Part shown: positions 1 through 64,000 of the stretch, piece by piece
How positions within the stretch are numbered: position 1 is the first letter of the stretch
Layout: every line of letters starts with the position of its first letter
NCBI GenBank assembly: GCA_013115145.1
Contig: JAAPAO010000025.1
Location: 61,687 to 125,686, forward strand
Direction of reading: 5' to 3'
DNA: 64,000 bases
From: Perkinsus chesapeaki
Lineage: Eukaryota; Perkinsozoa; Perkinsida; Perkinsidae
Notes under the pieces: generated by a model
Databases searched by the model: none
Told to the model about the DNA's origin: nothing
Seen by the model: the letters and a program-made list of their open reading frames with translations, nothing else
Program-made: the position numbers and the translations under genes

Positions 1-1034
1 CTTCTCAACTCGGCGTCGTAGTGGCCAAAGGCACGATGTTCATGTCCTTGACTGTCAATCCATCGGAAACAATAGAAGTCACCGTCTTTCAAATCTAATG
101 TCGTGCCATCTTCGGAGGTAGTCGATTTAGAGGTTGATGACTCGACAGTCACCATGTCGCTGGCATGATACTGCTTAAGATTGAAATAGCACTCCTGGAA
201 CTTGAGCTCAGTGCCGGTCTCGATCTCTTGTAAGCGGTATAGCATTTTGTCCTTGGTAACGGCGACGACTCTGTAAGGGCCCTTCCATGACACATCTTGC
301 TTGAGGGGAGGAGGTACAAGACGAAGGACGAGTGATCCGACATCAAAGGTCTTGAAACCGGGTTGATGAGGAAGCTTGGAAGCTCTAGCTCGGATTCTAT
401 CCTTCGCTTCTTCCAATAGTGTGAAGAAGTCGAGTAAGCTTCGAGTACGGCGTTCTCGTAACTCATCATAGATGTTCTTCAAGGTAGTGGGCATTGGCGG
501 TGGCTGACCTTCCATGATACTCGGAATCCATACCTCAAGCTTAGATCGAGACCAATCTTCTAGGTCCTCCGCAGGGGCGAGTAGTCGGGGTCGACAACAG
601 TAAAAGAGTTGAAAGGCTGACAAAGTGCCCAGGTCATGACGAGGTGAGCAGTTTATAGCATACACAGCTTCCGCGATTATGTCTACTAGGAGACGTGGTT
701 GGCCTTGTTCTTGTAGTAAACGATGACGTAGTTGGCTCAGTAGAACTCCATGCCCTCTTTCGTAGACCGCGGCGATGAACTTGGACTGCCGGGGAAAGAC
801 CGTAAATGCGATTGATCTCGTCACTCAAAAACCTTCGACAGCGCGACTGGTCATGGCTGATCCAGCATCAACAGTGATGCACGCCGGGTCGCCTACGATG
901 GAGAATAACTGGGCCAGAGAATAGCTTATAGAGGTGGCTGTAGGGGACGTCGTGGTGTGACACCACTGGTGTCGTACAGTAAGAAGCCGGATACAGGATG
1001 TTTGGTGGATGAGAAGACGTGATGTTAGAAGCAA
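1..1034 (-). mobile_element. LTR-retrotransposon integrase, core end and C-terminal domain, frameshifted, runs off window
   Basis: Reading the minus strand from about 1034 down gives the end of an integrase catalytic core (GDPACITVDAGSAM, with the second catalytic Asp). About 265 uninterrupted codons then run to base 1 and continue past the window. They contain the expected Glu region (VYERGHGVLL) and an integrase C-terminal module (FDVGSLVLRLVPPPL ... SWKGPYRVV). Two frame changes, near 828 and 790, break the core, so this copy is a relic. The long open tail suggests the decay is fairly recent. The family resembles Ty3/gypsy pol; the assignment is from motif order only. Confidence 0.7.
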
Positions 1035-1260
1035 ACTTCTGAGCCGTGTTCAGCGACATGCGAATAGAGATTTGAAGGAAGGATCGAAAGTTTACCGTTG
1101 GCGACCTACACTTGGCAAGTTTGGAAAGCTGAATAGTGGCTGGTATCCTGCTATCTTGGTGAAACGGCTAAGTGATAGTGTCTGTAAGATCCGCCTACCT
1201 GATGGAAAAGAGGCGACTGAGAGCGTGTTGAACATTAGGCCGGCGGGAATGTGCCGGTAA
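1009..1260 (+). mobile_element. Integrase C-terminal fragment of a second retrotransposon
   Basis: An 83-codon frame reads VYRWRPTLGKFGKL, GWYPAILVKR and IRLPDGKEATESVLNIRPA. This is the SH3-like integrase tail pattern (W..P..V....... V.L.DG....V....LRPA). It overlaps the 5' edge of the minus-strand integrase relic, so two elements abut in opposite orientations. No other pol domain of this element is visible, so it is a solo fragment. Confidence 0.5.
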
Positions 1261-1800
1261 CGGCATTCATGTTATTATCGTGCACCACAATTTCTCTCTG
1301 TGCTGACGTTATTTCTGTCCCCAATTTTGTGCTGTTTTTCCGCGCCATTTGTTTCCCACAATTATGTGCTAGATTCCTAGCGTCCAGCTAGTGGACTCGG
1401 TCCATAACTCATAAACAACGTATAAGTCTTCTAAGCTTTCTACGGTATCGACCTCATCACCTACGAACCATTTGTATCCTCAGACGGAACAAGTTTTTGA
1501 GTTATTATTGCAATAATCCGTCATATGTACTATAATGTGCAGCACACTGTGTGGCGGTGCTCCGCTATCGGCACCAACTGCAGAAAAGCCAGATGATTAA
1601 CCCATGAATGTATTAAATGTTGTGTTACAAGGATCGGCTCGCGGATGCGATGATACTGTAATGTAATGCAAACTGATATTTACCACCCAACAAATGGTTG
1701 TGTCAAACCGTAAAAGTGGCAAGTGTCAAAGCCACCCTAAGGAACCGCAGGTTGATAAAGCGACCTTACTGGCTCGGGGCCAGTGGCTGAGTTATTGACC
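1261..1800. other. Gene-free stretch
   Basis: I see no coding frame or RNA gene. A 14-nt even palindrome (ATTATTGCAATAAT) lies near 1503. Confidence 0.4.
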
Positions 1801-3300
1801 TTAAGTTCCATACGAGTATGCTTGGCGAAGGACTATTATAAGAGCTATGACATAAATCATACCGAAGTAGAATATGGTAGGGGAGTCCCAAAGTAACCTA
1901 GCTTCAACGGTGAGCTCAAACAGATACCTACCACATACGACTTGCTTCATCCATATATACATGAAACTGAAACTAATAATAGACACCTTTATGAGGGCTT
2001 GCGATACATTCTTATAATGTCCCAAGACAGTCAATTTGTGAGCCACGAGTAAGAGAACAGGCGTCTGGCAACATAGTAAGATTCGGGAGACAATCGACGC
2101 CTGCGATGAGTATAGAGCAAAGAAGGGTTTGCTCATTACCGGTGCCGGCGAGCCTATGACGCACATGGGCATCGATGTCCCGTCAAGACCATAAAAGGCT
2201 GATAATAGTGCACCTTCAATAATATAAGGAATAAATGGTACGGAAAGCATGCGGAGGGTCGCCTTGGAGAAAAGCCAAGTTGGGTTATGGCCTAATTCAT
2301 CATCACCGAGGCATAAGTTTCTAACCACCACTTCGAACGACTCAATAGAACCGTAAGCATCCTTGATAAGATCATGCAACAAAGGTTCGTCGGCAGCGTC
2401 AGAGCATTTGGCATTTGATGTCTTGAATGTTCTAACCATTTGACGAAAAGAAAGAGTGGTGTCCATATAGTACGCGGAGCGCCCGGCGACAAAAAGGCTT
2501 ACGAAATACCACACCAGAATGGTGGGCATCCGTGTCGCTATGTCGATCTGATGATTGTAGAGTACCAAGCATTCTAGAATGACAATACGACCTAGCTCTC
2601 CAAACATCATGTACACACAGAACTTTACATGATCTAGATTGATTATGATGACATCTTTCATTTTGTGGGTTTCCAAGAACTTTGCCAGTTCATACACACA
2701 CCAAAGCCGTTTTAGATAATCTGGTGACCAAAATACCACCAGCTTGTCCGATACACGTAGATAGTCAGACAACCGGGATATACCTTGTAGCTTGGCAATC
2801 GGATCAGACTGTGTAATACAACACTTATCGAGGAATACTGTCACCCCTCTATTTTGGGTTAGTAGGGAGATGAGGAGAGCGACAAGAAATGTAAAAAACC
2901 CAGCGAGGATGGCTGCAATAGTGGGGAGTTTAGCTGAATGCATAGCAAGATATATGAAGCCAACCAGAACATGAGAGGAAGCTATCAATAACTTAAATGG
3001 AAAGGAGAGGTAGAACGTCATAACAATTCCAAGCCTCTTCCAAGTCCCATTCGCTGCCCATGCATGGCTAAGGAAGAAGTCGAGACGGGAAACGTCAAAA
3101 GAATTCTCGTAGGCATTGGGACAGCTTTTACTGTCGTGTAGAAGGTTTCCGCGCCAAATTATGGAAGATAAGTGACATCCTCGTAGTCTGATGTAACCGC
3201 TCTCCATATGCTCGCCGACGTTGGCAGCAGACATCATTTCGATTTCCCCTAGGGAACTGAAAACAAGCATGTTGCCGGGAACACTGGTTTCTCCGAGCAA
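1801..3300 (-). CDS. TIR-like multi-helix membrane protein, intact copy 1
   Basis: This is a 499-residue, single-exon frame. Family hallmarks in order are LDFFLSHAW (TIR box 1), two hydrophobic stretches, then VFLDKCCITQSD, LVVFWSPDYLKRLW and WCVYELAKFLE (TIR boxes 2-3). Several more membrane helices follow in the C-terminal half. By the usual alignment, the Glu of WCVYEL falls where NAD-cleaving TIR domains carry their catalytic Glu; that is an inference. Unusually, a membrane hairpin is inserted between box 1 and box 2. It is closely related to the copies at 45.8 kb and 49.0 kb. The start is the first Met of a long N-terminal region and could lie further in. Its biological role is unknown. 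Confidence 0.75.
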   Translation of the reverse strand: MLGETSVPGNMLVFSSLGEIEMMSAANVGEHMESGYIRLRGCHLSSIIWRGNLLHDSKSCPNAYENSFDVSRLDFFLSHAWAANGTWKRLGIVMTFYLSFPFKLLIASSHVLVGFIYLAMHSAKLPTIAAILAGFFTFLVALLISLLTQNRGVTVFLDKCCITQSDPIAKLQGISRLSDYLRVSDKLVVFWSPDYLKRLWCVYELAKFLETHKMKDVIIINLDHVKFCVYMMFGELGRIVILECLVLYNHQIDIATRMPTILVWYFVSLFVAGRSAYYMDTTLSFRQMVRTFKTSNAKCSDAADEPLLHDLIKDAYGSIESFEVVVRNLCLGDDELGHNPTWLFSKATLRMLSVPFIPYIIEGALLSAFYGLDGTSMPMCVIGSPAPVMSKPFFALYSSQASIVSRILLCCQTPVLLLVAHKLTVLGHYKNVSQALIKVSIISFSFMYIWMKQVVCGRYLFELTVEARLLWDSPTIFYFGMIYVIALIIVLRQAYSYGT

Positions 3301-5138
3301 TGATAGAAAGCCGCGATATTCGGATGTACCGGGACTACTTTTGCTACCTTGTGCTGACGGAATTCAACGGGTGGCGCGAACAAGTTTTTGCGGGAAATCA
3401 GTGATACTCGTCTAGACGGTTACTACGCTGAATGCAAGGCGTGCTCGCATGTGGCCTATACAATTACAGGAATAGTTTTAGTGACTCTGCAGCCTTTTGG
3501 GTCGTTGACGGGAACCAATTCAATCAGAATCTTCAGTAAGTACTGCGCTCGATGAGTCGCACGGTGGAGACAATTAGCTGTGCCCAGCACATGCTGTGGA
3601 GTTCTCACGCCATTTCCGCAATTTGTCTCGAGAGCTCGTATGCGTTTCTTGAGGGAAATACCGGTGAAATAGTACCATAACTCAAGACGTGATTATGTAT
3701 TAATTCAATCGGTCCATAAATTCTTTGATATTTTACTAATCTCCGCTAGTCCAATGTCTCTGTGCGGGCCAAACTCCGGTAGGTCATTGAAGAAATCTCA
3801 TAAAGAAGCTTCGTAGCCTGAACACCATTTCCATCCAATCCGACTGCATTCCCTTTTAGAAACTCGTTCCTGTGCCAGCCTCCGTACCGGTATGTTCATC
3901 TGCATATTAGTAATCCTCATTACTGGCTTAATCGACTTGATGTGGTGATGCAGAATCTACTTCCACGAGAACGCGATACCCGTAGGTGCTCTCTCACACT
4001 AGTTAATTTTTCAGTCATACATTTTAAGGGCGGAAATTTGCTTCGAGGAAAGCGGAGCAGCACCGTTCTTCAAAGCGCTGCTCTCACGGCTGACCATACG
4101 GTTGTGTCTGTTATGTCCGAAACATTACCGGAGCCTCTTGGTGAGCTGCTCTGGCTTAACATGCATTTATCTATTGTCTTGCTTATGTTTGGAATTTTAC
4201 CTTCCTCAGTGGTTTCCAGTATCAAAGATTCTGTGAACCCTGAGCACCGCGGATCAGTCGGAGAAAAAGCCGTGAGCTTTTCTGTGGCTGGAGGCACTCC
4301 ACGAAGGTGTCGACTCTCAGCGACCAGGTACGGCCGCAAGGGGCCAATGGGCCGAGCAGTTGCCAACTGCCAGTTGGTAATAAGAGAAGACTCTCACAAT
4401 ATACCCCTGCACGCTCGTTACAAATAAATGCTCAGCTTAGCTGCACTCCGCAGCAGACGGGACACTTCTTAAGTAACGAAGCGTCTTGCGTCTCTTGTCA
4501 TTTCTGCCCACTCTACCCACAACGGAGATCCGAAGTTGTGCGCACGACAGGTGCAACGATTTACTTGCTGGCCATGGGGGCCCACGCCGTGGACCCCACA
4601 GCGAACCTGAGGATCGTCATCAAATTGACGAATGTTTATGACGCATTGTCAATACGTGATACCAGGCCGGTAATGCACTGCGGTTCGGGATGCGAATCCA
4701 CTGAACTCAGCCTAGTAAATTGTGTCTGCTGGTATCCGCATATGACGTGATTCAGTATGGTAAAAACACATTGACTGATTAGCGATGGAGCAACTCCTGC
4801 CCAAAGTGTACCTCCAAACTCGTCCTTTGTAAGTCAGTTATGACGTTTTAGGAAGTTCTTTACTAACTTCTCGAAGTTAGTGTCTGTCTTCTTTTAACAT
4901 ACTCATTCTGGAATGTCCCACAAGATGAGCAGCAACTGACAACAATTCCAATGCCAAATAGGGCATATCATTGTTGGATTCTTGATAAGAATTTCTTATT
5001 AGAGTTGAGATATCCAATAACTAGCTGCGGCGGCTGGGTCTCCACCCTCACAAGCTGTCTCGCGCAGGCTACGAGAGATCGGCAAGTCGGCAATGGGGAA
5101 TAAGAGTTCTATTGATCAAGTAGTTGCGCTTCGCACCG

Positions 5139-5168
5139 GTATAAACTTTATTAGTATAAAGTTTATAC
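5139..5168. repeat. 13-nt inverted repeat with 4-nt centre
   Basis: The arms GTATAAACTTTAT and ATAAAGTTTATAC match perfectly around TAGT. No target duplication or internal gene is visible. Confidence 0.7.
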
Positions 5169-5794
5169 TATAAAGTAATGCCTTCGAGTTCAAGGCCTCA
5201 GCGCATATGACTGGGATACATGATGTATCATAAATCATTGGGCGGAGCGACAACAAAACCGACGGTCATGGAACCGAAGAGCCGAATAGGCTCAAAAAGA
5301 GCCGCTCTACGTATTACGTAGTTCGTAACCAATCCGGATTGCCTTTAGGGCCACTATGCTCAGGATCTGGAGGGAACGGCCTTTGGATATATGGCCAAGT
5401 CTATCCCGGTTATCATCCTTGAAGGATGACGATGACAGGATGAGTGTAGGTCCAGTCATGAAGCGAGTTCAGCGCCGTATAGAATTAATCAAGGAGTACG
5501 GGAATATCGCTCAGAGACCTCCCCGTGGTTATTCCTGGAAACGTGGGGAACGTGAAAGTCACTCGCGCTCCCTACGTGGGCCATGATTTATTATATTTTT
5601 TTGTGAGTAGCACGGAGGGCATGTGTCCTAACTCCAGTGGAGCTAGTTCGTATGCGACAGAGCAGGGAAGTGCACTATCTCTCTCTGTCAACCAACCCAA
5701 TCCGCCATGCTTCTTGAGTTGATGGCTCAGGCGTTGATCATTTAATTCTTCTTTCAGAGAAGAATTTCTAGTTTTTCCGAAAGAACTTTCTCAG

Positions 5795-5818
5795 GGCGAG
5801 AATCTCGCCGCGAGATTC
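5795..5818. repeat. Two overlapping one-base-centre palindromes
   Basis: GGCGAGA-A-TCTCGCC (5795-5809) overlaps GAATCTCGC-C-GCGAGATTC (5800-5818). Both have perfect arms around a single base. Confidence 0.8.
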
Positions 5819-5912
5819 ATTGCATCAATGCTATTTGATCAAGTAACCTTAACAAAACTTAAGTGATTCACCTACTTTTCGGAACGAAACACACAAATAT
5901 GTATCGTCGATA

Positions 5913-5941
5913 AAAATCTGTGATTTTAAATCATAGATTTT
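5913..5941. repeat. 14-nt-arm palindrome, one-base centre, one mismatch
   Basis: The arms AAAATCT-g-TGATTT and AAATCA-t-AGATTTT flank the central T at 5927. They are perfect except for one position. Confidence 0.75.
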
Positions 5942-6047
5942 GCTTATCTTACTTTTTCTTTCTGGAGAACGCTGTATAGCATGCCGCCGTGGCGCCAGTC
6001 ATGACGGAATTTGACGGTGACTTGTCATGAGTTACTCGTGGAAGATG

Positions 6048-6070
6048 TCGCCTCTGAAATTCAGAGGCGA
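6048..6070. repeat. 11-nt-arm palindrome, one-base centre
   Basis: TCGCCTCTGAA and TTCAGAGGCGA are perfect arms around the A at 6059. Confidence 0.85.
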
Positions 6071-7024
6071 GTGGTGATTCTGGGATATATTAGAATACTG
6101 TGCCTAGTATTCTGAGTATATATTCTACTTATATTCAGACTCTGAATCACTACTAGAAGTTGTATGAGAGGATGTTGATGCCACGGGAGTAGGCGCCGAT
6201 GTCGCTCCGAATCTCGAGCCATTAGTGGCACTATCACTGTGACACGGAGGTGGAGGGACCAGGGTTGGACCGCCAGACCCTGGGCGGTTCGAGTACCCTG
6301 ATTACGTCTGATACGTCGTCCACGGGAGGCTTGTCGCAAGTGAGTCTGCTAGTTGAGGCGGCACTAATAGTGCTGCTAGCTGAAGTTTCTATCCGGACGG
6401 TCCCTTGAACGTATGCTTTAAGTAGTTTAGTTGGATTACCGCCCCCAACAAGGCCAAATGGAAAGGGGGGAGAATCGGGCGCATATTCCTAGGAGGATGC
6501 CCGAAATTCGGGTACGGCGTCCCATTGGACGGGTCCCGAGTATTCCGCCGCATACGTTAGGTGTAACACCACATTAGCGTCAACGCAAGAATTATGTATT
6601 ATTAACACATCGACGCATGGTAATGCTGAGCATGGGCTAGCCAAGAGGACAGTGTGGCTAGATGGGACTCACCTTTCCAATAATTAAATCCAATGGACCT
6701 TCATTCCTACTCGAGCAGCGGCGCCGGCGCGTCCAAGTAACTAACTTAGTTATTAACTATCAATAATGCCAATCGTATTGGCAATGCCAATTCGGCATTA
6801 GAGCTAGTGGGTGGATGAGTTTTACACACTGGTGTCCAAGTAGGACAGATGACGACCGCTAACGGTGCGGGTCGCTCACTTCTCAGTATCTCGCGCGAAC
6901 TCCTCGAAAACCGTTCGGAAGTCGACCTCACTCAAACGGCGCTGGCGAGCCGCGGAGGTTTCTGGCCTGACGGTCAAAATAATACATAGACATTTTTATG
7001 CCAGAGTGCAGCACTGAACGAAGC

Positions 7025-8077
7025 TTATTCTCCTTCTCTTTGATCGATAAACAGTTTGAGGGTTTTCTCGGATGGCCGGTCTACCCTCGGAAACTGTATG
7101 CCTTCTGTTGGAACCTGTAGATGGATGAAATACAGTTCGGACTTTCCACAGTGAAAATCGAAGTCTGACTGCCGAAGGGCATACAAGTTGTTGAATCCCT
7201 CAAGAAGATTCATGCGGTTAATCATCCACCAATCGCGATCGAGTAGTTGGATACGGGTTTGTGGTTCTTACGGCGCACAAGCGTAGGCTTTCTTTGTGAG
7301 GTTCTCTGGACGTCTGTAGCAGCTCCAACCATGCCGGTAGCCGTCGCTCGTCTGCCTCTAGCATGGCGAGCAGGCATCGTCTTGCTGACGGATGTCCTGA
7401 GATATTTCGTTTACGCGTTGACGGTCGATAGCCGATCGTGCTCCGTGTTACTTTCGGAACGGCGCTGGATCGACTTCTTCCTCTGATAGCTCGCTCATTT
7501 CTGGGATGTCTGGTAAAGACTCGAGGAGACTAGTCTTGCTGATTGCGGTCGATGGAAAAGACTGGATGCTCTCTGGTGGTATGTATAATGCCGTGGCGAT
7601 AGTTTCGAGGAGCTACACAAAACGACAACTGAGAAAATGCCTTCGATAAGGAGATGAGTTTGGAGACCGGCACTACGCTCACGTAGCTCAGAGTCTGAGC
7701 TGATGCAGCGTGTTTCCCACCCGAAGGACTTCGCTCCGGGAGGGACGAACGACTGGGCGAGCGTCTTAGCTCTGACGCGTGGGACGTCGTACCACCGTGA
7801 ACCTTTCCAAGTCGTATTTGTTCATGATAGCTGTTATGTCTACGCAAGTGTGACCATCTGGAGAGTCCACAAAAGATTCGACCTGCACGAACCGTTTCAT
7901 TTTCACGCGTGCCGATGTAGCACACACCAGTTGCGCCCATTTAGCCCGAACTTCTTCGCGGAACTTCTCGCATGGTTCTATCTCAGCTCGAAGGCTGTGA
8001 CTTTTCCAAGCTACGTAAGCCGAGTAGACGGCAACGGTAGCGAATAACCTGAAAAGCAGGCCCCTAGAGTTTGGCAA
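7025..8077 (-). CDS. Probable C-terminal exons of the GCC2/GCC3 receptor-like gene
   Basis: The minus strand at 8077-7790 reads MPNSRGLLFRLFATVAVY..., with a membrane helix and then a polar domain (CEKFREEVRAKWAQLV ... DITAIMNKYDLERF). A second stretch near 7770-7630 reads AKTLAQSFVPPGAKSFGWE. The last exon, 7225-7025, reads SDFDFHCGKSELYFIHLQV and ends with a stop at 7025. Exon joins are not determined. Strand, order and membrane character suggest the same gene as the membrane segment at 8.3-9.3 kb, but a separate gene is possible. Confidence 0.4.
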
Positions 8078-8315
8078 CCTTAAGGTGGCAGTGGCGCTCT
8101 TATTGCTTCGTTATGAGAGCGGCTATTTTGATGACTAGAATCACATCACGAGCATGATAAACCCTTTAGTTGTCTGGTCGATTTCGGTGATGGGCCTCGG
8201 GATGAGGGACTCTTTCAAAGACTTTAATTGCGTCACGGAGAGCACCAAACCCCACAAGAGCTATCGACGAACCAGTTGCCCAGTTAGTAAGCAGGCACCT
8301 ACATTGCCCCAAGTA

Positions 8316-9325
8316 TTATGAGAACCATAAGCACCGAATTGACCGTTGATTTATCTGTCGATAGATCTTGGCGTCTTTGCACGAACACCTGCGGAGCACA
8401 GGATAACTACTCCAAAGTGAGCACAAATTTGTGATTGACGAGCTTATTCGATACAGTCTGATGCCCAGTCTTCTTACTGCGGCAATGACAGTAATTAGAA
8501 GCAGTATAGACTGGCACGCAACTTCAGACCAATTCAACAAGTGACTTCTCCATGGCCAAAACTTGAACTGTATCACCAGACTAGCAGCTATAACAATATC
8601 GAAGAGAAGTAGCTTCAAGTGTCTAAGACAAACCCACAAGTTCGGCCATGAGGTCTCCGTGAAGTAGATACGTCCTAGAAGGCATAATTCATCTATTATT
8701 ATTCTTGAAATGGAATCTTATTAAGGCTAAGAGGCCGAGCACATGGCGCACAAGAGTTATGGTTGAATAAATCGAGCTGTTTGTGAGGTAACTGGCGAAA
8801 CGTCAAAATTTTGGCGCACCACGAAAGTACTCGCTCCGAATGAACTCAGCTGGGACCGCTAACAATACTGGGGATGCTCGAGACATTTTCACAAAGAAAC
8901 CACGGACGAGTTTGGAGCTTGGCAGTGAAAACAATTACTGCACTTTCGGTCCGCTTATAAATCTCCTAAGGCTGATAGTCGGTGAGGCTAACTTGAACAT
9001 ACATGTCATCAACAGCGATAAAGGGGACCAGGGCTAGCAGCAAGTTGCGTGTGACAAGTATGGTCGGCCAATAATAGCGATCTTGTCGGAAACGATAGAA
9101 AAGAAATCGAAACCGTTTCATGTACCTGGCATGGCTAGACCGCTTCACATACCGCTTGTTACTTCTTACGTGGGATCGGTCTCACAGAGTTCGCCCGCCC
9201 AAAGCGTGGCCCAGAACACGAGCGACACAAAGGTGGCCACATATACGACTATTCCTGGACAAAAAGGATCATTGATAATCTCAACTGGTTCCTCTTCTTC
9301 AGGAAACACCAGCGCTGTTCGGTTA
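8316..9325 (-). CDS. Multi-helix membrane region of a receptor-like protein
   Basis: An exon ending at 9170 reads EEEEPVEIINDPFCPG and then a helix (IVVYVATFVSLVFWATLWAG). It ends at a consensus 5' splice site (GTAAGA). The next exon, about 9140-8990, reads RFRQDRYYWPTILVTRNLLL. An exon within 8639-8316 reads FDIVIAASLVIQFKFWPW followed by LLNWSEVACQSILLLI. The R..YYW...RNLLLALVP ... PW...LN..E arrangement is one I associate with alveolate membrane proteins that carry cysteine-rich GCC2/GCC3 ectodomains. Exon joins remain approximate. Confidence 0.5.
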
Positions 9326-12300
9326 ATATCTCGAAGGAAGATCGCACAGCTCTGATCGTTCGATCAATACTGTACTTGCATCGAACAACGACGAAGTTGA
9401 AGACAAGCACACATGCAGAGGATCGCTACGCTTCATCACCGTCAGAAAATCATATAGCTGAGTTCTCCTACTATTTCGGAGGACTTAAAACCGCTTCTTT
9501 TCCGAGGAGTGTGGGAGAAGATGAGACAAGTGGTGTAAGTCACCGGGTGACGCAGCGCTTGCTTATCATGTGCCAGTGTGCTGCCAGTGTACATCACAAT
9601 AGTCAAAGGACTAATCAGGTGTGAATTTGGCATGGCAGGCGACACTTACACCTCCCCGAAACCGAAGCAAAAAGAATCAAGCGGATGCCGCCTAATGATG
9701 GCTTACTATCTGTGCCATTTCTTAAGCCATCCGCAAAAGTTAAAGCCAACGACATTGCAACTCAGCTTTGCAACACCCCATTCATGAACAACGGGTTGAT
9801 ATCTCGCAGCCCGCTAGGGCGACCGAGATCCTCCGAGCTCGACAGTGAGTCTGTCCTAGCCCAGAACACAGTAGCACTCCTCGAATTGTAGTCGCTATTG
9901 TACGCTACACAAAATTTCTTGTGCTACACATCATTGCCCTCAGTCGGGCAAGAGTTTACCTGCTATACCGATGGCCAGCATTTTCCAATAGTCGTTCCCT
10001 TCGCAGAGCTGTTGTGGATATTGTAGCAATGATTTAGCGTCCTGATGAGTTCGTTCACGACAAACTTAGAAGCATCGGAGTTCTAAGCCTCGATACCGGC
10101 CTTAGCACATTTGGCCGTCCCGTAGTTTTTCGATCAGGTTAATAAGCCCCATAATGCTACGACCAACATGGCTTTTCAATGACAACTGTGTCCACTGCCC
10201 ACCCGGCACTTTCTGAGGCGCCACAGATAATCTATCCTACTTGATAATGCCTCTTGCCATGTAAAGATACAGCGGGTTAATAAGATAATAATATTACAAA
10301 ATAAGGCAAATACTAATATTGCTTAATGCAATAATTATAATAAACAAGTTAACAATGTACGTCATTTCAACCCGCGTGTGAAGTTACTTCTACTCAGCAT
10401 ACAGCGGTAGTAACGAGATGACCCACCTCATTTGGATGGGAGAAGCACTGTGCAGGTGCGAGGGAAGACACCACAATTGGTATGAATAGCGTTTGAGTTA
10501 TCTGTCCTATCGAGTTGACGAGGCTCGGATATTCCCATTCGTAGCTGAGAGAAGTTCTCTTCGCTACCACGTATGTTGTTTTACTCTCTCCCGATGCTTG
10601 CTACAAGGCGGTAACGCCTGTACTGAATCGCCAGCCATATCAGAGCCATTGTTCTGAAGGTAACGGTATGATTTGGTTAGATCATCGTACAGCGATGAAA
10701 CGTGGATACCATAGAATAGAGTAATGTAGGGCAAATGGTTGTCTTCCAACCGGGACTTTCAGAGACAGTCGAGATAATTGCCGGACAACGTAATTAAGAA
10801 TATCTTCTCATGTCATTGAGTTCTATCGTGTGTGAATCTATCCAAGAAATTGCGGACGACATCCCTGACATCTAAACCGTTGTGGAAATTATCTTAACCA
10901 AGTTGGTACAGGTACGTAAATAATTTGCTAATAATACAAAGCACTATAATTTCTGATTAATAAGCCCTTGCTTTCATATGACAATGCGCAGCAGCAGTAC
11001 TTACCCATACAGGACGAGTGGTTTGGTCATACGAAATATGTATAGTTGTAACGGACTTGCTCTACTAGACCAACAATCAAATTGCGCGGCCTCGCTGAAG
11101 TCTAGCAGTATTAACCGCAGTACGGCTAGGAGCTGAAATACAGTGTTCTTCACTTGGTAATCGGTAAACATACCGAACTCCAGGATTTCTGATCGATTGT
11201 GCTGAGATGCCAGTCGAACAAGACAAGGCCAAAAAGACTCATCATTTGCAGGAAGGCGATTATCTGATGCGAAAGGTAAAGAAATATTTATGAATAAATC
11301 TGATTGCTCATCAACTGCTTGACAGTCTATGGATACCCCTATGGATACTCTTGCTTCACCTTCAGTTCGATCGTTCGTATTCGGTCAGTGTTTTCCGACT
11401 CATTGTTGTCGTATTACGGCAGCCGTAATATTCTTCACTCGTTTTGCCAGTATTTAATCCATTTCGCCGGGCGAATTTCGCCCCCTTGTGTTTAAATTTT
11501 ACACTTACGTTCCCTAATGACATTGTAACACCCAGGAGAGTCGTCACTTGATGCAGCATGGTACTTCTACCAGTCATGTGGTACCTTCAAGGGTAGCTAA
11601 ATTTCGTGTAAAGCTATTATCGAGCAATGTGTATGGTTCGCGATTAAATTGTATCATTAATTGTATGATATCGTATTACGATCACATATCATAGGATTAG
11701 GATATGAATCACAGTACGATTTGTTGTGCTTCACAAACTCTAGGAAAATGGTCAACTGACCTCTTCATTAAATTTATGATTTATATTCGCATATACTTCA
11801 ACGGTTGAAGTTCAACCCTTGCGATGAGTGGGCCAAATAATGGACAGGCAGGGATAGTTAATAATGAGTTGATAGCTTCTCAGTCCAGCTACGTGCTGCC
11901 GGATAAGCTCCACGAGTTAGCTTCACAGAGCGCCCTAGTTACGTTGCAAAGCAGGAGACAATCATAACGATAATCCCAGCGATGAGGGTCACACGATGAC
12001 CAGGGGAACACTCGGTACAGTCGCCGTTGAAACGATAGAACCTGACAACTCCCAGATGGGCAAATTAACCCTTACAAGAATTCTCGAAATTCTCTTTTCC
12101 TCATCTGGCATCTCGTCACATACTCAATCTACTTCATATGATAATTGACCATTATAGTTATTGAGTGGACTCTTCGGTTCGCTTAAACGCTTTAAATGCT
12201 CGCCAGCGTTCCTCGCACTATGCAGGCATCCTTGAAGAGCATTGCCCGCTTCTCTCACCATGACGGTTTACTACGCCAAATTGAGTTGAGATTTATCATT

Positions 12301-14374
12301 TGAGTTTGTAACAGTGTTCCCTTTAAGCGGAAAATCGTACTTTCAAGCTGGAAAAGTGTGCCTATCCATGGTTGCAGCGGAAAATTAGGAAAACCATCAA
12401 ATCGCACATGGCTCCCTAATAGGGAGTCCCTATGTATAAGGCAGCCAGGTGAAATCATCTTTATATTTGGTAACGCATGGTGGCATTGAACTGTATAGAT
12501 TCGTTGGCTTGTTGTATCATACAATTGTGAGCGAATGATATATACAACGTGTATGAAGAGTCCTCACGTCACGTCACGTGACCGCTTCCCCGGGACATAC
12601 CCATCTTCGCACATAGTGCATGCCCGCCCGACTCGATGGTCCGCACAAGCTCCTGCCGGGCCACCAGGGCATTCGAAAAAGGATGCACCTAGCGCGGAGT
12701 GTGTAACCGTACAATTCTTGATTTTACTACTATTTACATTTAAACGGTCGATACTTGTCCTCCGCGCTCGCCCACATTCCCGGTAGGATGAATGGCTGTG
12801 AGTGGTACTTCGTGCCTTACAATGTGACGAGGAGCGTTGTAGTGTAATAGGAGCTTATGAGGTTCGTCTATTTCCCATGTCATCTTCGAACTAGGAACCT
12901 TTGTTGGCCCTCGAGGAGCACACATGCATAAAGCGCGAATCCAACCACAGTGAGGGTTGAACGCCGATTCAACACTTTAATTGAACTGCGTCGTCACTAG
13001 ATTCTGCCGAAACTAGACTCCACAATTCAACCCACTTCCTGTCGATGTGTTCCTGTCTGTCCACCCTCCAGGACAGCTCATACCGGTCGGGCAGGGCTCA
13101 CACAGGCTAAGAGAAGACAACCACTAGTAGCTCAGCGCGAGGTGCGTCCTTGGTCACGGTGATCGACCGGCTACAATTGAAGATAATTTCCACTCGGATC
13201 AGCGAAATTTTCTACTCGCGTTGGTGAAATAATCCCAAAAAGTTTCTTTTCCAGGAAGAACGTGACTGGGAGCCTTTGGATGCTGTTATATTACACTGGG
13301 CCAAATGCGCAGGGTCAAACACTATATTATTCTGTTGAGCGTTGCTACAGGTTGAACAAGTCAGCGTCCGCGTGAGACTTGAAGGTCGTGGCGTATAAAT
13401 CCCATACGAACTCCAAATCGGATCACGCTTACTTAATGTCGGTGAGGCGCAAATTGAAGTAGTATGCTTTCGATGCTTCACAGTTGACATCAGATGACCC
13501 CACAGCGCAATGGCTATAGTAATTTGCCTTACCTGATATGAACCTCCAGGCTCTCTAAGTGTCAATTACCGAATCTAAGCCTAAGTTAAGCAAGTCTCAG
13601 GCGCCAAGTCTACTGAATCATCTCCAAGTATCAAGTGACGCCTTTCAATTCGCCCGACCAGTTCAGACGGAAAAGCGAAAACTTTCAATCTCGAAGATTA
13701 ACAACAATTTCCCCTTTCGCTTTTCTCGACTCAACATGTTGTTGTTGTAAATACTTTCCTATGTCGCTTCGCAGTGAAATACTACAACTATCAGATATTA
13801 ATTCGCTATTATAAATAATAGTCAAAGGTATCATTAGTAATGCTTTCAGCTCCGTGAGAATTTGCCTCAGTCAGAATGGCATAGTCAGGTTCTCTCAGTG
13901 TGAAAACAAGGTGTCACTTTCAGTGTGTAAAATCGCATCACTTGCATATCTTTCTAGATTCATTCAATACTTTTTTTGATGGGATTAGAAGACAGCGCTA
14001 TTTCCGGATACTATTAAACACTCAGAGGTTCTCGAAATGAATTGGCAACAAAATTAACACTACAGCACATTCAGGTATAATTTTTGGGAATCTCAACACT
14101 GAATGTGAAGCGCATTATGCCTAGCATAATGTAAACTAGCGAGCATACTCCCGAAACGTCTTGTGGCTTTACACGGCGTCAACGTGGTAGGACATGTGTG
14201 CGCTGGAGGGTACGGACAAGATCGAGGGCAGGAAAAATGCGCTGACTTTGCTGCACCACAGAAACGTTACACTCTGTGCCGTGTCGCAGGGCCGGCGACT
14301 GCCAGCTCATCACAAGAAATTTCATAAAGTTACTCAGTGATACCGAGTCGTCTTGTGCGTTACCAGCAACTCAC
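9326..14374. other. Mostly intron or intergenic sequence of the receptor region
   Basis: Scattered minus-strand frames (for example 9645-9442, 12524-12255 and 13565-13212) could hold further exons, but none shows a convincing motif with paired splice sites. One-base-centre palindromes occur at 11412-11430, 11469-11483, 11796-11810 and 12412-12426. No RNA gene is visible. Confidence 0.35.
11412..11430. repeat. 9-nt-arm palindrome, one-base centre
   Basis: TATTACGGC-A-GCCGTAATA is perfect. A second palindrome, GGGCGAA-T-TTCGCCC, follows at 11469-11483. Confidence 0.8.
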
Positions 14375-15461
14375 ATTGACATTGTGTTGGAGATGTTGAG
14401 CCCGGAGTTTCGGTCGTAGTACTTGCTCGACCCGGACACGATTTGCCTATCACCAGGAATAATCCTTCCAGAGGCTTTATTCCACAATTGGCGAAGGCGC
14501 CTAATTCCAGTCAATTCAGTTTCCTAATAAAACTCCCAGGTACTTTGGGATTTGCTGCACACCTCGAAATGTGTAAAATGCACATCATGGTTTTTCAATT
14601 CGCCGAGTTTTCCGATACGACCATTCTTGTTAATCAAGACCAGTCGAGATTCTAAGTTGGTGCAACGTCCTAGGTTGTAGCAAACGGTGGTTCCGCTTGA
14701 CTAGATCCCTGTGAACCCTGCGCCGGCACTGCGAGAGGTAAAATAATGTGTATAATAGTGCAATATATCGAACTGAGAGATCGCGACGGGCCCTCACAGA
14801 CACAATGGGGACACTATGATGAAGTTGGTAAGATATTAAACTGATTGATAACGTCTGAAAAACTGGAGATGATGAAGTGAGGCGCTAGTCTGCATATGCC
14901 GAGGGAACGTATCTTCCTGAGCTCCATGCACATAAAGCAGAGAGTTTATGGAGAAAACACGATACTCTTTGATCATTTCACGTACGACTGGGTGCTTGGA
15001 TACGAAGTTCACATTGTGAACTTCAACTACCCGGTTACGTTGCCGACTCTATGTTGTGAACTTCACGGTATAGAGTCAACAACGGCACCGGAAAGCTGGG
15101 TCTCTTGAAGCTCACAAAAACTCTGTCCTGGAAGATCCTGGTATCGTCCAACTCTGCATTGTGTGCATTCTGCACTCCCGATACTAGCCGAGAACGTGCC
15201 AACCGGACAGGGGGTGCCTGAAGGTGTTGATCCGCTCAATCTCGTAGGAGGGAGTCAGGAAGAAAATCAGGGATTAGGTCCAGAAGGATTGCAATTGACG
15301 TTTCTTCTATTCGTAACTGTATGTAGATCCTTAGATCGCTTACACTGTGATGCGTAACTTCCCTCTATATTCTGGAAGTACCCAGCTTGACAGGGTTGGC
15401 AATCAATGCTGCTGTTGCCTTCTGGGACAGCAAAGGGCTGTATAGTGCCTGAACGATCCAA
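14375..15461 (-). CDS. GCC2/GCC3 (ephrin-receptor-like) cysteine-rich extracellular exons
   Basis: Three minus-strand blocks carry the cysteine/glycine spacing of GCC2_GCC3 modules. 15461-15350 has IDCQPCQAGYFQNIEGSY. About 15235-15105 has CPVGTFSASIGSAECTQC then RVGRYQDLPGQSFCEL. About 14450-14375 has CPGRASTTTETPGSTSPTQC. These modules are extracellular and disulfide-bonded. They lie on the same strand as, and upstream of, the multi-helix exons at 9.3-8.3 kb, consistent with one receptor-like gene of about 8 kb. The first exon and signal peptide were not found. The intervening introns carry perfect palindromes, for example at 15004-15024. Confidence 0.6.
15004..15024. repeat. 10-nt-arm palindrome, one-base centre
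   Basis: GAAGTTCACA-T-TGTGAACTTC is perfect. A third copy of GTGAACTTCA lies at about 15056, inside a larger hairpin bounded by GACTCTA and TAGAGTC. Confidence 0.85.
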
Positions 15462-16179
15462 CTTGAAGCTCCTCAGATATTTGATGTTCTGCCTTTACAA
15501 GCTCTACAATGCATCTGATGTGTACAGTGATCATTTTTAAGAGTTATTCTGTCATGTGGAGCTCCCCGCTATCAGGAAACGTCAGCAATGTGAAGCAATA
15601 CTCGACTATGCTATGAGCTTACGAATACATCTACAGCTTAACACCCCCAGGTCTATCCTCAGGTCCGTTTGCAAGGGAATCAAGCATCTCTTCGTACGTC
15701 ATAGCCCTCCTCCCTTACCCATTGGGCATGCAACACATTCGTTATCCCTTAACACTGAGCCTGGTGGGCAACTTATTGCATACACTGCAGCAGTGCCCCA
15801 CCACTCTAGCAGGAACCGTCTCATATAATATCGCAACAACTAAGTATGTGAAATTTATTCGAGCTTGTTGAATGATTTTATTGATTAATTCAGCTACACC
15901 GTGTAGCAAGGTCTGCTGAGCCCATATACACGCTATAATGGGACAGCCTATTGTGACGACTCTGTTTCCTTGTTCATTAAATTAATCCTGGAATTCAGTA
16001 TCGATTCTACCATCGCATTATCCGAGCGGAGAGCAGTTCTAGAATCGCTTCTGAACTTCAAAATAGGTTTATGGAACGACCCCTGTTTTTCAGTCCGGGC
16101 TGCAGTTCAGCGGGGAAGCTCCGGGAGGCGAAATTGTGTGTACCAGTTTGGAACAAAGAGAGACCTGATGCGCTTCCAG

Positions 16180-16227
16180 GCATATTACAGCTTGTAATAT
16201 GCTGGACTTGTAATTTACAAGTCCAGC
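16180..16227. repeat. Two palindromes fused end to end
   Basis: GCATATTACA-gct-TGTAATATGC (16180-16202) shares its last two bases with the 13-nt-arm palindrome at 16201-16227. The latter has arms GCTGGACTTGTAA and TTACAAGTCCAGC around one T. Confidence 0.85.
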
Positions 16228-16755
16228 AAGGAACAGTGACTACATAGCAGTCATAACACGGGAAATACGGAACCAGTCACTGAGACAAAGCTCCACAGTT
16301 GCTGCTTGACTCTTTGCGCACTCGTGAGACAATAGAAGGGATTTCAACTTGCTACGTAGAATTACATTTACCGAAAATCTCAGTTTCTCAGGAAAGCGTG
16401 GTTGCGAGGTGTATGCACCCGCCACTAGGATTGACATCACTACTCAACACAATTAATAATATGTCAGGTTTTTAACCGACTTTTGCAATATAATAACAAT
16501 AAGTTTAATATTAAGTGCACAGTAATTTATCATTACAGTATACTATACAGAATAACCCTTCACTCGACCATAGGCAACCCCTTCATTTCAGCGTACTCCT
16601 CGAATGTTAGCGAACACCTGAAGCAGCAGCAGCAGCCAGTTAAAAGAAACTGCATGTTTATGAAAAATAAAATCCGGACTGTTCGTACGCGAACTAGCTA
16701 CTCTATACAATGGGAAGGTGAGCTCGTATCACGAAAAGCGAATACCGCAGACAAA

Positions 16756-16774
16756 ATGATATTAATAATATCAT
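16756..16774. repeat. 9-nt-arm palindrome, one-base centre
   Basis: ATGATATTA-A-TAATATCAT is perfect. Confidence 0.75.
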
Positions 16775-17119
16775 ATTATCAATCAGGCCACGAGCTGCAC
16801 ATCCGGGATGTGACATCCCCACTGTGAATTTCTGTTATTCGAGCGAGTCCCCTCCCATCAAAAATATAAGAAAGGATAAGCTTCTCGATGATGTATGTGA
16901 TTAGGTCTGAATTATCTGCTTTGATATAATTCCCTTACAAAGACATGAACTTTGCGTGTGTTTTTAAGCTGCAGTTTCTAAGAATGTGTCGCACCGAATT
17001 TTTGCACAATTTTTTTAATTACTCACTACCGACGAGGAGTTTGGCTCTGAAACTTGGAGGATATACTTATTTTGACTAGGGAACCTATCCTGAACGTACT
17101 CGTTAATGAGTACACCTTA

Positions 17120-17265
17120 TTTGTTCTTAAACACGAGTTGATGAGAATTCGACGCGCAGTGTATATAAAGACCTTTGACTGTACTAGCCTTACCACACTT
17201 TATATACTTTTCACATATTTTTCATATATGAGCTTATTATCCCTCGCCGGTCCAGCGAGGTTATA
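17120..17265. repeat. Dispersed repeat, copy 1
   Basis: This stretch is similar to 21370-21530. Shared blocks are a TACC-CACTT-ATATAC stretch, TATATGAGC, and a terminal hairpin CCTCGC-GG-T-CC-GCGAGG. The two hairpins differ at different positions while keeping the one-base centre. No coding capacity is seen. Confidence 0.45.
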
Positions 17266-17431
17266 GATACGTTTGTTGTGCCAGTAAGTACTGTCATACA
17301 GTAATTGCCCCCCTGTCCCGATTTTCGGCTCTAACACAACTCTGTCCGCTGAGTAGGATACGTGCTGCAAGCCAAACTGAGTGGTTCAAGCTAGTAAAGT
17401 TCACTAAGTGAACGGATGCACTACAGACCTT

Positions 17432-17863
17432 CTAAGTCCATTTTGCCAGCCTGTTCGAACGCACTTCGTAGGCTACAAATGATAATTTGTACGCTCCTTC
17501 GTCTACTACACGTTGTAGGAGACGATCCCAATCGGCAGTCGACTTGAAGTGCACGATCAAGGCTTTGATGAGGGTTGTCTTGATCACACCGCCGCCAAGA
17601 ACTTCTCCAATGGCCAACTCGTCAGAGATCTCATTGGTTGATCTTGCGAATGCTAAAATATTCTTTGCTGGCAGCCACAGCCTCTTTCCAGGCCTGTGGC
17701 TTAATGCAGGGTACATCAGCGTTGTAATGGAGGCCATTCTCAGCGACGCCAGTCGCACTATAAATACGGTCTCCGACCACGGTATTGACGGCTGTGTAAT
17801 GGTGGCCGCTTTTAAACAGCAGAATGAGTGAAGCATCGATGCACCCAGCGACTCGGCCGCCAT
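17432..17863 (-). CDS. Unassigned 143-codon ORF
   Basis: The frame reads NEISDELAIGEVLGGGV and then FKSTADWDRLLQRVV. The opposite strand is also open over 17487-17831, so coding status is uncertain. I recognise no family. A decayed transposon frame is as likely as a gene. Confidence 0.25.
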   Translation of the reverse strand: MAAESLGASMLHSFCCLKAATITQPSIPWSETVFIVRLASLRMASITTLMYPALSHRPGKRLWLPAKNILAFARSTNEISDELAIGEVLGGGVIKTTLIKALIVHFKSTADWDRLLQRVVDEGAYKLSFVAYEVRSNRLAKWT

Positions 17864-18108
17864 AATGTCATATTCAGCTAAATGTCACTGCACTTAACGA
17901 TTTTTATGCCAGAAGAGCCCTGATCGTTGATTTTCTCGCTCACGCTAGAGCTCAGTCACTACCCTCTCCGCATCCGAGGCATAAGACCTCATATACTGCT
18001 CATACTCAATGTCTTCTTGTATCTATTCGGTTGGAATAGGGCGTTCCTCCTTTGAGGGTTAACCCAAGGGGGGTAGAGACTAATTAGTCTATACCCTGTA
18101 ATAGACTA

Positions 18109-18141
18109 AGGTTAGCCTTCAGGCGGCCTGAAGGCTAACCT
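18109..18141. repeat. 16-nt-arm perfect palindrome, one-base centre
   Basis: The arms AGGTTAGCCTTCAGGC and its exact reverse complement flank the G at 18125. It lies 45 bp beyond the stop of the zinc-finger ORF. GACTAATTAGTC lies just upstream. Confidence 0.9.
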
Positions 18142-18185
18142 CTGGCGGCCTAAATCAGACCCGCCCCATGCCCGATGTTGCCACA

Positions 18186-18611
18186 TCAGCCCCCCAACAT
18201 CTTCCCCCAGCGTCTCCTTGGACCTCCTTGGTCTATTGCTTGCTCTGTGATTAGAGACCACTCATGGACCGTGTAGCCATGGTTTATTAGCCCCTTACGG
18301 GTACCTAATATCCTCCCGCATCTCTTGAAAGGGCATTTCCATGGTGGCTCTACTTGCAGTACAAACTCTTGCCTGGGATAGGCAGCGCTGGAGACTTCCT
18401 TCTGCTCTCCTAGGGCGATGTTTTGACTGCACGTATTCGCCACCGCGTTGCAGTGTGTGGCTTTGTGCCTTGTAAAGCCTGCTTTGGATTTGCAGGTTCT
18501 GCCGCAAACTGAGCAAGTCAGCTTATTGTCGCTCAACGCAGGAGGAAAAATTCTTCCCCGTGTAGGGGATTCCTCCGGGACTTGAGAGGCCTTTTCCTTC
18601 ACAGCATTCAT
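18186..18611 (-). CDS. C2H2 zinc-finger ORF, probably of retroelement origin
   Basis: A 141-codon single-exon frame has two fingers. CSVCGRTCKSKAGFTRHKATH-type spacing (C-x2-C-x12-H-x3-H) lies at residues 33-53, and C-x4-C-x12-H-x4-H (CPFKRCGRIL ... HGYTVH) lies near 93-116. Such nucleic-acid-binding fingers precede the reverse transcriptase in some LINE-like elements. None follows here, so this is a solo or truncated element, or a small host gene. The AT-rich flank upstream (18620-18800) and the palindrome downstream mark its edges. Confidence 0.45.
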   Translation of the reverse strand: MNAVKEKASQVPEESPTRGRIFPPALSDNKLTCSVCGRTCKSKAGFTRHKATHCNAVANTCSQNIALGEQKEVSSAAYPRQEFVLQVEPPWKCPFKRCGRILGTRKGLINHGYTVHEWSLITEQAIDQGGPRRRWGKMLGG

Positions 18612-18771
18612 CGTATAACCTATATTATATGGGCAAGATGTATCTTAATATATTATAATATGAATTAGAATATTCCATTAAATAATATGTATTAAGTCCA
18701 TAAATAATTGAAGTTTCATCTCAAATACTAATAGTAATATAATTTAGATAACGTTACTATAACTTATACTA

Positions 18772-19185
18772 CTATATGTTATCATTAATCAAATAGTTAA
18801 TGCTCAAGACTCCGCACTGCAATGAAACGTGCGTGCCTGTCGGGTCTTGCATTATGTGCGCTGCCCCCTTTCTTGGCCGAGCGCAACCAATGTAATTCCC
18901 ACGCCAAAGTTTTAGCACAAATAATAATCGGGAAAATGTATGGAAATTTTCGAATTTTTTCCGACTTCCCCTACTTTGAAGATTGGTATCTTTGCACAGT
19001 GGTATGCAGTCCTTGAGGATGCTGGGCATCACGAGATGATCCACCACCTGATAAAAATCTTTATAGTGCGTAAAGATATTTTCCAGCTCACCTTTCATGA
19101 TAGCCCTCTTGACGGCCTCCTGTTGATCCCACCGCTGTTCCGGCATAACGTTCGGCAAGAAAGTCGCACTTCGCCTAGAATTCAA
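18772..19185 (-). CDS. Unassigned ORF, possibly with one exon
   Basis: The N-terminal part reads PEQRWDQQEAVKRAIMKGEL and then NIFTHYKDFYQVVDHL, which looks protein-like. Beyond residue 70 composition changes and a GTAGGG splice-like site occurs, so only the first part may be exonic. No family is recognised. Confidence 0.3.
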   Translation of the reverse strand: MNSRRSATFLPNVMPEQRWDQQEAVKRAIMKGELENIFTHYKDFYQVVDHLVMPSILKDCIPLCKDTNLQSRGSRKKFENFHTFSRLLFVLKLWRGNYIGCARPRKGAAHIMQDPTGTHVSLQCGVLSINYLINDNI

Positions 19186-21620
19186 ATTACCAAATTACAG
19201 TTAGCGAACGCATCCAGAACACGCGCTTGTTGAAAATCTATTGATTACATGGAAAAAGGCTCACAAAGCCGATCAAACAGGCATCCAGTATGTTTCATGA
19301 CCTACGTCTTCGATTCCCCCGGTAAAGTGAATGTAACAACTATCCCGTGAGTGCCATCTGGACTCCAATTATATATATCATCCTCGAGATCCTCGAAACT
19401 ATGCAAAACCTGACATGAGATATGGAAACAAATTAAATGGTAATAAAACTTACGCTGACTGTACACATCAGATTTTGCAGCTCACTTTGAGCGATTGGCC
19501 GGAAGCGCCTGTCTTCCTGTGATGATATAATAGTGTACCTTAACGCGAATACCGGGTGGTTAAAAGGAGAAACAAAAAAGCGCTCTAGATTGATGTAAAC
19601 ACATTTGTATATGCTATATATCAGTACATCAGATGTATATGGCATATACAAATATGAATGCGGCTTGTCAAATTAAACTAACTAATGAATTTATGATAAG
19701 ATCAATTACATAATCACAAGTCGTTCACACTGCAAGGTTTCGACCAAAAGAACTGGGCACTTTAACTTCTCACATCACTGCTAAAAATATTATTACTAAT
19801 TATTATACTTACTTATTCGTAATAAGTATTAAATTCTTACATACAATATACACACGCTAAAGTAAAAGGCAGCTAAAGCCATTGGAAGAAGTGATTGTCA
19901 TTCTTAGGCCCAGCCCTGCGTACCTCCCCCCCCCTCCACATCACTAGGAGCCATCACGGAAATTCCCAAGTACTCTCCAAAACCACAAATGTATCAAAAA
20001 CAGAGAAATACAGCGAAACTTAAACCTCCGGCAAGCAGGCAAAACCAAGTCAATCCTAACCTCATCATAACTTTGCTTCAGGATGCTTCTAGGTCGGTCT
20101 TTTTCCCCTTTTCCCCCAGCCACTTTCCATCCCTTAGTACTTTTTAAGTTGCCCAAGTTTAATAGGCAACAGGTATCCAATACATCCACGTAATGTCCTG
20201 TAGTCCTTTTGAGAGCTTTTAAGTGATGAACTGAAAAACACATTTTCGGGAAAACACTAAGCAACGATGACAGGATAGTCGCGCAAACTTGGGCACTTCA
20301 ATTTGGATTCAAATCAAACCGAAGTGATTCGCTTGTGAAAACCGCACCCGGGCCATCAACCCATGTTTGTTTGGGACACCAATTTCTAAGGCTTGGCTGA
20401 TCGGTACCATTACCCTGCAAACTTTCCTATTCGTCAACTTTCCCAACTGTAAAGTTATAGAAATTGAACTCTAATTAAGCATGTAAATTGTGTGCAGTTG
20501 TCCCTGTATCTTGAGTGCTCGAAAATAGACTTCTTAACCCACTCGGATGCCGGTGGAGGACGCCAAGGATACCAGTCAGCTCAGTATTACCAAGCAAAGC
20601 TCAGTTTGAAGCCGATAGAATGATATTGTCTGTTTTCGCTCAATTGGAGCAGTTTTAAGTTCAACCGGCTTTGTCTATTAACCCTTCTTCGATGAGCGGT
20701 GAAATGACCTCCCCGAATCGTTATAATGAGAAGCTTTCACCACAAATTTAGGGTTTTAGGGTTCTGGCCCTATCCGGGTTTTCGGGTTTTCCCATTATTA
20801 CCCTCTACTTCGTGTGTCCCATGTTACAAAGATACCGCTTGTCATTGTGTCAGGCTGCAAGCACTCCGGCCTGAAGCAAAAAAATTTTCCCAAAATTTTC
20901 CGGAAATTTTGGTTACATATCTGGTAGATAGTCCTCGAGATTTCGGCTCATCCGTGTGGGTATATCTAATTTATAATATGATCGTAAAACGTCGAAGCAG
21001 TAGGCGCATAATTGCTGGCTCGATAGAAGGTCTGGCGGGGTACCTGTTAATGACGGGTACTGTAGAAAGTAAAAGACCCTCTTCTGGTGTTGGAGAAATT
21101 GGATTTAGAGTCTGAGATTGTCGGTGGAGTGATGGGGAGATTACTTTCGTAAATGCTAACTTTTACGAGTCTGTAAAATTGTTAAAGCTGGGAAATCGTC
21201 TGCGTTATTGGTTAGCAAATTCGTCACACTGACGATGGACAACGAAAATTTTGAAACTATCTAAAATGCATATTTTGCGTCTTACTGGTATGAACTGCTC
21301 CTGTAGAGCTTTGATGGGATATTGATGTCATGGAGTAAAAACAAGCTATTGATAATGCAAATGCTAATCTATGTAAAGATCTTCTACTGTAGTACAGTCA
21401 GTGTACTAACTTTACCGCACTTCATATACGTTTCACTGCCCTTATATGAGCAGTTATTCAGTGCGATATAGACTCCATAACATTCAGCTTGGTTAAACCG
21501 GTTCTAGAACCTCGCTGGTCCAGCAAGGTTAAAAATAATTTTTAATTTAGCGCGCGCCCATCTAATCGATTTAATCATTGGTAGTGAGTCGTTGTTGCTG
21601 GTGGTGGTTGTTACTGGATA
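19186..21620. other. Gene-poor stretch
   Basis: AT-rich sequence with an 18-nt-arm imperfect hairpin at about 19605-19656 (ATTTGTATATGC ... GCATATACAAAT) and the second dispersed-repeat copy at 21370-21530. The frames at 19944-20264 (-) and 20726-21115 (+) show no motifs. A short TTTAGGG-like run at about 20749 is too short to be telomeric. Confidence 0.4.
21370..21530. repeat. Dispersed repeat, copy 2
   Basis: See copy 1 at 17120-17265. This copy ends in CCTCGCTGG-T-CCAGCAAGG and also contains ACTGTA-G-TACAGT. Confidence 0.45.
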
Positions 21621-24600
21621 ATGGCACTAGACGTTAATGAAGCATTGGAGTTGGGGGATTTGGGGAATATATCAATTGATATGGGAGCTGTTAAAAAGGT
21701 AATAGAAACTCAAAGGTTAGGGCGGTTGCCGAGGACTTGCCCTACGTAGGTTAATAATTATTAAATTGTAATATATCATTCATACACCGCAACACATTCA
21801 AGCAACTCGTGTTGTTTAATTACTACTCGTTATTTGCTAGGAGCTTGGCTCTTGGGAGTAGACTTGTTTTACATAGGGACACCTGAGGCACATCGTAGTT
21901 GTTGTCAAATCCTATCAATCGTTCTATACTTGTATAGTGTTAAATCCGCTCCTATAGTTGTTGTCCATCCTAAGGTTGCTAAAAACGTGTTTGACGGTGT
22001 ATGATAATCTGAACTGATATACTGTATAATATCATTGCTAAGCTTCGACCGATAGTAATGCTTGGTTTTACTAGCGCTGGTATCTGATCTGTATTGATAT
22101 TTTATTATGATCAGATATTACAGCAAATAGTTGACCGGCAGAATGCGACAGTCGAAGCTACTGCTGGCTTTGGAGATGATATTGGTAATAGTCCACGGGG
22201 AATAGTGGTCGAATTATTATACGTTGTATTATCGTGATGGCACTCCAAAGCATGCAGGCTTGCTGATCTGTCAATCAAGAACAAACCTTTTTATAGTGGA
22301 ATACTTCTAATGGAGTTAACTGTGCTGTAGTGGTAAAATTATACGATCGTTCACATTATAGTTGTTGTGGAGGACACTATGGTTTAGAAGGGGGTATGTC
22401 AATTGTCAAGTATCGAGTGCACTGGGCAGCACTCTCCAATACCCCGTCAACAGTTGGACTATCAGTAAACGACACATGGTGCGAATTCTGCCAAAACGAC
22501 TTGCAAAAAATCCATTACGATCTACTATGTATTAATGACTATGTACAGTGTTATGTGGCAAGTGACGGCTTAGATGGGCTCAAGGCTCATCTGGAACGGC
22601 GCGAGTCCAAAGGTATTATTCAGCGGCGCCGTACTGAATGCACTACAGTATTACGGTGCTTGCCACGAGTTGCTGGCTTTGGCAACAGCACTACAGGTTC
22701 GCGGCTTTGAGATATCGGTGGTACTATTGAGGGGTGCTGTACATATTGCTGTAAATGGATTGCTTGCTATTGGAGAGTAAAAATGATACCTTTCGTATAT
22801 AGGCGCTTTGGCGTTAGAACGTATCTTAGCTTTATGCGTGCACGTTGGTATCTTTAGTGAAGTTGAAGGCACAGTTCGAAGAGCGTGGTGAAGTATCGGA
22901 GAAGTTGAGCTCGCAGCTGACGGATGTTATGGAGAAGGTTGAATCTATGGGTAGAAATGGAGGATGGGGGAATTGAACCAAGGACCTTTTTCAAGAAAGA
23001 CACGGGCCATGTCTATTGGGCTATTATGGTGCTTTATTTTAGGGGAAAGGCTGCGTGAATTGGAGGGGAGGGACTTAGAGGGTCTCCGGGAAAAGATGGA
23101 AAGGTAGCTTTTTAATTCAGTGGCGAAATTTCGGGGAAAATTTCCAAAAATATATTTGCTCTATCTCATAGGTATTCTCGTTTGTTGCACACTTGAACGT
23201 TTTTCAAGCTTAATAATTTCCTCACGAAATTTGGTCGCTTTTCCGAGGAGGATCAAATTCGGGCAAGGCCACCGATGAGCGTCCACTTGTGTGCTCTTCG
23301 GTGTATCTGGTAATGTTTTGGTAGAACGAGGGCAACACTTTAAGTTGACGCAATATTACATTGGTGAAAGCAGATAGAGCTCCGAGATGAACGGAGATAC
23401 GGATGATTGGTTGATCGATTTGTTACGAAGTCTCGGTGTGAAACGGTTGATCGATTTAGTATGTTGATAAAATATAACACTTTTTAGTCACGAAGAGTCA
23501 ATAAGAGAGCTTCGAGAGAAGACGGCGGGAGTTGACCCCGCGATAGCTAAATTGGAATTGGAGCAATCTGAGCTTATGAGCAAGTTTACAGGATTGGAGA
23601 ATAAAGTCAGCGAAAATGGCGACACGGTTAGAGCGATGAAGGTAGAGCGGAAGGTTGCGGGTTCGAATCCCGGCGATGGGCAATTTTGTCGTCTTTTGAA
23701 ACCTTGAAGATAATATTATTGTGATTTAATTGCTATGTTCATTGATAAAAGGGGAAAATTTTATGCCGAAAATTTCCGAGAATTTTTCCCCTCGAACGCG
23801 TGTTTAGTCTAACACTACTGGGTTGCCGGCGTCTCCAGATGTATGTGAAGAATTGGGCGTTCAATTCAGGTCAGTTGGGAGAGTACAATCCAGCCGACAG
23901 TCGAGGAGCTCAGAGAGAAGGTTAAATTGTTAACCTCTCGAGTATCTTGCACGGAGGAAGATATCGAGCATCTTCGGAAAGATATCACGCAGAAGGTGAA
24001 GAGGTCGCGGGTTCGATTCCTGGTTAATCTGATAGTGAATTGAATTTGTTTTTTGAGAATTATGCAATCTCGCAGTAATTTTGAAATTGCCGTCGGTACC
24101 AATATATTTTCTTGGAAGTATCTTTCCCTCTTTAGTACGGCGACTCTCTGTGGGTGGAAATACGTAATGCGGTGGAGAGAGTAAGCAAAAAGGAGTTTAA
24201 AGAGGTGGAACAAAGAATTGAATTAAATAGCGCAAAATGGTGAGACCGGGGATCGAACCAGGGACCTTTCGATTGCTCACTGCAGGCACGAGCGATCGAA
24301 ACAACTGTTAACGTACACAAGAGATCACATTTTAACTGCTGGTAGGGGGAATCGAACCGGGGACCTTTCGGTTAGTAAATTCAATTTAGTGGCGTGCGAG
24401 TTCCATGAGCGAAGATTGCAGCATCACGTGTTTTCGTTGTGGTTTCAAAGTCAGTGGGAAGCGATGAAGAGACGGGCGGCTATACGAAGGCTGGGCTCGG
24501 TGAGCGTCACGCGCCACGAAATTCGGGAGGGTATTTTGCTGGTTAGATATTCCATAATCATCAGAGAGCGGCGTTGTGGGGATGGCGGCAAAAGGCGGAG

Positions 24601-27600
24601 TTTGAGGGGTTGAGGGAGGGGGTGGAGATTCAGGTGAGGAAAAGTGGCGTAGTGGTGGAGGGGGCGATTGATAATCGCTCCGCGCAGGTTCGATTCTCTG
24701 GAGGGACGTATTGCTTTGTGCGTCAGTGTGTGTGGAAATCTTGTCGCTCACTGCGGACTTGTTGAATTGGAAAGAATATAACGCATAGATGGACGGGAAA
24801 AATTGAGAGGGAAAATTTATTTTCGGTAATTTTGTGAAAGGATTTTCCCGGTCAGGAAAATTTTTGCGGGAAATTTTCAGTATTTTTCAGATTAAAGGAG
24901 TGAAGGAGGAGATTGAGCGATCTGTTGGTGATGATATAAATAAGGTAAAGGAAGTAACGGATGAATTAATGGAAAAGAAAATTGATGCGGTCGAGTTCGA
25001 GCGGCGGACGGGAGGTACTATGAGGGGCTTGAAGATACGTAGGAGATATCTCCTATTATCCTATGATTCCACAGATGCTACCCGTGAGATAGTTGGAATG
25101 AAAGCAGATCGGTACAAAGAAAGATATTTTTGGTGCCACGATTGTGAGCGACGGGTACTTCAAACTTGATTCAGCTTTGAGATTTCCGGGGGAAAATGAA
25201 TATATCGATCAGGTGATCGATTACATGATATCTTTTAGATTCTGTTCGACCTCTGGAAACTCGATTGAATGAAATTGAAGAGTTGGTTCGGAAACTTGAA
25301 TCGGTTGAGGATCAGCCACCGTCGATGAGTTCGGTGGGAGGAAGGGAATCTAATAGGAGTGTTAATAGCAGTCCAAGGGAGGGAAGGTTGATAGAGGTAA
25401 TGTGTTGAGGAATTGCAAGATTTATCAAGATTGCAAGAATTGCATCGCGCTGATTTGGCGATGGTTTATACTGCATTCGCCATTGGCTATATATTTTCAG
25501 TTCCGTGAGAGTCTGGAGGGGGTAATAGAATCAGTGAGGGTTATAAGAGATGAAGTATTACCGAGGGAATATGCAACCAAGGAGATGGCATTACAGTGTA
25601 CTAGAGGTAATAATAAAGGAGGGCATTATTTTACTTTTCAACTCTATCGTTTATTTTTTCTGTGAGGTGAAAGAGTTGGTCAAAAATTTTTGGGAAAAGT
25701 TGGAAAAATTATGGTTCAGAATATTCAGTGTTGCGGTGAGAAGTTGGCTGAAAAGCGGACAAGAGGATAAAAATTAGGAAGTGTAAAGTAATTTCGGAAT
25801 CCTCAAAATAATCCAATTCATTACCGACTAACTCGCCAGCTTCCTGTGATTCTTTTCTTCATTTTTCATCGTATTTTTTGCTGATCGTTCAGTTTCAGAT
25901 GCATTGGAGTTGCATAAATTATGTCAACGACTGGATTCTACGAAGGCTGATCGATCAGAGATGGACGCAGCAGTACTAGAGACGCGCAATAGCTCACAAC
26001 GATTGGGTGAGTTCGGTGGGGGGTTGGGAGCGAAATCTCCAAGATGGCATTTTACTGGTGGCCCAAGCCTTCTTGGTATTATTTCTTGGTGGTATCTAGT
26101 CACTATCTATTTTGGGCTTGTGATATGCCCGATGGCACAACGAGTATCTCCCGGTCATCTTTCCGACATGCGCACTGTTATTTCCGAGGGACCTCGATCA
26201 AATATCCGGCGCGTGGCAGTTATTTCCGCCCGGCACGCATTTATCCGATTCGTTCATGTGCAATATCCGACGAGTAAAGTCATTCTAATATCCGCCCAAT
26301 TCGTGGTGCACGAATGTAACAGTGCGCATGTCGGAAAGATGAGCGGGAAATGCTGTACTACCCACACACTGGTCCAAGCTGGATGATAAGGTCGGCATGT
26401 AGTGTATGGTGGTGAATTGTGAATAGTTGGTTTATTATTCACAGAGGTTTTTGTATCCTTGGAATGTTATTAGATGCTTCAATTGGTGGTAAAGTCGAGC
26501 TGTTGGCGGCGCAGTTGAGAGAGGCAGAAGAAAAGGGGAGAAAAATGGAGCAATGGTAGTGGGGCAGGTTTAACAGGGGGAGGGCGTGGGTTCGATTCCT
26601 ATCGGAGAGAAGTAAATTGTATTTTTTCTTCCGCGAAGTTGACGGGGTTTCCAGAGGGAATGTCACACCCTTTTCCCGTGTACTCTGGAACTCAATGAAT
26701 GAAGACAAATTTGAATTTCCGATGGATGACATTCACCCGATTCCTTCCTCCTGGGTGTCGATACCCGAAATGCGGAGAATAACTCACTAATTAGTAGTTC
26801 ATTCGGCTACGAATCATCGAACAACCATTCCAATCAACGTAGATGGGCGGCGGCAGTCCAGCTCGCCCGCCCGACCGCATTGCACTCTAAAGAATCTACG
26901 TCACAAAACCCGGTAGTCATCTCGACTTGGTCAACTACAGTAACCCTTATTATCATCCCGTTGAAGAACTTAACAATTAATATCATAATTATAACAACAT
27001 ATCGATAACTCCCTTGACAATATCCCATATCAGCAGTCATCACCGCTTTCTGAGTTATTCATTTTACGCGTCGTTTTTCAATATTTTCCTCTACCATATC
27101 TTCATTTTCGTCCGGTGTGAATGTTGTGGCTTTTCTGATGGAATGTTTTCCCTTGTTCAGTCTGTCTACAACCGAGTCGGCAGTGGCGGGCCAAAATAGC
27201 GCACTACAAAGAATGAAAGATACGCTTGTAAAGCTATCAGACTTCACTCAGGAACTCATCGATCGTTTTGTCAATCTTGGCAGTGAGGCAGGAGGTCGGA
27301 AGAATCTTTGTGTGAATGCGTGCAAATATTTTTTCAAGGTTCAACTCCGAGAAGTGGTGCTAATCTGACGTATATGGTGCGGACAGGCGGAGGGTATGAA
27401 CCGAAGGAATATACAACATTGAAGGTAATTGTAAATCGATTATCTGGGCGCGCGCTTTTTACAAGGCCGGTCAGGTTGGTGGTGAAGAAGGCGGGGTTGT
27501 GAGGATACCGGGGGTATTTGATGGTGGAGAGGAGAAGGACTCAGCGATTGATAGGTGAGATGGGTTGGTGGGGATGGAAGTGACGTTTGCCCAGTTGAAG

Positions 27601-28320
27601 TTGGTCGTTTGTCCAGAATCAGGGATTTGCTGGTGTTAAGCTATATATGTACATCAGGAATACACTAGATGGGAAGTTAGTCGCAGGCTCTCATTTGTGG
27701 TGAATTAGCTTTGCACGCTGACTCCCGGTTGGTAGTGGACGCATACTGTATGGAGTTTTACCGATTCCTGTGGTTGCTGGAGCTTCTCTTTTGTCAACCG
27801 TCAAACCTGTGGATCTCTCGGGACATTCTAGATACCTTGATCCAGACTTCTTCATAGTGCGACAGGTATCTTCAGCATGCCAGAAGTGTCATTGAGCGAG
27901 CAGCATCAGCATCAACTTCGAGGATGAGGAGCAGCAGCAGTGGTGGTAGGTTTCGGGTTCTTGGGTACGCTCCCGACCGCGCTTAATTGCCCATCCGAAA
28001 TAATCAAGTAGATTGAAGATCATCATCAGGTCGAGCACGGTCACGTTCTAGAGTGTATCGAACTCCACCGTCAAGGGAGCTTGTTCAGCCTAGAGGGGCA
28101 GCGGTGGGGACGCCAGTAGGGAAGGTCGTGGGTTCGATCCTCGGGAGTGTATTTTTAATTTAGGTTGGCGGACGGTATATTAGAGGAGTTGGCTTTGTAC
28201 ATACAAATTGACACATTTGACAAAGGTGTTCCTCATGCTATCAGCGACTGGCTTGAGTTTTGTGGCGCGCGGTCGGGGAGGTGGGGGGATTTGTATCTCT
28301 TTCAAAGGGACTCTTTGTAG
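21621..28320 (+). CDS. Long coiled-coil protein, at least 18 exons, probably cytoskeletal or flagellar
   Basis: It begins MALDVNEALELGDLGNIS and ends at the stop at 28318. Exons encode heptad-like charged helices such as SEKLSSQLTDVMEKVESM, IRELREKTAGVDPAIAKLEL, VSKKEFKEVEQRIELNSA and ERRLQHHVFSLWFQSQWEAM. Introns with frame and phase support are 22951-23042, 23642-23893, 23996-24135, 24240-24285, 24342-24389, 24500-24564, 24634-24890, 25015-25074, 25144-25238, 26556-27160, 27295-27386 and 28116-28163. Nine of these carry a tRNA-like B box. No family is recognised; the role is inferred only from coiled-coil content and the dynein neighbour. The joins around exons 2-4 and 25.4-26.5 kb are approximate. 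Confidence 0.7.
22958..23030 (-). other. tRNA-like relic in intron, antisense to host
   Basis: B box GGTTCAATTCC is at 22979-22969. A perfect A box, TAGCCCAATAG, is at 23023-23013, 44 nt upstream as in a tRNA. The A73 position is followed by TTTC. Arms are degenerate. It fills most of the 92-nt intron 22951-23042. Confidence 0.7.
23610..23682 (+). other. tRNA-like relic spanning exon end and intron start
   Basis: A-box-like TGGCGACACGG at 23617 (one mismatch to TRGYNNARNNG) lies in the exon coding NGDTVRAMK. B box GGTTCGAATCC is at 23660, 43 nt on, inside the intron that starts at 23642. The T stem pairs 4 of 5. ATTTT follows the tRNA 3' end. The acceptor stem no longer pairs. Confidence 0.65.
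24003..24030 (+). other. tRNA T-arm-like fragment at intron start
   Basis: B box GGTTCGATTCC is at 24010-24020, 14 nt into the intron starting at 23996. No good A box is seen upstream, so only the 3' part is recognisable. Confidence 0.5.
24238..24285 (-). other. 46-nt intron built on an antisense tRNA 3' half
   Basis: Intron 24240-24285 opens with GTGAGACC and carries antisense B box GGATCGAACC at 24250-24259, then AGGGACCTTTCG. The reverse complement reads as variable loop, T arm, acceptor strand and A followed by TTTT. Reading frames join cleanly across it (...LNSAKW/HERSKQ...). The intron 3' half and next exon form a hairpin, CGATTGCTC/GAGCGATCG. Confidence 0.7.
24340..24389 (-). other. 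48-nt intron built on an antisense tRNA 3' half
   Basis: Intron 24342-24389 opens GTAGGGGG. Antisense B box GGAATCGAACC is at 24348-24358, followed by GGGGACCTTTCGGTTAG. The reverse complement resembles the end of an anticodon arm plus T arm (TAACCGAAAGGTC). It lies only 56 nt downstream of the previous such intron. Confidence 0.7.
24638..24708 (+). other. tRNA-like relic at intron start (A box, anticodon arm, B box)
   Basis: Perfect A box TGGCGTAGTGG is at 24645 and B box GGTTCGATTCT at 24687, 42 nt apart. Between them GGCGA/TCGCT forms a five-pair stem with loop TTGATAA, which would be an Ile(GAU) anticodon arm. Acceptor and T stems are decayed. Host intron is 24634-24890. Confidence 0.7.
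25041..25054. repeat. 14-nt palindrome inside a 60-nt intron
   Basis: AGGAGATATCTCCT is central in intron 25015-25074 and would fold as a hairpin bringing the splice sites together. Confidence 0.6.
26539..26610 (+). other. tRNA-like relic spanning exon end and intron start
   Basis: A-box-like TGGAGCAATGG at 26546 (one mismatch) is exonic (codons for MEQW). B box GGTTCGATTCC is at 26589, 43 nt on. The T stem pairs 5 of 5, counting wobbles. A TTTTTT run follows some 20 nt downstream. Host intron 26556-27160 starts GTAGTG inside the would-be D loop. Confidence 0.65.
27328..27360 (+). other. tRNA B-box fragment in intron
   Basis: GGTTCAACTCC is at 27338-27348 in the 92-nt intron 27295-27386. 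No clear A box is seen. Confidence 0.45.
28079..28163 (+). other. tRNA-like relic filling a 48-nt intron
   Basis: B box GGTTCGATCC is at 28131. A-box-like CAGCCTAGAGG (one mismatch) is at 28086 in the upstream exon, 45 nt before it. A TTTTT run sits exactly after the tRNA 3' end and is followed by AATTTAG, the 3' splice site. Intron is 28116-28163. Confidence 0.65.
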
Positions 28321-28410
28321 TGAGGAATTTGGCTGTAAGATTTTTCGTATTTATCAATCTCGGTGGCGCTCAAGTTAACCTGGAAGATATCTTTTAAGTT
28401 TTCGCCTGTT

Positions 28411-31400
28411 ATGTCCTCATCGACGTGTGTCCAGGACGATGGTCCAGTGAGAGCAAATGGGATGAGGAACTATGTTGGAGAATCTGATGGAAAAAGTGAA
28501 AAAACGGGGAATGGCTTTTTAAGCGTGCAAATGCGCAATGGCTTTGTGTCGGTAAGACACCGGAAACCAAAATCAATGGTAGTGTGTTGTTATTACCAAA
28601 TCTACTCATTCATACTCTTTCTCCTTTCTACCGAACGGGTCAGGTTTTTTCCAGGATTGTTTGTTGGAAGCTGTTATTGGTCTGTAAGGGCTTGCCAAAT
28701 AAATACAAGATACTTCACTGACTTGATCTTTAATCTGATTTTTAAATGACCGCACGCCATGAAATATATTTAGAATTTACGGTGAAGATACCTCAGGAGA
28801 GCTCGAGCGAGGATATAGACCCGACCGGTAGGTGACGTGGAAAGGGGACAAATTGCACAAAACTTGACGGGCGTTTTCGAGTGTTAGTTGGCTTGTCCTA
28901 GAAGTTCTTCGCTGAGACACGGTAAAAAATGGACGAGGGGTTTTTCCGAGAGAAAGTGTAACACTAGTACAGGCTGCCAGGGGAGTGACGGGAGTGGCGG
29001 TGGAAGAGCGTGGCGAAACGCGCGTACTCTGGTTGGATTTCATCTTAGTGGAGCAACGGGATTGTGTCGTCGAGTTTTAGGAGGAGTTTTTAAGAGGTCC
29101 CTAATAGGCGCAACTCAACCGTGAGAGCAATGCTCCCAGAGAATCAACTCTTCGGCACGGTTATCACTGATAGCATGTCAGTCCGATAGATTCAGATATG
29201 TTATGGAGATTTAGGTTGATGATTTCAAAAGATCCAACTTGAATCTTTTAACTTGTTTATTTTTTAGGTTGGATGTTGTGGCCTGCTGCTCGGTGTTTTG
29301 CTGATTATTTGTCACTGCGCCCCGAAATTGTACGCGATAAGGATGTGCTTGAACTGGGCAGCGGTAAGTCAGTCAATTTAAACACTTTGAGTTGACCAGG
29401 AAACGGTATAGAGTCTAGTGCTGTGTAGTGAAAGTGAAGTATCCTTTCACTTCACGGCACCGGTGAAACTCCAGTGTATTCGGTGAACCATGATTCTACC
29501 ATCGATTGAGAAGTGGCGAATCCTGGCAGCAACAAGCGTCCCTACCTCAGTCGATTGTCCACCAGAGCCTGTCGGAGAACTCCTAGGGCTAGTCTAGCTA
29601 ACTCTAAGAGTTAGCCGATGTGTGTGAGATTCCCACTGAGAGTCGCACACAATATATGATGATTAGGCGTACATTTTCCTCTCATCTTCGAGTAATCAGC
29701 AACCGGCAGCGCAACAAGGCTATGGTGGAAGAGCTTTCTTATATCGATACTCAAGTCTGTTAGAAGAGAATTCGGATAGTTGGAATCTATAAGCGTTCAG
29801 TTTGTATTCAAGAACAGCGCTACTCCCTTCCTGCCGGATTCGGGTTTGACTGGTATGACTATCGTAATGCCTGTCGTATGTCGTAAGTCGTGTGACTATG
29901 GCTGTCGTAATAGTACAGTTGTCGCGTACAAGCGCGGTGCATCGTCGGGTAGTAATGGACACTGTCCAATGAAGAGCATGACTTCACATTCCATCGAGGA
30001 TGGCTTATCTGCGCGGTAACAGAAGCAAAGATGCAAAATATAGATGCCACCTACAAGCTTACTGTGAGAATCGTGACTTGTGATTCACAAGTAAGATTAG
30101 CAAGATCGCAAGAATCTCTTGTCTAACACAAGTATCTTAAAGCTACTGTAAGCTTAGTGCAACTACGATTGTCTAAAGTAAACTCATAAACTTTGCTGTA
30201 TATATTTTTATTCCACAAGTCCTAATGCTAATTCGTTATCAATTCGTTAACTATAAGTTCAACGAGAGCCAAGTACAGCAACACTTACCTTAAAAGGCTT
30301 CCCCGTTCTTATGCTAGCGGTCAGTGACAGCAGAAACCAACAACCTTTTCAGGTTGGTATCCGGGACATATTTGGTCTGATAGACCAATATGACTTGGGA
30401 GTTTTAGTCTGTTACTTCTGTAACTTGCAGAATTGTTCTGGAATCTAAGATGGTAAATGACGAGTCGTCATTTACCATCTTACCGTCATTGACGGCGATT
30501 CACTAGTGGTTCACTAGCCAGATGGTTCTTCCACTTGAGATGTGAGTACTGCCTGGAAAAGTTTTTCACACATCGACATACCTCTGCGCCTGCTTCAACG
30601 GAGAGACCATAGACCCAGCCGCGCTGTTACATATGGACTTGTTCACATCTACCAATCAAACTACGGTGCTACTCCATTCAACCCAACGAGCTTCTCTACT
30701 ATCACGGAACTGCAGATTATCTAACTCAAACAACGTCGCGTAACGATTGTCTGCGGGAGACTGACTCAACTGGGCTGCTAACGCCTGTTACAGTGCCATA
30801 TTGTCTAAAGATATCATATATGTGCACAAGTGTGAGTCTTTCTACGTGTCCCGGACATGGTGTCCCTCAGTGCGTTGTGTTACGACACCGTGTATTTATT
30901 TGTTTGAAATTAGCAGGGAATTTAAATCGATTACATAGACGCGCCTAGATATATCAGCAGGCACTGGATTTGGTGGGATTGTGAGCTACCTGCTGGGTGC
31001 GAAATCTGTGATATTAACAGATCTCCCGGAAGGACTTGATCGATTGGATGAGAGCTGCCGATGTAATGGTTTGCGTGAGGTTGAGGAAATACAAGTAAGT
31101 TCAAGATTGCAAGATAAGTGTCATAACTCTGTAAGGTACGATCGTGTCCGTGGGGTGACATGCAGGCGGTTGAGAAGTTACCAAGGCAAAGATTCGACGT
31201 GATTCTTTGCTGCGAGGTGAGATCCCGGGATATCTTTTCTTGCATGAAATGCACGCTCGACGTAAAGATAGCTGCGTCTCAGGTCCTCTATAAACAAGGT
31301 GAAGAAGTTTATGAGGATCTGATGAAGACTATAAAGGCAACAGCAAAGCCTGGTGGAATTGTATTGGTGGTAAGAAGCGAATTTAATGGTGCGCGGGAAA

Positions 31401-31637
31401 TGTATCTGCCTTTGCTAATGATTTTAATTGGATCGAGAACTTGTAAGAAACGCGAAAAACGTTCCTGAGCTCTGATGTCGGTGTCTGGCAAGAAGTCCTG
31501 GCTAGGTTTACGAGTACCGTGGATCGATGCTGGAAGATCAGTACATGTTTGATCTTCTATTTGATGAGTATCCCGATGGTAGAATGGAAGTGTTGGAAGA
31601 AGGTGAAGATGACGACTGTGAAAGAAGATTATTGTGA
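28411..31637 (+). CDS. METTL21/FAM86-like protein methyltransferase
   Basis: SAM-dependent class I methyltransferase. Recognisable exons are 28411-28551 (MSSSTCVQDDG...), about 28757-28827 (YLEFTVKIP), and 29268-29363 (MLWPAARCFADYLSLRPE then VLELGSG). 30961-31094 continues TGFGGIVSYLLGAKSVILTD, 31166-31216 has RFDVILCCE, and an exon from 31283 reads VLYKQGEEVYEDLM then KPGGIVLV. A last exon ends at 31637 (CERRLL). The LWPAA, LELGSGTG, V.LTD and FDVI..C/DVLY motifs match lysine and elongation-factor methyltransferases. The SAM motif is split by a 1,597-nt intron (29364-30960) full of palindromes. The target is unknown. Confidence 0.75.
29597..29615. repeat. 9-nt-arm palindrome, one-base centre
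   Basis: GCTAACTCT-A-AGAGTTAGC is perfect and lies in the large methyltransferase intron. Confidence 0.8.
30446..30495. repeat. 18-nt-arm perfect palindrome abutting a second palindrome
   Basis: The arm TAAGATGGTAAATGACGA and its exact reverse complement flank the G at 30464. The next base (30483) begins CCGTCA-T-TGACGG. ACTTGTGA-T-TCACAAGT (30076-30092) and TTGGTCT-gat-AGACCAA lie in the same intron. Confidence 0.9.
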
Positions 31638-32142
31638 GGATGGGGCGCGCGAGAATTGTTGGTGCCTAAATTGGATCATAATTTTATTAGCTTGCCCAAA
31701 ATGTCTTCGGGAAAAAAGATTTGGACTCAACATGTAAAGATTTCAGGGTTGACTCTGAGTTTCGGGTCCTGGAGAATCCTCGTCGATAATTTTTATAACT
31801 TTTCCGAAAATTTTATCTTTTTTTGTCAGATACGTTTTTCCTGTTCCTCTCGACAGCTCAGCAGCAGCAACAACCACCAATTCGTAATGTGTTCAATTTA
31901 CCACATCATTGTGATGAATTCCTACGTCATCAAGGTTCTACTACGTTTCTCCTTCAGGGAAGATGAAAGTTTAGTTGGATCTTGCGATCTTGCTTCATCT
32001 CGCATTTCCTCAAATCATTGCTGACGAGAATATTGCTTGAACTTGTCCCAAGTCCGATTGACCTTCATAAGTGGATCTTGCAATCTTGCTCCATCTTGCA
32101 TTTACTTAACGCCGTTCAGTTCCTGTTGTTTTCTCCTAGTAT
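31638..32142. other. Intergenic spacer with a duplicated TCTTGC-rich unit
   Basis: Two similar stretches, about 31975-32015 and 32073-32105, share GGATCTTGC-ATCTTGCT-CATCT-GCATTT. A related TTGCAAGA motif occurs in introns near 25425 and 31104. No gene is seen. Confidence 0.45.
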
Positions 32143-34774
32143 ATGTCAGTAGCAGCATCCGTAGCTAGTAAGAGCTTGCCTATTGAGAGTGCTGCAAGGT
32201 TGAGTGTGCTGCAGTCAAGGATTAGAGGGATGATGTTGGGTGGAATCATTGGGGACTGTTTTGGGACAAGGTGACCTATTTTGTATCTTAGCTTCGATAG
32301 ATCCCCGGAAATTTTTTTTCACGGTTGGAATATCTTCCGGCTTCCCTGAGTTGAATTCTGTGATTTCCTTGTCGGATTGTCGTGGAATAGAAATTTTTCT
32401 GGCGATGCAGAAATCGCCGAAATTTTTTTCAATTTTTTTCCTCGGGGAAAAGTAAGACATGCCGCGCACGTGTATTCGAGCAGCGTGGTTCAAAGGAAAA
32501 TTTTACGACATTTTTCGGGAAGAGTGGTATGATTTCAACGTGGATTTTCGGGAAAAAACTTCTCTTCTTTTGGAGTCCTGTATTTTGAATCAGGTTCAAC
32601 GATGTTGGCGTTGGAGCGCTACCGATGATGGATGTTGCAGAATCTATGTCGTATCGTACTTTAGCGCCTGCCCTATCCAAGCTTTCGAATGGGAAATGGC
32701 TGTTCAGACTATCGTCCGATGGGTATATGGTAGGGATATCGACCCCTTGGGTATCTTGCACACTTCAAGCTTAGATGCTGGAAGCGACGAAGAATGTTCT
32801 TGATGGTGGTGACAGTAACAGTTTGAGGGAGAAGCTGGTTGGTTTGATGACCGACCCGAGCATGAACCATCTCAAATGGGGGTCTGGCATCACTTCAGTG
32901 AGCAATATCATAATCGATCAGATGATCGATTTGTGTCTCAGGTGCTCTCCGGCAATGCTCCCAAAGCCAGCGAGCTCCGCGGGAATACCGTGATGGTCAG
33001 AAGTCTGCCGGCTGCACTTTTCCCCGATGAGGAGTATGAAAATATTTTCTATCAGGTGAGAAAATTTTTTCCCTTGGAAAAATTTCCCACAAAAATTTCG
33101 CTTTTGATTACCTGCTTACCCTCCGAAATGGTCAGGGATTATGACTCGCGAAATAAGTCTAGCTTACCAGAAGTGAAATGGAAACTGATATGCACGATGA
33201 TGGTTTTCTGATGCCGAAAAGATAACGCATTTCCCGCTTAGTTGGCGGATGCTGTTCCTACTCATGAAGTGGCGAGAAAGAAGGCTAAGAGCTTGGCAGA
33301 TGCTTGCAAGGCTGCACTTAAGAGTGGAATATTCGATCCTACTATGATTAAGGATAAAGCGTAGGTGTTATGAATCTGACCTATTCGGTATCCTCCATGT
33401 TGTAACCAATCTCGCATCTTTCCATTCTAACCTATCTCGCATCTTTCCATTCTAACCTATCTCGCATCTTCCCATTCTAACCTATTTTGTACCTTCCCAT
33501 TCTAACCTATCTTCTATCTTCCCATTCTAACCTATTTTGTATCTTTTAGTACCGTCTCCGCCCTTCAACTTGCCACTCCAGCAAACTACGATGAAATTTC
33601 TATGAATCTTCAAAAGAGGCTGGCTGCTCGAGTAGGCATATTTCGTGGCGCGTGAGAAACGTATTACAATATCTTAGGTTGGTCAAAATGCCATGGCTAG
33701 CACTACTCTTCCTGTTGTCGCTTTTGCGATGAAGCAAGGTGAAGTCGGCGAGGAAGTTCACGGGAAAGACGAGTGAGTTTTTGTACATTGGAAAAGTATC
33801 GATGAGGACATTTCTGGAATTTGGACCTAGGTGTGAAAAATTTAGAAAAAACAACTTCGTCTGATCAACTGGGAGAAATCTGATGAATGTTAATTTCTGA
33901 TGTGGAGAAGCTTTATGAGGTCTCATATAACTTCTCGTACAAAGGCACAGTAGTTGACAAATAATTAATAATTTCTATGGCCCAATCCCGTTGTAGTTGA
34001 GAGAAACAATATTGAAGTTGCTTTGTTCCATCAATTGTACCTTTCTAACTTTTATGGTATTCCTTTTGTGATAGCTTGCCCTTATAGGGCTTATGCTGCT
34101 TTATTATTTCAATAATAGTTTCACGGACTTCTGCCGAGGATGGCTTGATGAGATTTACTGATTAGGACAACCGAGATGGGTGGCATATCTTTGGACCCTT
34201 CCATGTTCTCACCGAACATTCTCAACAGAAGTAACAGACTCGATCTTGCACAGGAGTTTTACGAAGAGACAGCAAATGCCAGCCCTACGTTTGGTCAAAA
34301 CGGTAAGCTGTTCGGCTTTCATTCTAAAAGTCGTTGGTTCGATCCCTGCATCGCTTATTTTTAGAAATGCATTTGATACTGAGTTGGGCTATCAGTTGTG
34401 GTGGCGACACTCGTACAAGTGGCTGCCTCGCTGGTGCCTTGGCCGGAGCGACGTAAGTTGGGAGAACTGAAATCGAGGTTCCTGGTTGTGGATCCGACTT
34501 TCCCGTCAACTTTCGCGGGAGGCCATTCAGCATAGGCTTAGTCTTCCGAACTTAATTCAATGGGTCCACTTCTACTATGCTTGCAAGGTACGGTGTGGAA
34601 CAGATTCCCAACGAGTGGATAGCGACTTGTGAGGGTTCCAAAGAAGCCATCGCAGTTGCCGACAGAGTCTTCGATGAGATATATCTAAATAATCCAATTT
34701 TGCTCGAATCGATCGTGCAATCGATTTCCGTGCCAGTTCGAGAGGTTCATGTTCCCGCGGATGGAACAGCATAA
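32143..34774 (+). CDS. ADP-ribosylglycohydrolase, ARH3-like
   Basis: It removes ADP-ribose from proteins or poly-ADP-ribose (family knowledge). Exon 1 reads SRIRGMMLGGIIGDCFGT, the ARH N-terminal motif. Later blocks are WGSGITS/VLSGNAPKASEL and RGNTVMVRSLPAALF (compare GN..MR), ADAVPTHEVARKKAKSLADA, and QNAMASTTLPVVAFAMKQ. SWAISCGGDTRTSGCLAGA and then TYGVEQIPNEWIATCEG follow, ending at 34774. Supported introns include 32898-32941, 34303-34364 and 34453-34587. The usual GGDTDT metal-binding motif reads GGDTRT, so one Asp ligand is lost. The TDD motif region (about 32615) is visible but its frame is unclear. It may be inactive or a diverged paralogue. Confidence 0.75.
32898..32941 (+). other. 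44-nt hairpin intron
   Basis: It joins GITS to VLSGN in frame. It contains AATCGATC-agat-GATCGATT and ends TGTCTCAG. It is nearly the same design as the intron at 36781-36827. Confidence 0.75.
33391..33548. repeat. Minisatellite, about 26-28-bp units, in ARH3-like gene intron
   Basis: About six units of the form TTCTAACCTATCTCGCATCTTYCCA vary mainly in TCTCGCATC versus TTTTGTATC. Single related units (GACCTATTTTGTATCTT) occur at about 32272 in the first intron of the same gene and at about 34967 upstream of the dynein gene. Confidence 0.75.
34285..34364 (+). other. tRNA-like relic: A box in exon, B box and T-run in 62-nt intron
   Basis: Perfect A box TGGTCAAAACG at 34292 encodes part of FGQN in the exon. 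B box GGTTCGATCC is at 34336, 44 nt later. The A73 position (34357) is followed directly by TTTTT and then AG, the 3' splice site at 34364. The intron's GTAAG lies in the would-be D loop (GGTAAGC). Acceptor stem does not pair. Confidence 0.7.
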
Positions 34775-35088
34775 AAAATGCAGTTTTTCCCGTCATTCGC
34801 CAGCGATTCTTTCGCTCAGCGCGCCGCGTAACCGGCGGCATGTTGAAAATCTTCACAGTGCGGCGCAAAGATACGGTATCTTAGATACCCTTCTCTACCA
34901 CCACTCACTTGTGTATAATGAGCATCATAGTCGCATTGTTCCTCTATTCCGTATGAATTCGGTCCGACCTATTTTGTATCTTATAATTTCGTGGCGCAGC
35001 GGTTTCTGCAGTTTGTGTGTTACTGTCACAAAAACAAGGTATATTTTCTACAGAATGATTCGTGTTGCGTTTGTCAATTCACAAAAAA

Positions 35089-35195
35089 GGCGGAGCGAAG
35101 TTTTCTTGACATTTTCGGATAATCGAAAATGAACGAGTATGAATACATCTACACGAAGCTCAGGAAGGAATTCGGAAAGTGGGCGGAGCGAAGCG
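35089..35195 (+). repeat. GGCGGAGCGAAGC motif, two copies around the dynein start
   Basis: Copies are at 35089-35100 (5' of the start codon) and 35182-35195 (first intron). Others are at 38496-38510 and 38758-38770 (introns of the same gene) and 58949-58962. Confidence 0.6.
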
Positions 35196-38100
35196 CTTCA
35201 TGTTTTACAGTTTTCGCAATGCTTTATCAGGTATTGCGCTTTTAGCGACACAGATCCAAAGATGCTGGCGTCAGTTGAGGGGAACCCGGATGCCATGAGC
35301 CAATATAGGTGAGAGTCTTGCCGTCTTACCGTGACTTGTAATTCCTCAACGGTATCCTAAGGTTGAGCATGCAGGATATATGGGTCGGATTGTTGCAGAT
35401 ACAAAAATCCATGCACATTAACATTCGACAACATTCCAGTTATGTCGGAGCATTCTGTTAATACTGACACAGTGAAGACAGGGAATAAAGGGCAGGTGAG
35501 CAGCGGGGAAGCCGACGAAAATTCCGGGAAAAATCTCCTCATCGTACAGGTTTTACGGTACAGTATGCGACAGCTGAAAACTCGGTGTGTGGACGGGCAA
35601 AAATTCCGACGAAAAAGGAGTTATAAAAAGCTGGATTTAGGGGCAGAGAAATATGAGTAATTCAATGGATAAGGAATTGGCTCGAAACCCTCCATGCTTA
35701 TCGAGATTTTTGCCAATCCACCCCGCGTTCGTAGATGTCGCGTACTGCGCCTCCTCCAGGGTAATCGAACAGTCGCCGGTTCGATTCCCAGAAGCGGTAT
35801 GTTGTGATGTTTAGTATCATTATTATTTAGGTTCACATTGAAGGAGGTTGGCCAAAAGAAGTGGACTATAGCGAAGCGCAGGACACTGCAAAGTGAGGAG
35901 GGTGTCTTCATTGGCTTTTCGAGCTTCCTGAAATGTGTTGATTATTATGGCATTCGATGAGGCCAGTTCGGACCTCACTTGGGTAAAGCTGATGGTATAT
36001 TGTCAGTCTTGGCTCGGTGAGCTATAGAAGGACAAAAAGTATTGTTAAACCCCAAGAAATGATTTTATTCTTTTTCTTCTCTTCAGAAGAACCTACGTCG
36101 AAATTTCTCCGCGCGCATACGTACTGTATTGCCTGACTGGTGAACAGCGATGTTACCCCAGTTGTGAGCAAATCAAGCCGGAAAGGCCGGCGCGCCTTGC
36201 TCTGGAATGGCATCGAATCCTCTCGAATGGAGGTTCACATTTTCCGCAAGTTCGTATCCTCGCTGCGTCAGTAATTCACCAAAAGTGAGATCTTGGAAAA
36301 TTGTGACCAACAGACGGCACGACCGAATGGTTAATTCCGTATGCGCAATAGAAGGATTTCCCAATCAAGGATTTTCCGGCCCGTTTGAAATTTCCGAATC
36401 TTTTCTAATTGATATATTCTTTTTCAGATGGAGAAAGCGTCTCGATAAAGATCCTCAGTTTGGCGCGGCGATGAAGTCTCTGTGTGGAGAGGTCGAGCAC
36501 TTCATCGCTCAGAACAGTAAGATCTCATTTCCGGAATCTTCACCAAAAATGGGTGCGCGTGCGAGTTGCACGTCCATCGTGGCGAACGAGATCTGGAAAT
36601 CGGCGTTGCTGTTCATTTTGGGGTTTTCTTCGAAGAAAAGAGAAGATTTTTGGAAAAAGAAAATTTAGGAAAAATTTTCAGGCACAATCGACATGTTCGA
36701 GGATTACTTCTCGGGCGAAGAAGTTCAACACCAAATGCAAACAATGTCGACCAGTACAGTTGCAGTGTTCCGCGATCAAAGTAACAAGAATAATATCAAA
36801 TCGATCACCTGATCGATTATGTCTCAGACGAAGAAGGCTATGGCAGAACTGTGTCGAGGATATCTTGGCATCCTGAGGGGGGCCATAAATTCATTGCCAG
36901 TTACTCGGTATTAACACGTTGTTTTAGATAGTTACGGATAGGTGGAGTTGTCAGGTTATGCAGTTCCAAAGGTTGGATGATCCTATTGGGCAATCAAGCT
37001 TCATTTGGGACGTAAGTTGGTCCAATTCAACCTCAAAAATATCTTCTTATTTTTCAAGGTTGAGAATCCTAACGTTCCTGTGGGAGAGCTCCTCCCTCCT
37101 TCCCCACTGATATGTACGCAAGTAAGTTCATTTCGAGGCGCGTGACGAATTGGCTAGCATTTCCGAATTGGAAGACCTCCACGGCTTTGAGACGTGAATT
37201 CTAAATGCATTTTGTTTACAAAAAACGGAGAAAAGATTCTCTGAAATTTTCCGGAAAATTTCAGTTTTTTTTTCAGTACCAAACAAGGAACCCCGATACC
37301 CTAGCTGGCGGGGCATATAACGGATTAGTCTTCTTCTTCGACGTTCGACAAGTAAGAGGGAATTCCAGGAAAAATGATAGAGAGATTTTTGAGCAAAAGA
37401 ATGGCCGACATCTTCATGCAGACATGGTTATCCTTCAGAGAGGTATTTTCTCTTTGACTGCTTGAGTGTGACAGATGAGAGTGAATCCGAAATCGTGGCA
37501 GAAATTTGCACCCCGATTCTTCCGAGAAAATTCATTCGTTAGCTACTTCTGTGACAACCAGAGATGAGAAGCTTGGTGGAGTGCTAGAAACGGTTTCGAT
37601 CATTCGCACTTGGGCGGGATATTTCACGACGAGCAAGATCGTCGTGTTCAGGCGACGAAGCCGGTGGGGAAATCTTCATTTGAGCATTCCCATCATGACC
37701 CGGTCTACGACTTCGTTTGGCTGCAGTCCAAGACTCACAGTAAGAATAGCGTAGTGGTTAGAGACTCGAGCTCCCTTGGAGAAGGTATCGAGTTCGATCC
37801 CTCCGTTTTGTACAGGTGAATGCGCGACAACTTCAACTGATGGAAGAGTGCTCTGGTGGGATGTTCGTAATTTGTCCGAGCCAACTGATGAAGTTATTCT
37901 TACGGACGGCAATCGAGAAAATCCAAAGCAGCTTGGTGAGCCGGGACGAACATGTTAGGGGGAAAATTAAAGTGAAGAAAATGAACTTGGAACTGATTTG
38001 CGCTTGGATCTTATCCGATTGAGGCAGTTGGTCAGTCCAGTTTTTTTGGCGGGGGTCTCTTCTCATGAGGAGGATAAAATAAATTTCTGAGGAAATTTTG

Positions 38101-39342
38101 GCTCGTCTTCCGGGATCGAGGAGAGTATTTATTGTAACCGTTCGATAAGGGAGCAGTCTAGGTTAGTCTGACATCATCGATTATTATTATTCTCAGGCGG
38201 CTGTTGCTTGGAATGGCAGCAGGAGGCGGGCCCGACTAAGTATCTTGTGGGGACAGAGCAAGGCGCATGCATGGCGCTTAATAAGAAGCCGAAGAAGCCA
38301 GTGGAAATCGGTGAGGAAATCTTGAAATTCGTTTAGATGACGCTTTAATGCTCAGGGACTTGGTTTGGGATCGAGGATAAGGGCGGACACTCGAAGCACG
38401 CCGGCCCAGTTTATGCACTCCATCGAAATCCTCAACATGTCAAATATTTCATGACAGTCGGCGATTGGAGTGTTAAAATTTGGCTCGAAGTATGACGGCG
38501 GAGCGAAGCGTTTTTTTGTTTACCTTTTTGGCAGGAGCTGAAGGCGCCTTTGATGCAGACTAAACCTTCGCCGGCTTTCCTCACCACAGGCGGATGGAGT
38601 CCTACGCGAGCCGGCCTTTTTATGGCTGGTCGTTATGATGGGTATGATTATACGAGGGAGCGGTATGAAATGGACTTGCTCAGATATGTTGATTTCTGGG
38701 ACTACTTCTATAGAATGAATGAAGTATGTTATTCACACAGAGTAAAAAATTACAATTCCGACGGAGCGAAATTGTTGTTCAATTTTTTAGGTTAGCAAGG
38801 TGCCGATTTCAGCGACGTCCTTCCAATCGCAAGGACGCCTGTTGGCGGTCGGCGATGCCGAAGGGACAGTCTCGTTGTTGCAGCTCTGCGATGAGCTCGT
38901 CAATCCTGGGCCGAACGAGAAAAATGTAGCGTGGATCTTAAAGATACGAAATAGGTCAAGTTTAGGCCATTGGAATGATATTTGAGCGCGAGATGAGAAG
39001 AGAAAAAAATCTCGAAGCGATCAAGAAAGCTCAAGCTGGAAAAGGTAAGCAAATCGCGCAGCAGCCATTCATAGTATCGTTCCGAATTTCAGCTCAAAAA
39101 GGTGATGGTGATTCTGGTGAAGGAAAAGGTAAGGCGATTGATGGCATTGATTGTGATATGTTTTATAGGGAATGACGATGGCGCTCCACAGAGTATTGAA
39201 CATGAAGCGTGAGCCTTTCTAATGGTGTTGTTTGGTCTTTACAGTTGCCAGGTATCTTGAAAGGGAAAAGGCATGGCTTGAAGAAGTTGGAATTCCAGCT
39301 GATGAGAATGGCTTGACTATCAAGCCGAACAGTGAAGAGTGA
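35129..39342 (+). CDS. DNAI2: Axonemal dynein intermediate chain, DNAI2/IC2-like WD-repeat protein
   Basis: Component of the outer dynein arm of flagella. Exon 1 reads [16 protein letters not shown], as in DNAI2. Then come [51 protein letters not shown] and [58 protein letters not shown] and [17 protein letters not shown] follow. [34 protein letters not shown] and [18 protein letters not shown] complete it, with a stop at 39340. WD repeats lie in the middle as expected. Many introns are 44-150 nt; the first is 35179-35245. Junctions between 35.49 and 35.70 kb are uncertain. Two introns carry tRNA-like sequence. The family match is strong. Confidence 0.9.
35731..35830 (+). other. tRNA-like intron in dynein gene
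   Basis: The probable intron opens GTAGATG at 35731. A degenerate A-box position (TCGCGTACTGC) is at 35738 and B box GGTTCGATTCC at 35778. It ends TTATTTAG before VHIEGGWPK. The first intron base would be tRNA nucleotide 1. The A box has three mismatches. Confidence 0.5.
36781..36827 (+). other. 47-nt hairpin intron in dynein gene
   Basis: It contains AATATCAAATCGATC-acct-GATCGATT and ends TGTCTCAG. The same architecture is seen in the ARH3-like gene (32898-32941). A related hairpin, ATCGATCAGGTGATCGAT, is in intron 25144-25238. Confidence 0.7.
37740..37815 (+). other. 76-nt intron that is tRNA-sized and tRNA-organised
   Basis: The intron joins [15 protein letters not shown] in frame. Perfect A box TAGCGTAGTGG is at 37747, which makes the intron's first base tRNA nucleotide 1. 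B-box-like AGTTCGATCC is at 37791, 44 nt on. The 5' splice site GTAAGAA can pair 6 of 7 (three wobbles) with GTTTTGT as an acceptor-like stem. ACAG, the 3' splice site, then stands where ACCA would be. D and T stems are poor. Confidence 0.65.
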
Positions 39343-39777
39343 TCCATGATGAAAATTGAAAGTGTTAATAAAGATGTGTTTAGTTTAAGTACAAGTTGAT
39401 GTTATCTGATCGAAAGGATTGCGGAACTGTCGTCCTAGTTTTTCGGCTAGTAAAGTCCGAGTCGAACTGTCCGACGGAGATACCGAACTCTATAGAAGTC
39501 TGACGTGCACCTTGGTAACCCCGACGGCACTTGAGACTTAAAAGTTGCTTATTTAACCTACTAACAGCCTTTCTGTTTCTTTTCATTATTATACATACCG
39601 AACAGCCCCTTTAAGGAAGTGTAAACATATACGTACATTAAAGGTGTATATGATGGTGCATTCACTCAACGAAACGCAACAAGTATTACATTACTAGCTA
39701 AACGGTAGAAGCAAATCATGCTACATTACAGTTTACTAATAAAAATACATTTGCAACGGTACTCAATTATAATGCTT
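39343..39777. other. Convergent intergenic spacer
   Basis: AT-rich 3' flank between the dynein gene (+) and the cupin-like gene (-). No gene or RNA is seen. Confidence 0.5.
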
Positions 39778-42230
39778 TTAGCGCCTGATACGACGAGCAC
39801 GTTTAGGAGGAGGTGAGGATTCCTCAGGAGGAGCAACGGTCCCCTTGGCCTCCTTTGGTGTCAGTAGTGTACATTCATCTGAAGGGATTGGTAACAATAA
39901 TGATCAAAAGCAGACTTACTCGATGGGCGACCTTCTAAGATATCGGAGAACTGAACCATGAATAAATGGTTATCTCTGTCATGGAAATGGGATATTCCTC
40001 GATCCCAAACGTCAACCATAGCAACCGAAAACTCATCATTAACGATCTGAGAAAACCCCTACATAAAAACCAGATGTTAGGACAGAACTCACTTGGTGCC
40101 AGTAACCGGGCGGTATAATGACCATCTGAGAAGAGGCTGCTGAATAGTGAAAAATTAGAGCAAGCTACATCGCCTGGATGAAGTGTCATGAGCTTGAAGG
40201 TTGCCGGCAATCCTTTCATCGTTTTCCAATTAGTAAAGTATCTATCACGAATGGAGTGATGGAATGCGAGAGTTGGTAGATGTGGCCCTACGTGGTGTCA
40301 AGCACCATGTCCTGGCCATTAGTGAGGGGTATACCCCGCCTGGAAGAGCCAGTTTGTGCCTTATCTGATAAAACAAGAGAATTATCACCGACCAAGTCAA
40401 ATATGAAATCAAGTCTTATATCGGCTGTGTGGTCTAGTGGTATGATTCGCGCTTCGGGTGCGCGAGGTCCCGGGTTCGATTCTCGGCTCAGCCCATTTTC
40501 TCCAGAAAATACCGTCTTACTGATAAATGTTTCCATCTTCGAACGCTCATCATTACTGAACGTTATCACCGTTTTCTTCCCCTCAATGCAGTACCTAACG
40601 ACGTCCTCCAGCTCAGAAATCCATCCACACTACTACAGTGTCGCAAACCCGTTGTCTTCCCTATCAATGTGAATTACTGAGTAACTTCCGGCCTCTCCGA
40701 CCAAAAGACTCGGGCCTTGCCCTGACTCATGTAACGGGCATATTTCAAATGGGTAAATATTTGCTACTGTTTCAACCTAAACGTTCCCGTCCATCCAGAC
40801 CTCGGCAACCCAATATTACAGTATCGCGCTCATACGCGCACTGGCCATATACGACAGTTTTCTTATGTGATGGAGCGGCGCCCAAAACCTGTTGCGCGAT
40901 TCCCTGAACGCCGCTTGTATCCTATTACATCCTTTATAGGGCCTTGGGCTACCCTCTTTCCACCACCTCCGCCCAGCTCAACGTAACTGACCGAGATCAC
41001 TTCGACGAAGACCGACGCTTCGACTGCCTACCCCGGCATCTCTCGCTCTTGTACCTCATCAAGTGTGAGGATCTGAGCCATATCACATCTTCCGTCATTG
41101 TGTGGCGTGTTCCTACCACCGAACCCAGCGGTCCGCCGCCAACGCCCTTGCTCGTCACAGTCGACAACGATGCCGATGAACCAGATTCTAATCGTGCCCT
41201 CAAAGTATCTGTGTGCAGCTCGAGTATGTGAGGGAAATGAGAAGTGAAGTGATCGAAATGACATAACCAATTAGGCCTAAAGTTTGCACTCCTACTGGCA
41301 CCCCTTGGTACAGCGGGAATTTCAAAATTCCATCGATCTGAGAATAGTTTATTACCAATCCTTCGATAATTTTCGAGTGCTGCTAAGCTCCCTTTACCCG
41401 GTTTACCTATAGGGACAAGCTTCGAATATCTCAATGTTAGATGGTCCAATACGGCCCTGTTGTATTCTTTAGGCACCGGTCGATGCATTATAACCAATTC
41501 GTGTAACTGATAAGGCACCCATATGGCTTGATGAGATGGAATAGACTCACATCTGGAATGCATCGAAATAAGCAACAATTTTCATACATCGTACGTTTGC
41601 CTTTCCCTCGAGGAACCAGCAAGTCCTAAACTCGCCAAAGCGTCCATAAAAAGCCTACCGGTCCTACCTCACCTCGACAGTGACCACCGGAAGCAGCCGA
41701 CACTTCTCGGAGAATTCTTTCTCAGATAATGTCTCACGAGGATCTTCGTCGTCCCATCTAACCTAGGCAGGTTCGATCCCTGCCCCCTCCATATTTAATC
41801 GTTACTCTATAAGTTTTGGTCTTGGGTCGCCAAGAGCATACCGTCCCAGTATAATATCTACATGCTCGCCTATTAAACGAGCCCTTATTCCCCAACCTAC
41901 TGGTTCCCGGCGTCCTCGAACATCATCTCAAAGCGCTTACCGATCGCTTCCTCATGAAAGATGCCAGCTGGGCGGGCTTTAATGAAAGGCTGCAGAGCTG
42001 GTTGATCCAATGCAGGGGTATACATCCAAGAGTAAACTTAAAGGCAACAGGTTGGAAAATATTAGATCTAGTACATGTCGAGGAGAAACGAATAGATGGG
42101 GTCTAATTAGGGTCAACCAGGAGTTGCCGATTTCATCGGATGTGTGTGCATGCCGATATGTACTGTATGCTACATCTTCTATCCAATAAACAACAACTTT
42201 CACTTTAATACATTCCCGAATCGGGGAGCT
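39778..42230 (-). CDS. Nuclear protein with cupin/JmjC-like C-terminal region
   Basis: Minus-strand exons, from upstream, are PFIKARPAGIFHEEAIGKRF..., then KEFSEKCRLLPVVTVE (5' site GTGAGG) and DLLVPRGKGKRTMYENCC... (5' site GTGAGT). A probable exon near 41.0 kb reads LTLDEVQEREMP, and ELEDVVRYCIEGKKTVITF follows. Near the end come IRDRYFTNWKTMKGLPATF, LMTLHPGD/MVIIPPGYWHQ/GFSQIVND and FSVAMVDVWDRGISHF. The last exon ends PPPKRARRIRR with a stop at 39778. GD...IPPGYWHQ is the strand-turn signature of cupin/JmjC folds, and the tail is a classic nuclear signal. Upstream start and several joins are uncertain. Plus-strand frames here appear to be shadows. Confidence 0.5.
40423..40494 (+). tRNA. 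tRNA-Pro (CGG), intact, antisense in an intron
   Basis: 72 nt. The acceptor pairs 6 of 7. The anticodon stem CGCGC/GCGCG closes loop TTCGGGT. B box is GGTTCGATTCT, and ATTTT follows the 3' end. A and B boxes are 43 nt apart. It lies between exons of the minus-strand cupin-like gene (...METFISK and GPHLPT...), so it is nested antisense in an intron. Confidence 0.92.
41730..41799 (+). other. tRNA-like 3' half, antisense in intron of the cupin-like gene
   Basis: The T arm pairs perfectly (GCAGG/CCTGC) around TTCGATC. B box is at 41770-41779, and CCCCTCC-A-TATTT follows. The 5' part is not recognisable beyond a weak A-box position at 41730. The host runs on the minus strand. Confidence 0.55.
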
Positions 42231-43412
42231 ACGTCCAAAAGTATTTCCAGTAATCGACGGTTATGTCAGTGCCCGTAGCAGCTCACTTGTAAAGGATCTT
42301 ATCTTAGGAAACCAACTGTGGATGTGGAATATAAGGAAATTGTTATCCGGACCAACGATCAGTTAATACTCAAACAGTGACATCACCGGGAAAACCGTAC
42401 GCATGCACATAGCTAATACCGCTTCAATTTTTTCGAGCGGTGGAATTCTCGAGAAGCGACCATCCTATGGTTTGCAAAGCTTGATGAGTAAAGCTGTAGC
42501 AGGTGGGTGATGGTTCGCCCTGTTCAATAATGACCCTAGATACTCTGAGTTAAGATGCTTCTATTGTAGAACCCCTTCTATTTCAGTTGAGTTGGTCTCC
42601 CGAGAAGGATGCATAGTTACCACAGTTTTTTTGACGCATTTTACCAGCCTGTGAGGGGAAAATTCAGTTGAGGAGAATCTCATAAGGATACTGTGGGGGT
42701 CGCTAATCCATGCCCACTTAAAGCCCCCAGAGGCCATGCCCATGAGGCAAACGTCTAATGGATCCAGGTCTCTGCTAGCCACTCCTCACAGAGCACCGTA
42801 GGGTTACCGCATGAGGTTGGAAAGTGAATTGCGTAGCTTAACTTGCTAACAATGTTGATCTAGTTGCAGCATAGACGATGGTCAATGTTACTAGGAATGA
42901 TCTCAGCACTTTCGCCTCGCCAAATCATGGATCGAGTCTGGCCAGTGTTGGAATCAATGTAAGTGGCCAGCTACATATGTTGACGATTGAGGAAATTCGG
43001 GTTGTTGTTGTTTACATGGCGATTGGCTGGAGATACTTTAGTGGTGAGCTGAATTGAACAGTGGGTGCCTCTGCTAAGCAACTAACAATTCGATTTTAAT
43101 TGGTCGTTACAAACTACTGAGATGTGTTCAATAAAGAACATTAGCTCCTGTAATCACGATTTTCCAATTTCTTACTCACTGAAGAGCTCTCGTTATTACC
43201 GAGTTGTCTTTTCCAAGACCGCCAATTTTTATTCCCTCGGCAATTTTAGGGCGCGCGAGATATTTTTAGGCGACGCCGAGGGTGCATCAGCGCGAAGTGT
43301 CCTTTCCGGGATGAACTGTCAGGCTGAAAACCAGCAGTGAACTGCAACATCGATCTTTGTGCGCGAAACGGAGCTAGTTCTGGCTTTAGTTTTTTATAAC
43401 ATATCTGTCGTT
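42231..43412. other. Intergenic, no gene recognised
   Basis: Frames at 42561-42782 (-) and 43122-43340 (+) show no motif. No repeats of note. Confidence 0.4.
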
Positions 43413-44441
43413 ATGCGTCACATCGCTGTCTTATTCACCGTTATTGGAACAGCCCAAAGTGACATTCGCGAACGTCAAATAATATATGGAAACGTTGGTG
43501 GTGCCCAATACTTTTTCATGGCAACAGATCGAAAGCCGATGGCCTCTGACCCAGCCGCTGCTGACCAAGCCGGCATACTTTATTCTGATACGCAGGACGG
43601 AGATGTTCACGTGTACCACATGAATTTCCTTCTGGTCGACCCAGCAATTAAAAAAGATGAACCAGTTAGAATAGCATCAGTTTTGAGAGTAGCTGATGGC
43701 ATAACGGAAGAATACAAAGCCACGATACCCAACCCTGGGGCTTGCTTCCAGATTCGTTCACAATCACAGTCGTCATTGGAGTTGCAAAGCCGACTTACTG
43801 AGGATGGCGAGAAGTATTACGAAATCGGCAAAACAGTGAAGCAAAGGGCTCCGGAAAATATACAAAAAGAGGTCGACGAGTTATGTAAGAGAGGACTGTC
43901 ACTTCTCAAGCCACAACATGAAACATCAATCGCTGATGGAACATACTTAGGCGACCGAAGCGATTTGACAGTCGGGCTCAACATCAGCACAGAGGGTGCA
44001 ACCGTCACAGGTGACACTAAGCGGCCTAGCAAGGAGAAGCTGCTCGATATATCATACACTAAACTCTGTAACGGGGTTATCACTGCTACTCACACTTTCC
44101 TCACTGAAGACACTACTAGAGAATTGGTATATTACTCGATTCTGGAGCCAACCCACACCACGAGAGGGAAGGCGTTAAATATCGCTGGACTCCAAAAGAA
44201 GGACTCTTTTGGCAAGCCCGGTGTACGCAAGAATCCTAAAGTTCGAACCCGTCCAATGTGCCGGCGAGGGACTGATGTGGATGAAAGTGTTGTCTTCACC
44301 AAAAGCAACCTTAGTAAATGGGATACTCAAGTTTCGAAAAGTTATCACGTCGTACGCATGCGCGATAGGGACGTAGCGCGGAGCGTGAGAAGACCGGATG
44401 ATGGCAGGCGACAAGGGAGGCTGTATCCCTCCCCAAAATAA
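43413..44441 (+). CDS. Unrecognised secreted-type protein, family member 1
   Basis: A single-exon protein of 342 residues if translated from the Met at 43413, which gives a compact signal peptide (MRHIAVLFTVIGTAQS). The longer frame from 43359 adds 18 residues. Shared landmarks with the gene at 51.6 kb are ITEEYKATIP, a Cys after it, VDELCKRGLSLLKP, LCNGVIT and LVYYSILEPT. The C-terminus is basic (RMRDRDVARSVRRPDDGRR). No domain is recognised. It is likely lineage-specific and exported; this is an inference. Confidence 0.6.
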   Translation: MRHIAVLFTVIGTAQSDIRERQIIYGNVGGAQYFFMATDRKPMASDPAAADQAGILYSDTQDGDVHVYHMNFLLVDPAIKKDEPVRIASVLRVADGITEEYKATIPNPGACFQIRSQSQSSLELQSRLTEDGEKYYEIGKTVKQRAPENIQKEVDELCKRGLSLLKPQHETSIADGTYLGDRSDLTVGLNISTEGATVTGDTKRPSKEKLLDISYTKLCNGVITATHTFLTEDTTRELVYYSILEPTHTTRGKALNIAGLQKKDSFGKPGVRKNPKVRTRPMCRRGTDVDESVVFTKSNLSKWDTQVSKSYHVVRMRDRDVARSVRRPDDGRRQGRLYPSPK

Positions 44442-45794
44442 TCAATGAGCAAGCCTCTGTGTAAGAAGTGAGTTACAAGAAAATCGGTTTACTTGGTGAG
44501 GTCGTAAAGTGGGGAACTTATAGCGTAACATATTCACCCTCCAAATACGAAGCACATGGCACAAAATTGAGAACAGTTTTCCACTTCCAGGTTTTCCAGC
44601 AAAGTCGCATGGGATAATATTTTCCGCAATACCCAGTGGGTGTAGACAATTAAGAAGATATCTTTGTTTCAGGGCGAGCCCGGTCCATTGGTTGCCAACT
44701 ACCAGCCACTAAGAATGAGGCATGTGCAATGTATATCCATGTTGTTGTTTGATGTTATTAGACTTTGTGGTGTTATGAGTCATACTAGACTAACATACTT
44801 CCGTTTCAACTGTTAAACCCCAATCTCACTGTCTAACATAAACCGTTACATTTCTCAGTGCTTTTCAAAAAACAACTGGAAGCCGCCCTGAAGAACAACG
44901 CGCTCACTCCTGGCATCTATGAATATCTGCGAAACACGCGTTACGTTAATCGATCCGAGTTATGCTACCTAACGGTAGCGTATTCCTGCCCCCGAGCTGC
45001 AGTCGATACTCGGACAGCAATACATATCCTATGTTTATCTTCGAGGCTGCAATAGCGTGGATGGATGATAGACTTTGCCACCAGAAGGCTTTTCCAGGCT
45101 TTAAGTAGCTCACAGGGTCGTCCTTATCAGTTATCCTCTGGGGAGAGAGTTGGTGGTCAGACGTTCGTAAACGTGGCAGGCGCCACCTGGCTTCAATCGC
45201 TCCAGGCGCAGACTGTTGTACAGCAGCGAGTTTGGCAATTATTCTACCGGAACCCCTCCGAGCTACTTGAGTTGAGGCTGAAATGCATTACGCGAAGCAC
45301 GCATCTACGCATAGCACGGAGAACATAATTTCGCCATCTGGTTGGTAATCTGATTGGTAAGGGCTTCGGTATGCGGTATCTAGACGGTTCATGGGCCCTC
45401 TCAAATATGTTTACTATACATACACTGGTCAGTGATGGCAGTGAGAAATAGTCCAAGTTGGACTAGTTCGCACTACCCGTATCGAGCCGATGCCGCGGTA
45501 GGTTGTACTCTCGGCATCTGTAAGCTTCTCATCCCTACTCCAGTTGATGATAATTCCACCCTGAGCCATGCGTGCCACGTGCGGCACAGGCTGCTGCTGT
45601 GGAGCGTCACAACAAGCTCCATACCGAAAGGATATTTTGCGAGCGTAGATACCCATCTGTTGCATCCCATCTAGGATTGCGAGTCCAGTTCGAGGTACAC
45701 AGGACATATGGCTGGGCTAGCATGGCTCCGATCGCGCTATCTGGGGAGAGCACTTGTTATGGATATCCTTTGACAGTTCGAGCCTTCGGTTTGA
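44442..45794. other. Intergenic; no clear gene
   Basis: Short overlapping frames on both strands (44858-45707) lack motifs. One-base-centre palindrome TAGTCCAA-G-TTGGACTA is at 45449-45465. Confidence 0.4.
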
Positions 45795-47279
45795 ATGACT
45801 TCAACAATGACTGTGTCTGCCCACACCGATGTTGACACTGACACAAACTTACCGCAGCTTCTGCGATGCCGATATTCTCAAGTCCTTCCTGGCTTACGAG
45901 GCTGTCGTTTATCTTCAATTCTCTGGCACAATTCCCTTCTAAATGACAGCGAAGGCAGCCTCAACGCCTACGACAAATCCTTTCACGTATCTAGGCTTGA
46001 TTATTTTCTCAGTCACAGTTGGTCAGCAAGTGGTGTTTGGAAACGACTTGGAGTTGTCATGACGTTCTATCTGTCGTTTCCTATCAAGTTTTTGAGAGTC
46101 TTATCTATTATGATAACATTTATGGTATATTTCGTGGCATTCTCTTGTTTTTCTTCTCTTACCGTTGTTCTTATCGGCTATATGATATTGCCTGGCGCGC
46201 TGGTTGCATCGATACTCCTTGCCGACAAGAATGAGACAGTATTCCTCGATAAGTGTTGCATCTTGCAGACCGATCGTAATGCCAAGCTACAAGGTATATC
46301 CCGCTTGTCTGACTATCTACGTGCATCGGACAAGCTGGTCGTATTTTGGTCACCAGATTATCTGAAACGGCTTTGGTGTGTGTATGAACTGGCAAAGTTC
46401 TTGGAAACCCACGAGATGAAAGATGTCATTATCATCAATCTAGAGCATGTGAAGTTCTGCGTATGGATGATGCTTGGGGAGGGTGTCGGTATAATAATTT
46501 TAGAAGTTTTGAGAATTTACCTCCTTGAAAATAAGATGGACACCCTCTTGCCCCATGTTCTGCTGTGGTACTTCGTGAGCCTTTTCGTCGGTGGGCGTTC
46601 TGCTTACTATATGGATACTACTCTAACTTTTCGTCATATCGCAAGAACATTCAAGACATCAAACGCCAAATGTTCTGACGCTGCTGATGAGCCTCTGTTG
46701 CATGATATCATCGAGGATGCTTACGGTTCTATTGAGTCATTCGAGGTGGTGGTTAGAAACTTATGCCTCGGTGATGATAAATTGGGTGATAATCCAACTT
46801 GGCTTTTTTCAAAGGCGACTTTTCAGATGCTCTGTCTACCCTTTATTCCCTATGTTATTGGAGAAGCTCTTTTGTCACTCTTCCGTGCCTTAGGCCGGTC
46901 AACGGTGCCTGCCTACCTTATAGGTGCACCCGCGTCGGTAGTGAGCACACCCCTCAATGTTGTATGCTCGGTGCATGCAGCGGTAGTACCCCGAGTCCTG
47001 TTCTCCTGCCAAGCTCCTATGTTGTTACTTGTGGGTTATAAATGGAGCATCTGGGGATATCATAAGAATATACCGCAGACTCTGGTGAAGCTCTCTATGA
47101 TATTATTTTCGGTCCTGTATATTTGGCTTGGGCAAGTATTACAAGGGAGACGCATCTTCGATCTCTCAATAGTTTCGTTTGATATGGTCAAACTATTGGA
47201 TGCCCCTAGTATGTTATGTTTCGGTATACTCTCCGTGACAATACTCTTGGCGCTTATACAGCGGGGGTACCAATACTGA
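45795..47279 (+). CDS. TIR-like multi-helix membrane protein, intact copy 2
   Basis: A 494-residue single exon. LDYFLSHSWSASG (residues 69-80) is TIR box 1. Two membrane helices follow at about 98-118 and 122-143, then VFLDKCCILQTD (149-160), LVVFWSPDYLKRLW (181-194) and WCVYELAKFLE (194-204, Glu 198 at the NADase position). Further helices lie at about 225-275, 315-340 and 375-490. It is most similar to the pseudogene at 49.0 kb and clearly related to the copy at 1.8 kb on the other strand. The first Met is used; translation could start later, as box 1 is at residue 70. Confidence 0.8.
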   Translation: MTSTMTVSAHTDVDTDTNLPQLLRCRYSQVLPGLRGCRLSSILWHNSLLNDSEGSLNAYDKSFHVSRLDYFLSHSWSASGVWKRLGVVMTFYLSFPIKFLRVLSIMITFMVYFVAFSCFSSLTVVLIGYMILPGALVASILLADKNETVFLDKCCILQTDRNAKLQGISRLSDYLRASDKLVVFWSPDYLKRLWCVYELAKFLETHEMKDVIIINLEHVKFCVWMMLGEGVGIIILEVLRIYLLENKMDTLLPHVLLWYFVSLFVGGRSAYYMDTTLTFRHIARTFKTSNAKCSDAADEPLLHDIIEDAYGSIESFEVVVRNLCLGDDKLGDNPTWLFSKATFQMLCLPFIPYVIGEALLSLFRALGRSTVPAYLIGAPASVVSTPLNVVCSVHAAVVPRVLFSCQAPMLLLVGYKWSIWGYHKNIPQTLVKLSMILFSVLYIWLGQVLQGRRIFDLSIVSFDMVKLLDAPSMLCFGILSVTILLALIQRGYQY

Positions 47280-48997
47280 GACCAACTCTTTTTGTCAGTT
47301 TTTATGTTGCTTTCTTTGTGGATTGCGCAAGTTCGTCTAGTACGAATTACCGCTCTTGTGTACGGAACGAGTCAATGCTAGATAGTCGGTTCGCTCTGTT
47401 CAATCATTCTAATCTTGCCTCCTTATTTTTGCTCTTTCGCCTCTGTATCATTGAGTGCCTCAGTGAAGCACTTACCGTGATAGGTTCATATATTCTGGTG
47501 ATTGAGATTCGATCAAGTCACTAGTCTAAACTACAGTTTTATCTAAAATGAATTGTGGTAACGGTATAGGTGATGCTGAGTTGGATTATGATGAACCAAC
47601 TGTATGTTTCACCAGATCAACTTCATTGTGAGCGTGATGGTATAACTCCCTACCCTCAGACCTCTACTGAGAACAATACTATCGAGATGATATGCCAAAG
47701 CTGTACCGAAGTTACTTCGGAGCAAATTGGCATATGGCTCAGATCTGTCGGATACTTTAAATGTTCAATCTGTTAAGCTCGTGATAGCTATTGGAAATAT
47801 CTAGTGGTGTGACAGCCTATTTAGTTACGATCTTTTATTTTGAAACTGAGCTTTCATTGATGTTGAGTGTCAACATACATGGTTTGGCATACACGTAATG
47901 CCAAGACCAGTGTAGTACAATACACGGATCATATCCGATTCAAGGATCGTAGAGGGGCGAGCAACGGACACGAGCGACAAGCATCTCGACCGAGGAGTGG
48001 AGCAAGAGACAATATGATGGATGTACAGAGAGATGCAAAAAATCGACCAACCCCTGAGATCTGTTGACTGAGAATTCTTAAGCAATGGAGGCACCATTTC
48101 TAAGCTGAATGAACTTTTCCATTATTGCTGTATTAATCAATTTGATGGCTGAATTGGGCTTCGAGTTACGGCTGGGCGAAGGAATGATTACATAGAGGAA
48201 TAAACTACCTGATTCAGATTGCCCGTGGAATAAGGAGCCGCCTGAGCGATATGTAACATTATTTCATCGTTGGCTTGATAGCGCAATTGTTGTCCTGCAC
48301 ACGGCATACAGTTGCGCAAACATCGATATGGCTATGAACTGGACTGCTCGCAGTATATGCATATTGCATGCATCCCTACACACGTTGGTCATCAGAGAGT
48401 GTTATGCAAACTTCAAGTAGAGCCCTTCTACAACTCATGTCTGCAAGGTCGCATAGGAGCACCAGGCTGTCTCGACTACGCTGTTTGAGGATCGTTCTCA
48501 TAACAGTTGAACTATACCGTTCTACAGCTTGTTGAGATTAAACTCTAACCCGCCGACTTAACTCCTAGCATTTCATATCTCGATTGAGGGTTGGCCCAAT
48601 CTGGTCGATTCCTTTATCCTCATAAGGCCTTCCTCTATCGCAGCTGTCAACTTGAACCGTACGGACCGCTCGGAGTGGTCCGCTACAGGCGGCTCTGGCT
48701 AGCAGCCCATCGAAAGCCACAAAACCCACATCACTCCCGCGGGAAGGGAAGCCATGCTCAACCACTCACTACAAGTTTCATGTAACTTGAAGCTATAGTT
48801 GAGAAGCGCTTGGAGGCAGAGTAGGCGCAACCTGTGGCCCAGGTTACCTGGCACCACGATCGCGCTATTGGAAGCCGGTGTGCGCTCCAACTAGGCCAAG
48901 TTAGCTCGACCAGCTGGGCTGCTCACCGATCCCACCGTAGTTTTCCCTTATTCACATGTAACTGTTACATTATAGCATTGATGCTTTAAGTACAAAT
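47280..48997. other. Intergenic; nested palindrome
   Basis: No gene is recognised. At 47690-47735 the palindrome CCGAAGT-T-ACTTCGG sits inside the outer arms ATATGCCA/TGGCATAT. ATGTAAC-T-GTTACAT lies at 48956-48970. Confidence 0.5.
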
Positions 48998-50432
48998 ATG
49001 AGACAATGGCCGATTGTTCTGGCATGTAATGCTGGGACAGTAGATCAACCCTTCGCTACGAATCCCGCAGCGGGATTCCCGCTTGAAGCTCAGAATACTT
49101 GCCCAGTTGTCGCAGACATTAGCGTGATAGCTACCGGCCCGGCATTTTTCACCGAGGTGGGAACAATGAATGATTTCACCTCCGCGGATGCTGTGGACGT
49201 AGGTGCCACCTTGAGTCGGCTCTTCCGACATCGAGGTCCTCCAGCACTTGTTGGTTTACGAGGTTGTCATCTCTCTTCCGTAGCATATCAAGGTTCTCTT
49301 TTGCGTGACAGCGAAGGCAGCCCCAATGCCTACGACAAGTCCTTTCACGTATCTAGGCTTGATTATTTTCTTACTTACACTTGATCAGGAAGTGGTGTTT
49401 GGAAACGACTTGGAATTGTCATGACCTTCTATCTCTCCATTCCCTCGCAGCTATCAGTCATCTTGTCTAGTATAGCGGCTATCATAATGTATCTCATCGC
49501 GGGGAAACGCACGTTTCTCACCCTTACCGTTATTCTGATGTGTTACATTATAATCCCTTGCGGCCTGGTTGCAGCTGTACTCATTGCCAACAAGGATGAA
49601 AGAGTATTCCTCGATAAGTGTTGTATCTTGCAGACCGATCGTAATGCCAAGCTACAAGGTATATCCCGCTTATCCGACTACCTACGTGCATCGAACAAGC
49701 TGGTCGTATTTTGGTCACCAGATTATCTGAAACGGCTTTGGTGTGTGTATGAACTGGCAAAGTTCTTGGAAACCCACGAAATGAAAGATGTCATTATCAT
49801 CAATCTAGAGCATGTTAAGTGCTGCGTATGGATGATGCTTGGTGAGGGTGTCGGTATAATAATTTTAGAAGTTTTGACAATTTACCGACTTGAAAATAAG
49901 ATGGACACCCTCTTTTTCATCGGTGGGCGTTCTGCTTACTATATGGATACCACTCTAACTTTTCGTCATATGGCAAGAACATTCAAGACATGCCGCCGAT
50001 GAGCATTTGTTGTTATTGGAGAAGCTGTTTTCTCACTCTTCCGTGCCTTGGACGGTTCAACGGTGCCTGCCTACGTTATAGGTGTACCCGCGTCGGTAGT
50101 GAGCACACCCCTCAATATTGTATACTCTGTGCATGCAGAACTAGTACCCCGAGTCCTGCTATGCTGTCAGCCCCTCATGTCGTTGCTTGTGGGTTATAAA
50201 CTCGGTATTTGAGGATACCATAAGAATATACCACAGACCTTGGTGAAGCTTTTCTTATTCGTATTTTGCTTCGTGTTGTATATTTGGTTAAAAAGGTATC
50301 GAGTGCCAGAGCCATTTTCATACCTATCGCACTATCGGCTGAACTGTCCAATAACCCCATTATGTCATGCTTCTGCATAGTATCTGTCATACTTTTGATG
50401 GTGTATGTGCGAAAGACATGCCGATAGGACAC
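48998..50432 (+). pseudogene. TIR-like membrane protein, broken copy 3
   Basis: Close relative of the 45.8 kb gene. A TGA replaces the Trp codon of the FLSHSW motif (at 49382-49384, read as FLTYT-stop). The frame resumes (VWKRLGIVMTFYLS...) with VFLDKCCILQTD and RLWCVYELAKFLE intact. A short in-frame deletion removes the helix after KMDTL. A larger deletion after ARTFKT (near 49990) fuses into the distal helices, and a further stop lies near 50209. High identity to copy 2 suggests recent duplication and decay. The palindrome GAATCCCGC-A-GCGGGATTC lies in its 5' part (49060-49078). Confidence 0.8.
49060..49078. repeat. 9-nt-arm palindrome, one-base centre
   Basis: Perfect arms around the A at 49069, inside the 5' frame of the TIR-like pseudogene. 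Confidence 0.8.
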
Positions 50433-51582
50433 GCAACATACCAGACGTGCTATCAGTCGGGAACAAAGAAACTTTGACTAGGAAGATCTAATTGGTATAC
50501 CTCAGGAATCTATGGCAGACTATCAACTGTTATTGGATCATCTTCAAAATAGAGTTTCGTCTATACCATCTACTCTATATGCTTCATAGACACGATTATA
50601 CACGGCTGCGATGTCCAGAAGCTGTATGTAGCTCGACCCCAATGGAGGTACTTCGGCAGCCTGGCATGTTACCCGAACATCACGGATGCCTTTAAAAATT
50701 TTTCGTAGGATTCGGGTTTGCTGCTAGAGAACTCGATATTCGAGCTAGCTGATATTGGGGCCCATGATGTGAACTTCTACAGTGATTCAGGCTACCTGCA
50801 ATGTAGAACTCGTTTTGGTTGCGTCTCTACAACCTTTTCAGTATCAGAATATAGTTTGGTTTAGTATGTACTGGAAAAGCCAGGAGAGCGTATGTGGTAT
50901 TGTAGTGCGGATACGAACTGATGTCGCAAGAGTTATACAGGCATACGCATTAATTCGTATAAGCTGGAGCTCGTCTAATAAAGGTGCCAGATACTTATAC
51001 AACTATTAGCCTAAAAGTACGTTATACTGTATAACTTATACACACTCAATGCGTACAATGACCGTTAAACCCAGCCAACCATACGTGTGAGGGCTTTCAA
51101 AGTCTTACAAGTGTACTTGATTTACTCTCGGTATGCATCTCAAGTTATAATACGATTTGTCGATTTTGATAGTGTGAAAATGTATTCTAGAATCGGTAAA
51201 AAATTGTTGACCTGTGGACCGCCGGCACACATGAGAGTTTATCAAGAAGGTTCCCATCGATTAGAAGCCAAGTTTTGCATATAAACACGGAGAATGTCGT
51301 GAATCGAACTTTTTCTGTGCGTTACTTTGCGCTCAATACGCCGTTGTTTTCCATTTCTGCACATTCCATCAGCCCTTGCGTCGCTCGCCCCTTCGAGTGC
51401 TGAGGCAAATTCCCCCTCATGCAATGTCTCTCTTTAAACATCCGAGCCTTCTAATACCATTTGATTCTCGTTCTGTGAGCTTTGTTATTCGGTGTAGATG
51501 TGTCGAATGGGAACTCAGCTTATGGAAGTATCATCAATTGGTGTCTTGACGCTGCTTAGCTTTATTCAAGTTTCCAACTATC
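50433..51582. other. Intergenic, no gene recognised
   Basis: Short frames without motifs. GTTATAC-T-GTATAAC lies at 51021-51035. Confidence 0.4.
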
Positions 51583-52671
51583 ATGAGAAGCCTTGAAGCT
51601 ATGATGGCCAATATTTTGATTGGTTGCCTCGGGACCGACCTCAGCGAGCTGCAAATCCTATACGCTGACCTCGATGAGGACGTGCACTTCTTCTTATTTC
51701 CCGCGGGCCAACCACTTGCCGCCTACACGCGGGCTTCAGCTGAAGAAGCCGGAGTGTTGATTTCGTCCAAGACACAGAAGCTTTTCTTTGGGAAGCCCTC
51801 AGAAGTGTCACTCAGTTACGCGGACTTCCTGGTTGCTGAAGAAATTCGAAACACCGAGAGGGTCAAAGATGTGTCTGTTCTGCGTGTGCAAGGAAAAATA
51901 ACTGAAGAGTATTATGCTACTATACCCGGCGATCGGGAGTGCTTAGAAATTAGACATCTCGCCGGACAGAGTGCAGAAATTACGCCGCGGGGGTTTCAGT
52001 TCAGATTGGAGCCCAAGTTGCCCGCAAACTCCACTAAGGTTGCTAGAGTGCAGGAAGAGGTGAATGATCTATGCGACCGAGGCTTCTATCCATTAAAGCC
52101 TTTGGACAGTTATAACATGTTGGCTAGCGGAGACTATGAAGGCGAGAGGAGCGCAGACTTTGGTTTTAAGCTTCGGCTGGATAACAACGGAAAAGGCCAT
52201 ATTGTCCAGATCTTTATCGATACACCTCTTCCTTCAGACTATACGCTGTCTGAGATCCTCTTCCGCCATTTATGCAATACGCTCATTACAACAGTCCAAG
52301 CTGGTGACGGGTTACAAAGCAGGATGGCCTACCACCTAGTTTTAAGACCATCCGGCAATCCACTGCAAACCCCCTGCACGGAAGGAGCTCATTATAATAA
52401 AAAAACATTGTTGAAATGTCTCAGAGATTGGAATACTACGATGACAATATTGAGACCCGTCATTCGAAGAACCAAAGAGCGCAGAGAAGAAATTAAACTG
52501 AACTATGAAAGTGCTTCAAAGGAATACAATCGAGACGTGACAAATTTTGCTTTATCATCTCGGAGGTCGGGAAAGAAGTACAAAAATAGACGTTTATTCC
52601 GCGAGAAACTCTCTACTGTTGGGAATGAATTGGATACAATCACGGAGGATTCCAAAGAAGAAAGTGTGTAG
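51583..52671 (+). CDS. Unrecognised secreted-type protein, family member 2
   Basis: A 362-residue single exon with a hydrophobic N-terminus (MRSLEAMMANILIGCLGT). Landmarks shared with the gene at 43.4 kb are ITEEYYATIPGDRECLEIR, VNDLCDRGFYPLKP, HLCNTLITT and RMAYHLVLRPSG. The C-terminal third is strongly basic and helical (RRTKERREEIKLNYESASK). Overall identity to member 1 looks low, so this is an old or fast-evolving pair. No known domain. Confidence 0.6.
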   Translation: MRSLEAMMANILIGCLGTDLSELQILYADLDEDVHFFLFPAGQPLAAYTRASAEEAGVLISSKTQKLFFGKPSEVSLSYADFLVAEEIRNTERVKDVSVLRVQGKITEEYYATIPGDRECLEIRHLAGQSAEITPRGFQFRLEPKLPANSTKVARVQEEVNDLCDRGFYPLKPLDSYNMLASGDYEGERSADFGFKLRLDNNGKGHIVQIFIDTPLPSDYTLSEILFRHLCNTLITTVQAGDGLQSRMAYHLVLRPSGNPLQTPCTEGAHYNKKTLLKCLRDWNTTMTILRPVIRRTKERREEIKLNYESASKEYNRDVTNFALSSRRSGKKYKNRRLFREKLSTVGNELDTITEDSKEESV

Positions 52672-53687
52672 ATTTAGGAGCGCTGGTATCGCTGATCGAT
52701 GAATACAATATCGATTCACTTCGAGATGTTATCACGTTGTGAATGTACGGTGTGAATACATACGTGTTTAGTTGTACTGTCAACTCAATCGCTGTACCGT
52801 TCCTTCATGTCATTAGGTTATCGTTTGCCAGTTGCAGCCCAAGAGAGAATTCTCTCATTCAAAGGACTTGGCTTCACTTCAATCCGATTTGCGGGTGCTA
52901 CCAACCTCTTCTTCAGCTTTGATTTCGCCCTCAAGGAGTTTCGCCGCGACGGAATCTTGCGTTCATGCTTCGATTCGGAAACCGCGCCATAAAAAGCGAA
53001 GTCAGGTAGGACCAGAAAACCTGACATCTCGTAGGTCAGATTTGCGAGTGTACAGTATTCAATTAAGCCGGTAGATAAGATGCTTGGGTTCACCTTTAGA
53101 TTCAGCGTCCAATCTCGAAAAAATTGTATCGATAACATCGTCACTAAGCTGGAACTCGGGGATACGCGCAAGTCCCTAACATACAGCGGCTGGATCCAAA
53201 TAGAAAGATCAGGGACGCTCAAGTAGCTACCACCATACCAACTGCACCGATAATCTTATGACACTACTTCAGATATGAGAGGGATGAAATACGATGATTC
53301 ATTGACATTCATCGGGCATGGCCCGATAGCGCGGGATGCTTGCCAGAGATTCCGAACACCACAACCAGGGTGACTAAACGATATAAGATTGATGACAAAC
53401 GAGCAATTGAGACTTATACTAACGATTATGGCTACTTCACAAACTAGCCACGACTGACGTATCCAGGCGGGATGCTACAGTGTATCGTTACTGCCAGCAT
53501 TTTGCTGTATCTCTTCGTTGCTGGCAGTGTTAGCCTACTCTTGCGAATTCGTATTTGGTAACCATCCCACTATTTGTGATGTCCATCGCCCTAAAAGCTC
53601 GTGCAGGCTGCCCCTCACCAAGAGTGTCAATAACTTTTGGTCTCACATACCTGACATTTTAGTAGCCCACCCATGTTACTAAGGTCG
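52672..53687. other. No convincing gene; overlapping frames
   Basis: The frames at 52807-52992 (+) and 53222-52818 (-) overlap on opposite strands and neither shows a motif. A hairpin with arms ACTGCCAGCA/TGCTGGCAGT and a 19-nt loop lies at about 53483-53521. Confidence 0.35.
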
Positions 53688-54830
53688 TTACAGTTCCCAA
53701 AGGTCGACAGGATTTCTGGAGTAAGATGCAGTTTTGTCATCTAACCTAGACTCTGCCGGCTTTGCTTGCTCACAAACTGACTCTTCGCTTGGAGTGGTCT
53801 CAACGCATTTGTCAAATTTCAATGTCAACTGTCCATCGGGTATTTTTGGTGCAGCTTGCTGGTTGTTTGCAGATAGTATCCTCTCTTGCGCAACAGCCAA
53901 GGCTGCATCTAGCTCTTTGCTCTGTACAGCCATCTGGTGGGAATATCTGAAGCCCATCAAACGAACCCGTCGCATAGCGGAGAGTGATCTCGTGCTTCTA
54001 TCGTAACGTGTTCCACTATGCCACCCCTCACATAGATTTCTACTTGAACTATCTTCTAAGCATTAACCACGCATGAAGAGAGCAAGCTGGCTGTAGCGCA
54101 GGAGCGACAACGTCGCCAATAGTAGCCGTAATTTTCAAGCCATCAGGTACTCTCTGAAATTGCGCACCACGACGTATACTGCATAGGTAATACCTATTAG
54201 GTATCATGGAAATTCCGATCTCACACGCTGTAACTAAGCTCATCCTAGCGAGCTGATCTATCCTATTCCAAGCGACCTCTCTAAGAGTTCGCTCTTCTCC
54301 TTTTCCTTGCGGTAAAGCTTCGCATTCGCTCGAGCTAGCTGATTCCGCAGTGATTTGATCATCACGGAGTCACCGCTGTTGTCGAGCCTGTCTTCGGGCT
54401 GCCTGCGAAGTATACCCAATGCAGCTGATGCCTGTATAGAGTTCCCCGACTCCTCTAAACCCTTTTTTGCTCTATCGAACCTTCGTAACCTTTGTCGTGT
54501 CTCTCTGGCCGCAGTCAGCATTCGACGCCTATCCGGTACCTACTGCGCGTTGAACCTTAGACACAGCTTTGCAGTAACTATCACCATGCTACCTGCTTGA
54601 ACGCGGTAATGTCTTCCACTGGGTTTGTCGGGTCCTCTTTGCAGGTTCTGTGCACGGAGTAACCAGAAAGACTTGACGCGTAGCTTTTATTCGATTTCCT
54701 CGCTGGCGAGATTTCATGAGAATCCATTGGGACTCTGTCGGACTTGTGTTCGGGGGCATACTCTAGCCAGAGCTCTGATAGAACTTATTAGAGACAGGCC
54801 CTCCACCACTAACTATAGCTACTACTAATT
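53688..54830 (-). CDS. Unrecognised multi-exon coiled-coil protein
   Basis: From upstream the exons read SHEISPARKSNKSYASSL ... EDITAFKQ, an intron of about 50 nt with a GGTTCAACGC B-box-like motif, then RRRMLTAARETRQRLRRFD and IKSLRNQLARANAKLYRKEKEK. RVPDGLKITATIGDVVAPAL follows, and finally AVQSKELDAALAVAQERILS with a stop at 53688. The middle is a strong coiled coil. Exon joins after LLERSL are uncertain. No family recognised. Confidence 0.45.
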
Positions 54831-55080
54831 ATATATACAACCGAGGGATTTAACAGTGATCTTAGTAAAGGAAATCTGCCGAAAAGACTACATCGAATAA
54901 ACCTTAACATGACAGATGTTCTCTATTTCGGTAGGTCGATAATCTCAGCACCGGTCAGTATTTTCATGCTTTCATCCTACGTCGGCGAGAAGCTGTGAGC
55001 CAGCAGATAGGCTGATTACGTCATTTTGACACTGCCATTAGATCGAATATACTCAAAAATAAGCTCATCGGAATGAGGGC

Positions 55081-55152
55081 AGTGTATTGAATACACTATA
55101 CAGAACACTAATCAACAAGGATACACTGTATTCTTGTTGATCAATGTTCTGT
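55081..55152. repeat. Nested long inverted repeat next to a palindrome
   Basis: AGTGTATT-G-AATACACT (55081-55097) is followed by arms ACAGAACA and ATCAACAAG. These are mirrored by CTTGTTGAT and TGTTCTGT around 55126. Confidence 0.8.
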
Positions 55153-55249
55153 GATCGAATTTGGCCGACTTAACAGTATTTGCAGCAATGAGAGGGATGA
55201 TATTAGCCATCGAGTTGACCTTCCACATTTATCCGACTACTGCAAACCT

Positions 55250-55985
55250 ATACTGTGTTATATAGGTTCAGGGGATGCTGTTAGTAACGTGGAAGCATTG
55301 TTGAAGTTACCTTTAATATCTTTGAGGAAAGCGGGAAGCACTGCCCTAAATACTTCAGGATCAGCACCATCTTGACCAGGGTAGTCCAAGAGAAAGGAAT
55401 TGAACCTTTGAGAAGAAGGAACGATGAGTGGAAGTGCGAGTATTATATCCAACACGGTTCATTCGCGGAACAAGATGATGCCGAAGTGATCCTCCACAAC
55501 CACTCGCGCATGCATGGTGTCATTGGTTCGCGATTGATTGATAGTCAAACTTGCAGTTTGCGTTCATCGTGAAACTTTCACAGTGTAATGCTTCTTAGTC
55601 AGTTGCAAACTAAGTAACAACTGACGACGACGTCATTTCATAGGCGCCGCGTATTTCTTGAGATATATTCAACGGAAGGTATGTCTTACGCAGCTGTATA
55701 GAATGCTCGGAGATCTTCAGTGCTAGCATGAACAACTGCTTGCATACGTAAGCAGTGCTCAACAAACTCATCGACACGTATATAGCTCTTCCGCGCATCC
55801 CACCCAGTCGATGGTCTGATGTCATCTTTGACGAGAGATTTCACTGTCATTTCTCTCGGGAAGATCTGCGTATGTTGTGCTATTATGAGATTTTGGAGCA
55901 CCTTGACTCTTGGACTTCTCACAAGGTGTTACATTTTGTTCTTCGCCAAATCACACTGTCCAATCCTAAAGGGATTTAGCTCGCT
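55250..55985 (-). CDS. Small unrecognised multi-exon gene
   Basis: The exon at about 55910-55690 reads VKVLQNLIIAQHTQIFPREM, DDIRPSTGWDARKSYIRVDE and EHCLRMQAVVHASTEDL. A downstream exon, about 55380-55290, reads DGADPEVFRAVLPAFLKDIK, ending at GTAACT. The intron before it contains B-box-like GGTTCAATTCC (55406-55396). The plus strand of the first block is also open (55755-55979), so strand is not certain. Confidence 0.35.
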
Positions 55986-56278
55986 GCTTAAGCTTAGCAC
56001 GGGTAACTCCCAAGCACGCGAAGGTGCACTGGAATTGACATGTTACTTGTTATCGTCTCTTGAATGACAGTAATGGAACTCAACTCCATGCCTAACCAAA
56101 ACGATAATATGTGACTAAATCAGAATCAGTCGTAGCATTAGTCTGGTGGGGTTGAATCCACCTATACCGCGCAGACAAAACCGCCACAATGACACATAGT
56201 TGTACATGCTATCAATCATCATCCGGGCGAGCGCTTTTTCACAGACACACGTACTTGAAAGCTACTAATCAATAATGA

Positions 56279-57640
56279 CTAATATAGTCTGTAATATGCA
56301 CCTGACGCTCCTTGCTGGTGGGCAGTTGTTGCCCCTCCACCCCCAGTGGTAGCATAAACTGGATGATAGCCACCGGTAGGCATTAACGCTCCGCTATAAT
56401 CGCACGCTCTTTCTAAAGAAGCGTTGTGATGGGCAAATAGATCGTATCTGAGGTACAAGTAAGTGGACAGCAGCAGCATCTGCACTTTGACTCACAGATG
56501 AGTATTCAATATCTCACTCTCGGATTGTACATAATATACAACGCCAATAGCCATAAGGAACATCACCACCAGACTGGACAGGGCTACCGTGTACAGCTCT
56601 TGACGCTGATAGACAACAAAACGATGACAGCGAAGTAGCATTCCAAGAGCGGCCACTACGGCGATAACCTACCGTGACCAAACTGTCCTTCTCGTTCCTC
56701 TCTTCAATTTCGTCATCTCGATCGTTTAGTGTCCGAAGAAATGTGATATAGCGTCTTGGCGGGCGCTTTTTCGAGGTATCTTCCCGTGATTTCTGAGCAG
56801 GAATTCTGCGAATGAATTAAAGGCGTTTTCAATCCGAGTTTCACGACGGAAGTCGGCCATCTGCAGCCGGGACACAGAAGATAATTTCGACCGTTACCTC
56901 CTTCGGTGGTGCCACAGTGGGGCTTTCACTATTTGTACTCTCTACATCACTAACAGAACTGCTAGAGGGATCGAGGGATAGTATCGCCTCGATTGTATTT
57001 TCTGCATCTTTTTCAAATCGGCGGAACGACTCCACCATTTTACGCTCCCGTGCATCGATCTGACATGTGGGATGGATGCACGTCGCAGGTTCACTAATAG
57101 TGCTCTTACGTCGTGTTTGGCATCAATCGAGACAGACTCGGTAGAGTCACCGGCGAAGGGTTCGCCAGCGTTCTGACAAAAATATATCGCTAAAAGTTGT
57201 TATCCCTCCTGTTAAATGGAAATGAGTCCGAGGGCTTAACGCTCTGAACAATACGAAATATCGCAATTCGGAAGAAAGCTTCGTTGCCTGGTGAAGACTG
57301 ACGAGATACGAATCACCAAAAGATACTCCTTGAATAGATCAAAGACTTGTAGGTCGTCACCTCAGTTTTAATTATTTCGTTCACTCTCCGAGCCTCGAGT
57401 TCTGCAAGACTAATACTCGTGGTCTCGGATGGTGACGTGGAGGCGATGACACTGCTCGTAGTTCCAGAAGTAGCGCCACTCGCCCTGCACAGCAACAACA
57501 TTCGACCATCCCGCTGCCCGATCAAGAACTTCAAAATCCTCTACGGCCGAATCGGCGCTTCTGCGCCACTATCTGCCGTAGGAGCAGTACACAACTTATA
57601 CAGCTGTTACTTTTCGCTTCACGCCGAGTCATAAATATCC
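56279..57640 (-). CDS. Unrecognised multi-exon membrane protein
   Basis: Exons from upstream: SPSETTSISLAELEARRVNE (about 57530-57350), then MVESFRRFEKDAENTIEAIL with a Ser/Thr-rich linker (57038-56880). A helix-rich exon, VALSSLVVMFLMAIGVVYYV, lies near 56600-56520. The last exon (56485-56279) reads QMLLLSTYLYLRYDLF and a Gly/Ala/Tyr-rich tail ending at 56279. The topology is cytosolic coiled segment, membrane helices, low-complexity tail. No family recognised; the 5' end was not found. Confidence 0.45.
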
Positions 57641-58201
57641 GAAACCAGGGTAGACATGTCATACGCAGAGCCAAATGGATTCGAACTCAATTTCTGCTGT
57701 TTCTGGGTGTAAGGCACATTATCCGGAATCTTACTTCAATAATGACTCCGTAGCCCATATAAGCAGTAATGGTATGAATCGCATCGTTTATGAGTATCCA
57801 CAAAGCTAAGAGAGTCAACGGGGACAAATAACGCAAAATCACTCATCAACAACGGACGACCGAACCGATCCAAATTAGCATGTCACTCAATTGTCAAGCT
57901 AGACTTCGCTTCCTCGTCGGCGAGTAACTGAAAGACTTCCAGTGAAAACGTAACCTGGAGAAAGCAGGCAGTCGCCTGACTTTCACGGCCGGATCCTCGA
58001 CTGAGCTGCTCAGCTGGAGGCTTGTATTATCAATGTTAACGCTGGAGTTCATAACCTGTAACGCTTGAAATACTGCAGGACTTTTCCAGCGATTGTGTCG
58101 TATTGAACTACCTCTGATGGAAGGCGGTCATCAAAGACTTGCATAGGTCTCCAGCTACTCCTAAAAAACCTTCGGCAGTATCTAAAAAAGAGAATAAAAA
58201 T
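57641..58201. other. No assigned gene
   Basis: A short plus-strand Lys-rich frame (TPKKPSAVSKKENKN) ends in TGA at 58202-58204, overlapping the 3' end of the tRNA-Trp gene. It may be the tail of an unplaced exon. Confidence 0.3.
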
Positions 58202-58273
58202 TGACCCCGGCCCGATTCGAACGGACAACCTTCTGATCTGGAGTCAGATGCGCTACCGTTGCGCCACAGGGCC
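58202..58273 (-). tRNA. tRNA-Trp (CCA)
   Basis: 72 nt. Acceptor GGCCCTG/CGGGGTC pairs with wobbles. The anticodon stem TCTGA/TCAGA closes loop CTCCAGA. T arm is GTCCG/CGGGC. There is no intron. Confidence 0.92.
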
Positions 58274-58670
58274 AGTTGCAAAGTTCGACCCGAAACTCTG
58301 GTGTACAAACCTACTTCTCGTCTGTTAGACTGAGCACCATATCCCCCCATGGTTCTATTGGACCATAAGCATCCTTGACTGAACGATACATAGATACTTT
58401 ACTCTTTCCAGTCGGTAGACAATCATAGTCTCTTTGGGATACCTACCGGAAGATATCGATGAAATGTTTTGGCGAAAGATGAGACAAAAGAATGAAACTG
58501 AACGAAAGAGTTGCTAAAGAAAAAAACCGACACTTCAGCTCCCTTCCGCGGTATTGCGGTTCATAAAACAACATCCCGGACTCGCTTGCGATCCACAAAA
58601 GACAGATTGACGGCTCTATGCTCGTCTGGATAGAAACGATACAAAAATCGTTTCAGAAACTTTTGAGAGA

Positions 58671-59701
58671 TGACTACTAACCCACCACATCAGCCACCAC
58701 CGGCAATTGAGCCAGCTGACCCTTTGCAGCTATTTGCAAAACGACTTCGACAGTGCAAGGCTCCCTGGCTATTATTTCAACACCGACGTACATGGCCAAG
58801 CCGGGAGGCAGAGGCCCTGGACGGTAACTGAGACTGACGTGAGGCCAAGCGGTTGAAAAACGTGAAGCCTACATGGGAAGCACAACTGCCTCCTTCGTGG
58901 GAACGTTACCGATCACCCGCAATTTAAGCCTGGTCAAACAGATGAGTGAGCGGAGCGAAGCGCAACACCTTGTAACGTCGGCATCGAGGTTTCGGACTTT
59001 AACGACCATTCGATAAATACCATGCTGGCGAACACTGCCAAAGGCTAAACGTACGGGGCTGACCTGAACGATGATTGATAAGCGGCGGGGAGGAGCGGTT
59101 AATCATAAGCTACAGCAGTGGAAGTGGAATCTAGTAGATCTGTACCAAACTAATCGTAATGTACGCATGCGCATTAACGCAACTCGGTTTCACCCTCCCA
59201 ATGAAGTGTACTACAGTCGCATGACTGAGCACCAAGTGGTTCGTTATACTGCAACCCGCGGTAGCACAGTAAAATATTCCGACTAGTTGCCTGAAGAGGA
59301 CTGACCTCAATGAGCTTATTAGGATCCCCGAGGCCCAACAACGAGCCAGTCAGATATTCAACCGGTGGGACTTCATCGCCTTCGACGTTGCCAGAGAAAG
59401 CTGAAGATACCGCTTATAAAATTACATTTTGAGCAATGCACTAACCCAGTGCATGCACATAAGGATCCATGGGGCCTCTATGACCGCCAGCACGTCGAAC
59501 CTGTAAAACCGTTACTGGGAATCGAACCAACGACTTCACTAATAAAAGGTTCGTTCACTAACCAACTGATCCGCGGACCTCCATTGCCCCAGGAGCTTCG
59601 ACCGCTTCCAACTTCCTTGCCAAACTAGACGTTCTAATTCGTCGATCAACCGGCGCTTCGGTGAGGACAAATTCCTCGTTACGCAGGATAAACGGCTCTA
59701 A
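58671..59701 (+). CDS. Unrecognised small multi-exon gene
   Basis: It starts MTTNPPHQPPPAIEPADPL and continues FAKRLRQCKAPWLLFQHRR. Later exons read LQQWKWNLVDLYQTNRNVRM, RFHPPNEVYYSRMTEH, LNELIRIPEAQQRASQIF and HKDPWGLYDRQHVEPVK. The last reads SFDRFQLPCQTRRSNSS, stopping at 59701. The basic, Trp/Arg-rich style resembles a mitochondrial ribosomal protein, but I do not recognise the family. The intron 59511-59592 carries an antisense tRNA-like sequence. An intron near 58945 carries the GCGGAGCGAAGCG motif. Joins at 58.82-59.07 kb are uncertain. Confidence 0.5.
59508..59580 (-). other. tRNA-like relic, antisense in an 82-nt intron
   Basis: B box GGTTCGATTCC is at 59528-59518. The A-box position (CGGATCAGTTG, two mismatches) is at 59573, 45 nt upstream, followed by D-arm-like GGTTAGTG. 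Stems are decayed. Host intron 59511-59592 opens GTTACTGGG and ends CCCCAG. Confidence 0.65.
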
Positions 59702-59713
59702 GGAGGAAACGCT

Positions 59714-60164
59714 CTATGAGTACAGGGAAAAATCAAAGGTAATATAATGTAAGCTGAAGAGTTGCCATAAATGGCCTAAGTATCTTGTAACAAGTACAAA
59801 AACAAGATTCTTGTTTTTGCATTGTAGCCGTATGCTGCAAGGTAGTATTCGCTGGCGAGCACGCGGTAAGTCTGGAAAGCCGGCCTGAGTCACCTTCTTC
59901 ATGACGGCGTGTTTCTCTCGGTTCGCCATAGACGTCCCACTGAGCACCGCGCTTGTCCGGATGTGGTCCGTCGGGTGTGATGCTAGCCAGGACCTGCCGA
60001 GATTCGAATCCTAACTGAACGATTCGAGAACAGTGGTCTCGTGGCCTAATGGATAAGGCGTTGGTCTTCGAAACCAAAGATTGTGGGTTCGAGTCCCACC
60101 GAGATCGTTTCTTCTCGGCGAATTTGGTTTTGGGTTCGTTCGTCACCGCGTTCGTCCGGTACAA
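59714..60164 (-). CDS. Small unrecognised two-exon gene hosting tRNA-Arg
   Basis: Exon 1 (60164-60100) reads MYRTNAVTNEPKTKFAEKKR. Intron 60099-59994 (106 nt, GTGGGA ... GGCAG) is phase 2. Exon 2 reads SWLASHPTDHIRTSAVLSG and MANREKHAVMKKVTQAGF, with a stop at 59714. The alternative exon-2 frame (ASITPDGPHPDKRGAQWDV) is also open, but phase favours the first. It is convergent with the gene ending at 59701. An 11-nt-arm palindrome (59797-59819) lies in its distal part. No family recognised. Confidence 0.45.
59797..59819. repeat. 11-nt-arm palindrome, one-base centre
   Basis: CAAAAACAAGA-T-TCTTGTTTTTG is perfect. Confidence 0.85.
60035..60107 (+). tRNA. tRNA-Arg (TCG), intact, antisense across a host splice site
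   Basis: 73 nt. Acceptor GGTCTCG/CGAGATC is fully paired with one wobble. Anticodon stem TTGGT/ACCAA closes loop CTTCGAA. T arm is GTGGG/CCCAC. Its last eight bases overlap exon 1 of the minus-strand gene, and the host 5' splice GT is the antisense of its T stem. Confidence 0.93.
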
Positions 60165-60812
60165 CCTAAGTTAAGGCAATGCGATACGAACAGAACGATA
60201 GCGGATGTAAAGAGACCAAAGGTTCGTCTCATATGAAAGTGTAATTGTCTGGAGTATCCGTTTAATTACAGAGGCTCAGGTCGGCGATCAGCGGCCTCTC
60301 TCGACTAGACCAGCGTCATCTCACTTTATTCACCCCATCGCTGATTGAGTCTTCTGGTAATTCATCACTCGTGTCTTTATAAGCCAACTATGTAGGAAGC
60401 TTCAACCATTGACTTGTTAGCATTGATACCTCCTTCTCTTGAATTAGTTTTTCCATCTTGTCCCATTCATCCGGCAACAGTGGATCCCAAGGACTCCGTC
60501 TTGCAAAGGCCGCCCTTTCCTCCCTACTGCCAACGACTTCTAGTTTCTACATGAGGACTGGCCGGTCGAACTGTGAATTTGAGACTTACTGGTAGAGGCT
60601 TCGGAGGAAGCTGGTCAGGATCAACCTAATCAAAGATGGCATGTCACGTGGGGTTCGGTCGTCGAAGGGGCAGCTACTTTCTGTCCAAGCATGCGATTTT
60701 CCACGAGGAAATTAAGACCATGTTCACTCTGGAAGTAGTTATATGGATCCACCACTGTGGGAGGCTCGTCATCCTGACAGAAATGAACGAGTGAAGAGCT
60801 TTCGACAAAGAG
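60165..60812. other. No assigned gene
   Basis: No protein-like frame with motifs is seen between the tRNA-Arg host and tRNA-Leu. Confidence 0.35.
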
Positions 60813-60892
60813 TGACAGCTGTGGGGTTCGAACCCACGCCCTTTCGGACTGGCGCCTTAAGCCAGCGCCTTAGACCACTCGGCCAAACTGTC
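60813..60892 (-). tRNA. tRNA-Leu (AAG)
   Basis: 80 nt with the short class II variable arm. Acceptor GACAGTT/AGCTGTC and anticodon stem CTGGC/GCCAG close loop TTAAGGC. T arm is GTGGG-TTCGAAC-CCCAC. It lies 38 bp downstream of the stop of the same-strand gene at 60930. Confidence 0.9.
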
Positions 60893-60929
60893 AGTGATGA
60901 AGAGTTTCACTCTGCATACTGAACAAAGC

Positions 60930-61570
60930 TTAAAGGCCTTCTGTACAACCCTCGTAAACCACTTCGTTAGTTGCCACTTCCTCTTGAGCTTTCCTGACAT
61001 TTCTTCGTCCTTTATTCAGAGGAGCCTTCTCGGATTTAGCGTCAGCGCCTCCCTGAAACACCCGCAGGTACTTACGAGCCAGAAGTTAACAAAACTTGCA
61101 CTCGATAATACGCTCGAGGCACGTCACAAGGTGTGACGTGACGTGTAACGGAGTGACTGAAACCGTCCAGGCCTCAGCTCGATCGACCACCATGAGAAAA
61201 GTCTTCGCACCAAACAGAACTGTCCTCTTGCCGAAACACATTTTGGCTGGTTTTACTCGGACCACCGGCATCACACGGGAAGGCGCGAAACTCTGCAACA
61301 ATTCCTTGGAAGCAAATGCAGTTCCATTTCGTGATGCAACACGCGTTGAGCATCCCAATTCTCGATTGGGAGCTATCAACATGTTCTCACTTTCGATTTT
61401 GCTACTTCTTCCAGTTGCTTTTCTGCAGATTTCCTTCGCCTTTCTTCTGCCACCTTTTCTGCCATTCTCCCAGCTCTCCTGAGCAACAGATTCTGAGTGA
61501 ACCCTTCCCGGGTGTGTGTTAGGCCCTTACTTGAGAGCTTCACTGAGGAGATCTTCCGCATTCGGGCCAT
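60930..61570 (-). CDS. Small basic multi-exon protein, unrecognised
   Basis: Exon 1 from the ATG at 61570 reads MARMRKISSVKLSSKGLTHT ... EKVAEERRRKSAEKQLEEVA and ends at GTGAGA. Exon 2 reads LLQSFAPSRVMPVVRVKPAK and FGKRTVLFGAKTFLMVVDRA. Exon 3 reads KSEKAPLNKGRRNVRKAQEE, stopping at 60930. All three join in frame with consensus splice ends. The Lys/Arg-rich helix is compatible with a nucleolar or ribosome-associated role; this is only a suggestion. Confidence 0.5.
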
Positions 61571-61652
61571 CTTTCCATCCAGCAGCCAGCGCAATGCTAC
61601 GAGATTCGACCTTACCGAATAATGCAATAACTCAATATGATGCCAGCGGAAT

Positions 61653-61681
61653 AAAACCATACTGTAGTACAGTATGGTTTT
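61653..61681. repeat. 14-nt-arm perfect palindrome, one-base centre
   Basis: The arm AAAACCATACTGTA and its reverse complement flank the G at 61667. Confidence 0.9.
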
Positions 61682-62234
61682 GTTTCGTACAGTAACTGCA
61701 CGACCTTGGAAGTATAATACAGGAGGAATATGCTGGTTCCAGTTCGAGTATCGGAGCAAGGGCTGGATACTGACTAGCATCCCCTCTGAAATTTTCCTAG
61801 GAATTCAATAGAGCTAGGTAAACGCAAAGCATGAAGAACTTGGGGCACAACAAAGTCTGAAACATTCTGGATATGAATCATATCATTAAGGATTATGATA
61901 GCTGGCACATGTGACATGGGTAGTATGATGCGCACTTCCACATGTAGCCTGTTATACGAGTCACAGACGTCATGGCGCATCTGACAGGAGCGCTTCATGG
62001 ACGGAATCCACTGCTATGAGCATGTAGTCGTTTTATGACAGAATTCTCGAAAGCCTTCCGTGTTAGCCCATGCTAATCAATCTACTAGCACGCTAAAAAT
62101 TAACAATGTTTACCAGTCACTTCACTGTCCGCTACATTGTAATCGTAAAAAAACTTAATCTCAGCAGCAGTAAAGATGAACCGGCAGCAACACCCAGAAA
62201 AACCCGTCGGGCCCGTCCAAGGTTGAACGGTATT

Positions 62235-62255
62235 CGTCTGTCCACTGGACAGACG
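62235..62255. repeat. 10-nt-arm palindrome, one-base centre
   Basis: CGTCTGTCCA and TGGACAGACG flank the C at 62245. Confidence 0.85.
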
Positions 62256-62319
62256 GACTCTTTCAGTGACAGTCTGTGGCTATTTGAAGTACTCTACTTG
62301 CAAGTTCCCGACCGAAATC

Positions 62320-62338
62320 CGCATAGGGACCCTATGCG
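62320..62338. repeat. 9-nt-arm palindrome, one-base centre
   Basis: CGCATAGGG-A-CCCTATGCG is perfect. TACTCCAC-T-GTGGAGTA follows at 62414-62430. Confidence 0.85.
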
Positions 62339-63017
62339 ACTGTGGATCCTAACAGACTATGATAGGGCACGGGAGTTCAACTGGGTTGGGCGGAAATTCC
62401 ACCGTGGGATGAATACTCCACTGTGGAGTACTCCGGTGTGACAATGACCTTGATTCCTCGAGAACTTGAGTCGGAAGTTACGGTGCGCCTCGGCAGCCGT
62501 GGGCCCGATCCAGGTAGCAGAGACTCACACGGCGTGTGGCGTAGCCACAGGCTATTGCGGTCCTGCACTGCAAATCGTAAAGGGAGGGTAATTCTGCTAT
62601 TTGGGAGGCGGATAAATTGTCTCCAGAATAAGCTGGGACCTTCGAGTCGAGGGGAGGCCGCTGCGGAGAGAAAAGCGCCAGATCAGGCTCTGCCCCTCGT
62701 CTGACTCAGGCCTAGGTTGAGCACAATCATCATATGACCGTAGGCCAAAACAAATACTTCACACTAGTCTTTCGCATTCCGCCTTGGACTTATAATTGGA
62801 GACGAATAGGAATTTGGAAGATTTTCAAGACGTCCGCGATGAGCCTTTGCCTTCGAGCTAACCTCTTTCTTGCTCCACTGAGGGCCAGACATTGCTCCAT
62901 CACTAACGGCTGTCTGCAGGCTTTCCGTCATGATAAAAAAACTGTGCAAACCCGAAGCCGCAATGCTGCCTCAACTCGACCTCTTCGTATTCAATAACGT
63001 CATCACTCGGCATGTAC

Positions 63018-64000
63018 TCGTGTTTATTTCTTATTCTTTTTCTGCTTCTTGGCATCCGCAGCGACCGCCTTAGCTTCGGCCTCTCTTTGCATGCGAGCCG
63101 CTACTTCATCGTGGAGACCCCTGCCCAGAGAAAAAGAAAATCAATAGATCGGGACCTCGAAGATAAGAACAATCGCTACTGAGCTAGATTGGACCTGTTT
63201 CTGGAAAGGAAAATAAGGATGGTGGCGAAATACTAACTACGTTGAAATGGAAAGCAGCAATAAAACCAGGACGAGTGGAAGCCTGCTTATCCTACTTATG
63301 CTCCTCCATCCATTGTTCGTATCGTGAGCATGCCTCCTCGAACTCCGCAAGTAACCTCTTATCGACCTCAGGATACTCCACAAGATGCCTCACACTGGTG
63401 AAGTAACCTGTCAATGTACAGTTCACTAGAAGAACGGATGAAAGCCAACCTAGTACTCGGCTTTGGTGCCATAGGGTTCGGGGTTTCCACCGCTTCGACC
63501 TGAGAATAATAAATGCAGGTCTCCAATCAACAGCATCTCAATGCCACACTCAGCAGTGTATAACAGGCTTAAAGACTTTGAATTAAAGCTCGTCATCAAC
63601 TGCAATGGCGAGGTAACTCAGTTTTCGAATGTCTATGGGTTTACCCTACCTGTCTGTGAGCACACTGGGGTACTGTAATTTCCGGCACCGGTAGCGTCCG
63701 AATGCTGCTGGTGCAGTCCGTGTTTATTAGATAATGGCTTGTGCCTGTTGATGCAGCGGTATTCAAAAGTGTGGCTCAGACCGCTGGAGGTTGATGGTTA
63801 TGCAACCTTACATCCCTCCATAGGAGCCTGCATCTCAACACTTTCCTTCTCGACTCTCGTGCTCGCCATGGCCTCTGCAGCTTCAGCTGACGGTAGAATT
63901 TCCTGAGGTCAAGCACCCTTAAACACCTTTAGTTTTACGTCATCAACCAACTCTCTCTCACGAAGGCGGATGGGGCAGCGCAGTGCACCCAAGCGAGCGG
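63018..64000 (-). CDS. Partial gene with Lys-rich C-terminus, runs off window
   Basis: From the window end the exons read LGALRCPIRLRERELVDDVK, ILPSAEAAEAMASTRVEKES and then YFTSVRHLVEYPEVDKRLLA. FEEACSRYEQWMEEHK follows, and finally LHDEVAARMQREAEAKAVAA with a KKQKKNKK tail and a stop near 63018. Helical, charged and without a recognised domain. The 5' end lies beyond 64000. Exon joins are approximate. Confidence 0.5.

Follow-up and report, generated by a model that had tools for sequence, protein, structure and literature searches.

Background

How introns originate is a long-standing question. Known introners are mostly transposon-like families. Extra-TFIIIC (ETC or COC) sites, found in yeasts and mammals, are not known to need a terminator. 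We describe here a short element that recurs in predicted introns of Perkinsus chesapeaki, starting from a window of 64,000 nucleotides and extending to 264 kb (the window and stretches L031–L050) and to the genome. P. chesapeaki, the species to which protein homology assigns the genome, is a parasite of clams.

The element shares with tRNA-derived SINEs a B box, a terminator, the spacing of a tRNA and degenerate stems, but no conserved body or tail is seen, a clear A box is mostly missing and the copies are concentrated in introns. It resembles extra-TFIIIC sites in having an extended B box outside any tRNA structure, in many cases with no A box; unlike them it keeps the discriminator A and the T-run at tRNA spacing, and half of its copies in the 264 kb are intronic. 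As with intron-nested tRNA genes, intact tRNA genes also lie in P. chesapeaki introns; these have a perfect T stem and introns of 136–202 nt, whereas the T stems of the elements are unpaired and their introns mostly shorter.

Introner elements are known from Micromonas and Aureococcus, and from Amoebophrya (PMC7789003). The P. chesapeaki introns are like introners in that many introns of one genome share sequence and the element is much of the intron. They differ in that similarity among copies is largely confined to a 34-bp motif and falls short of near-identity, that no duplication was found at splice junctions, that the motif combines a Pol III B box with a terminator, and that the element is intronic in both orientations. 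Amoebophrya introns are non-canonical, whereas the element introns of P. chesapeaki are GT-AG by gene model.

An extended B-box motif

The original prediction held that B boxes are more frequent in the window than chance allows, and this is borne out. The strict pattern GGTTCRANNCC occurs 15 times in the window, compared with a mean of 0.88 and a largest value of 5 in shuffles, and 2,432 times genome-wide (intact tRNA genes included), compared with 566 for the pattern reversed. Two intact genes, for tRNA-Arg and tRNA-Leu, account for three of the 15 (60086, 60824 and 60825), the last two positions being a single palindromic site read on both strands. The B boxes at 55396 and 27338 score below the element model and look like chance matches.

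The motif extends beyond the B box. A linear consensus, AAGGTCGCRGGTTCGATCCCYGGNNRNGGYATTTTT, is recovered across elements; its core of ∼34 bp corresponds to tRNA positions 44–77 and comprises the variable-loop GGTC, the B box, the discriminator A and the Pol III terminator TTTT, with the B box and terminator spaced as in a tRNA. T-runs had been described after the would-be tRNA 3′ end and are present at that spacing: GGTTCRANNCC-N10-ATTTT occurs 428 times genome-wide and the reversed pattern not once. Among the words of predicted introns, GGTTCGAT and ATCGAACC show some of the strongest over-representation. When sites are located by their flanks alone, 15 of 16 have an intact or almost intact B box, with ∼0.9 mismatches per copy among 15 elements found in this way; positions 66, 67 and 69 are nearly random across elements.

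Two element sets, of 43 and 116 members, were defined by a score of at least 15 and TTC in the B box, omitting ARAGORN tRNAs, L063 and duplicates; the 116 consist of the 43 in the 264 kb and 73 elsewhere. Terminator-spaced matches were retrieved at 60 of 100 listed places, in contig order, skipping those already included. Outside both sets stand L047 6622–6720 (score 17.6, no TTC) and the site at 37791, which is absent from the counts of 43, of 116 and of 12 window elements because its score, 9.6, is below 15. The window itself was picked through an earlier B-box observation and several of the other stretches were placed where B boxes were already listed; since the 264 kb is thus a non-random sample, its density per Mb is not to be extrapolated, comparisons of introns with other sequence within it being less affected.

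Element-bearing introns

Introns were predicted with our own gene finder. The motif is carried by 22 of 531 predicted introns, about 1 in 25 in the stretches examined, besides four with intact tRNAs. Predicted introns make up 15% of the bases of the 264 kb and hold 22 of its 43 elements (13 sense and 9 antisense, in keeping with the two orientations first described), the other 21 lying outside them. Predicted introns contain 5.5 elements per 10 kb and deep non-genic sequence 1.2, a 4.5-fold difference (p = 7.6e-5). Scores in predicted introns are bimodal, with 26 of 530 at 15 or above and one between 3 and 15, and no shuffled intron (three per intron) reaches 15.

The claim that 14 B boxes of the window lie in introns stands in part. 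Ten are in predicted introns (22969, 23660, 24250, 24348, 24687, 28131, 34336, 37791, 41770 and 59518), whereas 24010 and 35778 are labelled exon and 26589 and 27338 lie outside predicted genes (Table 1). Similarly, most motifs do lie at the 5′ end of the intron, as first described, but introns of 45–60 nt consist mostly of the motif, and at 41770 it is near the 3′ end.

Table 1. Elements and intact tRNA genes of the window, with positions counted from its first nucleotide.
Feature	Position	Strand	Remarks
76-nt intron, axonemal dynein intermediate-chain-like gene	37740–37815	+	tRNA-length element, about the whole intron
B-box-like AGTTCGATCCC	37791–37801	+	in the 37740–37815 intron; TTTT precedes 3′ splice site
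62-nt intron, sense element	34303–34364	+	B box 34336–34346; ATTTTTAG at 3′ end
92-nt intron, antisense element	22951–23042	+	B box 22969–22979, minus strand
46-nt intron, antisense element	24240–24285	+	B box 24249–24259, minus strand
48-nt intron, antisense element	24342–24389	+	B box 24348–24358, minus strand
166-nt intron, sense element near 5′ end	23642–23807	+	B box 23660–23670
257-nt intron, tRNA-length sense element at 5′ end	24634–24890	+	B-box-like GGTTCGATTCT 24687–24697; A-box score 7/8
60-nt intron, sense element	28104–28163	+	B-box-like GGTTCGATCCT 28131–28141; ATTTTTAATTTAG end
143-nt intron, minus-strand gene, antisense element near 3′ end	41758–41900	-	B box 41770–41780, plus strand
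Likely 78-nt intron, one tRNA-length sense element	59501–59578	-	B box 59518–59528; ends CGGTTTTACAG; splice sites read by eye (gene finder: 59515–59562, 48 nt, the length used in counts)
Element B box	24010–24020	+	labelled exon; GT 14 nt upstream
Element B box	35778–35788	+	labelled exon; 54-nt GT..AG intron possible
Element B box	26589–26599	+	outside predicted genes
Intact tRNA-Arg(tcg) gene	60034–60108	+	antisense in predicted intron 60011–60146, minus-strand gene
Intact tRNA-Leu(aag) gene	60812–60892	-	sense in predicted intron 60774–60910

Of the 22 element introns, 17 measure less than 81 nt, and in each of these the motif takes up roughly half the length or more, which is unlike an insertion of 36 nt or longer into an ordinary 45-nt intron. 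The distance from the element core to the splice sites varies. In sense elements the T-run acts as the polypyrimidine tract that precedes the 3′ splice site; in antisense elements the complementary A-run often contributes to the 5′ splice site (GTAAAAAT), with CCTTT before the 3′ site. Around the 116 elements, splice-site pairs scoring at least 8 number 14 in antisense (7.7 expected) and 44 in sense (8.7 expected), the sense excess not being independent since the motif's own T-run raises the acceptor score. A genome-wide donor test gives a weak signal, with 238 GTAA to 179 TGAA in sense (1.33 times) and 265 to 223 in antisense (1.19 times), TGAA being an imperfect control because the motif itself has A-runs.

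Four element-intron junctions fit conserved proteins without gaps. Two, both with antisense elements, are in a voltage-gated K+ channel gene; one is in a KH protein, on a by-eye comparison with P. olseni P0050; and one is the 37740–37815 junction, where the spliced dynein-chain protein aligns gaplessly with 7k58_E, a flagellar outer dynein arm intermediate protein. Four significant paralogous matches (C187 twice, C446 and C828) continue across the site of a 71-nt K+ channel intron, and a fifth, which stops one residue short of the site, is uninformative; that the paralogs have no such intron could be due to loss. In the paralog pair L069/L092 both members carry an element, with too few differing sites to gauge constraint.

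tRNA structure and similarity among copies

The stems had been described as mostly unpaired, and they are. T-stem pairs form in 51.1% of cells across the 116 elements, compared with 52.9% in shuffles and 100% in real tRNAs (16 ARAGORN entries, 14 distinct genes), and no T-stem covariation is detected among the elements. The suggested scan with a tRNA covariance model leaves the elements unmatched: only four intact genes reach the gathering score in the window, and in 60 kb more, containing 23 elements, only three intact tRNAs appear at E up to 10. Decayed tRNA structure was rejected as a description of the elements, T-stem and acceptor pairing being no better than with shuffled partners. Nor are decaying tRNA relics supported as a general explanation, given random T-stem partners beside a B box kept at nearly all flank-found sites, and intron scores that are bimodal, not graded.

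The predicted A boxes receive weak confirmation, whereas a B box is present in every element by selection. Of the 116 elements, 16 score 7 or 8 out of 8 at −50 to −36 (∼4.5 expected), but while 12 of the 43 in the 264 kb score at least 7, only 4 of the 73 elsewhere do, close to the background of 3.9%. Four of the 12 window elements reach 7 (22969, 24687, 28131 and 34336); for 34336 and 28131 the word resembling an A box starts upstream of the predicted donor and is therefore not, or not wholly, in the intron.

Whole-genome DNA searches with two elements, which skip very common words, returned no close full-length copy, only the element itself and one 30-nt match. The 24240–24285 element has a 30-nt identical core on C96; no second copy of the 59501–59578 element was found genome-wide. 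Nearest neighbours among the 116 elements match at 11 to 20 (commonest value 15) of the 24 positions outside the B box and T-run, and among 56 sites only short matches round the core were found, except in two overlapping windows. Target-site duplication is not seen at the splice junctions of 69 introns (the 69 of 116 elements with a splice score of at least 7), the value being 2.38 both there and in shuffles; a 5-mer repeat at element ends occurs in 29 of 88 cases (13.4 expected), but at scattered distances, and we do not rely on it. A single tRNA-derived SINE family, one of the readings first offered, is unsupported: no close full-length copy of the two elements searched and no conserved body or tail were seen, and the A box is unclear in most copies.

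Intron-borne Pol III units, also proposed at the outset, do exist, but in longer introns. Four of the nine tRNA genes of the 264 kb sit in introns, of 136, 137, 144 and 202 nt, which indicates that existing introns can hold tRNA genes too.

Origin of the introns

Among the readings first offered, that of an introner family agrees best with the data: the family is genome-wide, with one motif, in both orientations, forming half or more of most carrier introns. We conclude, at odds just short of even (a probability of about 0.48), that these introns are a genome-wide introner-like set, born from a Pol III-promoter-like element. Insertion of a copy in an exon would have given a new intron, and copies inserted in genes would have survived because they were spliced out. 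The ultimate source may have been a tRNA gene or a tRNA-derived Pol III element, of which the promoter and terminator letters would be retained and the tRNA structure lost. If true, intron gain would be linked to tRNA genes, by way of introns that bear the promoter and terminator of a tRNA-type Pol III unit, usable in both orientations; the idea is directly testable across Perkinsus species, as the motif is easily found and the introns are short. A bolder version, which we regard as rather doubtful, is that a long-lived introner class equipped with the B box and terminator of Pol III, able to form an intron in either orientation by using the terminator as polypyrimidine tract (sense) or A-rich donor (antisense), would make tRNA genes the original source of perkinsid spliceosomal introns, and possibly one that still operates.

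It is also conceivable, though unlikely, that tRNA genes or tRNA-derived sequences entered existing introns, which were later trimmed to the preferred ∼45 nt with the 3′ end left. The intact tRNA genes nested in introns, the A-box excess in the 264 kb and a few intron elements of tRNA length (37740, 59501 and L047 7209) are in its favour. Trimming should, however, spare the T-stem pairs and the B box equally often, and the pairing observed is at shuffle level; the bimodal scores, the enrichment over deep non-genic DNA and the four paralogous matches that read through the K+ channel site likewise argue against trimming.

A third reading, close to the elements kept for their promoter boxes first offered and in our view improbable, is selection in place, with the motif acting as a putative TFIIIC-binding (extra-TFIIIC-like) site or Pol III unit for chromatin or transcription while other positions diverge. 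The low mismatch rate of the B box beside nearly random positions 66, 67 and 69, the occurrence in both orientations and the lack of RNA covariation, as expected of a DNA-binding site, are consistent with it. Yet a motif this informative would hardly arise well over 1,000 times uncopied, so that a spreading process would still be needed; the terminator spacing is exact, although extra-TFIIIC sites are not known to require one; and the position bias is partly built in by B box-based searching. Chance B boxes combined with a biased reading of introns are extremely improbable: as an account of the whole set they are refuted by the shuffles, the reversed patterns and the shuffled introns, in each of which counts are far lower; the matches at 27338 and 55396 are compatible with chance.

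The B-box excess and the extended motif

The assembly comprises 35.4 Mb in 884 contigs, with the window at positions 61687-125686 of contig C168; the named best protein matches in the window come from P. olseni and P. chesapeaki, and include P. chesapeaki FOL47_004382. The original prediction that B boxes occur far above chance is borne out. The strict pattern GGTTCRANNCC is found 15 times in the window, compared with a shuffle mean of 0.88 and maximum of 5, and three of these matches sit inside two intact tRNA genes. Genome-wide it occurs 1,209 + 1,223 times, a total that takes in intact tRNA genes, and the reversed pattern 299 + 267 times; the window density is ∼3.4 times the genome average.

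The consensus of 60 strict sites outside tRNA genes runs from about tRNA position 42 to a T-run, with the discriminator A exactly at tRNA distance. We term this ∼34-bp motif the element. Scanning 264 kb (the window plus stretches L031-L050, several placed on contigs or at sites with known B-box matches) with a position model yields 42 sites outside tRNAs that score at least 17, compared with 0.3 per shuffle and 1 in reversed sequence. The genome contains 210 + 218 matches to the pattern GGTTCRANNCC-N10-ATTTT and 0 + 0 to its reversed control. Sixty of 100 listed places of this pattern (428 in all) were fetched and one, an intact tRNA-Arg (in stretch L063), was dropped; the remaining 59 elements give the consensus A44 G45 G46 T47 C48 G49 C50 R51, the B box, then Y63 G64 G65 N N R N G70 G71 Y72 A73 TTTT. 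When 16 sites were picked by their flanks only (score at least 15, B box masked), 11, 10, 9 and 8 of the 11 B-box positions, two of which are free, matched in 7, 4, 3 and 1 cases respectively; the remaining site, with three matches, is probably due to chance. Shuffled sequence yielded 0 such sites and reversed sequence 3. Because the training set of the model overlapped with these sites, the result is supportive only.

Location in introns

Genes were predicted with a simple hidden Markov model trained on the 264 kb. The 531 predicted introns have GTAAG donors, T-rich YAG acceptors and a commonest length of 41-48 nt, consistent with P. marinus genes, whose introns are reported to be canonical (GT/AG) and to span 39 to 1622 bp, the majority being <100 bp (PMC3101222). 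Ten of the 14 B-box sites originally taken to be intronic fall in predicted introns; those at 24010 and 35778 are called exon, and those at 26589 and 27338 lie outside genes.

Introns, with 15.1% of the bases, hold 22 of the 43 elements in the 264 kb, predicted exons (39.7%) hold 8, and the others lie near genes (4) or in deep non-genic sequence (9); the enrichment in introns over deep non-genic sequence has p = 7.6e-5. Thirteen intronic elements are sense to the host gene and nine antisense. Introns with an element are longer than others (median 58.5 and 48.0; Mann-Whitney p 0.027), and 17 of the 22 are <81 nt. Element scores are bimodal over 530 introns, with 26 at 15 or above (15 sense, 11 antisense; four contain intact tRNAs), only the intron at 37740 (9.6) in the range 3 to 15, and the rest below 3.

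Around a set of 116 elements, splice-site pairs scoring at least 8 number 44 in the sense orientation (8.7 expected from random windows), an excess that depends partly on the motif because the element's own T-run lifts the sense score. In the antisense orientation there are 14 (7.7 expected), a modest excess. In sense elements the T-run runs into the YAG acceptor, and in antisense elements the donor is often GTAAAAT. These data demonstrate a shared motif, in both orientations, located in introns.

Protein alignments support the splice junctions in four cases. The structures matched are a flagellar outer dynein arm intermediate protein (7k58_E) and potassium channel subfamily D member 2 (7ukf_A). 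The minus strand of L035 5000-7700 encodes one predicted protein in which a voltage-gated K+ channel precedes calmodulin-like EF hands.

Introns, tRNA genes and second-motif places
Feature	Location	Length or orientation	Support
Dynein intermediate chain intron	window 37740-37815	76 nt	spliced protein gap-free at junction against 7k58_E, E 3.4e-72
K+ channel introns	L035	46 and 71 nt, antisense elements	both junctions gap-free against 7ukf_A, E 6.4e-20
KH-domain intron	L047	55 nt, sense element	read through by P. olseni FOZ63_022121 at 88% identity; compared by eye
Intact tRNA genes within predicted introns of protein genes	window 60034-60108, 60812-60892; L036 2940-3011; L050 6890-6964	both orientations	
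GCGGAGCGAAGCG-type motif	window 38490-38534, 35179-35245; L036 5407-5451; L035 6582-6693, 7258-7325		

Relationship to tRNA genes

ARAGORN identifies four tRNA genes in the window, and Rfam the same four. Every one of the T-stem pairs 49-65, 50-64 and 51-63 forms in 16 ARAGORN tRNA entries from the genome, which represent 14 distinct genes, as one gene recurs in three overlapping loci. The elements are not tRNA structures by the same measure, their T-stem pairing being at shuffle level: 51.8% in 56 elements compared with 49.2% after partner shuffling (observed value attained in 242 of 1000 shuffles), 48.6% in 59 further elements compared with 55.2% (1992 of 2000 shuffles equal or exceed it), and 51.1% compared with 52.9% in all 116. 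In the 56-element set the acceptor strand has no better upstream partner than in shuffles. At E up to 10, over six stretches (60 kb, 23 elements), the Rfam tRNA matches are three intact tRNAs only; one element region gives a negligible tmRNA match at 10 bits.

The 264 kb contain nine intact tRNA genes, four of them within introns (136-202 nt), which indicates that introns are indeed entered or occupied by tRNA genes. Among 63 of 3,361 first-look candidates that were scored, contigs C440, C328 and C358 each show several tRNA matches with equal or near-equal scores a few kb apart.

Origin of the element-bearing introns

The 71-nt K+ channel intron is placed after query residue 151. Besides that gene itself, seven genome matches span this residue without stops: at E ≤ 8.5e-4, two on contig C187 (61% and 57% identity), one on C446, which extends just four residues beyond, and one on C828; and three weak matches on C319, C362 and C390 (E 0.06 to 0.28). 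A C1 match (E 4.6e-4) stops at residue 150 and is therefore uninformative. By sequence comparison, the read-through matches favour intron gain in this one gene, with loss a possible alternative.

We conclude that the intron-associated family is real and unusual, introner-like in behaviour and a candidate introner family. Copies of the element may have been inserted and then turned into introns; their source would be a tRNA gene, and a Pol III transcript may have been involved. Target duplication shows no excess at the splice junctions. In 29 of 88 elements (13.4 expected) a five-base repeat that follows the T-run is found again upstream, at scattered distances. The genome-wide comparison of GTAA with TGAA donors (238 to 179 and 265 to 223) is weak. 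Two elements searched against the whole genome, by a method that skips very common words, gave no close full-length copy; one has a 30-nt identical core elsewhere. The copies have mainly promoter and terminator letters in common, which may reflect either many old lineages copying at a low rate or selection in place.

In the titles and abstract openings of a partial library we found no account of such introns, nor anything on tRNA pseudogenes in protist-genome introns or on Perkinsus tRNA genes together with SINE. For introners and Perkinsus, the sole paper found there concerns Amoebophrya introners with inverted repeats (PMC7789003).

Other features

The sequence GCGGAGCGAAGCG is a second intronic motif with a dispersed distribution. 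It has 205 + 205 genome-wide matches, compared with 0 + 0 for the reversed pattern; its 11-base pieces are found at 10 places in the 264 kb, and the five of these that fall in predicted introns are all sense. The open reading frames at 1801-3363, 45795-47279 and 49385-50002 of the window appear alike by eye, and the second matches a TIR domain weakly, at the Pfam cut-off, and has many homologues in Perkinsus. A strong G-over-C skew (0.24 and 0.33) extends over 22001-26000, across a coiled-coil-like gene in which six elements of the window are located, one with ambiguous placement.
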